The notes beneath the pieces are model-generated. The model was not told the DNA's origin and did not search any database. It saw only the letters and a list, made by a program, of their open reading frames with translations. Positions 1 through 64,000 of a stretch of DNA of 64,000 bases are shown piece by piece. A program made the translations under genes and the position numbers. Source of the DNA: Loxodes magnus. Its lineage: Eukaryota; Ciliophora; Karyorelictea; Loxodida; Loxodidae. Numbering within the stretch: the first letter of the stretch is position 1; each line of letters starts with the position of its first letter. Location of the stretch: assembly GCA_946699065.1 (NCBI GenBank), contig CAMPDV010000886.1, forward strand, positions 62,001 to 126,000, in the 5' to 3' direction.

Positions 1-14
1 GTGGAGATAAAACG

Positions 15-749
15 GTGAGACTATGGGACGTCAAAACAGGTACCTGTAAGACCATGAGTGGTCACACTAGTTCTGTATCATCTGTGGCTATATCCAGTGA
101 TTCAGAGTTCATCGTATCGGGAAGTTTAGATAAAACGGTGAGACTATATGACGTCAAAACAGGTACCTGTAAGACCATGAGTGGTCACACACATTATGTA
201 TCATCTGTGGCTATATCCAGTTATTCAGAGTTCATCGTATCGGGAAGTAGAAATTATACGGTGAGACTATGGGACGTCAAAACAGGTACCTGTAAGACCA
301 TGAGTGGTCACACTAGTTGTGTATCATCTGTGGCTATATCCAGTGATTCAGAGTTCATCGTATCGGGAAGTTTAGATAAAACGGTGAGACTATATGACGT
401 CAAAACAGGTACCTGTAAGACCATGAGTGGTCACACACATTATGTATCATCTGTGGCTATATCCAGTTATTCAGAGTTCATCGTATCGGGAAGTAGAAAT
501 TATACGGTGAGACTATGGGACGTCAAAACAGGTACCTGTAAGACCATGAGTGGTCACACTAGTTGTGTATCATCTGTGGCTATATCCAGTGATTCAGAGT
601 TCATCGTATCGGGAAGTGGAGATAAGACGGCGAGACTATGGGACGTCAAAACAGGTACCTGTAAGACCATGAGTGGTCACACTAGTTGTGTATCATCTGT
701 GGCTATATCCAGTGATTCAGAGTTCATCGTATCGGGAAGTCATGATTAG
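15..749 (+). pseudogene. Open WD40 run, about 6 blades
   Basis: This is the first run in the window and continues in frame from base 3, so its true start is outside or absent. Blades alternate TSS, THY and TSC after GH, with L, RNY, L, RNY and G in the slot before strand c. One blade has A for V in strand c (TARLWD). The pair THY-RNY / TSC-LDK is repeated twice, a local 2-monomer duplication. It ends at HD-TAG, one base from the HDK of neighbouring blades. A 244-residue stretch is short of a seven-bladed propeller. Confidence 0.7.
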
Positions 750-795
750 ACGGTGAGACTATGGGACGTCAAAACAGGTACCTGTAAGACCATGA

Positions 796-1983
796 GTGGT
801 CACACACATTATGTATCATGTGGCTATATCCAGTGATTCAGAGTTCATCGTATCGGGAAGTGGAGATAAGACGGTGAGACTATGGGACGTCAAAACAGGT
901 ACCTGTAAGACCATGAGTGGTCACACACATTATGTATCATCTGTGGCTATATCCAGTGATTCAGAGTTCATCGTATCGGGAAGTCATGATAAGACGGTGA
1001 GACTATATGACGTCAAAACAGGTACCTGTAAGACCATGAGTGGTCACACTAGTTGTGTATTATCTGTGGCTATATCCAGTTATTCAGAGTTCATCGTATC
1101 GGGAAGTCATGATAAGACGGTGAGACTATATGACGTCAAAACAGGTACCTGTAAGACCATGAGTGGTCACACTAGTTCTGTATCATCTGTGGCTATATCC
1201 AGTGATTCAGAGTTCATCGTATCGGGAAGTGGAGATAAAACGGTGAGACTATGGGACGTCAAAACAGGTACCTGTAAGACCATGAGTGGTCACACACATT
1301 ATGTATTATCTGTGGATATATCCAGTGATTCAGAGTTCATCGTATCGGGAAGTCATGATAAGACGGTGAGACTATATGACGTCAAAACAGGTACCTGTAA
1401 GACCATGAGTGGTCACACTAGTTCTGTATCATCTGTGGCTATATCCAGTGATTCAGAGTTCATCGTATCGGGAAGTGGAGATAAAACGGTGAGACTATGG
1501 GACGTCAAAACAGGTACCTGTAAGACCATGAGTGGTCACAATAGTTCTGTATCATCTGTGGCTATATCCAGTGATTCAGAGTTCATCGTATCGGGAAGTG
1601 GAGATAAGACGGTGAGACTATGGGACGTCAAGACAGGTACCTGTAAGACCATGAGTGGTCACACACATTATGTATCATCTGTGGCTATATGCAGTTATTC
1701 AGAGTTCATCGTATCGGGAAGTGGAGATAAGACGGTGAGACTATATGACGTCAAGACAGGTACCTGTAAGACCATGAGTGGTCACAATAGTTCTGTATCA
1801 TCTGTGGCTATATCCAGTGATTCAGAGTTCATCGTATCGGGAAGTTATGATAAGACGGTGAGACTATGGGACGTCAAAACAGGTACCTGTAAGACCATGA
1901 GTGGTCACACTAGTTGTGTATCATCTGTGGCTATATCCATGATTCAGAGTTCATCGTATCGGGAAGTTATGATTATACGGTGA
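796..1983 (+). pseudogene. Open WD40 run, about 9 blades, frameshift-bounded
   Basis: The run opens in a new phase because the monomer near 820 lacks two bases (TCATCTGTG became TCATGTG). Its first codons, up to YH, are therefore read out of the WD40 frame, and the real blade sequence begins at VAISS. The slot before Asp reads G, H, H, G, H, G, G, G, Y, with LYD in four blades. It is closed by a 1-nt deletion near 1938 (CCAGTGATT to CCATGATT), so the last dozen residues are also out of frame. Nine intact blades would suffice for one propeller. Confidence 0.7.
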
Positions 1984-2351
1984 GACTATGGGACGTCAAA
2001 ACAGGTAACTGTAAGACCATGAGTGGTCACACTAGTTCTGTATCATCTGTGGCTATATCCAGTGATTCAGAGTTCATCGTATCGGGAAGTTATGATAAGA
2101 CGGTGAGACTATATGACGTCAAGACAGGTACCTGTAAGACCATGAGTGGTCACAATAGTTCTGTATCATCTGTGGCTATATCCAGTGATTCAGAGTTCAT
2201 CGTATCGGGAAGTTATGATAAGACGGTGAGACTATGGGACGTCAAAACAGGTACCTGTAAGACCATGAGTGGTCACACTAGTTGTGTATCATCTGTGGCT
2301 ATATCCATGATTCAGAGTTCATCGTATCGGGAAGTTATGATTATACGGTGA
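1914..2351 (+). pseudogene. Short WD40 run between two 1-nt deletions
   Basis: The run lies between two identical 1-nt deletions (CCATGATT) near 1938 and 2308. These are 368 bp apart, which is three monomers minus one base. The second deletion is therefore a copy of the first made by tandem duplication of a 3-monomer segment. Blades carry YDY, YDK and YDK, and one VKTGNC (GGTAAC) that destroys the usual GGTACC. Y before Asp is rare elsewhere, which marks this as a local lineage. Confidence 0.7.
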
Positions 2352-2959
2352 GACTATGGGACGTCAAAACAGGTACCTGTAAGACCATGAGTGGTCACAA
2401 TAGTTCTGTATCATCTGTGGCTATATCCAGTGATTCAGAGTTCATCGTATCGGGAAGTGGAGATAAAACGGTGAGACTATGGGACGTCAAAACAGGTACC
2501 TGTAAGACCATGAGTGGTCACACACATTATGTATCATCTGTGGCTATATCCAGTGATTCAGAGTTCATCGTATCGGGAAGTGGAGATAAGACGGTGAGAC
2601 TATGGGACGTCAAGACAGGTACCTGTAAGACCATGAGTGGTCACACACATTATGTATCATCTGTGGCTATATCCAGTTATTCAGAGTTCATCGTATCGGG
2701 AAGTCATGATAAGACGGTGAGACTATATGACGTCAAGACAGGTACCTGTAAGACCATGAGTGGTCACAATAGTTCTGTATCATCTGTGGCTATATCCAGT
2801 TATTCAGAGTTCATCGTATCGGGAAGTGGAGATAAGACGGCGAGACTATGGGACGTCAAAACAGGTACCTGTAAGACCATGAGTGGTCACACTAGTTCTG
2901 TATCATCTGTGGCTATATCCAGTGATTCAGAGTTCATCGTATCGGGAAGTCATGATTAG
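2282..2959 (+). pseudogene. Open WD40 run, about 5 blades
   Basis: It follows the second 1-nt deletion and ends at HD-TAG. Blades after GH are NSS, THY, THY, NSS and TSS. The slot before Asp holds Y(DY), G, G, H(LYD) and G with TARLWD. The next run starts one codon after the stop in the same frame, so this run and 2963-3820 would be one reading frame if the TAG were decoded. Confidence 0.65.
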
Positions 2960-2962
2960 ACG

Positions 2963-3820
2963 GTGAGACTATGGGACGTCAAAACAGGTACCTGTAAGAC
3001 CATGAGTGGTCACACACATTATGTATCATCTGTGGCTATATCCAGTGATTCAGAGTTCATCGTATCGGGAAGTGGAGATAAGACGGTGAGACTATGGGAC
3101 GTCAAAACAGGTACCTGTAAGACCATGAGTGGTCACACTCATTATGTATCATCTGTGGCTATATCCAGTTATTCAGAGTTCATCGTATCGGGAAGTAGAA
3201 ATTATACGGTGAGACTATGGGACGTCAAAACAGGTACCTGTAAGACCATGAGTGGTCACACTAGTTCTGTATCATCTGTGGCTATATCCAGTGATTCAGA
3301 GTTCATCGTATCGGGAAGTGGAGATAAGACGGTGAGACTATGGGACGTCAAAACAGGTACCTGTAAGACCATGAGTGGTCACACTAGTTCTGTATCATCT
3401 GTGGCTATATCCAGTGATTCAGAGTTCATCGTATCGGGAAGTGGAGATAAGACGGTGAGACTATGGGACGTCAAAACAGGTACCTGTAAGACCATGAGTG
3501 GTCACACACATTATGTATCATCTGTGTCTATATCCAGTGATTCAGAGTTCATCGTATCGGGAAGTCATGATAAGACGGTGAGACTATTTGACGTCAAAAC
3601 AGGTACCTGTAAGACCATGAGTGGTCACAATAGTTCTGTATCATCTGTGGCTATATCCAGTTATTCAGAGTTCATCGTATCGGGAAGTCATGATAAGACG
3701 GTGAGACTATATGACGTCAAAACAGGTACCTGTAAGACCATGAGTGATCACACTAGTTATGTATATGCTGTGGCTATATCCAGTGATTCAGAGTTCATCG
3801 TATCGGGAAGTCATGATTAG
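2963..3820 (+). pseudogene. Open WD40 run, 7 blades, with LFD and VYAV alleles
   Basis: Seven blades carry THY, THY, TSS, TSS, THY, NSS and finally the unusual DHTSYVYAV, where GGT is GAT and VSSV is VYAV. The slot before Asp is G, RNY, G, G, H with LFD, H with LYD, then HD-TAG. The LFD to VYAV end is repeated 3075 bp (25 monomers) downstream at about 6.6-6.9 kb. The VYAV blade with an intact TAT codon is the likely parent form of the common HTS-TAG and HTD-TGA blades, which share GTATATGCTGTG. Confidence 0.7.
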
Positions 3821-5122
3821 ACGGTGAGACTATGGGACGTCAAAACAGGTACCTGTAAGACCATGAGTGGTCACACAGATTGAGTATATGCTGTGGCTAT
3901 ATCCAGTGATTCAGAGTTCATCGTATCGGGAAGTTATGATTATACGGTGAGACTATGGGACGTCAAAACAGGTACCTGTAAGACCATGAGTGGTCACACA
4001 GATTGAGTATATGCTGTGGCTATATCCAGTGATTCAGAGTTCATCGTATCGGGAAGTTATGATAAGACGGTGAGACTATGGGACGTCAAAACAGGTACCT
4101 GTAAGACCATGAGTGGTCACACTAGTTCTGTATCATCTGTGGCTATATCCAGTTATTCAGAGTTCATCGTATCGGGAAGTAGAAATTATACGGTGAGACT
4201 ATGGGACGTCAAAACAGGTACCTGTAAGACCATGAGTGGTCACACACATTATGTATCATCTGTGGCTATATCCAGTGATTCAGAGTTCATCGTATCGGGA
4301 AGTAGAAATTATACGGTGAGACTATGGGACGTCAAAACAGGTACCTGTAAGACCATGAGTGGTCACACACATTATGTATCATCTGTGTCTATATCCAGTG
4401 ATTCAGAGTTCATCGTATCGGGAAGTCATGATAAGACGGTGAGACTATATGACGTCAAAACAGGTACCTGTAAGACCATGAGTGGTCACAATAGTTCTGT
4501 ATCATCTGTGGCTATATCCAGTTATTCAGAGTTCATCGTATCGGGAAGTGGAGATAAGACGGTGAGACTATGGGACGTCAAAACAGGTACCTGTAAGACC
4601 ATGAGTGGTCATACTTATTCTGTATCATCTGTGGCTATATCCAGTGATTCAGAGTTCATCGTATCGGGAAGTTGAGATAAGACGGTGAGACTATGGGACG
4701 TCAAAACAGGTACCTGTAAGACCATGAGTGGTCATACTTATTCTGTATCATCTGTGGCTATATCCAGTGATTCAGAGTTCATCGTATCGGGAAGTTGAGA
4801 TAAGACGGTGAGACTATGGGACGTCAAGACAGGTACCTGTAAGACCATGAGTGGTCACACACATTATGTATTATCTGTGGCTATATCCAGTTATTCAGAG
4901 TTCATCGTATCGGTAAGTTTAGATAAGACGGTGAGACTATATGACGTCAAAACAGGTACCTGTAAGACCATGAGTGGTCACACTAGTTCTGTATCATCTG
5001 TGGCTATATCCAGTGATTCAGAGTTCATCGTATCGGGAAGTTATGATTATACGGTGAGACTATGGGACGTCAAAACAGGTACCTGTAAGACCATGAGTGG
5101 TCACACAGATTGAGTATATGCT
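3821..5122 (+). pseudogene. WD40 runs broken by HTD-TGA and S-TGA-DK blades
   Basis: The stretch begins with two HTD-TGA blades (3.88 and 4.01 kb), then an open run at 4016-4675 of about five blades with TSS, THY, THY, NSS and TYS and RNY twice. Two successive blades then have TGA before Asp (about 4673 and 4796). A short run at 4808-5113 carries THY with VSVSLDK, then TSS and YDY, and ends at HTD-TGA. The TYS-TGA / THY-VSVSLDK-LYD order recurs at 7.8-8.0 kb, again 3075 bp away. Confidence 0.65.
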
Positions 5123-6895
5123 GTGGCTATATCCAGTGATTCAGAGTTCATCGTATCGGGAAGTCATGATAAGACGGTGAGACCATATGACGTCAAAACA
5201 GGTACCTGTAAGACCATGAGTGGTCACAATAGTTCTGTATCATCTGTGGCTATATCCAGTTATTCAGAGTTCATCGTATCGGGAAGTCATGATAAGACGG
5301 TGAGACTATATGACGTCAAAACAGGTACCTGTAAGACCATGAGTGGTCACACACATTATGTATCATCTGTGGCTATATGCAGTTATTCAGAGTTCATCGT
5401 ATCGGGAAGTAGAAATTATACGGTGAGACTATGGGACGTCAAAACAGGTACCTGTAAGACCATGAGTGGTCACACACATTATGTATCATCTGTGGCTATA
5501 TGCAGTTATTCAGAGTTCATCGTATCGGGAAGTAGAAATTATACGGTGAGACTATGGGACGTCAAAACAGGTACCTGTAAGACCATGAGTGGTCACACTA
5601 GTTGTGTATCATCTGTGGCTATATCCAGTGATTCAGAGTTCATCGTATCGGGAAGTCATGATAAGACGGTGAGACTATATGACGTCAAGACAGGTACCTG
5701 TAAGACCATGAGTGGTCACACACATTATGTATCATCTGTGGCTATATCCAGTGATTCAGAGTTCATCGTATCGGGAAGTTTAGATAAAACGGTGAGACTA
5801 TGGGACGTCAAAACAGGTACCTGTAAGACCATGAGTGGTCACACACATTATGTATCATCTGTGGCTATATCCAGTGATTCAGAGTTCATCGTATCGGGAA
5901 GTTTAGATAAAACGGTGAGACTATGGGACGTCAAAACAGGTACCTGTAAGACCATGAGTGGTCACACACATTATGTATCATCTGTGGCTATATCCAGTGA
6001 TTCAGAGTTCATCGTATCGGGAAGTCATGATAAGACGGTGAGACTATGGGACGTCAAAACAGGTACCTGTAAGACCATGAGTGGTCACACACATTATGTA
6101 TCATCTGTGTCTATATCCAGTGATTCAGAGTTCATCGTATCGGGAAGTAGAGATAAAACGGTGAGACTATGGGACGTCAAAACAGGTACCTGTAAGACCA
6201 TGAGTGGTCACACACATTATGTATTATCTGTGGATATATCCAGTGATTCAGAGTTCATCGTATCGGTAAGTTTAGATAAGACGGTGAGACTATGGGACGT
6301 CAAGACAGGTACCTGTAAGACCATGAGTGGTCACACACATTATGTATTATCTGTGGATATATCCAGTGATTCAGAGTTCATCGTATCGGGAAGTGGAGAT
6401 AAGACGGTGAGACTATGGGACGTCAAAACAGGTACCTGTAAGACCATGAGTGGTCACACTAGTTCTGTATCATCTGTGGCTATATCCAGTGATTCAGAGT
6501 TCATCGTATCGGGAAGTGGAGATAAGACGGTGAGACTATGGGACGTCAAAACAGGTACCTGTAAGACCATGAGTGGTCACACACATTATGTATCATCTGT
6601 GTCTATATCCAGTGATTCAGAGTTCATCGTATCGGGAAGTCATGATAAGACGGTGAGACTATTTGACGTCAAAACAGGTACCTGTAAGACCATGAGTGGT
6701 CACAATAGTTCTGTATCATCTGTGGCTATATCCAGTTATTCAGAGTTCATCGTATCGGGAAGTCATGATAAGACGGTGAGACTATATGACGTCAAAACAG
6801 GTACCTGTAAGACCATGAGTGATCACACTAGTTATGTATATGCTGTGGCTATATCCAGTGATTCAGAGTTCATCGTATCGGGAAGTCATGATTAG
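5123..6895 (+). pseudogene. Longest open WD40 run in the window, 590 codons, about 14 blades
   Basis: This run is long enough for two seven-bladed propellers. The slot before Asp reads H, H, R, R, H, L, L, H, R, L, G, G, H, H and then HD-TAG. Nine blades are THY, the rest NSS, TSC, TSS and a final DHTSYVYAV. It contains one RPYD (CTA to CCA, unique here), one LFD, and one VSVSLDK whose GGTAAGT looks like a splice donor. It opens after an HTD-TGA blade, with no recognisable start signal. If any part of the array still makes protein from one frame, this run and 20325-21998 are the best candidates. Confidence 0.7.
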
Positions 6896-7882
6896 ACGGT
6901 GAGACTATGGGACGTCAAAACAGGTACCTGTAAGACCATGAGTGGTCACACAGATTGAGTATATGCTGTGGCTATATCCAGTGATTCAGAGTTCATCGTA
7001 TCGGGAAGTCATGATTAGACGGTGAGACTATGGGACGTCAAGACAGGTACCTGTAAGACCATGAGTGGTCACAATAGTTCTGTATCATCTGTGGCTATAT
7101 CCAGTGATTCAGAGTTCATCGTATCGGGAAGTGGAGATAAGACGGTGAGACTATGGGACGTCAAAACAGGTACCTGTAAGACCATGAGTGGTCACACTAG
7201 TTCTGTATTATCTGTGGATATATCCAGTGATTCAGAGTTCATCGTATCGGGAAGTCATGATAAGACGGTGAGACTATATGACGTCAAAACAGGTACCTGT
7301 AAGACCATGAGTGGTCACAATAGTTCTGTATCATCTGTGGCTATATCCAGTGATTCAGAGTTCATCGTATCGGGAAGTAGAAATTATACGGTGAGACTAT
7401 GGGACGTCAAGACAGGTACCTGTAAGACCATGAGTGGTCACAATAGTTCTGTATCATCTGTGGCTATATCCAGTGATTCAGAGTTCATCGTATCGGGAAG
7501 TCATGATTAGACGGTGAGACTATGGGACGTCAAAACAGGTACCTGTAAGACCATGAGTGGTCACACTAGTTCTGTATCATCTGTGGCTATATCCAGTTAT
7601 TCAGAGTTCATCGTATCGGGAAGTCATGATAAGACGGTGAGACTATATGACGTCAAAACAGGTACCTGTAAGACCATGAGTGGTCACACTAGTTCTGTAT
7701 CATCTGTGGCTATATCCAGTGATTCAGAGTTCATCGTATCGGGAAGTAGAAATTATACGGTGAGACTATGGGACGTCAAAACAGGTACCTGTAAGACCAT
7801 GAGTGGTCATACTTATTCTGTATCATCTGTGGCTATATCCAGTGATTCAGAGTTCATCGTATCGGGAAGTTGAGATAAGACG
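6896..7882 (+). pseudogene. Shorter WD40 runs separated by HD-TAG and TGA
   Basis: After HD-TAG at 6895 comes an HTD-TGA blade and another HD-TAG near 7018. Two short runs follow, 7022-7510 and 7514-7873, of 162 and 119 codons, separated by HD-TAG in the same frame. Blades are NSS, TSS, NSS, NSS / TSS, TSS, TYS with G, H(LYD), RNY, H and RNY. The second run ends at TGA in the slot before Asp. All lie in one phase, so only stops, not frameshifts, interrupt this part. Confidence 0.65.
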
Positions 7883-9109
7883 GTGAGACTATGGGACGTC
7901 AAGACAGGTACCTGTAAGACCATGAGTGGTCACACACATTATGTATTATCTGTGGCTATATCCAGTTATTCAGAGTTCATCGTATCGGTAAGTTTAGATA
8001 AGACGGTGAGACTATATGACGTCAAAACAGGTACCTGTAAGACCATGAGTGGTCACACTAGTTGTGTATCATCTGTGGCTATATCCAGTGATTCAGAGTT
8101 CATCGTATCGGGAAGTGGAGATAAAACGGTGAGACTATGGGACGTCAAAACAGGTACCTGTAAGACCATGAGTGGTCACACACATTATGTATCATCTGTG
8201 GCTATATCCAGTTATTCAGAGTTCATCGTATCGGGAAGTCATGATAAGACGGTGAGACTATATGACGTCAAAACAGGTACCTGTAAGACCATGAGTGGTC
8301 ACAATAGTTCTGTATCATCTGTGGCTATATCCAGTTATTCAGAGTTCATCGTATCGGGAAGTCATGATAAGACGGTGAGACTATATGACGTCAAAACAGG
8401 TACCTGTAAGACCATGAGTGGTCACACACATTATGTATCATCTGTGGCTATATGCAGTTATTCAGAGTTCATCGTATCGGGAAGTAGAAATTATACGGTG
8501 AGACTATGGGACGTCAAAACAGGTACCTGTAAGACCATGAGTGGTCACACACATTATGTATCATCTGTGGCTATATGCAGTTATTCAGAGTTCATCGTAT
8601 CGGGAAGTAGAAATTATACGGTGAGACTATGGGACGTCAAAACAGGTACCTGTAAGACCATGAGTGGTCACACTAGTTGTGTATCATCTGTGGCTATATC
8701 CAGTGATTCAGAGTTCATCGTATCGGGAAGTCATGATAAGACGGTGAGACTATATGACGTCAAAACAGGTACCTGTAAGACCATGAGTGGTCACACACAT
8801 TATGTATCATCTGTGGCTATATCCAGTGATTCAGAGTTCATCGTATCGGGAAGTTTAGATAAAACGGTGAGACTATGGGACGTCAAAACAGGTACCTGTA
8901 AGACCATGAGTGGTCACACACATTATGTATCATCTGTGGCTATATCCAGTGATTCAGAGTTCATCGTATCGGGAAGTAGAAATTATACGGTGAGACTATG
9001 GGACGTCAAAACAGGTACCTGTAAGACCATGAGTGGTCACACTAGTTCTGTATCATCTGTGGCTATATCCAGTGATTCAGAGTTCATCGTATCGGGAAGT
9101 CATGATTAG
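7883..9109 (+). pseudogene. Open WD40 run, about 10 blades
   Basis: Blades after GH are THY, TSC, THY, NSS, THY, THY, TSC, THY, THY and TSS. The slot before Asp holds L (in VSVSLDK), G, H, H, RNY, RNY, H, L and RNY, then HD-TAG. Four or more blades are LYD. The block THY-ICSY-RNY twice, TSC-HDK-LYD, THY-LDK is also at 5.3-5.85 kb, 3075 bp upstream. Its distal part is repeated again 1966 bp downstream. Confidence 0.7.
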
Positions 9110-10425
9110 ACGGTGAGACTATGGGACGTCAAAACAGGTACCTGTAAGACCATGAGTGGTCACACTTATTCTGTATTATCTGTGGATATATCCAGTGATT
9201 CAGAGTTCATCGTATCGGGAAGTAGAGATAAGACGGTGAGACTATGGGACGTCAAGACAGGTACCTGTAAGACCATGAGTGGTCATACTTATTCTGTATC
9301 ATCTGTGGATATATCCAGTTATACAGAGTTCATCGTATCGGGAAGTAGAGATAAGACGGTGAGACTATGGGACGTCAAAACAGGTACCTGTAAGACCATG
9401 AGTGGTCATACTTATTCTGTATCATCTGTGGCTATATCCAGTTATTCAGAGTTCATCGTATCGGTAAGTTTAGATAAGACGGTGAGACTATGGGACGTCA
9501 AAACAGGTACCTGTAAGACCATGAGTGGTCACAATAGTTCTGTATCATCTGTGGCTATATCCAGTGATTCAGAGTTCATCGTATCGGGAAGTCATGATTA
9601 GACGGTGAGACTATGGGACGTCAAAACAGGTACCTGTAAGACCATGAGTGGTCACACACATTATGTATCATGTGGCTATATCCAGTGATTCAGAGTTCAT
9701 CGTATCGGGAAGTAGAGATAAGACGGTGAGACTATGGGACGTCAAGACAGGTACCTGTAAGACCATGAGTGGTCATACTTATTCTGTATCATCTGTGGAT
9801 ATATCCAGTTATACAGAGTTCATCGTATCGGGAAGTAGAGATAAGACGGTGAGACTATGGGACGTCAAGACAGGTACCTGTAAGACCATGAGTGGTCACA
9901 CACATTATGTATTATCTGTGGATATATCCAGTTATTCAGAGTTCATCGTATCGGTAAGTTTAGATAAGACGGTGAGACTATGGGACGTCAAAACAGGTAC
10001 CTGTAAGACCATGAGTGGTCACAATAGTTCTGTATCATCTGTGGCTATATCCAGTTATTCAGAGTTCATCGTATCGGGAAGTGGAGATAAGACGGTGAGA
10101 CTATGGGACGTCAAAACAGGTACCTGTAAGACCATGAGTGGTCATACTTATTCTGTATCATCTGTGGCTATATCCAGTGATTCAGAGTTCATCGTATCGG
10201 GAAGTTGAGATAAGACGGTGAGACTATGGGACGTCAAAACAGGTACCTGTAAGACCATGAGTGGTCACACACATTATGTATTATCTGTGGCTATATCCAG
10301 TGATTCAGAGTTCATCGTATCGGTAAGTCATGATTAGACGGTGAGACTATGGGACGTCAAAACAGGTACCTGTAAGACCATGAGTGGTCACACACATTAT
10401 GTATCATCTGTGGCTATATCCAGTT
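8460..10425 (+). repeat. 16-monomer higher-order repeat, copy 1 (1966 bp)
   Basis: Open runs, stops and the 2-nt-deleted monomer near 9670 recur in the same order exactly 1966 bp downstream, which is sixteen monomers minus the two deleted bases. The runs 9113-9601 and 9648-10208 translate identically to 11079-11567 and 11614-12174. Features inside are RDK blades with VDISSYTEF, VSVSLDK, and VSVSHD-TAG near 10336. Boundaries are approximate. The upstream edge is set where ICSY in copy 1 faces ISSY in copy 2. Confidence 0.85.
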
Positions 10426-12485
10426 ATTCAGAGTTCATCGTATCGGGAAGTAGAAATTATACGGTGAGACTATGGGACGTCAAAACAGGTACCTGTAAGA
10501 CCATGAGTGGTCACACACATTATGTATCATCTGTGGCTATATGCAGTTATTCAGAGTTCATCGTATCGGGAAGTAGAAATTATACGGTGAGACTATGGGA
10601 CGTCAAAACAGGTACCTGTAAGACCATGAGTGGTCACACTAGTTGTGTATCATCTGTGGCTATATCCAGTGATTCAGAGTTCATCGTATCGGGAAGTCAT
10701 GATAAGACGGTGAGACTATATGACGTCAAAACAGGTACCTGTAAGACCATGAGTGGTCACACACATTATGTATCATCTGTGGCTATATCCAGTGATTCAG
10801 AGTTCATCGTATCGGGAAGTTTAGATAAAACGGTGAGACTATGGGACGTCAAAACAGGTACCTGTAAGACCATGAGTGGTCACACACATTATGTATCATC
10901 TGTGGCTATATCCAGTGATTCAGAGTTCATCGTATCGGGAAGTAGAAATTATACGGTGAGACTATGGGACGTCAAAACAGGTACCTGTAAGACCATGAGT
11001 GGTCACACTAGTTCTGTATCATCTGTGGCTATATCCAGTGATTCAGAGTTCATCGTATCGGGAAGTCATGATTAGACGGTGAGACTATGGGACGTCAAAA
11101 CAGGTACCTGTAAGACCATGAGTGGTCACACTTATTCTGTATTATCTGTGGATATATCCAGTGATTCAGAGTTCATCGTATCGGGAAGTAGAGATAAGAC
11201 GGTGAGACTATGGGACGTCAAGACAGGTACCTGTAAGACCATGAGTGGTCATACTTATTCTGTATCATCTGTGGATATATCCAGTTATACAGAGTTCATC
11301 GTATCGGGAAGTAGAGATAAGACGGTGAGACTATGGGACGTCAAAACAGGTACCTGTAAGACCATGAGTGGTCATACTTATTCTGTATCATCTGTGGCTA
11401 TATCCAGTTATTCAGAGTTCATCGTATCGGTAAGTTTAGATAAGACGGTGAGACTATGGGACGTCAAAACAGGTACCTGTAAGACCATGAGTGGTCACAA
11501 TAGTTCTGTATCATCTGTGGCTATATCCAGTGATTCAGAGTTCATCGTATCGGGAAGTCATGATTAGACGGTGAGACTATGGGACGTCAAAACAGGTACC
11601 TGTAAGACCATGAGTGGTCACACACATTATGTATCATGTGGCTATATCCAGTGATTCAGAGTTCATCGTATCGGGAAGTAGAGATAAGACGGTGAGACTA
11701 TGGGACGTCAAGACAGGTACCTGTAAGACCATGAGTGGTCATACTTATTCTGTATCATCTGTGGATATATCCAGTTATACAGAGTTCATCGTATCGGGAA
11801 GTAGAGATAAGACGGTGAGACTATGGGACGTCAAGACAGGTACCTGTAAGACCATGAGTGGTCACACACATTATGTATTATCTGTGGATATATCCAGTTA
11901 TTCAGAGTTCATCGTATCGGTAAGTTTAGATAAGACGGTGAGACTATGGGACGTCAAAACAGGTACCTGTAAGACCATGAGTGGTCACAATAGTTCTGTA
12001 TCATCTGTGGCTATATCCAGTTATTCAGAGTTCATCGTATCGGGAAGTGGAGATAAGACGGTGAGACTATGGGACGTCAAAACAGGTACCTGTAAGACCA
12101 TGAGTGGTCATACTTATTCTGTATCATCTGTGGCTATATCCAGTGATTCAGAGTTCATCGTATCGGGAAGTTGAGATAAGACGGTGAGACTATGGGACGT
12201 CAAAACAGGTACCTGTAAGACCATGAGTGGTCACACACATTATGTATTATCTGTGGCTATATCCAGTGATTCAGAGTTCATCGTATCGGTAAGTCATGAT
12301 TAGACGGTGAGACTATGGGACGTCAAAACAGGTACCTGTAAGACCATGAGTGGTCACACACATTATGTATCATCTGTGGCTATATCCAGTTATTCAGAGT
12401 TCATCGTATCGGGAAGTAGAAATTATACGGTGAGACTATGGGACGTCAAAACAGGTACCTGTAAGACCATGAGTGGTCACACTAG
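10426..12485 (+). repeat. 16-monomer higher-order repeat, copy 2 (1966-bp offset)
   Basis: This is the tandem partner of the block ending near 10425. It includes the run 10341-11075 (in part), 11079-11567, 11614-12174 and the same VSVSHD-TAG near 12302. Similarity fades after the RNY blade near 12.45 kb, where TSC replaces THY. The identical translations over several hundred codons, including stops and the 2-nt deletion, indicate a recent duplication that copied already broken monomers. Confidence 0.85.
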
Positions 12486-13534
12486 TTGTGTATCATCTGT
12501 GGCTATATCCAGTGATTCAGAGTTCATCGTATCGGGAAGTGGAGATAAGACGGCGAGACTATGGGACGTCAAAACAGGTACCTGTAAGACCATGAGTGGT
12601 CACACTAGTTGTGTATCATCTGTGGCTATATCCAGTGATTCAGAGTTCATCGTATCGGGAAGTCATGATAAGACGGTGAGACTATGGGACGTCAAAACAG
12701 GTACCTGTAAGACCATGAGTGGTCACACTAGTTCTGTATCATCTGTGGCTATATCCAGTGATTCAGAGTTCATCGTATCGGGAAGTGGAGATAAGACGGT
12801 GAGACTATGGGACGTCAAGACAGGTACCTGTAAGACCATGAGTGGTCACAATAGTTCTGTATCATCTGTGGCTATATCCAGTGATTCAGAGTTCATCGTA
12901 TCGGGAAGTCATGATTAGACGGTGAGACTATGGGACGTCAAAACAGGTACCTGTAAGACCATGAGTGGTCACACACATTATGTATCATCTGTGGCTATAT
13001 CCAGTTATTCAGAGTTCATCGTATCGGGAAGTAGAAATTATACGGTGAGACTATGGGACGTCAAAACAGGTACCTGTAAGACCATGAGTGGTCACACTAG
13101 TTGTGTATCATCTGTGGCTATATCCAGTGATTCAGAGTTCATCGTATCGGGAAGTGGAGATAAGACGGTGAGACTATGGGACGTCAAAACAGGTACCTGT
13201 AAGACCATGAGTGGTCACACTAGTTCTGTATCATCTGTGGCTATATCCAGTGATTCAGAGTTCATCGTATCGGGAAGTCATGATTAGACGGTGAGACTAT
13301 GGGACGTCAAAACAGGTACCTGTAAGACCATGAGTGGTCACACACATTATGTATCATGTGGCTATATCCAGTGATTCAGAGTTCATCGTATCGGGAAGTG
13401 GAGATAAGACGGTGAGACTATGGGACGTCAAAACAGGTACCTGTAAGACCATGAGTGGTCATACTTATTCTGTATCATCTGTGGCTATATCCAGTGATTC
13501 AGAGTTCATCGTATCGGGAAGTTGAGATAAGACG
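12307..13534 (+). pseudogene. WD40 runs with two HD-TAG and a 2-nt deletion
   Basis: 12307-12918 (203 codons) has THY-RNY, TSC-G(TARLWD), TSC-H, TSS-G and NSS, ending at HD-TAG. 12922-13287 (121 codons) has THY-RNY, TSC-G and TSS, ending at HD-TAG. The next monomer has the 2-nt deletion near 13356, then one GDK blade and a TYS blade ending at TGA (13334-13525). The last three-blade cassette, THY-deleted / GDK / TYS-TGA, reappears unchanged at 16278 and 18361. Confidence 0.65.
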
Positions 13535-14998
13535 GTGAGACTATGGGACGTCAAGACAGGTACCTGTAAGACCATGAGTGGTCACACACATTATGTATTA
13601 TCTGTGGCTATATCCAGTGATTCAGAGTTCATCGTATCGGTAAGTTTAGATAAGACGGTGAGACTATGGGACGTCAAAACAGGTACCTGTAAGACCATGA
13701 GTGGTCACACTTATTCTGTATCATCTGTGGCTATATCCAGTTATTCAGAGTTCATCGTATCGGGAAGTGGAGATAAGACGGTGAGACTATGGGACGTCAA
13801 AACAGGTACCTGTAAGACCATGAGTGGTCACACTAGTTGTGTATCATCTGTGGCTATATCCAGTGATTCAGAGTTCATCGTATCGGGAAGTGGAGATAAG
13901 ACGGTGAGACTATGGGACGTCAAAACAGGTACCTGTAAGACCATGAGTGGTCATACTTATTCTGTATCATCTGTGGCTATATCCAGTGATTCAGAGTTCA
14001 TCGTATCGGGAAGTTTAGATAAGACGGTGAGACTATGGGACGTCAAGACAGGTACCTGTAAGACCATGAGTGGTCACACACATTATGTATTATCTGTGGC
14101 TATATCCAGTGATTCAGAGTTCATCGTATCGGTAAGTTTAGATAAGACGGTGAGACTATGGGACGTCAAAACAGGTACCTGTAAGACCATGAGTGGTCAC
14201 AATAGTTCTGTATCATCTGTGGCTATATCCAGTTATTCAGAGTTCATCGTATCGGGAAGTCATGATAAGACGGTGAGACTATATGACGTCAAAACAGGTA
14301 CCTGTAAGACCATGAGTGGTCACACACATTATGTATCATCTGTGTCTATATCCAGTGATTCAGAGTTCATCGTATCGGGAAGTCATGATAAGACGGTGAG
14401 ACTATATGACGTCAAAACAGGTACCTGTAAGACCATGAGTGGTCACACTAGTTGTGTATCATCTGTGGCTATATCCAGTGATTCAGAGTTCATCGTATCG
14501 GGAAGTGGAGATAAGACGGTGAGACTATGGGACGTCAAAACAGGTACCTGTAAGACCATGAGTGGTCACACACATTATGTATCATCTGTGGCTATATGCA
14601 GTTATTCAGAGTTCATCGTATCGGGAAGTAGAAATTATACGGTGAGACTATGGGACGTCAAAACAGGTACCTGTAAGACCATGAGTGGTCACACACATTA
14701 TGTATCATCTGTGGCTATATCCAGTTATTCAGAGTTCATCGTATCGGGAAGTAGAAATTATACGGTGAGACTATGGGACGTCAAAACAGGTACCTGTAAG
14801 ACCATGAGTGGTCACACACATTATGTATCATCTGTGTCTATATCCAGTGATTCAGAGTTCATCGTATCGGGAAGTCATGATAAGACGGTGAGACTATGGG
14901 ACGTCAAAACAGGTACCTGTAAGACCATGAGTGGTCACACACATTATGTATCATGTGGCTATATCCAGTTATTCAGAGTTCATCGTATCGGGAAGTAG
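13535..14998 (+). pseudogene. Open WD40 run, 487 codons, about 11 blades
   Basis: The slot before Asp reads L (VSVS), G, G, L, L (VSVS), H, H, G, RNY, RNY, H. Blades are THY, TYS, TSC, TYS, THY, NSS, THY, TSC, THY, THY and THY, with SVSISSD twice. It is closed by the 2-nt-deleted monomer near 14953, and the last 15 or so residues are out of the WD40 frame. The NSS-HDK-LYD / THY-VSIS-HDK-LYD / TSC-GDK / THY-ICSY order recurs at 24.7-25.2 and 26.8-27.3 kb. Confidence 0.7.
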
Positions 14999-17013
14999 AA
15001 ATTATACGGTGAGACTATGGGACGTCAAAACAGGTACCTGTAAGACCATGAGTGGTCACACTTATTCTGTATTATCTGTGGATATATCCAGTGATTCAGA
15101 GTTCATCGTATCGGTAAGTTTAGATAAGACGGTGAGACTATGGGACGTCAAAACAGGTACCTGTAAGACCATGAGTGGTCACAATAGTTGTGTATCATCT
15201 GTGGCTATATCCAGTGATTCAGAGTTCATCGTATCGGGAAGTAGAAATTATACGGTGAGACTATGGGACGTCAAAACAGGTACCTGTAAGACCATGAGTG
15301 GTCACACTAGTTGTGTATCATCTGTGGCTATATCCAGTTATTCAGAGTTCATCGTATCGGGAAGTCATGATAAGACGGCGAGACTATGGGACGTCAAAAC
15401 AGGTACCTGTAAGACCATGAGTGGTCACACACATTATGTATCATGTGGCTATATCCAGTGATTCAGAGTTCATCGTATCGGGAAGTTTAGATAAAACGGT
15501 GAGACTATGGGACGTCAAAACAGGTACCTGTAAGACCATGAGTGGTCACACTAGTTCTGTATCATCTGTGGCTATATCCAGTTATTCAGAGTTCATCGTA
15601 TCGGGAAGTCATGATAAGACGGTGAGACTATATGACGTCAAAACAGGTACCTGTAAGACCATGAGTGGTCACACACATTATGTATCATCTGTGGCTATAT
15701 CCAGTGATTCAGAGTTCATCGTATCGGGAAGTCATGATTAGACGGTGAGACTATGGGACGTCAAGACAGGTACCTGTAAGACCATGAGTGGTCACACACA
15801 TTATGTATCATGTGGCTATATCCAGTTATTCAGAGTTCATCGTATCGGGAAGTAGAAATTATACGGTGAGACTATGGGACGTCAAAACAGGTACCTGTAA
15901 GACCATGAGTGGTCACACTTATTCTGTATTATCTGTGGATATATCCAGTGATTCAGAGTTCATCGTATCGGTAAGTTTAGATAAGACGGTGAGACTATGG
16001 GACGTCAAAACAGGTACCTGTAAGACCATGAGTGGTCACAATAGTTGTGTATCATCTGTGGCTATATCCAGTGATTCAGAGTTCATCGTATCGGGAAGTG
16101 GAGATAAGACGGCGAGACTATGGGACGTCAAAACAGGTACCTGTAAGACCATGAGTGGTCACACTAGTTCTGTATCATCTGTGGCTATATCCAGTGATTC
16201 AGAGTTCATCGTATCGGGAAGTCATGATTAGACGGTGAGACTATGGGACGTCAAAACAGGTACCTGTAAGACCATGAGTGGTCACACACATTATGTATCA
16301 TGTGGCTATATCCAGTGATTCAGAGTTCATCGTATCGGGAAGTGGAGATAAGACGGTGAGACTATGGGACGTCAAAACAGGTACCTGTAAGACCATGAGT
16401 GGTCATACTTATTCTGTATCATCTGTGGCTATATCCAGTGATTCAGAGTTCATCGTATCGGGAAGTTGAGATAAGACGGTGAGACTATGGGACGTCAAGA
16501 CAGGTACCTGTAAGACCATGAGTGGTCACACACATTATGTATTATCTGTGGCTATATCCAGTGATTCAGAGTTCATCGTATCGGTAAGTTTAGATAAGAC
16601 GGTGAGACTATGGGACGTCAAAACAGGTACCTGTAAGACCATGAGTGGTCACACTAGTTGTGTATCATCTGTGGCTATATCCAGTGATTCAGAGTTCATC
16701 GTATCGGGAAGTTTAGATAAAACGGTGAGACTATGGGACGTCAAAACAGGTACCTGTAAGACCATGAGTGGTCATACTTATTCTGTATCATCTGTGGCTA
16801 TATCCAGTGATTCAGAGTTCATCGTATCGGGAAGTTGAGATAAGACAGTGAGACTATGGGACGTCAAGACAGGTACCTGTAAGACCATGAGTGGTCACAC
16901 ACATTATGTATTATCTGTGGCTATATCCAGTGATTCAGAGTTCATCGTATCGGTAAGTTTAGATAAGACGGTGAGACTATGGGACGTCAAAACAGGTACC
17001 TGTAAGACCATGA
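14931..17013 (+). repeat. 17-monomer higher-order repeat, copy 1 (2083 bp)
   Basis: The block is seventeen monomers carrying four 2-nt deletions (near 14953, 15443, 15810 and 16300), giving 2083 bp. All runs recur 2083 bp later with the same boundaries. A private ACG to ACA change before strand c near 16847 is repeated at 18930. Each deletion moves the frame, so the block uses all three phases and none of its runs exceeds 176 codons. Blades include RNY-TYS-LSVD-VSVSLDK-NSC, a rare HNSC form. Confidence 0.88.
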
Positions 17014-19096
17014 GTGGTCACACACATTATGTATCATGTGGCTATATCCAGTTATTCAGAGTTCATCGTATCGGGAAGTAGAAATTATACGGTGAGACTA
17101 TGGGACGTCAAAACAGGTACCTGTAAGACCATGAGTGGTCACACTTATTCTGTATCATCTGTGGATATATCCAGTGATTCAGAGTTCATCGTATCGGTAA
17201 GTTTAGATAAGACGGTGAGACTATGGGACGTCAAAACAGGTACCTGTAAGACCATGAGTGGTCACAATAGTTGTGTATCATCTGTGGCTATATCCAGTGA
17301 TTCAGAGTTCATCGTATCGGGAAGTAGAAATTATACGGTGAGACTATGGGACGTCAAAACAGGTACCTGTAAGACCATGAGTGGTCACACTAGTTGTGTA
17401 TCATCTGTGGCTATATCCAGTTATTCAGAGTTCATCGTATCGGGAAGTCATGATAAGACGGCGAGACTATGGGACGTCAAAACAGGTACCTGTAAGACCA
17501 TGAGTGGTCACACACATTATGTATCATGTGGCTATATCCAGTGATTCAGAGTTCATCGTATCGGGAAGTTTAGATAAAACGGTGAGACTATGGGACGTCA
17601 AAACAGGTACCTGTAAGACCATGAGTGGTCACACTAGTTCTGTATCATCTGTGGCTATATCCAGTTATTCAGAGTTCATCGTATCGGGAAGTCATGATAA
17701 GACGGTGAGACTATATGACGTCAAAACAGGTACCTGTAAGACCATGAGTGGTCACACACATTATGTATCATCTGTGGCTATATCCAGTGATTCAGAGTTC
17801 ATCGTATCGGGAAGTCATGATTAGACGGTGAGACTATGGGACGTCAAGACAGGTACCTGTAAGACCATGAGTGGTCACACACATTATGTATCATGTGGCT
17901 ATATCCAGTTATTCAGAGTTCATCGTATCGGGAAGTAGAAATTATACGGTGAGACTATGGGACGTCAAAACAGGTACCTGTAAGACCATGAGTGGTCACA
18001 CTTATTCTGTATTATCTGTGGATATATCCAGTGATTCAGAGTTCATCGTATCGGTAAGTTTAGATAAGACGGTGAGACTATGGGACGTCAAAACAGGTAC
18101 CTGTAAGACCATGAGTGGTCACAATAGTTGTGTATCATCTGTGGCTATATCCAGTGATTCAGAGTTCATCGTATCGGGAAGTGGAGATAAGACGGCGAGA
18201 CTATGGGACGTCAAAACAGGTACCTGTAAGACCATGAGTGGTCACACTAGTTCTGTATCATCTGTGGCTATATCCAGTGATTCAGAGTTCATCGTATCGG
18301 GAAGTCATGATTAGACGGTGAGACTATGGGACGTCAAAACAGGTACCTGTAAGACCATGAGTGGTCACACACATTATGTATCATGTGGCTATATCCAGTG
18401 ATTCAGAGTTCATCGTATCGGGAAGTGGAGATAAGACGGTGAGACTATGGGACGTCAAAACAGGTACCTGTAAGACCATGAGTGGTCATACTTATTCTGT
18501 ATCATCTGTGGCTATATCCAGTGATTCAGAGTTCATCGTATCGGGAAGTTGAGATAAGACGGTGAGACTATGGGACGTCAAGACAGGTACCTGTAAGACC
18601 ATGAGTGGTCACACACATTATGTATTATCTGTGGCTATATCCAGTGATTCAGAGTTCATCGTATCGGTAAGTTTAGATAAGACGGTGAGACTATGGGACG
18701 TCAAAACAGGTACCTGTAAGACCATGAGTGGTCACACTAGTTGTGTATCATCTGTGGCTATATCCAGTGATTCAGAGTTCATCGTATCGGGAAGTTTAGA
18801 TAAAACGGTGAGACTATGGGACGTCAAAACAGGTACCTGTAAGACCATGAGTGGTCATACTTATTCTGTATCATCTGTGGCTATATCCAGTGATTCAGAG
18901 TTCATCGTATCGGGAAGTTGAGATAAGACAGTGAGACTATGGGACGTCAAGACAGGTACCTGTAAGACCATGAGTGGTCACACACATTATGTATTATCTG
19001 TGGCTATATCCAGTGATTCAGAGTTCATCGTATCGGTAAGTTTAGATAAGACGGTGAGACTATGGGACGTCAAAACAGGTACCTGTAAGACCATGA
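17014..19096 (+). repeat. 17-monomer higher-order repeat, copy 2 (2083 bp)
   Basis: This is the direct tandem copy of the preceding block, with 2-nt deletions near 17036, 17526, 17893 and 18383. One difference is visible at translation level: TYSVSSVDIS near 17155 against TYSVLSVDIS near 15072. The copy ends near 19.1 kb, where NSS replaces the THY-deleted monomer expected from copy 1. Near-identity including the shared ACA variant means the duplication is among the youngest events in the window. Confidence 0.88.
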
Positions 19097-20324
19097 GTGG
19101 TCACAATAGTTCTGTATCATCTGTGGCTATATCCAGTTATTCAGAGTTCATCGTATCGGGAAGTCATGATAAGACGGTGAGACTATGGGACGTCAAAACA
19201 GGTACCTGTAAGACCATGAGTGGTCACACACATTATGTATCATCTGTGTCTATATCCAGTGATTCAGAGTTCATCGTATCGGTAAGTTTAGATAAGACGG
19301 TGAGACTATATGACGTCAAAACAGGTACCTGTAAGACCATGAGTGGTCACACTAGTTGTGTATCATCTGTGGCTATATCCAGTGATTCAGAGTTCATCGT
19401 ATCGGGAAGTTGAGATAAGACGGTGAGACTATGGGACGTCAAGACAGGTACCTGTAAGACCATGAGTGGTCACACACATTATGTATTATCTGTGGCTATA
19501 TCCAGTGATTCAGAGTTCATCGTATCGGGAAGTGGAGATAAGACGGCGAGACTATGGGACGTCAAAACAGGTACCTGTAAGACCATGAGTGGTCACACTA
19601 GTTGTGTATCATCTGTGGCTATATCCAGTGATTCAGAGTTCATCGTATCGGGAAGTCATGATTAGACGGTGAGACTATGGGACGTCAAAACAGGTACCTG
19701 TAAGACCATGAGTGGTCACACACATTATGTATCATGTGGCTATATGCAGTTATTCAGAGTTCATCGTATCGGGAAGTAGAAATTATACGGTGAGACTATG
19801 GGACGTCAAAACAGGTACCTGTAAGACCATGAGTGGTCACACTTATTCTGTATTATCTGTGGATATATCCAGTGATTCAGAGTTCATCGTATCGGTAAGT
19901 TTAGATAAGACGGTGAGACTATGGGACGTCAAAACAGGTACCTGTAAGACCATGAGTGGTCACAATAGTTCTGTATCATCTGTGGCTATATCCAGTGATT
20001 CAGAGTTCATCGTATCGGGAAGTCATGATTAGACGGTGAGACTATGGGACGTCAAAACAGGTACCTGTAAGACCATGAGTGGTCACACTAGTTGTGTATC
20101 ATCTGTGGCTATATCCAGTGATTCAGAGTTCATCGTATCGGGAAGTGGAGATAAGACGGCGAGACTATGGGACGTCAAAACAGGTACCTGTAAGACCATG
20201 AGTGGTCACACTAGTTGTGTATCATCTGTGGCTATATCCAGTGATTCAGAGTTCATCGTATCGGGAAGTCATGATTAGACGGTGAGACTATGGGACGTCA
20301 AAACAGGTACCTGTAAGACCATGA
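19097..20324 (+). repeat. 5-monomer duplication (613 bp) in the left sub-array
   Basis: The cassette GDKTARLWD-TSC-HD-TAG / THY with 2-nt deletion and ICSY / RNY-TYS-LSVD / VSVSLDK-NSS occurs at about 19.51-20.12 kb. It recurs 613 bp later (five monomers minus two bases), and a third time from about 22.1 kb. Short runs of 80-160 codons fill it: 18931-19413, 19423-19665, 19712-20032 and 20036-20278. They are separated by TGA before Asp or by HD-TAG. Confidence 0.78.
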
Positions 20325-21998
20325 GTGGTCACACACATTATGTATCATGTGGCTATATGCAGTTATTCAGAGTTCATCGTATCGGGAAGTAGAAATTATA
20401 CGGTGAGACTATGGGACGTCAAAACAGGTACCTGTAAGACCATGAGTGGTCACACTTATTCTGTATTATCTGTGGATATATCCAGTGATTCAGAGTTCAT
20501 CGTATCGGTAAGTTTAGATAAGACGGTGAGACTATGGGACGTCAAAACAGGTACCTGTAAGACCATGAGTGGTCACAATAGTTCTGTATCATCTGTGGCT
20601 ATATCCAGTGATTCAGAGTTCATCGTATCGGGAAGTCATGATAAGACGGTGAGACTATATGACGTCAAGACAGGTACCTGTAAGACCATGAGTGGTCACA
20701 CACATTATGTATCATCTGTGGCTATATCCAGTGATTCAGAGTTCATCGTATCGGGAAGTGGAGATAAGACGGTGAGACTATGGGACGTCAAAACAGGTAC
20801 CTGTAAGACCATGAGTGGTCACACACATTATGTATCATCTGTGGCTATATGCAGTGATTCAGAGTTCATCGTATCGGTAAGTAGAAATTATACGGTGAGA
20901 CTATGGGACGTCAAAACAGGTACCTGTAAGACCATGAGTGGTCACACACATTATGTATCATCTGTGGCTATATCCAGTTATTCAGAGTTCATCGTATCGG
21001 GAAGTAGAAATTATACGGTGAGACTATGGGACGTCAAGACAGGTACCTGTAAGACCATGAGTGGTCATAAAAGTTCTGTATCATCTGTGGCTATATCCAG
21101 TGATTCAGAGTTCATCGTATCGGGAAGTCATGATAAGACGGCGAGACTATGGGACGTCAAAACAGGTACCTGTAAGACCATGAGTGGTCACACTAGTTGT
21201 GTATCATCTGTGGCTATATCCAGTGATTCAGAGTTCATCGTATCGGGAAGTTTAGATAAGACGGTGAGACTATGGGACGTCAAAACAGGTACCTGTAAGA
21301 CCATGAGTGGTCACACTAGTTCTGTATCATCTGTGGCTATATCCAGTGATTCAGAGTTCATCGTATCGGGAAGTCATGATAAGACGGTGAGACTATGGGA
21401 CGTCAAAACAGGTACCTGTAAGACCATGAGTGGTCACACTAGTTCTGTATCATCTGTGGCTATATCCAGTGATTCAGAGTTCATCGTATCGGGAAGTGGA
21501 GATAAGACGGTGAGACTATGGGACGTCAAGACAGGTACCTGTAAGACCATGAGTGGTCACAATAGTTCTGTATCATCTGTGGCTATATCCAGTGATTCAG
21601 AGTTCATCGTATCGGGAAGTCATGATAAGACGGTGAGACTATATGACGTCAAAACAGGTACCTGTAAGACCATGAGTGGTCACACACATTATGTATCATC
21701 TGTGGCTATATCCAGTTATTCAGAGTTCATCGTATCGGGAAGTCATGATAAGACGGTGAGACTATGGGACGTCAAAACAGGTACCTGTAAGACCATGAGT
21801 GGTCACACTAGTTGTGTATCATCTGTGGCTATATCCAGTGATTCAGAGTTCATCGTATCGGGAAGTGGAGATAAGACGGCGAGACTATGGGACGTCAAAA
21901 CAGGTACCTGTAAGACCATGAGTGGTCACACTAGTTCTGTATCATCTGTGGCTATATCCAGTGATTCAGAGTTCATCGTATCGGGAAGTCATGATTAG
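20325..21998 (+). pseudogene. Open WD40 run, 557 codons, about 13 blades
   Basis: It opens at the 2-nt-deleted monomer near 20347, so the first nine or so codons are out of the WD40 frame. The slot before Asp reads R, L, H, G, R, R, H, L, H, G, H, H, G, then HD-TAG. Blades include TYS, NSS, THY, KSS (an early right-family allele near 21066), TSC and TSS, with VSVS twice and TARLWD twice. Most of the run is duplicated 1966 bp downstream. It is long enough for nearly two seven-bladed propellers. Confidence 0.7.
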
Positions 21999-22290
21999 AC
22001 GGTGAGACTATGGGACGTCAAAACAGGTACCTGTAAGACCATGAGTGGTCACACACATTATGTATTATCTGTGGCTATATCCAGTGATTCAGAGTTCATC
22101 GTATCGGGAAGTGGAGATAAGACGGCGAGACTATGGGACGTCAAAACAGGTACCTGTAAGACCATGAGTGGTCACACTAGTTGTGTATCATCTGTGGCTA
22201 TATCCAGTGATTCAGAGTTCATCGTATCGGGAAGTCATGATTAGACGGTGAGACTATGGGACGTCAAAACAGGTACCTGTAAGACCATGA

Positions 22291-23718
22291 GTGGTCACAC
22301 ACATTATGTATCATGTGGCTATATGCAGTTATTCAGAGTTCATCGTATCGGGAAGTAGAAATTATACGGTGAGACTATGGGACGTCAAAACAGGTACCTG
22401 TAAGACCATGAGTGGTCACACTTATTCTGTATTATCTGTGGATATATCCAGTGATTCAGAGTTCATCGTATCGGTAAGTTTAGATAAGACGGTGAGACTA
22501 TGGGACGTCAAAACAGGTACCTGTAAGACCATGAGTGGTCACAATAGTTCTGTATCATCTGTGGCTATATCCAGTGATTCAGAGTTCATCGTATCGGGAA
22601 GTCATGATAAGACGGTGAGACTATATGACGTCAAGACAGGTACCTGTAAGACCATGAGTGGTCACACACATTATGTATCATCTGTGGCTATATCCAGTGA
22701 TTCAGAGTTCATCGTATCGGGAAGTGGAGATAAGACGGTGAGACTATGGTACGTCAAAACAGGTACCTGTAAGACCATGAGTGGTCACACACATTATGTA
22801 TCATCTGTGGCTATATGCAGTGATTCAGAGTTCATCGTATCGGTAAGTAGAAATTATACGGTGAGACTATGGGACGTCAAGACAGGTACCTGTAAGACCA
22901 TGAGTGGTCACACACATTATGTATTATCTGTGGCTATATCCAGTGATTCAGAGTTCATCGTATCGGTAAGTTTAGATAAGACGGTGAGACTATGGGACGT
23001 CAAAACAGGTACCTGTAAGACCATGAGTGGTCACACTAGTTCTGTATCATCTGTGGCTATATCCAGTGATTCAGAGTTCATCGTATCGGGAAGTCATGAT
23101 AAGACGGTGAGACTATGGGACGTCAAAACAGGTACCTGTAAGACCATGAGTGGTCACACTAGTTCTGTATCATCTGTGGCTATATCCAGTGATTCAGAGT
23201 TCATCGTATCGGGAAGTGGAGATAAGACGGTGAGACTATGGGACGTCAAGACAGGTACCTGTAAGACCATGAGTGGTCACAATAGTTCTGTATCATCTGT
23301 GGCTATATCCAGTGATTCAGAGTTCATCGTATCGGGAAGTCATGATAAGACGGTGAGACTATATGACGTCAAAACAGGTACCTGTAAGACCATGAGTGGT
23401 CACACACATTATGTATCATCTGTGGCTATATCCAGTTATTCAGAGTTCATCGTATCGGGAAGTCATGATAAGACGGTGAGACTATGGGACGTCAAAACAG
23501 GTACCTGTAAGACCATGAGTGGTCACACTAGTTGTGTATCATCTGTGGCTATATCCAGTGATTCAGAGTTCATCGTATCGGGAAGTGGAGATAAGACGGC
23601 GAGACTATGGGACGTCAAAACAGGTACCTGTAAGACCATGAGTGGTCACACTAGTTCTGTATCATCTGTGGCTATATCCAGTGATTCAGAGTTCATCGTA
23701 TCGGGAAGTCATGATTAG
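22291..23718 (+). pseudogene. Open WD40 run, 475 codons: shortened copy of the 20325 run
   Basis: It starts 1966 bp after the 20325 run with the same order R, L, H, G, R, but three monomers (THY-RNY, KSS-HDK, TSC-LDK) are replaced by one THY-LSVA-VSVSLDK monomer. The copy is therefore two monomers shorter. It then resumes H, G, H, H, G and HD-TAG. One blade has LWYVKTG (GAC to TAC near 22750), losing the Asp after strand c, seen only here. The change is a clean in-register deletion or exchange. Confidence 0.72.
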
Positions 23719-25851
23719 ACGGTGAGACTATGGGACGTCAAAACAGGTACCTGTAAGACCATGAGTGGTCACACACATTATGTATCATGTGGCTATATCC
23801 AGTGATTCAGAGTTCATCGTATCGGGAAGTTGAGATAAGACGGTGAGACTATGGGACGTCAAAACAGGTACCTGTAAGACCATGAGTGGTCATACTTATT
23901 CTGTATCATCTGTGGCTATATCCAGTGATTCAGAGTTCATCGTATCGGGAAGTTGAGATAAGACGGTGAGACTATGGGACGTCAAGACAGGTACCTGTAA
24001 GACCATGAGTGGTCACACACATTATGTATTATCTGTGGCTATATCCAGTGATTCAGAGTTCATCGTATCGGTAAGTTTAGATAAGACGGTGAGACTATGG
24101 GACGTCAAAACAGGTACCTGTAAGACCATGAGTGGTCATACTTATTCTGTATCATCTGTGGCTATATCCAGTGATTCAGAGTTCATCGTATCGGGAAGTG
24201 GAGATAAGACGGTGAGACTATGGGACGTCAAAACAGGTACCTGTAAGACCATGAGTGGTCACACACATTATGTATTATCTGTGGCTATATCCAGTGATTC
24301 AGAGTTCATCGTATCGGTAAGTTTAGATAAGACGGTGAGACTATGGGACGTCAAAACAGGTACCTGTAAGACCATGAGTGGTCACACTTATTCTGTATCA
24401 TCTGTGGCTATATCCAGTTATTCAGAGTTCATCGTATCGGGAAGTGGAGATAAGACGATGAGACTATGGGACGTCAAAACAGGTACCTGTAAGACCATGA
24501 GTGGTCATACTTATTCTGTATCATCTGTGGCTATATCCAGTGATTCAGAGTTCATCGTATCGGGAAGTTGAGATAAGACGGTGAGACTATGGGACGTCAA
24601 GACAGGTACCTGTAAGACCATGAGTGGTCACACACATTATGTATTATCTGTGGCTATATCCAGTGATTCAGAGTTCATCGTATCGGTAAGTTTAGATAAG
24701 ACGGTGAGACTATGGGACGTCAAAACAGGTACCTGTAAGACCATGAGTGGTCACAATAGTTCTGTATCATCTGTGGCTATATCCAGTTATTCAGAGTTCA
24801 TCGTATCGGGAAGTCATGATAAGACGGTGAGACTATATGACGTCAAAACAGGTACCTGTAAGACCATGAGTGGTCACACACATTATGTATCATCTGTGTC
24901 TATATCCAGTGATTCAGAGTTCATCGTATCGGGAAGTCATGATAAGACGGTGAGACTATATGACGTCAAAACAGGTACCTGTAAGACCATGAGTGGTCAC
25001 ACTAGTTGTGTATCATCTGTGGCTATATCCAGTGATTCAGAGTTCATCGTATCGGGAAGTGGAGATAAGACGGTGAGACTATGGGACGTCAAAACAGGTA
25101 CCTGTAAGACCATGAGTGGTCACACACATTATGTATCATGTGGCTATATGCAGTTATTCAGAGTTCATCGTATCGGGAAGTAGAAATTAGACGGTGAGAC
25201 TATGGGACGTCAAAACAGGTACCTGTAAGACCATGAGTGGTCACACACATTATGTATCATCTGTGGCTATATGCAGTTATTCAGAGTTCATCGTATCGGG
25301 AAGTAGAAATTATACGGTGAGACTATGGGACGTCAAAACAGGTACCTGTAAGACCATGAGTGGTCACACACATTATGTATCATCTGTGGCTATATCCAGT
25401 TATTCAGAGTTCATCGTATCGGGAAGTAGAAATTATACGGTGAGACTATGGGACGTCAAAACAGGTACCTGTAAGACCATGAGTGGTCACACACATTATG
25501 TATCATCTGTGTCTATATCCAGTGATTCAGAGTTCATCGTATCGGGAAGTCATGATAAGACGGTGAGACTATATGACGTCAAAACAGGTACCTGTAAGAC
25601 CATGAGTGGTCACACTAGTTGTGTATCATCTGTGGCTATATCCAGTGATTCAGAGTTCATCGTATCGGGAAGTGGAGATAAGACGGTGAGACTATGGGAC
25701 GTCAAAACAGGTACCTGTAAGACCATGAGTGGTCACACACATTATGTATCATCTGTGGCTATATGCAGTTATTCAGAGTTCATCGTATCGGGAAGTCATG
25801 ATAAGACGGTGAGACTATATGACGTCAAAACAGGTACCTGTAAGACCATGA
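23719..25851 (+). pseudogene. Medium WD40 runs broken by TGA, RN-TAG and 2-nt deletions
   Basis: After HD-TAG comes a 2-nt-deleted monomer near 23787 and two TGA-before-Asp blades. Runs follow at 23966-24571 (201 codons, with TMRLWD near 24457 from ACGATG), 24581-25183 (200 codons) and 25194-25919 (241 codons). The 2-nt-deleted monomer near 25137 carries ICSY, then RN-TAG near 25188. Blades are THY-VSVSLDK, TYS-GDK, NSS-HDK-LYD, THY-VSIS-HDK-LYD, TSC-GDK and THY-RNY. Confidence 0.65.
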
Positions 25852-27279
25852 GTGGTCACACACATTATGTATCATGTGGCTATATCCAGTTATTCAGAGT
25901 TCATCGTATCGGGAAGTAGAAATTATACGGTGAGACTATGGGACGTCAAAACAGGTACCTGTAAGACCATGAGTGGTCACACTTATTCTGTATTATCTGT
26001 GGATATATCCAGTGATTCAGAGTTCATCGTATCGGTAAGTTTAGATAAGACGGTGAGACTATGGGACGTCAAAACAGGTACCTGTAAGACCATGAGTGGT
26101 CACAATAGTTCTGTATCATCTGTGGCTATATCCAGTGATTCAGAGTTCATCGTATCGGGAAGTCATGATAAGACGGTGAGACTATATGACGTCAAGACAG
26201 GTACCTGTAAGACCATGAGTGGTCACACACATTATGTATCATCTGTGGCTATATCCAGTGATTCAGAGTTCATCGTATCGGGAAGTGGAGATAAGACGGT
26301 GAGACTATGGGACGTCAAAACAGGTACCTGTAAGACCATGAGTGGTCACACACATTATGTATCATCTGTGGCTATATGCAGTTATTCAGAGTTCATCGTA
26401 TCGGGAAGTAGAAATTATACGGTGAGACTATGGGACGTCAAAACAGGTACCTGTAAGACCATGAGTGGTCACACACATTATGTATCATCTGTGGCTATAT
26501 CCAGTTATTCAGAGTTCATCGTATCGGGAAGTAGAAATTATACGGTGAGACTATGGGACGTCAAAACAGGTACCTGTAAGACCATGAGTGGTCACACTAG
26601 TTGTGTATCATCTGTGGCTATATCCAGTTATTCAGAGTTCATCGTATCGGGAAGTGGAGATAAGACGGCGAGACTATGGGACGTCAAGACAGGTACCTGT
26701 AAGACCATGAGTGGTCATAAAAGTTCTGTATTATCTGTGGATATATCCAGTGATTCAGAGTTCATCGTATCGGTAAGTTTAGATAAGACGGTGAGACTAT
26801 GGGACGTCAAAACAGGTACCTGTAAGACCATGAGTGGTCACAATAGTTCTGTATCATCTGTGGCTATATCCAGTTATTCAGAGTTCATCGTATCGGGAAG
26901 TCATGATAAGACGGTGAGACTATATGACGTCAAAACAGGTACCTGTAAGACCATGAGTGGTCACACACATTATGTATCATCTGTGTCTATATCCAGTGAT
27001 TCAGAGTTCATCGTATCGGGAAGTCATGATAAGACGGTGAGACTATATGACGTCAAAACAGGTACCTGTAAGACCATGAGTGGTCACACTAGTTGTGTAT
27101 CATCTGTGGCTATATCCAGTGATTCAGAGTTCATCGTATCGGGAAGTGGAGATAAGACGGTGAGACTATGGGACGTCAAAACAGGTACCTGTAAGACCAT
27201 GAGTGGTCACACACATTATGTATCATCTGTGGCTATATGCAGTTATTCAGAGTTCATCGTATCGGGAAGTAGAAATTAG
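25852..27279 (+). pseudogene. Open WD40 run, 475 codons, about 11 blades
   Basis: It opens at the 2-nt-deleted monomer near 25874. The slot before Asp reads R, L, H, G, R, R, G(TARLWD), L, H, H, G, then RN-TAG near 27277. Blades after GH are TYS, NSS, THY, THY, THY, TSC, KSS, NSS, THY, TSC and THY. The KSS-LSVD-VSVSLDK unit near 26.72 kb is a second right-family allele inside the left array. The tail repeats the order seen at 14.1-14.7 and 24.7-25.2 kb. Confidence 0.7.
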
Positions 27280-29291
27280 ACGGTGAGACTATGGGACGTC
27301 AAAACAGGTACCTGTAAGACCATGAGTGGTCACACACATTATGTATCATCTGTGGCTATATCCAGTTATTCAGAGTTCATCGTATCGGGAAGTAGAAATT
27401 ATACGGTGAGACTATGGGACGTCAAAACAGGTACCTGTAAGACCATGAGTGGTCACACTAGTTGTGTATCATCTGTGGCTATATCCAGTTATTCAGAGTT
27501 CATCGTATCGGGAAGTGGAGATAAGACGGCGAGACTATGGGACGTCAAAACAGGTACCTGTAAGACCATGAGTGGTCACACACATTATGTATCATGTGGC
27601 TATATCCAGTGATTCAGAGTTCATCGTATCGGGAAGTGGAGATAAGACGGTGAGACTATGGGACGTCAAAACAGGTACCTGTAAGACCATGAGTGGTCAC
27701 AATAGTTCTGTATCATCTGTGGCTATATCCAGTGATTCAGAGTTCATCGTATCGGGAAGTCATGATAAGACGGTGAGACTATGGGACGTCAAGACAGGTA
27801 CCTGTAAGACCATGAGTGGTCACACTTATTCTGTATCATCTTTGAATATATCCAGTGATTCAGAGTTCATCGTATCGGGAAGTAGAGATAAGACGGTGAG
27901 ACTATGGGACGTCAAGACAGGTACCTGTAAGACCATGAGTGGTCAAAAAAGTTCTGTATTATCTGTGGATATATCCAGTTATACAGAGTTCATCGTATCG
28001 GGAAGTTTAGATAAGACGGTGAGACTATGGGACGTCAAGACAGGTACCTGTAAGACCATGAGTGGTCATAAAAGTTCTGTATTATCTGTGGATATATCCA
28101 GTTATTCAGAGTTCATCGTATCGGGAAGTTGAGATAAGACGGTGAGACTATGGGACGTCAAGACAGGTACCTGTAAGACCATGAGTGGTCACACAGGATC
28201 TGTATTATCTGTGGATATATCCAGTTATTCAGAGTTCATCGTATCGGGAAGTTGAGATAAGACGGTGAGACTATGGGACGTCAAGACAGGTACCTGTAAG
28301 ACCATGAGTGGTCACACAGATTGAGTATATGCTGTGGCTATATCCAGTGATTCAGAGTTCATCGTATCGGGAAGTAGAGATAAGACGGTGAGACTATGGG
28401 ACGTCAAGACAGGTACCTGTAAGACCATGAGTGGTCACACACATTATGTATTATATGTGGCTATATCCAGTGATTCAGAGTTCATCGTATCGGTAAGTTT
28501 AGATAAGACGGTGAGACTATGGGACGTCAAAACAGGTACCTGTAAGACCATGAGTGGTCACACTTATTCTGTATCATCTGTGGCTATATCCAGTTATTCA
28601 GAGTTCATCGTATCGGGAAGTGGAGATAAGACGGTGAGACTATGGGACGTCAAAACAGGTACCTGTAAGACCATGAGTGGTCATACTTATTCTGTATCAT
28701 CTGTGGCTATATCCAGTGATTCAGAGTTCATCGTATCGGGAAGTTGAGATAAGACGGTGAGACTATGGGACGTCAAGACAGGTACCTGTAAGACCATGAG
28801 TGGTCACACACATTATGTATTATCTGTGGATATATCCAGTGATTCAGAGTTCATCGTATCGGTAAGTTTAGATAAGACGGTGAGACTATGGGACGTCAAG
28901 ACAGGTACCTGTAAGACCATGAGTGGTCACACACATTATGTATTATCTGTGGATATATCCAGTGATTCAGAGTTCATCGTATCGGGAAGTCATGATAAGA
29001 CGGTGAGACTATATGACGTCAAAACAGGTACCTGTAAGACCATGAGTGGTCACACACATTATGTATCATTTGTGTCTATATCCAGTGATTCAGAGTTCAT
29101 CGTATCGGGAAGTCATGATAAGACGGTGAGACTATATGACGTCAAAACAGGTACCTGTAAGACCATGAGTGGTCACACACATTATGTATCATCTGTGGCT
29201 ATATGCAGTTATTCAGAGTTCATCGTATCGGGAAGTAGAAATTAGACGGTGAGACTATGGGACGTCAAAACAGGTACCTGTAAGACCATGA
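27280..29291 (+). pseudogene. Short WD40 runs across the family border
   Basis: Runs are 27283-27612, 27572-28132, 28334-28747 and 28757-29245. A 2-nt deletion lies near 27594. From 27.8 kb the blades change to TYS-SSLN, QKSS-LSVD with VDISSYTEF, KSS and TGS, with lysine AAG and TGA before Asp near 28130 and 28253, then HTD-TGA near 28323. Left-type THY-LSVD, HDK-LYD and an odd VSFVSIS (TCATTTGTG, near 29068) follow, ending at RN-TAG near 29243. Confidence 0.65.
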
Positions 29292-30519
29292 GTGGTCACA
29301 CACATTATGTATCATGTGGCTATATCCAGTTATTCAGAGTTCATCGTATCGGGAAGTCATGATAAGACGGTGAGACTATATGACGTCAAAACAGGTACCT
29401 GTAAGACCATGAGTGGTCACACTAGTTCTGTATCATCTGTGGCTATATCCAGTTATTCAGAGTTCATCGTATCGGGAAGTGGAGATAAGACGGTGAGACT
29501 ATGGGACGTCAAAACAGGTACCTGTAAGACCATGAGTGGTCATACTTATTCTGTATCATCTGTGGCTATATCCAGTGATTCAGAGTTCATCGTATCGGGA
29601 AGTTGAGATAAGACGGTGAGACTATGGGACGTCAAGACAGGTACCTGTAAGACCATGAGTGGTCACACACATTATGTATTATCTGTGGCAATATCCAGTG
29701 ATTCAGAGTTCATCGTATCGGTAAGTTTAGATAAGACGGTGAGACTATGGGACGTCAAGACAGGTACCTGTAAGACCATGAGTGGTCACACAGATTGAGT
29801 ATATGCTGTGGCTATATCCAGTGATTCAGAGTTCATCGTATCGGGAAGTCATGATAAGACGGTGAGACTATATGACGTCAAGACAGGTACCTGTAAGACC
29901 ATGAGTGGTCACACACATTATGTATCATCTGTGTCTATATCCAGTGATTCAGAGTTCATCGTATCGGGAAGTCATGATAAGACGGTGAGACTATGGGACG
30001 TCAAGACAGGTACCTGTAAGACCATGAGTGGTCACACTAGTTCTGTATCATCTGTGGCTATATCCAGTGATTCAGAGTTCATCGTATCGGGAAGTTTAGA
30101 TAAAACGGTGAGACTATGGGACGTCAAAACAGGTACCTGTAAGACCATGAGTGGTCACACACATTATGTATCATCTGTGTCTATATCCAGTGATTCAGAG
30201 TTCATCGTATCGGGAAGTCATGATAAGACGGTGAGACTATGGGACGTCAAAACAGGTACCTGTAAGACCATGAGTGGTCACACTAGTTGTGTATCATCTG
30301 TGGCTATATCCAGTGATTCAGAGTTCATCGTATCGGGAAGTTTAGATAAAACGGTGAGACTATGGGACGTCAAAACAGGTACCTGTAAGACCATGAGTGG
30401 TCACACACATTATGTATCATCTGTGTCTATATCCAGTGATTCAGAGTTCATCGTATCGGGAAGTCATGATAAGACGGTGAGACTATGGGACGTCAAAACA
30501 GGTACCTGTAAGACCATGA
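29292..30519 (+). repeat. 10-monomer higher-order repeat, copy 1 (1228 bp)
   Basis: Ten monomers minus one 2-nt deletion (near 29314). Order: THY-deleted, HDK-LYD-TSS, GDK-TYS, TGA blade, THY-VSVSLDK with GCA for alanine, HTD-TGA, HDK-LYD-THY-VSIS, HDK-TSS, LDK-THY-VSIS, HDK-TSC, LDK-THY-VSIS, HDK. The synonymous GCA (GTGGCAATA near 29690) is shared by both copies and is otherwise rare, which supports recent duplication. Confidence 0.82.
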
Positions 30520-31747
30520 GTGGTCACACACATTATGTATCATGTGGCTATATCCAGTTATTCAGAGTTCATCGTATCGGGAAGTCATGATAAGACGGTG
30601 AGACTATATGACGTCAAAACAGGTACCTGTAAGACCATGAGTGGTCACACTAGTTCTGTATCATCTGTGGCTATATCCAGTTATTCAGAGTTCATCGTAT
30701 CGGGAAGTGGAGATAAGACGGTGAGACTATGGGACGTCAAAACAGGTACCTGTAAGACCATGAGTGGTCATACTTATTCTGTATCATCTGTGGCTATATC
30801 CAGTGATTCAGAGTTCATCGTATCGGGAAGTTGAGATAAGACGGTGAGACTATGGGACGTCAAGACAGGTACCTGTAAGACCATGAGTGGTCACACACAT
30901 TATGTATTATCTGTGGCAATATCCAGTGATTCAGAGTTCATCGTATCGGTAAGTTTAGATAAGACGGTGAGACTATGGGACGTCAAGACAGGTACCTGTA
31001 AGACCATGAGTGGTCACACAGATTGAGTATATGCTGTGGCTATATCCAGTGATTCAGAGTTCATCGTATCGGGAAGTCATGATAAGACGGTGAGACTATA
31101 TGACGTCAAGACAGGTACCTGTAAGACCATGAGTGGTCACACACATTATGTATCATCTGTGTCTATATCCAGTGATTCAGAGTTCATCGTATCGGGAAGT
31201 CATGATAAGACGGTGAGACTATGGGACGTCAAGACAGGTACCTGTAAGACCATGAGTGGTCACACTAGTTCTGTATCATCTGTGGCTATATCCAGTGATT
31301 CAGAGTTCATCGTATCGGGAAGTTTAGATAAAACGGTGAGACTATGGGACGTCAAAACAGGTACCTGTAAGACCATGAGTGGTCACACACATTATGTATC
31401 ATCTGTGTCTATATCCAGTGATTCAGAGTTCATCGTATCGGGAAGTCATGATAAGACGGTGAGACTATGGGACGTCAAAACAGGTACCTGTAAGACCATG
31501 AGTGGTCACACTAGTTGTGTATCATCTGTGGCTATATCCAGTGATTCAGAGTTCATCGTATCGGGAAGTTTAGATAAAACGGTGAGACTATGGGACGTCA
31601 AAACAGGTACCTGTAAGACCATGAGTGGTCACACACATTATGTATCATCTGTGTCTATATCCAGTGATTCAGAGTTCATCGTATCGGGAAGTCATGATAA
31701 GACGGTGAGACTATGGGACGTCAAGACAGGTACCTGTAAGACCATGA
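30520..31747 (+). repeat. 10-monomer higher-order repeat, copy 2 (1228 bp)
   Basis: Same order as the preceding block at an offset of 1228 bp, including the 2-nt deletion near 30542, the TGA blade near 30836, the GCA alanine near 30918 and HTD-TGA near 31024. Copy 2 continues into the 4-monomer repeat TSS-LDK / THY-HDK / TSC-LDK / THY-HDK instead of another 2-nt-deleted monomer. The 2-nt deletion at 30542 is the last one in the window. Confidence 0.82.
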
Positions 31748-32133
31748 GTGGTCACACTAGTTCTGTATCATCTGTGGCTATATCCAGTGATTCAGAGTTC
31801 ATCGTATCGGGAAGTTTAGATAAAACGGTGAGACTATGGGACGTCAAAACAGGTACCTGTAAGACCATGAGTGGTCACACACATTATGTATCATCTGTGT
31901 CTATATCCAGTGATTCAGAGTTCATCGTATCGGGAAGTCATGATAAGACGGTGAGACTATGGGACGTCAAAACAGGTACCTGTAAGACCATGAGTGGTCA
32001 CACTAGTTGTGTATCATCTGTGGCTATATCCAGTGATTCAGAGTTCATCGTATCGGGAAGTTTAGATAAAACGGTGAGACTATGGGACGTCAAGACAGGT
32101 ACCTGTAAGACCATGAGTGGTCACACTAGTTAG
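31036..32133 (+). pseudogene. Open WD40 run, 365 codons, about 9 blades, 4-blade periodicity
   Basis: After HTD-TGA the run reads HDK-LYD-THY, then a strict 4-blade (492-bp) cycle: HDK-TSS, LDK-THY(VSIS), HDK-TSC, LDK-THY(VSIS). The cycle is repeated and ends at HTS-TAG near 32131. The slot before Asp alternates H and L. This is the most regular higher-order pattern in the left and junction sequence, and long enough for one seven-bladed propeller. Confidence 0.72.
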
Positions 32134-34410
32134 GTATATGCTGTGGCTATATCCAGTGATTCAGAGTTCATCGTATCGGGAAGTAGAGATAAAACGGTGA
32201 GACTATGGGACGTCAAGACAGGTACCTGTAAGACCATGAGTGGTCACAATAGTTCTGTATCATCTGTGGCTATATCCAGTGATTCAGAGTTCATCGTATC
32301 GGGAAGTTGAGATAAGACGGTGAGACTATGGGACGTCAAGACAGGTACCTGTAAGACCATGAGTGGTCATAAAAGTTCTGTATCATCTGTGGCTATATCC
32401 AGTTATTCAGAGTTCATCGTATCGGGAAGTAGAGATAAAACGGTGAGACTATGGGACGTCAAGACAGGTACCTGTAAGACCATGAGTGGTCACAATAGTT
32501 CTGTATCATCTGTGGCTATATCCAGTGATTCAGAGTTCATCGTATCGGGAAGTCATGATAAGACGGTGAGACTATATGACGTCAAAACAGGTACCTGTAA
32601 GACCATGAGTGGTCACACACATTATGTATCATCTGTGGCTATATGCAGTTATTCAGAGTTCATCGTATCGGGAAGTAGAAATTAGACGGTGAGACTATGG
32701 GACGTCAAAACAGGTACCTGTAAGACCATGAGTGGTCACACAGATTGAGTATATGCTGTGGCTATATCCAGTGATTCAGAGTTCATCGTATCGGGAAGTT
32801 TAGATAAGACGGTGAGACTATGGGACGTCAAAACAGGTACCTGTAAGACCATGAGTGGTCACACTAGTTGTGTATCATCTGTGGCTATATCCAGTGATTC
32901 AGAGTTCATCGTATCGGGAAGTCATGATTAGACGGTGAGACTATGGGACGTCAAGACAGGTACCTGTAAGACCATGAGTGGTCACACAGGATCTGTATCA
33001 TCTGTGGCTATATCCAGTGATTCAGAGTTCATCGTATCGGGAAGTTTAGATAAAACGGTGAGACTATGGGACGTCAAGACAGGTACCTGTAAGACCATGA
33101 GTGGTCACACTGGATCTGTATCATCTGTGGCTATATCCAGTGATTCAGAGTTCATCGTATCGGGAAGTTGAGATAAGACGGTGAGACTATGGGACGTCAA
33201 GACAGGTACCTGTAAGACCATGAGTGGTCATAAAAGTTCTGTAATATCTGTGGCTATATCCAGTGATTCAGAGTTCATCGTATCGGGAAGTGATGATAAG
33301 ACGGTGAGACTATGGGACGTCATGACAGGTACCTGTAAGACCATGAGTGGTCACACAGATTGAGTATATGCTGTGGCTATATCCAGTGATTCAGAGTTCA
33401 TCGTATCGGTAAGTTTAGATAAGACGGTGAGACTATGGGACGTCAAGACAGGTACCTGTAAGACCATGAGTGGTCACACTGGATCTGTATCATCTGTGGC
33501 TATATCCAGTGATTCAGAGTTCATCGTATCGGGAAGTTGAGATAAGACGGTGAGACTATGGGACGTCAAGACAGGTACCTGTAAGACCATGAGTGGTCAC
33601 ACTGGATCTGTATCATCTGTGGCTATATCCAGTGATTCAGAGTTCATCGTATCGGGAAGTTGAGATAAGACGGTGAGACTATGGGACGTCAAGACAGGTA
33701 CCTGTAAGACCATGAGTGGTCACACAGATTGAGTATATGCTGTGGCTATATCCAGTGATTCAGAGTTCATCGTATCGGGAAGTCATGATAAGACGGTGAG
33801 ACTATGGGACGTCAAAACAGGTACCTGTAAGACCATGAGTGGTCATAAAAGTTCTGTAATATCTGTGGCTATATCCAGTGATTCAGAGTTCATCGTATCG
33901 GGAAGTGATGATAAGACGGTGAGACTATGGGACGTCATGACAGGTACCTGTAAGACCATGAGTGGTCACACAGATTGAGTATATGCTGTGGCTATATCCA
34001 GTGATTCAGAGTTCATCGTATCGGGAAGTTTAGATAAGACGGTGAGACTATGGGACGTCAAGACAGGTACCTGTAAGACCATGAGTGGTCACACTTATTC
34101 TGTATCATCTGTGGCTATATCCAGTGATTCAGAGTTCATCGTATCGGGAAGTTGAGATAAGACGGTGAGACTATGGGACGTCAAGACAGGTACCTGTAAG
34201 ACCATGAGTGGTCATACTTATTCTGTATCATCTGTGGCTATATCCAGTGATTCAGAGTTCATCGTATCGGGAAGTTGAGATAAGACGGTGAGACTATGGG
34301 ACGTCAAGACAGGTACCTGTAAGACCATGAGTGGTCACACAGATTGAGTATATGCTGTGGCTATATCCAGTGATTCAGAGTTCATCGTATCGGGAAGTTG
34401 AGATAAGACG
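32134..34410 (+). pseudogene. Start of stop-rich right sub-array
   Basis: Runs are short: 32320-32685 (121 codons, the last LYD blade, ending at RN-TAG), 32935-33171, 33181-33363 and 33742-33978. The cassette KSS-VISV / DDK / VMTG / HTD-TGA first appears at 33.22-33.36 kb and again at 33.83-33.98 kb. The order VSLDK-TGS-TGA-TGS-TGA-HTD-TGA-HDK-KSSVIS-DDK-VMTG recurs at 55.5-56.1 kb. TGS blades with SSVAIS are typical here. Confidence 0.65.
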
Positions 34411-34893
34411 GTGAGACTATGGGACGTCAAGACAGGTACCTGTAAGACCATGAGTGGTCACACTTATTCTGTATCATCTGTGGCTATATCCAGTGATTCA
34501 GAGTTCATCGTATCGGGAAGTCATGATTATACGGTGAGACTATGGGACGTCAAGACAGGTACCTGTAAGACCATGAGTGGTCATAAAAGTTCTGTATCAT
34601 CTGTGGCTATATCCAGTTATTCAGAGTTCATCGTATCGGGAAGTAGAGATAAAACGGTGAGACTATGGGACGTCAAGACAGGTACCTGTAAGACCATGAG
34701 TGGTCACAATAGTTCTGTATCATCTGTGGCTATATCCAGTGATTCAGAGTTCATCGTATCGGGAAGTCATGATAAGACGGTGAGACTATGGGACGTCAAA
34801 ACAGGTACCTGTAAGACCATGAGTGGTCACACACATTATGTATCATCTGTGGCTATATCCAGTGATTCAGAGTTCATCGTATCGGGAAGTTGA
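34411..34893 (+). pseudogene. Open WD40 run, 160 codons, 4 blades
   Basis: Blades are TYS-HDY, KSS-ISSY-RDK, NSS-HDK and THY, ending at TGA before Asp. HDY (CAT GAT TAT) is rare and combines the H slot with the DY of the RNY/YDY alleles. THY is otherwise very uncommon in the right half, so this short run keeps left-family material. Confidence 0.6.
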
Positions 34894-36324
34894 GATAAGA
34901 CGGTGAGACTATGAGACGTCAAGACAGGTACCTGTAAGACCATGAGTGGTCAGACAGATTGAGTATATGCTGTGGCTATATCCAGTGATTCAGAGTTCAT
35001 CGTATCGGGAAGTTGAGATAAGACGGTGAGACTATGGGACGTCAAGACAGGTACCTGTAAGATCATGAGTGGTCACACTAGTTAGGTATATGCTGTGGCT
35101 ATATCCAGTGATTCAGAGTTCATCGTATCGGGAAGTTGAGATAAGACGGTGAGACTATGGGACGTCAAGACAGGTACCTGTAAGACCATGAGTGGTCAGA
35201 AAAGTTCTGTATTATCTGTGGCTATATCCAGTGATTCAGAGTTCATCGTATCGGGAAGTTGAGATAAGACGGTGAGACTATGGGACGTCAAGACAGGTAC
35301 CTGTAAGACCATGAGTGGTCATAAAAGTTCTGTATTATCTGTGGCTATATCCAGTGATTCAGAGTTCATCGTATCGGGAAGTTGAGATAAGACGGTGAGA
35401 CTATGGGACGTCAAGACAGGTACCTGTAAGACCATGAGTGGTCACGCTTATTCTGTATTATCTGTGAATATATCCAGTGATTCAGAGTTCATCGTATCGG
35501 GAAGTTGAGATAAGACGGTGAGACTATGAGACGTCAAGACAGGTACCTGTAAGACCATGAGTGGTCATAAAAGTTCTGTATTATCTGTGGCTATATCCAG
35601 TGATTCAGAGTTCATCGTATCGGGAAGTTGAGATAAAACGGTGAGACTATGGGACGTCAAGACAGGTACCTGTAAGACCATGAGTGGTCACAATAGTTCT
35701 GTATTATCTGTGAATATATCCAGTGATTCAGAGTTCATCGTATCGGGAAGTTGAGATAAGACGGTGAGACTATGAGACGTCAAGACAGGTACCTGTAAGA
35801 CCATGAGTGGTCAGACAGATTGAGTATATGCTGTGGCTATATCCAGTGATTCAGAGTTCATCGTATCGGGAAGTTGAGATAAGACGGTGAGACTATGGGA
35901 CGTCAAGACAGGTACCTGTAAGATCATGAGTGGTCACGCTTATTCTGTATTATCTGTGAATATATCCAGTGATTCAGAGTTCATCGTATCGGGAAGTTGA
36001 GATAAGACGGTGAGACTATGAGACGTCAAGACAGGTACCTGTAAGACCATGAGTGGTCAGACAGATTGAGTATATGCTGTGGCTATATCCAGTGATTCAG
36101 AGTTCATCGTATCGGGAAGTTGAGATAAGACGGTGAGACTATGGGACGTCAAGACAGGTACCTGTAAGACCATGAGTGGTCATAAAAGTTCTGTATTATC
36201 TGTGGCTATATCCAGTGATTCAGAGTTCATCGTATCGGGAAGTTGAGATAAGACGGTGAGACTATGGGACGTCAAGACAGGTACCTGTAAGACCATGAGT
36301 GGTCACACAGATTGAGTATATGCT
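34894..36324 (+). repeat. WD40 monomers with a stop in almost every unit
   Basis: About 1.4 kb with no in-frame run of even 60 codons. TGA before Asp occurs in nearly every monomer. To this are added L-TGA-D (CTATGAGAC near 34912, 35527, 35773 and 36019), HTD-TGA in the form GGTCAGACAGATTGA, and HTS-TAG. Blades include KSS, QKSS, AYS (GCT TAT TCT) and NSS-LSVN. Four of the six L-TGA-D alleles of the window lie here, so the variant was multiplied locally. Confidence 0.8.
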
Positions 36325-37800
36325 GTGGCTATATCCAGTGATTCAGAGTTCATCGTATCGGGAAGTTTAGATAAGACGGTGAGACTATGGGACGTCAAGA
36401 CAGGTACCTGTAAGATCATGAGTGGTCACACTAGTTGTGTATTATCTGTGGCTATATCCAGTGATTCAGAGTTCATCGTATCGGGAAGTGGAGATAAGAC
36501 GGCGAGACTATGGGACGTCAAAACAGGTACCTGTAAGACCATGAGTGGTCACACTAGTTGTGTATTATCTGTGGCTATATCCAGTGATTCAGAGTTCATC
36601 GTATCGGGAAGTAGAGATAAAACGGTGAGACTATGGGACGTCAAGACAGGTACCTGTAAGACCATGAGTGGTCACAATAGTTCTGTATCATCTGTGGCTA
36701 TATCCAGTGATTCAGAGTTCATCGTATCGGGAAGTGATGATAAGACGGTGAGACTATGGGACGTCAAGACAGGTACCTGTAAGACCATGAGTGGTCACAC
36801 AGATTGAGTATATGCTGTGGCTATATCCAGTGATTCAGAGTTCATCGTATCGGGAAGTTTAGATAAGACGGTGAGACTATGGGACGTCAAGACAGGTACC
36901 TGTAAGACCATGAGTGGTCACACAGATTGAGTATATGCTGTGGCTATATCCAGTGATTCAGAGTTCATCGTATAGGGAAGTTTAGATAAGACGGTGAGAC
37001 TATGGGACGTCAAGACAGGTACCTGTAAGACCATGAGTGGTCACACTTATTCTGTATCATCTGTGAATATATCCAGTGATTCAGAGTTCATCGTATCGGG
37101 AAGTTTAGATAAGACGGTGAGACTATGGGACGTCAAGACAGGTACCTGTAAGACCATGAGTGGTCCTAAAAGTTCTTTATTATCTGTGGATATATCCAGT
37201 TATACAGAGTTCATCGTATCGGGAAGTAGAGATAAGACGGTGAGACTATGGGACGTCAAGACAGGTACCTGTAAGACCATGAGTGGTCACACAGGATCTG
37301 TATTATCTGTGGATATATCCAGTGATTCAGAGTTCATCGTATCGGGAAGTTGAGATAAGACGGTGAGACTATGGGACGTCAAGACAGGTACCTGTAAGAC
37401 CATGAGTGGTCATAAAAGTTCTGTATTATCTGTGGATATATCCAGTTATACAGAGTTCATCGTATCGGGAAGTAGAGATAAGACGGTGAGACTATGGGAC
37501 GTCAAGACAGGTACCTGTAAGACCATGAGTTGTCGCACAGGTTCTGTATTATCTGTGGCTATATCCAGTGATTCAGAGTTCATCGTATCGGGAAGTCATG
37601 ATAAGACGGTGAGACTATGGGACGTCAAGACAGGTACCTGTAAGACCATGAGTGGTCACACTAGTTAGGTATATGCTGTGGCTATATCCAGTGATTCAGA
37701 GTTCATCGTATCGGGAAGTTGAGATAAGACGGTGAGACTATGGGACGTCAAGACAGGTACCTGTAAGACCATGAGTGGTCACACAGATTGAGTATATGCT
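36325..37800 (+). pseudogene. WD40 runs with the KIM-TSC-GDKTA cassette
   Basis: 36325-36807 (160 codons) carries KIMSGHTSC (AAGATCATG), GDKTARLWD-TSC, RDK-NSS and DDK, ending at HTD-TGA. 36994-37353 and 37363-37668 follow an IV-TAG blade near 36974. They contain TYS-SSVN, a unique GPKSSLLSV (CCT and TTT changes near 37166), RDK-TGS and the CRTGS form (TGTCGC for GGTCAC), then HTS-TAG. The KIM cassette recurs at 40.3, 43.3, 51.9 and 57.3 kb. Confidence 0.65.
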
Positions 37801-40002
<2,202 letters not shown>

Positions 40003-42586
40003 AGTATATGCTGTGGCTATATCCAGTGATTCAGAGTTCATCGTATCGGGAAGTTGAGATAAGACGGTGAGACTATGGGACGTCAAGACAGGTACCTGTA
40101 AGACCATGAGTGGTCACACAGATTGAGTATATGCTGTGGCTATATCCAGTGATTCAGAGTTCATCGTATCGGGAAGTTGAGATAAGACGGTGAGACTATG
40201 GGACGTCAAGACAGGTACCTGTAAGACCATGAGTGGTCATAAAAGTTCTGTATTATCTGTGGCTATATCCAGTGATTCAGAGTTCATCGTATCGGGAAGT
40301 TTAGATAAGACGGTGAGACTATGGGACGTCAAGACAGGTACCTGTAAGATCATGAGTGGTCACACTAGTTGTGTATCATCTGTGGCTATATCCAGTGATT
40401 CAGAGTTCATCGTATCGGGAAGTGGAGATAAGACGGCGAGACTATGGGACGTCAAAACAGGTACCTGTAAGACCATGAGTGGTCACACTAGTTGTGTATT
40501 ATCTGTGGCTATATCCAGTGATTCAGAGTTCATCGTATCGGGAAGTAGAGATAAGACGGTGAGACTATGGGACGTCAAGACAGGTACCTGTAAGACCATG
40601 AGTGGTCACACAGATTGAGTATATGCTGTGGCTATATCCAGTGATTCAGAGTTCATCGTATCGGGAAGTTTAGATAAGACGGTGAGACTATGGGACGTCA
40701 AGACAGGTACCTGTAAGACCATGAGTGGTCACAATAGTTCTGTATCATCTGTGGCTATATCCAGTGATTCAGAGTTCATCGTATCGGGAAGTGATGATAA
40801 GACGGTGAGACTATGGGACGTCAAGACAGGTACCTGTAAGACCATGAGTGGTCACACAGATTGAGTATATGCTGTGGCTATATCCAGTGATTCAGAGTTC
40901 ATCGTATAGGGAAGTTTAGATAAGACGGTGAGACTATGGGACGTCAAGACAGGTACCTGTAAGACCATGAGTGGTCACACTTATTCTGTATCATCTGTGA
41001 ATATATCCAGTGATTCAGAGTTCATCGTATCGGGAAGTTTAGATAAGACGGTGAGACTATGGGACGTCAAGACAGGTACCTGTAAGACCATGAGTGGTCA
41101 TAAAAGTTCTGTATTATCTGTGGATATATCCAGTTATACAGAGTTCATCGTATCGGGAAGTAGAGATAAGACGGTGAGACTATGGGACGTCAAGACAGGT
41201 ACCTGTAAGACCATGAGTGGTCACACAGGATCTGTATTATCTGTGGATATATCCAGTGATTCAGAGTTCATCGTATCGGGAAGTAGAGATAAGACGGTGA
41301 GACTATGGGACGTCAAGACAGGTACCTGTAAGACCATGAGTTGTCGCACAGGTTCTGTATTATCTGTGGCTATATCCAGTGATTCAGAGTTCATCGTATC
41401 GGGAAGTCATGATAAGACGGTGAGACTATGGGACGTCAAGACAGGTACCTGTAAGACCATGAGTGGTCATAAAAGTTCTGTATTATCTGTGGCTATATCC
41501 AGTGATTCAGAGTTCATCGTATCGGGAAGTTTAGATAAGACGGTGAGACTATGGGACGTCAAGACAGGTACCTGTAAGACCATGAGTTGTCGCACAGGTT
41601 CTGTATTATCTGTGGCTATATCCAGTGATTCAGAGTTCATCGTATCGGGAAGTTGAGATAAGACGGTGAGACTATGGGACGTCAAGACAGGTACCTGTAA
41701 GACCATGAGTGGTCATAAAAGTTCTGTATCATCTGTGGCTATATCCAGTTATTCAGAGTTCATCGTATCGGGAAGTAGAAATTATACGGTGAGACTATGG
41801 GACGTCAAGACAGGTACCTGTAAGACCATGAGTGGTCATAAAAGTTCTGTATTATCTGTGGCTATATCCAGTGATTCAGAGTTCATCGTATCGGGAAGTA
41901 GAGATAAAACGGTGAGACTATGGGACGTCAAGACAGGTACCTGTAAGACCATGAGTTGTCGCACAGGTTCTGTATTATCTGTGGCTATATCCAGTGATTC
42001 AGAGTTCATCGTATCGGGAAGTCATGATAAGACGGTGAGACTATGGGACGTCAAGACAGGTACCTGTAAGACCATGAGTGGTCACACTTATTCTGTATTA
42101 TCTGTGAATATATCCAGTGATTCAGAGTTCATCGTATCGGGAAGTAGAGATAAGACGGTGAGACTATGGGACGTCAAGACAGGTACCTGTAAGACCATGA
42201 GTGGTCACACTAGTTGTGTATCATCTGTGGCTATATCCAGTGATTCAGAGTTCATCGTATCGGGAAGTTTAGATAAAACGGTGAGACTATGGGACGTCAA
42301 AACAGGTACCTGTAAGACCATGAGTGGTCACACTAGTTCTGTATCATCTGTGGCTATATCCAGTGATTCAGAGTTCATCGTATCGGGAAGTCATGATAAG
42401 ACGGTGAGACTATGGGACGTCAAAACAGGTACCTGTAAGACCATGAGTGGTCATAAAAGTTCTGTAATATCTGTGGCTATATCCAGTGATTCAGAGTTCA
42501 TCGTATCGGGAAGTGATGATAAGACGGTGAGACTATGGGACGTCATGACAGGTACCTGTAAGACCATGAGTGGTCACACAGATTGA
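40003..42586 (+). repeat. 24-monomer higher-order repeat, copy 1 (2952-bp offset)
   Basis: HTD-TGA, TGA, HTD-TGA, TGA, KSS-LDK, KIM-TSC-GDKTA-TSC, NSS-DDK, HTD-TGA, IV-TAG, TYS-SSVN, KSS-SSYTEF-RDK, TGS-RDK, CRTGS-HDK, KSS-LDK, CRTGS-TGA, KSS-RNY, KSS-RDK recur 2952 bp (24 monomers) downstream. Near 40.55-40.68 kb, RDK / HTD-TGA / SLDK stands where copy 2 has IV-TAG / LDK-TYS, a conversion-like patch. It holds the runs 40190-40618, 40628-40864, 40928-41656 and 41666-42586. Edges are approximate. Confidence 0.82.
41666..42586 (+). pseudogene. Open WD40 run, 306 codons, longest in the right half
   Basis: Blades are KSS-ISSY-RNY, KSS-RDK, CRTGS-HDK, TYS-LSVN-RDK, TSC-LDK, TSS-HDK and KSS-VISV-DDK-VMTG, ending at HTD-TGA. 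This is about seven blades, one propeller's worth. Two later copies of the block (44618 and 47447) lack one monomer and have HTD-TGA in place of CRTGS-HDK-TYS, so they are split into 101 and 160 codons. The TSC-LDK-TSS-HDK part uses AAA lysine, a left-family island. Confidence 0.7.
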
Positions 42587-42954
42587 GTATATGCTGTGGC
42601 TATATCCAGTGATTCAGAGTTCATCGTATCGGGAAGTTGAGATAAGACGGTGAGACTATGGGACGTCAAGACAGGTACCTGTAAGACCATGAGTGGTCAT
42701 AAAAGTTCTGTATTATCTGTGGCTATATCCAGTGATTCAGAGTTCATCGTATCGGGAAGTTGAGATAAGACGGTGAGACTATGGGACGTCAAGACAGGTA
42801 CCTGTAAGACCATGAGTGGTCACACTAGTTAGGTATATGCTGTGGCTATATCCAGTGATTCAGAGTTCATCGTATCGGGAAGTTGAGATAAGACGGTGAG
42901 ACTATGGGACGTCAAGACAGGTACCTGTAAGACCATGAGTGGTCACACAGATTG

Positions 42955-45415
42955 AGTATATGCTGTGGCTATATCCAGTGATTCAGAGTTCATCGTATCG
43001 GGAAGTTGAGATAAGACGGTGAGACTATGGGACGTCAAGACAGGTACCTGTAAGACCATGAGTGGTCACACAGATTGAGTATATGCTGTGGCTATATCCA
43101 GTGATTCAGAGTTCATCGTATCGGGAAGTTGAGATAAGACGGTGAGACTATGGGACGTCAAGACAGGTACCTGTAAGACCATGAGTGGTCATAAAAGTTC
43201 TGTATTATCTGTGGCTATATCCAGTGATTCAGAGTTCATCGTATCGGGAAGTTTAGATAAGACGGTGAGACTATGGGACGTCAAGACAGGTACCTGTAAG
43301 ATCATGAGTGGTCACACTAGTTGTGTATCATCTGTGGCTATATCCAGTGATTCAGAGTTCATCGTATCGGGAAGTGGAGATAAGACGGCGAGACTATGGG
43401 ACGTCAAAACAGGTACCTGTAAGACCATGAGTGGTCACACTAGTTGTGTATTATCTGTGGCTATATCCAGTGATTCAGAGTTCATCGTATAGGGAAGTTT
43501 AGATAAGACGGTGAGACTATGGGACGTCAAGACAGGTACCTGTAAGACCATGAGTGGTCACACTTATTCTGTATCATCTGTGAATATATCCAGTGATTCA
43601 GAGTTCATCGTATCGGGAAGTTTAGATAAGACGGTGAGACTATGGGACGTCAAGACAGGTACCTGTAAGACCATGAGTGGTCACAATAGTTCTGTATCAT
43701 CTGTGGCTATATCCAGTGATTCAGAGTTCATCGTATCGGGAAGTGATGATAAGACGGTGAGACTATGGGACGTCAAGACAGGTACCTGTAAGACCATGAG
43801 TGGTCACACAGATTGAGTATATGCTGTGGCTATATCCAGTGATTCAGAGTTCATCGTATAGGGAAGTTTAGATAAGACGGTGAGACTATGGGACGTCAAG
43901 ACAGGTACCTGTAAGACCATGAGTGGTCACACTTATTCTGTATCATCTGTGAATATATCCAGTGATTCAGAGTTCATCGTATCGGGAAGTTTAGATAAGA
44001 CGGTGAGACTATGGGACGTCAAGACAGGTACCTGTAAGACCATGAGTGGTCATAAAAGTTCTGTATTATCTGTGGATATATCCAGTTATACAGAGTTCAT
44101 CGTATCGGGAAGTAGAGATAAGACGGTGAGACTATGGGACGTCAAGACAGGTACCTGTAAGACCATGAGTGGTCACACAGGATCTGTATTATCTGTGGAT
44201 ATATCCAGTGATTCAGAGTTCATCGTATCGGGAAGTAGAGATAAGACGGTGAGACTATGGGACGTCAAGACAGGTACCTGTAAGACCATGAGTTGTCGCA
44301 CAGGTTCTGTATTATCTGTGGCTATATCCAGTGATTCAGAGTTCATCGTATCGGGAAGTCATGATAAGACGGTGAGACTATGGGACGTCAAGACAGGTAC
44401 CTGTAAGACCATGAGTGGTCATAAAAGTTCTGTATTATCTGTGGCTATATCCAGTGATTCAGAGTTCATCGTATCGGGAAGTTTAGATAAGACGGTGAGA
44501 CTATGGGACGTCAAGACAGGTACCTGTAAGACCATGAGTTGTCGCACAGGTTCTGTATTATCTGTGGCTATATCCAGTGATTCAGAGTTCATCGTATCGG
44601 GAAGTTGAGATAAGACGGTGAGACTATGGGACGTCAAGACAGGTACCTGTAAGACCATGAGTGGTCATAAAAGTTCTGTATCATCTGTGGCTATATCCAG
44701 TTATTCAGAGTTCATCGTATCGGGAAGTAGAAATTATACGGTGAGACTATGGGACGTCAAGACAGGTACCTGTAAGACCATGAGTGGTCATAAAAGTTCT
44801 GTATTATCTGTGGCTATATCCAGTGATTCAGAGTTCATCGTATCGGGAAGTAGAGATAAAACGGTGAGACTATGGGACGTCAAGACAGGTACCTGTAAGA
44901 CCATGAGTGGTCACACAGATTGAGTATATGCTGTGGCTATATCCAGTGATTCAGAGTTCATCGTATCGGGAAGTAGAGATAAGACGGTGAGACTATGGGA
45001 CGTCAAGACAGGTACCTGTAAGACCATGAGTGGTCACACTAGTTGTGTATCATCTGTGGCTATATCCAGTGATTCAGAGTTCATCGTATCGGGAAGTTTA
45101 GATAAAACGGTGAGACTATGGGACGTCAAAACAGGTACCTGTAAGACCATGAGTGGTCACACTAGTTCTGTATCATCTGTGGCTATATCCAGTGATTCAG
45201 AGTTCATCGTATCGGGAAGTCATGATAAGACGGTGAGACTATGGGACGTCAAAACAGGTACCTGTAAGACCATGAGTGGTCATAAAAGTTCTGTAATATC
45301 TGTGGCTATATCCAGTGATTCAGAGTTCATCGTATCGGGAAGTGATGATAAGACGGTGAGACTATGGGACGTCATGACAGGTACCTGTAAGACCATGAGT
45401 GGTCACACAGATTGA
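42955..45415 (+). repeat. Higher-order repeat, copy 2 (23-24 monomers)
   Basis: This is the second copy of the 40.0-42.6 kb block, at an offset of 2952 bp up to the KSS-RDK blade near 44.9 kb and 2829 bp after it, because one monomer is missing. It holds the runs 43142-43492 (ending IV-TAG), 43511-43816, 43880-44608 (identical in translation to 40928-41656), 44618-44923 and 44933-45415. The last ends with the VMTG / HTD-TGA cassette. Confidence 0.82.
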
Positions 45416-47045
45416 GTATATGCTGTGGCTATATCCAGTGATTCAGAGTTCATCGTATCGGGAAGTTGAGATAAGACGGTGAGACTATGGGACGTCAAGA
45501 CAGGTACCTGTAAGACCATGAGTGGTCATAAAAGTTCTGTATTATCTGTGGCTATATCCAGTGATTCAGAGTTCATCGTATCGGGAAGTTGAGATAAGAC
45601 GGTGAGACTATGGGACGTCAAGACAGGTACCTGTAAGACCATGAGTGGTCACACTAGTTAGGTATATGCTGTGGCTATATCCAGTGATTCAGAGTTCATC
45701 GTATCGGGAAGTTGAGATAAGACGGTGAGACTATGGGACGTCAAGACAGGTACCTGTAAGACCATGAGTGGTCACACAGATTGAGTATATGCTGTGGCTA
45801 TATCCAGTGATTCAGAGTTCATCGTATCGGGAAGTTTAGATAAGACGGTGAGACTATGGGACGTCAAGACAGGTACCTGTAAGACCATGAGTGGTCACAC
45901 TTATTCTGTATCATCTGTGGCTATATCCAGTGATTCAGAGTTCATCGTATCGGGAAGTTGAGATAAGACGGTGAGACTATGGGACGTCAAGACAGGTACC
46001 TGTAAGACCATGAGTGGTCACACAGATTGAGTATATGCTGTGGCTATATCCAGTGATTCAGAGTTCATCGTATCGGGAAGTTGAGATAAGACGGTGAGAC
46101 TATGGGACGTCAAGACAGGTACCTGTAAGACCATGAGTGGTCATAAAAGTTCTGTATTATCTGTGGCTATATCCAGTGATTCAGAGTTCATCGTATCGGG
46201 AAGTTGAGATAAGACGGTGAGACTATGGGACGTCAAGACAGGTACCTGTAAGACCATGAGTGGTCACACTAGTTAGGTATATGCTGTGGCTATATCCAGT
46301 TATACAGAGTTCATCGTATCGGGAAGTTGAGATAAGACGGTGAGACTATGGGACGTCAAGACAGGTACCTGTAAGACCATGAGTGGTCATAAAAGTTCTG
46401 TATTATCTGTGGCTATATCCAGTGATTCAGAGTTCATCGTATCGGGAAGTTGAGATAAGACGGTGAGACTATGGGACGTCAAGACAGGTACCTGTAAGAT
46501 CATGAGTGGTCACACTAGTTAGGTATATGCTGTGGCTATATCCAGTGATTCAGAGTTCATCGTATCGGGAAGTTGAGATAAGACGGTGAGACTATGGGAC
46601 GTCAAGACAGGTACCTGTAAGATCATGAGTGGTCACACTAGTTAGGTATATGCTGTGGCTATATCCAGTGATTCAGAGTTCATCGTATCGGGAAGTTGAG
46701 ATAAGACGGTGAGACTATGGGACGTCAAGACAGGTACCTGTAAGACCATGAGTGGTCACGCTTATTCTGTATTATCTGTGAATATATCCAGTGATTCAGA
46801 GTTCATCGTATCGGGAAGTTGAGATAAGACGGTGAGACTATGGGACGTCAAGACAGGTACCTGTAAGACCATGAGTGGTCATAAAAGTTCTGTATTATCT
46901 GTGGCTATATCCAGTGATTCAGAGTTCATCGTATCGGGAAGTTGAGATAAGACGGTGAGACTATGGGACGTCAAGACAGGTACCTGTAAGACCATGAGTG
47001 GTCACACAGGATCTGTATTATCTGTGGATATATCCAGTTATTCAG
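44220..47045 (+). repeat. 23-monomer higher-order repeat unit A (2829 bp)
   Basis: From about 44.22 kb every allele recurs exactly 2829 bp (23 monomers) later. The shared run of alleles includes CRTGS, RNY, VMTG, HTS-TAG, SSYTEF with TGA, two KIM-HTS-TAG blades and AYS. Within it, 45416-46954 has no run of 60 codons: almost every monomer has TGA before Asp, HTD-TGA or HTS-TAG. The near end is placed where ISSD at 44208 faces ISSY at 47037. Confidence 0.82.
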
Positions 47046-49880
47046 AGTTCATCGTATCGGGAAGTAGAGATAAGACGGTGAGACTATGGGACGTCAAGAC
47101 AGGTACCTGTAAGACCATGAGTTGTCGCACAGGTTCTGTATTATCTGTGGCTATATCCAGTGATTCAGAGTTCATCGTATCGGGAAGTCATGATAAGACG
47201 GTGAGACTATGGGACGTCAAGACAGGTACCTGTAAGACCATGAGTGGTCATAAAAGTTCTGTATTATCTGTGGCTATATCCAGTGATTCAGAGTTCATCG
47301 TATCGGGAAGTTTAGATAAGACGGTGAGACTATGGGACGTCAAGACAGGTACCTGTAAGACCATGAGTTGTCGCACAGGTTCTGTATTATCTGTGGCTAT
47401 ATCCAGTGATTCAGAGTTCATCGTATCGGGAAGTTGAGATAAGACGGTGAGACTATGGGACGTCAAGACAGGTACCTGTAAGACCATGAGTGGTCATAAA
47501 AGTTCTGTATCATCTGTGGCTATATCCAGTTATTCAGAGTTCATCGTATCGGGAAGTAGAAATTATACGGTGAGACTATGGGACGTCAAGACAGGTACCT
47601 GTAAGACCATGAGTGGTCATAAAAGTTCTGTATTATCTGTGGCTATATCCAGTGATTCAGAGTTCATCGTATCGGGAAGTAGAGATAAAACGGTGAGACT
47701 ATGGGACGTCAAGACAGGTACCTGTAAGACCATGAGTGGTCACACAGATTGAGTATATGCTGTGGCTATATCCAGTGATTCAGAGTTCATCGTATCGGGA
47801 AGTAGAGATAAGACGGTGAGACTATGGGACGTCAAGACAGGTACCTGTAAGACCATGAGTGGTCACACTAGTTGTGTATCATCTGTGGCTATATCCAGTG
47901 ATTCAGAGTTCATCGTATCGGGAAGTTTAGATAAAACGGTGAGACTATGGGACGTCAAAACAGGTACCTGTAAGACCATGAGTGGTCACACTAGTTCTGT
48001 ATCATCTGTGGCTATATCCAGTGATTCAGAGTTCATCGTATCGGGAAGTCATGATAAGACGGTGAGACTATGGGACGTCAAAACAGGTACCTGTAAGACC
48101 ATGAGTGGTCATAAAAGTTCTGTAATATCTGTGGCTATATCCAGTGATTCAGAGTTCATCGTATCGGGAAGTGATGATAAGACGGTGAGACTATGGGACG
48201 TCATGACAGGTACCTGTAAGACCATGAGTGGTCACACAGATTGAGTATATGCTGTGGCTATATCCAGTGATTCAGAGTTCATCGTATCGGGAAGTTGAGA
48301 TAAGACGGTGAGACTATGGGACGTCAAGACAGGTACCTGTAAGACCATGAGTGGTCATAAAAGTTCTGTATTATCTGTGGCTATATCCAGTGATTCAGAG
48401 TTCATCGTATCGGGAAGTTGAGATAAGACGGTGAGACTATGGGACGTCAAGACAGGTACCTGTAAGACCATGAGTGGTCACACTAGTTAGGTATATGCTG
48501 TGGCTATATCCAGTGATTCAGAGTTCATCGTATCGGGAAGTTGAGATAAGACGGTGAGACTATGGGACGTCAAGACAGGTACCTGTAAGACCATGAGTGG
48601 TCACACAGATTGAGTATATGCTGTGGCTATATCCAGTGATTCAGAGTTCATCGTATCGGGAAGTTTAGATAAGACGGTGAGACTATGGGACGTCAAGACA
48701 GGTACCTGTAAGACCATGAGTGGTCACACTTATTCTGTATCATCTGTGGCTATATCCAGTGATTCAGAGTTCATCGTATCGGGAAGTTGAGATAAGACGG
48801 TGAGACTATGGGACGTCAAGACAGGTACCTGTAAGACCATGAGTGGTCACACAGATTGAGTATATGCTGTGGCTATATCCAGTGATTCAGAGTTCATCGT
48901 ATCGGGAAGTTGAGATAAGACGGTGAGACTATGGGACGTCAAGACAGGTACCTGTAAGACCATGAGTGGTCATAAAAGTTCTGTATTATCTGTGGCTATA
49001 TCCAGTGATTCAGAGTTCATCGTATCGGGAAGTTGAGATAAGACGGTGAGACTATGGGACGTCAAGACAGGTACCTGTAAGACCATGAGTGGTCACACTA
49101 GTTAGGTATATGCTGTGGCTATATCCAGTTATACAGAGTTCATCGTATCGGGAAGTTGAGATAAGACGGTGAGACTATGGGACGTCAAGACAGGTACCTG
49201 TAAGACCATGAGTGGTCATAAAAGTTCTGTATTATCTGTGGCTATATCCAGTGATTCAGAGTTCATCGTATCGGGAAGTTGAGATAAGACGGTGAGACTA
49301 TGGGACGTCAAGACAGGTACCTGTAAGATCATGAGTGGTCACACTAGTTAGGTATATGCTGTGGCTATATCCAGTGATTCAGAGTTCATCGTATCGGGAA
49401 GTTGAGATAAGACGGTGAGACTATGGGACGTCAAGACAGGTACCTGTAAGATCATGAGTGGTCACACTAGTTAGGTATATGCTGTGGCTATATCCAGTGA
49501 TTCAGAGTTCATCGTATCGGGAAGTTGAGATAAGACGGTGAGACTATGGGACGTCAAGACAGGTACCTGTAAGACCATGAGTGGTCACGCTTATTCTGTA
49601 TTATCTGTGAATATATCCAGTGATTCAGAGTTCATCGTATCGGGAAGTTGAGATAAGACGGTGAGACTATGGGACGTCAAGACAGGTACCTGTAAGACCA
49701 TGAGTGGTCATAAAAGTTCTGTATTATCTGTGGCTATATCCAGTGATTCAGAGTTCATCGTATCGGGAAGTTGAGATAAGACGGTGAGACTATGGGACGT
49801 CAAGACAGGTACCTGTAAGACCATGAGTGGTCACACAGGATCTGTATTATCTGTGGATATATCCAGTTATTCAGAGTTCA
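47046..49880 (+). repeat. 23-monomer higher-order repeat unit B (2829 bp)
   Basis: Tandem copy of the preceding unit. It holds the runs 46955-47437 (in part), 47447-47752 and 47762-48244, with the same translations as in unit A. From 48245 the stop-dense half begins: KSS-TGA, HTS-TAG, HTD-TGA, LDK-TYS-TGA, HTD-TGA, KSS-TGA, HTS-TAG with TATACA, KSS-TGA, two KIM-HTS-TAG blades, AYS-LSVN-TGA, KSS-TGA, TGS. Copied stops show the units were already broken when duplicated. Confidence 0.82.
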
Positions 49881-51259
49881 TCGTATCGGGAAGTTGAGAT
49901 AAGACGGTGAGACTATGGGACGTCAAGACAGGTACCTGTAAGACCATGAGTGGTCACACAGGATCTGTATTATCTGTGGATATATCCAGTGATTCAGAGT
50001 TCATCGTATCGGGAAGTTGAGATAAGACGGTGAGACTATGGGACGTCAAGACAGGTACCTGTAAGACCATGAGTTGTCGCACAGGTTCTGTATTATCTGT
50101 GGCTATATCCAGTGATTCAGAGTTCATCGTATCGGGAAGTTGAGATAAGACGGTGAGACTATGAGACGTCAAGACAGGTACCTGTAAGACCATGAGTGGT
50201 CACACTAGTTAGGCATATGCTGTGGCTATATCCAGTGATTCAGAGTTCATCGTATCGGGAAGTTGAGATAAGACGGTGAGACTATGGGACGTCAAGACAG
50301 GTACCTGTAAGACCATGAGTGGTCACACAGGATCTGTATTATCTGTGGATATATCCAGTTATACAGAGTTCATCGTATCGGGAAGTTGAGATAAGACGGT
50401 GAGACTATGGGACGTCAAGACAGGTACCTGTAAGACCATGAGTGGTCATAAAAGTTCTGTATTATCTGTGGCTATATCCAGTGATTCAGAGTTCATCGTA
50501 TCGGGAAGTTGAGATAAGACGGTGAGACTATGGGACGTCAAGACAGGTACCTGTAAGACCATGAGTGGTCACACAGATTGAGTATATGCTGTGGCTATAT
50601 CCAGTGATTCAGAGTTCATCGTATCGGGAAGTTGAGATAAGACGGTGAGACTATGGGACGTCAAGACAGGTACCTGTAAGACCATGAGTGGTCACACAGA
50701 TTGAGTATATGCTGTGGCTATATCCAGTGATTCAGAGTTCATCGTATCGGGAAGTTGAGATAAGACGGTGAGACTATGGGACGTCAAGACAGGTACCTGT
50801 AAGACCATGAGTGGTCACACAGATTGAGTATATGCTGTGGCTATATCCAGTGATTCAGAGTTCATCGTATCGGGAAGTGATGATAAGACGGTGAGACTAT
50901 GGGACGTCAAGACAGGTACCTGTAAGACCATGAGTGGTCATAAAAGTTCTGTATTATCTGTGGATATATCCAGTGATTCAGAGTTCATCGTATCGGGAAG
51001 TTGAGATAAGACGGTGAGACTATGGGACGTCAAGACAGGTACCTGTAAGATCATGAGTGGTCACACTTATTCTGTATCATCTGTGGCTATATCCAGTGAT
51101 TCAGAGTTCATCGTATCGGGAAGTTGAGATAAGACGGTGAGACTATGGGACGTCAAGACAGGTACCTGTAAGACCATGAGTGGTCACACTTATTCTGTAT
51201 CATCTGTGGCTATATCCAGTGATTCAGAGTTCATCGTATCGGGAAGTTGAGATAAGACG
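49880..51259 (+). repeat. Stop-dense WD40 monomers, no run of 60 codons
   Basis: Blades TGS, TGS, CRTGS, HTS-TAG (here with GCATATGCT, near 50215), TGS-SSYTEF, KSS, three HTD-TGA in a row, DDK-KSS-LSVD, KIM-TYS and TYS. Nearly all have TGA before Asp, and one has L-TGA-D near 50162. The order TGS-TGA-CRTGS-TGA followed by L-TGA-D recurs near 62.6-62.8 kb. Nothing other than repeat is visible. Confidence 0.8.
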
Positions 51260-53390
51260 GTGAGACTATGGGACGTCAAGACAGGTACCTGTAAGACCAT
51301 GAGTGGTCATAAAAGTTCTGTATTATCTGTGGCTATATCCAGTGATTCAGAGTTCATCGTATCGGGAAGTGATGATAAGACGGTGAGACTATGGGACGTC
51401 AAGACAGGTACCTGTAAGACCATGAGTGGTCAAAAAAGTTCTGTATTATCTGTGGCTATATCCAGTGATTCAGAGTTCATCGTATCGGGAAGTTGAGATA
51501 AGACGGTGAGACTATGGGACGTCAAGACAGGTACCTGTAAGACCATGAGTGGTCATAAAAGTTCTGTATCATCTGTGAATATATCCAGTGATTCAGAGTT
51601 CATCGTATCGGGAAGTAGAGATAAGACGGTGAGACTATGGGACGTCAAGACAGGTACCTGTAAGACCATGAGTGGTCATAAAAGTTCTGTATTATCTGTG
51701 GCTATATCCAGTGATTCAGAGTTCATCGTATCGGGAAGTTGAGATAAGACGGTGAGACTATGGGACGTCAAGACAGGTACCTGTAAGACCATGAGTGGTC
51801 ACACTTATTCTGTATCATCTGTGGCTATATCCAGTGATTCAGAGTTCATCGTATCGGGAAGTTTAGATAAGACGGTGAGACTATGGGACGTCAAGACAGG
51901 TACCTGTAAGATCATGAGTGGTCACACTAGTTGTGTATCATCTGTGGCTATATCCAGTGATTCAGAGTTCATCGTATCGGGAAGTGGAGATAAGACGGCG
52001 AGACTATGGGACGTCAAAACAGGTACCTGTAAGACCATGAGTGGTCACACTAGTTGTGTATTATCTGTGGCTATATCCAGTGATTCAGAGTTCATCGTAT
52101 CGGGAAGTAGAGATAAGACGGTGAGACTATGGGACGTCAAGACAGGTACCTGTAAGACCATGAGTGGTCACACAGGATCTGTATTATCTGTGGATATATC
52201 CAGTTATTCAGAGTTCATCGTATCGGGAAGTTGAGATAAGACGGTGAGACTATGGGACGTCAAGACAGGTACCTGTAAGACCATGAGTGGTCACACTTAT
52301 TCTGTATTATCTGTGGCTATATCCAGTGATTCAGAGTTCATCGTATCGGGAAGTTGAGATAAGACGGTGAGACTATGGGACGTCAAGACAGGTACCTGTA
52401 AGACCATGAGTGGTCACACAGATTGAGTATATGCTGTGGCTATATCCAGTGATTCAGAGTTCATCGTATCGGGAAGTTGAGATAAGACGGTGAGACTATG
52501 GGACGTCAAGACAGGTACCTGTAAGACCATGAGTGGTCATAAAAGTTCTGTATTATCTGTGGCTATATCCAGTAATTCAGAGTTCATCGTATCGGGAAGT
52601 TGAGATAAGACGGTGAGACTATGGGACGTCAAGACAGGTACCTGTAAGACCATGAGTGGTCATAAAAGTTCTGTATTATCTGTGGCTATATCCAGTGATT
52701 CAGAGTTCATCGTATCGGGAAGTGATGATAAGACGGTGAGACTATGGGACGTCAAGACAGGTACCTGTAAGACCATGAGTGGTCACGCTTATTCTGTATT
52801 ATCTGTGAATATATCCAGTGATTCAGAGTTCATCGTATCGGGAAGTAGAGATAAGACGGTGAGACTATGGGACGTCAAGACAGGTACCTGTAAGACCATG
52901 AGTGGTCATAAAAGTTCTGTATTATCTGTGGATATATCCAGTGATTCAGAGTTCATCGTATCGGGAAGTTTAGATAAGACGGTGAGACTATGGGACGTCA
53001 AGACAGGTACCTGTAAGACCATGAGTGGTCATAAAAGTTCTGTATTATCTGTGGATATATCCAGTTATACAGAGTTCATCGTATCGGGAAGTTGAGATAA
53101 GACGGTGAGACTATGGGACGTCAAGACAGGTACCTGTAAGACCATGAGTGGTCACACAGGATCTGTATTATCTGTGGCTATATCCAGTGATTCAGAGTTC
53201 ATCGTATCGGGAAGTTGAGATAAGACGGTGAGACTATGGGACGTCAAGACAGGTACCTGTAAGATCATGAGTGGTCACACTTATTCTGTATCATCTGTGG
53301 CTATATCCAGTGATTCAGAGTTCATCGTATCGGGAAGTTTAGATAAAACGGTGAGACTATGGGACGTCAAGACAGGTACCTGTAAGACCA
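51260..53390 (+). pseudogene. Short and medium WD40 runs, right family
   Basis: Runs are 51260-51496, 51506-51742, 51752-52234 (160 codons, with the KIM-TSC-GDKTA-TSC-RDK-TGS cassette), 52613-53095 (160 codons: KSS-DDK, AYS-LSVN-RDK, KSS-LSVD-LDK, KSS-SSYTEF) and the start of 53228-53476. They are separated by TGA before Asp. One blade near 52.57 kb has ISSN (AGTAAT for AGTGAT) and one near 51.43 kb has GQKSS. All share one phase up to the 1-nt deletion near 53412. Confidence 0.65.
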
Positions 53391-54480
53391 TGAGTCGTCA
53401 CACTAGTTCTGTATATCTGTGGCTATATCCAGTGATTCAGAGTTCATCGTATCGGGAAGTTGAGATAAGACGGTGAGACTATGGGACGTCAAGACAGGTA
53501 CCTGTAAGACCATGAGTGGTCACGTCAAGACAGGTACCTGTAAGACCATGAGTCATAAAAGTTCTGTATTATCTGTGGCTATATCCAGTGATTCAGAGTT
53601 CATCGTATCGGGAAGTGATGATAAGACGGTGAGACTATGGGACGTCAAGACAGGTACCTGTAAGACCATGAGTGGTCATAAAAGTTCTGTATTATCTGTG
53701 GATATATCCAGTTATTCAGAGTTCATCGTATCGGGAAGTTGAGATAAGACGGTGAGACTATGGGACGTCAAGACAGGTACCTGTAAGACCATGAGTGGTC
53801 GCACAGGTTCTGTATTATCTGTGGCTATATCCAGTGATTCAGAGTTCATCGTATCGGGAAGTTGAGATAAGACGGTGAGACTATGGGACGTCAAGACAGG
53901 TACCTGTAAGACCATGAGTGGTCATAAAAGTTCTGTATTATCTGTGGCTATATCCAGTGATTCAGAGTTCATCGTATCGGGAAGTTGAGATAAGACGGTG
54001 AGACTATGGGATTCAGAGTTCATCGTAAACGTCATGAGTGGTCATAAAAGTTCTGTATTATCGGGAAGTTTAGATAAGACGGTGAGACTATGGGACGTCA
54101 AGACAGGTACCTGTAAGACCATGAGTGGTCATAAAAGTTCTGTATTATCTGTGGATATATCCAGTTATACAGAGTTCATCGTATCGGTAAGTTTAGATAA
54201 GACGGTGAGACTATGGGACGTCAAGACAGGTACCTGTAAGACCATGAGTGGTCATAAAAGTTCTGTATTATCTGTGGATATATCCAGTGATTCAGAGTTC
54301 ATCGTATCGGGAAGTTTAGATAAGACGGTGAGACTATGGGACGTCAAGACAGGTACCTGTCATGAGTGGTCATAAAAGTTCTGTATTATCTGTGGATATA
54401 TCCAGTTATACAGAGTTCATCGTATCGGGAAGTTGAGATTGAGACTATGGGACGTCAAGACAGGTATCATGAGTGGTCAC
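53390..54480 (+). repeat. Scrambled patch with abnormal monomer lengths
   Basis: Monomer length breaks down here as nowhere else. There is a 1-nt deletion near 53412 (GTATATCTG). Near 53.52-53.55 kb 33 bases are added by re-copying the [10 protein letters not shown] segment, giving [17 protein letters not shown]. At 53998-54081 an 84-bp monomer has FIVN spliced after RLWDSE and then [13 protein letters not shown]. Near 54360 five bases are lost after TGT, near 54438 seven bases after GAGAT, and near 54466 nine bases after GGTA. The last three sum to 21, so the frame is regained. The joins fall at short shared words, suggesting repair or template-switch events. Confidence 0.8.
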
Positions 54481-55851
54481 ACAGGATCTGTATTATCTGT
54501 GGCTATATCCAGTGATTCAGAGTTCATCGTATCGGGAAGTTGAGATAAGACGGTGAGACTATGGGACGTCAAGACAGGTACCTGTAAGATCATGAGTGGT
54601 CACACTTATTCTGTATCATCTGTGGCTATATCCAGTGATTCAGAGTTCATCGTATCGGGAAGTTTAGATAAAACGGTGAGACTATGGGACGTCAAGACAG
54701 GTACCTGTAAGACCATGAGTCGTCACACTAGTTCTGTATCATCTGTGGCTATATCCAGTGATTCAGAGTTCATCGTATCGGGAAGTGGAGATAAAACGGT
54801 GAGACTATGGGACGTCAAAACAGGTACCTGTAAGACCATGAGTGGTCATAAAAGTTCTGTATTATCTGTGGCTATATCCAGTGATTCAGAGTTCATCGTA
54901 TCGGGAAGTTGAGATAAGACGGTGAGACTATGGGACGTCAAGACAGGTACCTGTAAGACCATGAGTGGTCATAAAAGTTCTGTATTATCTGTGGCTATAT
55001 CCAGTGATTCAGAGTTCATCGTATCGGGAAGTGATGATAAGACGGTGAGACTATGGGACGTCAAGACAGGTACCTGTAAGACCATGAGTGGTAACACTTA
55101 TTCTGTATTATCTGTGTCTATATCCAGTGATTCAGAGTTCATCGTATCGGGAAGTTGAGATAAGACGGTGAGACTATGGGACGTCAAGACAGGTACCTGT
55201 AAGACCATGAGTTGTCGCACAGGTTCTGTATTATCTGTGGCTATATCCAGTGATTCAGAGTTCATCGTATCGGGAAGTTGAGATAAGACGGTGAGACTAT
55301 GGGACGTCAAGACAGGTACCTGTAAGACCATGAGTGGTCATAAAAGTTCTGTATTATCTGTGGCTATATCCAGTGATTCAGAGTTCATCGTATCGGGAAG
55401 TTTAGATAAGACGGTGAGACTATGGGACGTCAAGACAGGTACCTGTAAGACCATGAGTGGTCATAAAAGTTCTGTATTATCTGTGGATATATCCAGTTAT
55501 ACAGAGTTCATCGTATCGGTAAGTTTAGATAAGACGGTGAGACTATGGGACGTCAAGACAGGTACCTGTAAGACCATGAGTGGTCACACTGGATCTGTAT
55601 CATCTGTGGCTATATCCAGTGATTCAGAGTTCATCGTATCGGGAAGTTGAGATAAGACGGTGAGACTATGGGACGTCAAGACAGGTACCTGTAAGACCAT
55701 GAGTGGTCACACTGGATCTGTATCATCTGTGGCTATATCCAGTGATTCAGAGTTCATCGTATCGGGAAGTTGAGATAAGACGGTGAGACTATGGGACGTC
55801 AAGACAGGTACCTGTAAGACCATGAGTGGTCACACAGATTGAGTATATGCT
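54480..55851 (+). pseudogene. WD40 runs after the scrambled patch
   Basis: 54553-54912 (119 codons) repeats the order seen at 53.13-53.47 kb 1325 bp earlier: TGS-TGA, KIM-TYS-LDK with AAA, then the rare SRHTSS form (AGTCGTCAC). This time the frame stays open through TSS-GDK-KSS. Runs at 54922-55158 (ending GNTYS-LSVSIS-TGA) and 55291-55650 (KSS-LDK, KSS-SSYTEF-VSVSLDK, TGS) follow. The GN form replaces the GH histidine by Asn. Confidence 0.65.
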
Positions 55852-57996
55852 GTGGCTATATCCAGTGATTCAGAGTTCATCGTATCGGGAAGTCATGATA
55901 AGACGGTGAGACTATGGGACGTCAAGACAGGTACCTGTAAGACCATGAGTGGTCATAAAAGTTCTGTAATATCTGTGGCTATATCCAGTGATTCAGAGTT
56001 CATCGTATCGGGAAGTGATGATAAGACGGTGAGACTATGGGACGTCATGACAGGTACCTGTAAGACCATGAGTGGTCACACAGATTGAGTATATGCTGTG
56101 GCTATATCCAGTGATTCAGAGTTCATCGTATCGGGAAGTGATGATAAGACGGTGAGACTATGGGACGTCAAGACAGGTACCTGTAAGACCATGAGTGGTC
56201 ACACTTATTCTGTATCATCTGTGGCTATATCCAGTGATTCAGAGTTCATCGTATCGGGAAGTTGAGATAAGACGGTGAGACTATGGGACGTCAAGACAGG
56301 TACCTGTAAGACCATGAGTGGTCACACTGGATCTGTATCATCTGTGGCTATATCCAGTGATTCAGAGTTCATCGTATCGGGAAGTTGAGATAAGACGGTG
56401 AGACTATGGGACGTCAAGACAGGTACCTGTAAGACCATGAGTGGTCACACAGGATCTGTATTATCTGTGGATATATCCAGTTATTCAGAGTTCATCGTAT
56501 CGGGAAGTAGAGATAAGACGGTGAGACTATGGGACGTCAAGACAGGTACCTGTAAGACCATGAGTGGTCATAAAAGTTCTGTATTATCTGTGGCTATATC
56601 CAGTGATTCAGAGTTCATCGTATCGGGAAGTTGAGATAAGACGGTGAGACTATGGGACGTCAAGACAGGTACCTGTAAGACCATGAGTGGTCATAAAAGT
56701 TCTGTATTATCTGTGGCTATATCCAGTGATTCAGAGTTCATCGTATCGGGAAGTGATGATAAGACGGTGAGACTATGGGACGTCAAGACAGGTACCTGTA
56801 AGACCATGAGTGGTCACACAGATTGAGTATATGCTGTGGCTATATCCAGTGATTCAGAGTTCATCGTATCGGGAAGTGATGATAAGACGGTGAGACTATG
56901 GGACGTCAAGACAGGTACCTGTAAGACCATGAGTGGTCAAAAAAGTTCTGTATTATCTGTGGCTATATCCAGTGATTCAGAGTTCATCGTATCGGGAAGT
57001 TGAGATAAGACGGTGAGACTATGGGACGTCAAGACAGGTACCTGTAAGACCATGAGTGGTCATAAAAGTTCTGTATTATCTGTGGCTATATCCAGTGATT
57101 CAGAGTTCATCGTATCGGGAAGTTGAGATAAGACGGTGAGACTATGGGACGTCAAGACAGGTACCTGTAAGACCATGAGTGGTCACACTTATTCTGTATC
57201 ATCTGTGGCTATATCCAGTGATTCAGAGTTCATCGTATCGGGAAGTTTAGATAAGACGGTGAGACTATGGGACGTCAAGACAGGTACCTGTAAGATCATG
57301 AGTGGTCACACTAGTTGTGTATCATCTGTGGCTATATCCAGTGATTCAGAGTTCATCGTATCGGGAAGTGGAGATAAGACGGCGAGACTATGGGACGTCA
57401 AAACAGGTACCTGTAAGACCATGAGTGGTCACACTAGTTGTGTATTATCTGTGGCTATATCCAGTGATTCAGAGTTCATCGTATCGGGAAGTAGAGATAA
57501 GACGGTGAGACTATGGGACGTCAAGACAGGTACCTGTAAGACCATGAGTGGTCACACAGATTGAGTATATGCTGTGGCTATATCCAGTGATTCAGAGTTC
57601 ATCGTATCGGGAAGTTTAGATAAGACGGTGAGACTATGGGACGTCAAGACAGGTACCTGTAAGACCATGAGTGGTCACACAGATTGAGTATATGCTGTGG
57701 CTATATCCAGTGATTCAGAGTTCATCGTATCGGGAAGTGATGATAAGACGGTGAGACTATGGGACGTCAAGACAGGTACCTGTAAGACCATGAGTGGTAA
57801 CACTTATTCTGTATTATCTGTGAATATATCCAGTGATTCAGAGTTCATCGTATCGGGAAGTTGAGATAAGACGGTGAGACTATGGGACGTCAAGACAGGT
57901 ACCTGTAAGACCATGAGTGGTCATAAAAGTTCTGTATTATCTGTGGCTATATCCAGTGATTCAGAGTTCATCGTATCGGGAAGTTGAGATAAGACG
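55852..57996 (+). pseudogene. Short WD40 runs, copy of the 33.4-34.0 kb order, then KIM cassette
   Basis: 55852-56088 repeats HDK-KSSVIS-DDK-VMTG-HTD-TGA as at 33742-33978. The preceding blades VSLDK-TGS-TGA-TGS-TGA-HTD-TGA also match. 56398-56634, 56644-56826 and 57136-57564 (142 codons, KIM-TSC-GDKTA-TSC-RDK to HTD-TGA) follow, with TGA or HTD-TGA between. GNTYS-LSVN appears near 57.8 kb. Confidence 0.65.
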
Positions 57997-59595
57997 GTGA
58001 GACTATGGGACGTCAAGACAGGTACCTGTAAGACCATGAGTGGTCATAAAAGTTCTGTATTATCTGTGGATATATCCAGTTATACAGAGTTCATCGTATC
58101 GGGAAGTAGAGATAAGACGGTGAGACTATGGGACGTCAAGACAGGTACCTGTAAGACCATGAGTGGTCACACTAGTTGTGTATCATCTGTGGCTATATCC
58201 AGTGATTCAGAGTTCATCGTATCGGGAAGTTTAGATAAAACGGTGAGACTATGGGACGTCAAGACAGGTACCTGTAAGACCATGAGTGGTCATAAAAGTT
58301 CTGTATCATCTGTGGCTATATCCAGTGATTCAGAGTTCATCGTATCGGGAAGTAGAGATAAGACGGTGAGACTATGGGACGTCAAGACAGGTACCTGTAA
58401 GACCATGAGTGGTCACACTTATTCTGTATCATCTTTGAATATATCCAGTGATTCAGAGTTCATCGTATCGGGAAGTAGAGATAAGACGGTGAGACTATGG
58501 GACGTCAAGACAGGTACCTGTAAGACCATGAGTGGTCATAAAAGTTCTGTATTATCTGTGGATATATCCAGTGATTCAGAGTTCGTCGTATCGGGAAGTT
58601 GAGATAAGACGGTGAGACTATGGGACGTCAAGACAGGTACCTGTAAGACCATGAGTGGTCATAAAAGTTCTGTATTATCTGTGGCTATATCCAGTGATTC
58701 AGAGTTCATCGTATCGGGAAGTTGAGATAAGACGGTGAGACTATGGGACGTCAAAACAGGTACCTGTAAGACCATGAGTGGTCATAAAAGTTCTGTAATA
58801 TCTGTGGCTATATCCAGTGATTCAGAGTTCATCGTATCGGGAAGTGATGATAAGACGGTGAGACTATGGGACGTCAAGACAGGTACCTGTAAGACCATGA
58901 GTGGTCATAAAAGTTCTGTATTATCTGTGGATATATCCAGTTATACAGAGTTCATCGTATCGGGAAGTAGAGATAAGACGGTGAGACTATGGGACGTCAA
59001 GACAGGTACCTGTAAGACCATGAGTGGTCACACTTATTCTGTATCATCTTTGAATATATCCAGTGATTCAGAGTTCATCGTATCGGGAAGTTGAGATAAG
59101 ACGGTGAGACTATGGGACGTCAAGACAGGTACCTGTAAGACCATGAGTGGTCATAAAAGTTCTGTATTATCTGTGGATATATCCAGTTATACAGAGTTCA
59201 TCGTATCGGGAAGTTGAGATAAGACGGTGAGACTATGGGACGTCAAGACAGGTACCTGTAAGACCATGAGTGGTCATAAAAGTTCTGTATTATCTGTGGC
59301 TATATCCAGTGATTCAGAGTTCATCGTATCGGGAAGTTGAGATAAGACGGTGAGACTATGGGACGTCAAGACAGGTACCTGTAAGACCATGAGTGGTCAT
59401 AAAAGTTCTGTATTATCTGTGGCTATATCCAGTGATTCAGAGTTCATCGTATCGGGAAGTGATGATAAGACGGTGAGACTATGGGACGTCAAGACAGGTA
59501 CCTGTAAGACCATGAGTGGTAACACTTATTCTGTATTATCTGTGAATATATCCAGTGATTCAGAGTTCATCGTATCGGGAAGTTGAGATAAGACG
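57997..59595 (+). pseudogene. WD40 runs with SSLN and FVVS alleles
   Basis: 57997-58602 (201 codons) has KSS-SSYTEF-RDK, TSC-LDK, KSS-RDK, TYS-SSLN-RDK and KSS-LSVD with EFVVSGS (TTC GTC for TTC ATC), ending at TGA. 58735-59094 (119 codons) has KSS-VISV-DDK, KSS-SSYTEF-RDK and TYS-SSLN. 59350-59586 has KSS-DDK and GNTYS-LSVN. SSLN uses TTGAAT for GTGGCT and is shared with 27.84 kb at the family border. Confidence 0.65.
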
Positions 59596-61773
59596 GTGAG
59601 ACTATGGGACGTCAAGACAGGTACCTGTAAGACCATGAGTGGTCATAAAAGTTCTGTATTATCTGTGGATATATCCAGTTATACAGAGTTCATCGTATCG
59701 GGAAGTAGAGATAAGACGGTGAGACTATGGGACGTCAAGACAGGTACCTGTAAGACCATGAGTGGTCACACTTATTCTGTATCATCTTTGAATATATCCA
59801 GTGATTCAGAGTTCATCGTATCGGGAAGTAGAGATAAGACGGTGAGACTATGGGACGTCAAGACAGGTACCTGTAAGACCATGAGTGGTCACACTTATTC
59901 TGTATCATCTGTGGCTATATCCAGTTATTCAGAGTTCATCGTATCGGGAAGTAGAGATAAGACGGTGAGACTATGGGACGTCAAGACAGGTACCTGTAAG
60001 ACCATGAGTGGTCATGAAAGTTCTGTATTATCTGTGGATATATCCAGTTATACAGAGTTCATCGTATCGGGAAGTTTAGATAAGACGGTGAGACTATGGG
60101 ACGTCAAGACAGGTACCTGTAAGACCATGAGTGGTCACACTTATTCTGTATCATCTGTAGCTATATCCAGTGATTCAGAGTTCATCGTATCGGGAAGTTT
60201 AGATAAGACGGTGAGACTATGGGACGTCAAAACAGGTACCTGTAAGACCATGAGTGGTAACACTTATTCTGTATTATCTGTGAATATATCCAGTGATTCA
60301 GAGTTCATCGTATCGGGAAGTTGAGATAAGACGGTGAGACTATGGGACGTCAAGACAGGTACCTGTAAGACCATGAGTGGTCATAAAAGTTCTGTATTAT
60401 CTGTGGATATATCCAGTTATACAGAGTTCATCGTATCGGGAAGTAGAGATAAGACGGTGAGACTATGGGACGTCAAGACAGGTACCTGTAAGACCATGAG
60501 TGGTCACACTTATTCTGTATCATCTTTGAATATATCCAGTGATTCAGAGTTCGTCGTATCGGGAAGTTTAGATAAGACGGTGAGACTATGGGACGTCAAG
60601 ACAGGTACCTGTAAGACCATGAGTGGTCATAAAAGTTCTGTATTATCTGTGGATATATCCAGTTATACAGAGTTCATCGTATCGGGAAGTAGAGATAAGA
60701 CGGTGAGACTATGGGACGTCAAGACAGGTACCTGTAAGACCATGAGTGGTCACACTTATTCTGTATCATCTTTGAATATATCCAGTGATTCAGAGTTCGT
60801 CGTATCGGGAAGTTTAGATAAGACGGTGAGACTATGGGACGTCAAGACAGGTACCTGTAAGACCATGAGTGGTCATAAAAGTTCTGTATTATCTGTGGAT
60901 ATATCCAGTTATACAGAGTTCATCGTATCGGGAAGTAGAGATAAGACGGTGAGACTATGGGACGTCAAGACAGGTACCTGTAAGACCATGAGTGGTCACA
61001 CTTATTCTGTATTATCTGTGGCTATATCCAGTGATTCAGAGTTCATCGTATCGGGAAGTTGAGATAAGACGGTGAGACTATGGGACGTCAAGACAGGTAC
61101 CTGTAAGACCATGAGTGGTCACACAGGATCTGTATTATCTGTGGATATATCCAGTGATTCAGAGTTCATCGTATCGGGAAGTTTAGATAAGACGGTGAGA
61201 CTATGGGACGTCAAGACAGGTACCTGTAAGACCATGAGTGGTCACACTTATTCTGTATCATCTGTAGCTATATCCAGTGATTCAGAGTTCATCGTATCGG
61301 GAAGTTTAGATAAGACGGTGAGACTATGGGACGTCAAAACAGGTACCTGTAAGACCATGAGTGGTAACACTTATTCTGTATTATCTGTGAATATATCCAG
61401 TGATTCAGAGTTCATCGTATCGGGAAGTTGAGATAAGACGGTGAGACTATGGGACGTCAAGACAGGTACCTGTAAGACCATGAGTGGTCATAAAAGTTCT
61501 GTATTATCTGTGGATATATCCAGTTATACAGAGTTCATCGTATCGGGAAGTAGAGATAAGACGGTGAGACTATGGGACGTCAAGACAGGTACCTGTAAGA
61601 CCATGAGTGGTCACACTTATTCTGTATCATCTGTGGCTATATCCAGTGATTCAGAGTTCATCGTATCGGGAAGTAGAGATAAGACGGTGAGACTATGGGA
61701 CGTCAAGACAGGTACCTGTAAGACCATGAGTGGTCACACTGGATCTGTATCATCTGTGGCTATATCCATGTGA
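59596..61773 (+). pseudogene. WD40 runs with 9-monomer and 2-monomer duplications
   Basis: 59596-60324 and 60334-61062 are 242 codons each; 61072-61431 and 61441-61773 follow, separated only by TGA before Asp in one phase. A 2-monomer cycle (246 bp) KSS-SSYTEF-RDK / TYS-SSLN-EFVVSGS-LDK repeats between about 60.34 and 60.90 kb. A 9-monomer (1107-bp) offset links about 60.08-60.51 kb to 61.18-61.62 kb and includes the synonymous GTA before GCT (near 60158 and 61265). The block ends at a 1-nt insertion (CCATGTGATT near 61768). Confidence 0.7.
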
Positions 61774-64000
61774 TTCAGAGTTCATCGTATCGGGAAGTGA
61801 TGATAAGACGGTGAGACTATGGGACGTCAAGACAGGTACCTGTAAGACCATGAGTGGTCATAAAAGTTCTGTATTATCTGTGGATATATCCAGTTATACA
61901 GAGTTCATCGTATCGGGAAGTAGAGATAAGACGGTGAGACTATGGGACGTCAAGACAGGTACCTGTAAGACCATGAGTGGTCACACAGGATCTGTATTAT
62001 CTGTGGATATATCCAGTGATTCAGAGTTCATCGTATCGGGAAGTTGAGATAAGACGGTGAGACTATGGGACGTCAAGACAGGTACCTGTAAGACCATGAG
62101 TTGTCGCACAGGTTCTGTATTATCTGTGGCTATATCCAGTGATTCAGAGTTCATCGTATCGGGAAGTCATGATAAGACGGTGAGACTATGGGACGTCAAG
62201 ACAGGTACCTGTAAGACCATGAGTGGTCATAAAAGTTCTGTATTATCTGTGAATATATCCAGTGATTCAGAGTTCATCGTATCGGGAAGTTGAGATAAGA
62301 CGGTGAGACTATGGGACGTCAAGACAGGTACCTGTAAGACCATGAGTGGTCATAAAAGTTCTGTATTATCTGTGGCTATATCCAGTGATTCAGAGTTCAT
62401 CGTATCGGGAAGTTGAGATAAGACGGTGAGACTATGGGACGTCAAGACAGGTACCTGTAAGACCATGAGTGGTCACACTTATTCTGTATCATCTGTGGCT
62501 ATATCCAGTTATTCAGAGTTCATCGTATCGGGAAGTTGAGATAAGACGGTGAGACTATGGGACGTCAAGACAGGTACCTGTAAGACCATGAGTGGTCACA
62601 CAGGATCTGTATTATCTGTGGATATATCCAGTGATTCAGAGTTCATCGTATCGGGAAGTTGAGATAAGACGGTGAGACTATGGGACGTCAAGACAGGTAC
62701 CTGTAAGACCATGAGTTGTCGCACAGGTTCTGTATTATCTGTGGCTATATCCAGTGATTCAGAGTTCATCGTATCGGGAAGTTGAGATAAGACGGTGAGA
62801 CTATGAGACGTCAAGACAGGTACCTGTAAGACCATGAGTGGTCACACTAGTTGTGTATCATCTGTGGCTATATCCAGTGATTCAGAGTTCATCGTATCGG
62901 GAAGTTTAGATAAAACGGTGAGACTATGGGACGTCAAAACAGGTACCTGTAAGACCATGAGTGGTCACACTAGTTCTGTATCATCTGTGGCTATATCCAT
63001 GTGATTCAGAGTTCATCGTATCGGGAAGTCATGATAAGACGGTGAGACTATGGGACGTCAAAACAGGTACCTGTAAGACCATGAGTGGTCATAAAAGTTC
63101 TGTATTATCTGTGGCTATATCCAGTGATTCAGAGTTCATCGTATCGGGAAGTTTAGATAAGACGGTGAGACTATGGGACGTCATGACAGGTACCTGTAAG
63201 ACCATGAGTGGTCACACAGATTGAGTATATGCTGTGGCTATATCCAGTGATTCAGAGTTCATCGTATCGGGAAGTTTAGATAAGACGGTGAGACTATGGG
63301 ACGTCAAGACAGGTACCTGTAAGACCATGAGTGGTCACACTTATTCTGTATCATCTGTGGCTATATCCAGTGATTCAGAGTTCATCGTATCGGGAAGTTT
63401 AGATAAGACGGTGAGACTATGGGACGTCAAGACAGGTACCTGTAAGACCATGAGTGGTCACACTGGATCTGTATCATCTGTGGCTATATCCAGTGATTCA
63501 GAGTTCATCGTATCGGGAAGTTGAGATAAGACGGTGAGACTATGGGACGTCAAGACAGGTACCTGTAAGACCATGAGTGGTCACACTTATTCTGTATCAT
63601 CTGTGGCTATATCCAGTGATTCAGAGTTCATCGTATCGGGAAGTTGAGATAAGACGGTGAGACTATGGGACGTCAAGACAGGTACCTGTAAGACCATGAG
63701 TGGTCACACAGGATCTGTATTATCTGTGGCTATATCCAGTTATTCAGAGTTCATCGTATCGGGAAGTTTAGATAAGACGGTGAGACTATGGGACGTCAAG
63801 ACAGGTACCTGTAAGATCATGAGTGGTCACACTAGTTAGGTATATGCTGTGGCTATATCCAGTGATTCAGAGTTCATCGTATCGGGAAGTTGAGATAAGA
63901 CGGTGAGACTATGGGACGTCAAGACAGGTACCTGTAAGATCATGAGTGGTCACACTAGTTAGGTATATGCTGTGGCTATATCCAGTGATTCAGAGTTCAT
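61730..64000 (+). pseudogene. Last WD40 runs, cut by the window edge
   Basis: Two monomers carry the same 1-nt insertion (CCATGTGATT near 61768 and 62998) and move the frame each time. Runs are 61730-62047, 62057-62293, 62961-63224 (ending VMTG / HTD-TGA), 63234-63524 and 63657-63839. Between 62294 and 62960 TGA before Asp and one L-TGA-D (near 62806) interrupt. A left-type TSC-LDK-TSS-HDK island lies at 62.84-63.07 kb. The window ends inside an HTS-TAG-type monomer, so the array continues beyond it. Confidence 0.65.

Follow-up and report, generated by a model that had tools for sequence, protein, structure and literature searches.

A WD40-coding tandem array of more than 500 units that behaves as a satellite derived from a coding repeat

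Extent and unit of the array

The window, i.e. the whole stretch of 64,000 bp that was analysed, is occupied by one feature:

1..64000, + strand: tandem array coding for WD40 repeats, unit length 123 bp (41 aa), 522 units of which two, one at each edge, are cut (TRF, wraparound alignment, Pfam PF00400)

TRF reported a single array from 4 to 64000 (period 123, 520.9 copies, 92% matches) with no other DNA interspersed, as expected of a satellite, and wraparound alignment placed 63,821 of the 64,000 bases on one 123-bp consensus, giving 520 interior units in addition to the two cut ones. An earlier sequence-only reading had described a wall-to-wall WD40 satellite of about 520 monomers, which is borne out from edge to edge, and its count of 518 monomers from base 15 to base 63657 is confirmed exactly, the two positions being in the same phase and 518 turns apart. 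Since both window edges fall within the array, the true array is longer than the window. Among the interior units, 488 are 123 bp long, 21 are 121 bp, five are 122 bp and two are 124 bp, while the four remaining ones measure 156, 84, 111 and 114 bp. As had been predicted, KpnI and AatII sites occur once per unit: 519 of each were counted in the sequence, spaced by 123 bp in 486 of 518 (KpnI) and 485 of 518 (AatII) intervals.

The consensus is matched by 95.1% of bases, and by 71.5% in the poorest 123-bp stretch (at 53497). Units differ from each other by a mean of about 9 mismatches per 123 positions, a high between-repeat identity as in the repeat domains of HNWD-type NLRs, and 218 distinct units are present, of which 111 occur a single time. 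In the 64-kb window, no match to an Rfam family attained the threshold of that family.

The unit encodes a WD40 blade

Two stretches were considered at the protein level:

5123..6895, + strand: longest ORF in the standard code, 590 aa or about 14 blades
5114..5976, + strand: modelled stretch, stop-free, 287 aa, seven units long; propeller, pLDDT 94.5, pTM 0.92

Pfam recognised PF00400 in 14 and 13 stretches of two ORFs, and for the 590-aa ORF the best 25 of 50 Pfam matches were all WD40 or beta-propeller models. The blade motif is accompanied by the corresponding fold, as seven array units are predicted to form a propeller in a model whose alignment consisted of the window stretch and six of the nine prokaryote-genome loci mentioned below. 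Compared with solved structures, the model gave its best E-value with 5mzh (TM 0.81) and a TM of 0.93 with the 7-bladed 7bie. It places codons 14-16 in the d-a loop, codons 34-36 in the b-c turn and codon 18 mostly in strand a.

Protein relatives were found at nine loci in prokaryote genomes (28-44% identity), in 302 records of the plasmid collection (47.8% at best) and in two records of the phage collection (32% and 39%), whereas a peptide pattern retrieved none from viral contigs. At the DNA level, window 1-2000 had no match in the phage and plasmid collections, and two exact patterns, one of 26 bases searched in viral contigs and one of 23 bases searched in prokaryote genomes, had none either. 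From these limited probes a prokaryotic or viral source seems unlikely, and a eukaryote would be our guess. The closest protein relatives in the plasmid collection are bacterial NB-ARC/NACHT-WD40 and caspase-WD40 proteins from cyanobacterial and other plasmids, which are annotated as ordinary genes and share no DNA-level match with window 1-2000. For comparison at single codons, 39 bacterial blades were collected with a strict motif (12 of 15 loci) and 112 with a looser one in which W is fixed at codon 41 (14 of 15 loci). Among fungal NLR candidates the reported maximum is 21 WD repeats (PMC4986451), in agreement with the earlier statement that WD40 arrays usually have tens of units at most. 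Judged by title and the start of the abstract, no paper describing such a WD40 array was found among the matches listed, in a coverage that leaves out most subscription journals.

Stops and frameshifts recur along the array

Under the standard code 189 of the 488 full-length units contain an in-frame stop, and a stop or frameshift is found in 219 of the 520 interior units; the array was rightly described as broken by stops and, unlike an HNWD-type repeat domain, it is not an open frame. Nine standard-code ORFs of at least 300 aa are nevertheless present in the window. What had not been mentioned before is that nearly all stops sit at the highly variable codons, 221 of 232 lying at codons that match the Podospora high-dN/dS positions discussed below. 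The commonest stop is TGA at codon 34, and its background is shuffled as thoroughly as that of the sense alleles, a pattern not expected of a late, purely degenerative stop. Frameshift units recur along the array like other units, and the same CT deletion occurs in 21 of 21 of the 121-bp units, every one on a single variant block.

Variable codons coincide with selected positions of fungal receptors

Codon statistics were based only on the 488 of 522 units of exactly 123 bp. In Podospora anserina, the HNWD repeats have seven positions of high dN/dS, according to the available part of PMC12222747, and the five most variable of the 41 array codons (34, 15, 14, 16 and 18) all fall within these seven, a coincidence absent from the sequence-only reading. 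The spacing is the same, with positions 10, 11, 12, 14, 30 and 32 given for Podospora corresponding to array codons 14, 15, 16, 18, 34 and 36, and the d-a loop and b-c turn in which our model places codons 14-16 and 34-36 are the loops named for the selected pairs in the excerpt of PMC1805685. The overlap is significant for the top five and top eight codons (hypergeometric p = 2.8e-5 and 1.4e-3), by rank (Mann-Whitney p = 9e-4) and by permutation (p = 5e-6 when all seven positions are taken, 8e-4 when only the four strongest are). The register rests on spacing, on where the loops fall and on the conserved residue that lies between each pair, and not on the Podospora repeat sequence itself; it is the best of 41 offsets, although for the four strongest positions alone a rival offset comes near (0.295 vs 0.318). 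Codon 36 ranks only ninth and codon 2 is invariant, whereas its counterpart, position 39, is among the high-dN/dS positions of Podospora. Because loops are variable in WD40 proteins at large, this positional agreement does not have to indicate a receptor.

The seven hot codons have a mean diversity of 0.286, vs 0.0017 at 17 fourfold framework sites. Synonymous variation is frequent at codons 3 and 13, and the value of 0.0017 therefore holds for the fourfold sites only. With stops excluded, piN/piS is only 1.27 for the whole unit, 1.77 for the hot codons and 0.76 for the rest, and selection is not clear-cut by such counting. Rare codons (1-2 copies of 488) lie at hot positions in 1 of 16 cases, as compared to 22 of 38 common variants (Fisher p = 6e-4); rare changes are unfocused while common variants are focused, and the focusing therefore looks old. 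The diversity at the hot codons may date from a phase of selection. Ongoing targeted mutation of these codons was rejected, as the 1/16 compares with an expected share of 0.154 (p = 0.49), i.e. rare codons there are neither enriched nor significantly depleted. Nonsynonymous and synonymous changes among the rare codons number 14 : 2, against 267 : 86 opportunities, and in this small sample there is no sign of purifying selection. Together with a good WD40 blade and the recurrence of stop and frameshift units, this supports the earlier proposal of a coding repeat turned satellite: the array does not appear to be maintained as coding sequence and behaves as a satellite derived from a coding repeat.

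Two halves, higher-order duplications and shuffling

The array is composed of two halves with distinct variant sets and higher-order lags, which the sequence-only reading had omitted, and it contains long exact duplications:

1..32000, + strand: half A, AAA common at codon 3, CAT-TAT common at codons 15-16, higher-order lag 16/17 units
32000..64000, + strand: half B, AAG common at codon 3, CAT-AAA common at codons 13-14, higher-order lag 23/24 units
8455..12482, + strand: exact 2,062-bp duplication, lag 1,966 bp = 16 units
15074..19105, + strand: exact 1,949-bp duplication, lag 2,083 bp = 17 units
44211..49894, + strand: longest exact duplication, its 2,855 bp from 44211 recurring unchanged at 47040, lag 2,829 bp = 23 units
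53363..54564, + strand: 1.2-kb irregular stretch with scrambled junctions, holding 5 of the 9 interior units of half B that deviate from 123 bp (122, 156, 84, 111 and 114 bp)

All 21 units with the 2-bp deletion are located in half A, while half B has TGA at codon 34 in 109 of its 246 full units and a higher GC skew; the transition between the halves is gradual, at about 27-34 kb. The duplication at 44211/47040 extends at 99.0% identity across 3,632 bp. Mismatches between units grow with distance, from 8.15 between neighbours to 9.99 between units more than 240 apart. The association of variant blocks (excess normalised mutual information) falls from about 0.14 within the same unit to 0.06 in the next unit and 0.02-0.03 two units on, and this steep fall implies that shuffling is frequent. 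Recurring frameshift units and exact copies of up to 2,855 bp suggest unequal exchange.

Origin of the array

On balance, and with some reserve, we favour the reading that a receptor-type WD40 blade exon was amplified to a satellite, its variant pool being carried along and its frame no longer maintained. The starting point would be an exon coding for a blade of a fast-evolving protein of the recognition type (NLR/STAND-like, HNWD-like), i.e. the array would descend from a receptor gene. Unequal crossing-over and short-tract exchange may then have brought the exon to satellite scale, homogenising the common framework almost fully while blade variants at the ligand-facing codons were carried along and reshuffled. 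Freed from the reading frame, the array would have let stop and frameshift units spread like any other, and it would now follow satellite evolution, probably with no present coding role. Against this, no receptor domain, start or promoter was seen in the 64-kb window, which is wholly array. The modest piN/piS, the variability of WD40 loops in general and the shuffled background of TGA at codon 34 also weigh against it.

Alternatively, the array might be a silent archive of variant blades from which intact receptor genes elsewhere, one or several, receive sequence by conversion. Silent cassettes donate in this way in other antigen or receptor systems, and a donor can keep its stops because copying is confined to short tracts. 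Stops and frameshifts are indeed tolerated here, diversity is concentrated at ligand-facing codons, the near-invariant framework would favour conversion, and the fast-falling association between variant blocks speaks for frequent shuffling; in Podospora, repeat exchange among family loci including pseudogenes is proposed in the excerpts of PMC1805685 and PMC12222747. However, no recipient gene was seen in the 64-kb window, the rare changes, which are presumably recent, show no concentration at the hot codons, and the higher-order duplications alone may account for the shuffling. We therefore consider such donation unlikely, and somewhat less likely still that more than 520 variant blades feed new specificities into an intact receptor as a genomic blade library for innate recognition.

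Much of the array would be open if TGA were read as tryptophan, and perhaps TAG as glutamine. In the 488 full units, in-frame TGA is confined to codons 16, 34 and 41. At codon 41, which corresponds to the W of 'LWD', the strict-motif bacterial blades have W in 39 of 39 cases where W, Y or F was allowed. W is the commonest residue at codon 16 (42 of 112 blades) and present at 34 (10 of 112), while glutamine is the best fit for TAG at codons 16 and 36 combined. Units with TGA at codon 34 have a background as diverse as that of sense alleles. With TGA as sense, broken interior units fall to 76 of 520 (29 with TAG as well), the longest frame grows to 2,476 aa (5,010 aa), and the longest open run of half B reaches 59 units vs a shuffle mean of 34 (p = 0.0185). 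But glutamate slightly outscores tryptophan at codons 16 and 34 combined (2.34 vs 2.09), TGG is never seen at either, and TAG is also found at codon 31, a conserved serine. In the strict blades W at 16 is not paired with D at 15 (1 seen, 2.5 expected), which argues against taking the GAT-TGA block for a D-W pair of the usual kind, and the frameshifts persist and recur even with reassigned stops, so that we regard reassignment as improbable.

There is also a small chance that an assembler inflated or scrambled a modest array. Assembly errors are known to arise in tandem arrays, and five odd-length units with scrambled junctions do cluster in the irregular stretch of half B, but the number of distinct and singly occurring units speaks against it, as does the binding of the CT deletion to one variant block, unlike scattered errors, and a longest exact copy of 2,855 bp excludes verbatim looping on a large scale. 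Least probable of all is a gene still producing WD40 protein(s) from open stretches or splicing out broken units: the ORFs leave room for one or two propellers and the open runs of half B are slightly more uneven than in shuffles (summed squares p = 0.04), but the longest open run is no longer than in shuffled units in either half (p = 0.63 and 0.33) and the rare codons are mostly nonsynonymous.

Comparison with known systems

Satellite arrays and the repeat domains of receptors for innate recognition, usually studied as separate subjects, meet in this stretch of DNA. With higher-order satellite DNA the array shares the long head-to-tail layout, local homogenisation, higher-order lags and exact duplicated blocks, but its unit is recognisable as a protein blade and its diversity is concentrated at certain codons. 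The HNWD/NWD genes of Podospora anserina (het-d, het-e and het-r; NLRs) likewise have near-identical WD40 repeats in concerted evolution by unequal exchange, and stops and pseudogene members are found in this family as well (excerpts of PMC2873952, PMC12222747 and PMC1805685). According to the same excerpts, however, they usually have about 11 repeats behind a NACHT domain, whereas here the 41-aa units exceed 520 and no further domain is visible. As a relic, the array would illustrate how the homogenise-and-diversify process of these receptors can run away; as an active donor to a gene, it would be a large germline library for recognition. The map of diversity over 41 codons makes this question testable either way. 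Near-identical blades forming propellers are also known from 2ymu, a highly repetitive WD40 protein, and from designed propellers (7bie WRAP-T, Tako8), which are among the best PDB sequence and fold matches to the array, but these are short intact genes or designs, with 35-39% identity to the modelled stretch in fold alignments.

Array architecture and predicted fold

A tandem array of a 123-bp unit fills the window from edge to edge, with 520 interior units (488 of exactly 123 bp, here called full units) and one cut unit at either end; the sequence-only reading had counted 518 units between 15 and 63657, and this number is exact. Five odd-length units (122, 156, 84, 111 and 114 bp) with scrambled junctions cluster within 1.2 kb at 53363-54564, flanked by similar sequence (53117-53363 resembles 54451-54688), and represent either a local rearrangement or an assembly error.

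Translation of the unit yields a WD40 blade of 41 amino acids (codon 34 is TGA in the consensus used; codons are numbered within the unit), and two ORFs contain 14 and 13 PF00400 stretches. For a stop-free stretch seven units long, modeled from an alignment with six bacterial relatives, the predicted structure is a propeller (pLDDT 94.5, pTM 0.92). Compared with known WD40 propellers, the model matched 5mzh first by E-value (TM 0.81) and the 7-bladed 7bie with a TM of 0.93. A related WD40 gene on an Acaryochloris plasmid (L010:343-6315) directly adjoins a tyrosine-type recombinase/integrase gene.

Diversity at candidate binding-surface codons

Codons 34, 15, 14, 16 and 18 have the highest entropy, in this order. 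For the HNWD repeats of Podospora, a passage of PMC12222747 lists positions 10, 11, 12, 14, 30, 32 and 39 as having high dN/dS, and a passage of PMC1805685 gives the strongest, in older numbering, as 7, 9, 25 and 27. The spacing of the listed positions fits array codons 14, 15, 16, 18, 34, 36 and 2 (hereafter hot codons, the remainder being the framework), and this register is the best among all 41 offsets, with another offset close when the four strongest positions are taken alone (0.295 vs. 0.318). The model places codons 14-16 in the d-a loop, codons 34-36 in the b-c turn and codon 18 mostly in strand a; that passage of PMC1805685 names the same loop and turn for Podospora. All five top-ranked codons are hot (p = 2.8e-5), as are five of the eight highest-ranked (p = 1.4e-3), and a permutation test of diversity at the hot codons gave p = 5e-6. 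However, codon 36 ranks only ninth and codon 2 is invariant.

Diversity averages 0.286 over the seven hot codons vs. 0.0017 over 17 fourfold framework sites. Synonymous variants are common at codons 3 (AAA/AAG) and 13 (CAC/CAT), nearly all other framework synonymous sites being almost invariant, and piN/piS by standard count is only 1.27 overall (1.77 at hot codons, 0.76 elsewhere); the argument for past diversifying selection thus draws more on where the variation lies than on piN/piS itself. The array is most likely a former blade-coding exon of a recognition-type, fast-evolving protein, from which the satellite would derive and whose old binding-surface diversity would have been carried along. 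That it instead acts as an archive donating blade variants to an intact receptor seems unlikely.

Reading frame, stops and present selection

Under the standard code, 189 of the 488 full units contain an in-frame stop, stops or frameshifts break 219 of the 520 interior units, and the longest ORF spans 590 aa. The longest open run is not longer than in shuffles of the same units in either half of the window (p = 0.63 and 0.33); for the second half, a summed-squares test of open runs gave p = 0.04. Indels that break the frame occur repeatedly: 21 units share one CT deletion, always on the same variant block, and three further one-base changes occur in two units each. Among rare codons (present in one or two full units) we counted 14 nonsynonymous and 2 synonymous changes against 267 and 86 opportunities, so this small sample gives no sign of purifying selection acting on the framework now; rare change is not focused on hot codons either. 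With both TGA and TAG as sense codons, the minus strand at 38949-53711 also has an open frame of 4,920 codons, which is probably a mechanical consequence of the repetition.

The hot codons hold 221 of the 232 in-frame stops of the full units. TGA occupies codon 34 in 128 units, on 33 backgrounds, and its background diversity at equal sampling (12.2) matches that of sense alleles (TTA 12.3, AGA 12.8, CAT 10.7, GGA 9.7), other stops having fewer backgrounds. TGA-34 has thus probably been in the variant pool through much of the shuffling, which implies that the frame was lost before shuffling or that TGA encodes an amino acid. We consider such an altered code quite improbable. Bacterial blades give a divided answer: tryptophan agrees with codon 41 and tops the residues at codon 16, whereas for codons 16 and 34 combined glutamate has a slightly higher score; reading TGA as sense extends the longest open run of the second half to 59 units, exceeding shuffles (p = 0.0185) and favoring this reading a little, yet the frameshifts persist whatever code is used.

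Codon 34 is the most variable position and TGA its commonest codon, one base away from three other variants there (AGA, GGA and TTA). Within each half, codon 15 is GAT in as many full units as codon 16 is TGA (7 and 7, 44 and 44), and in 50 of 51 cases the two form one block followed by GTA TAT GCT.

Array growth and the two halves

Exact duplications of 2,855, 2,062 and 1,949 bp are spaced by 23, 16 and 17 units, respectively, and identical units are over-represented at lags 16/17 in the first half and 23/24 in the second, relative to other lags. Mean mismatches between units rise from 8.15 for neighbors to 9.99 beyond 240 units, and the association between variant blocks drops from ∼0.14 inside one unit to 0.06 for adjacent units and ∼0.02 at a distance of two, with 0.025 still found at five units in the second half. 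Variant sets differ between the halves, with a gradual change-over at ∼27-34 kb. Unequal exchange with local homogenization would yield such duplications, lags, distance decay and variant sets. The codon 3 AAA/AAG variant largely sets the two halves apart, and GC skew rises stepwise from ∼0.18 to ∼0.26 near 32000, where the variant set changes.
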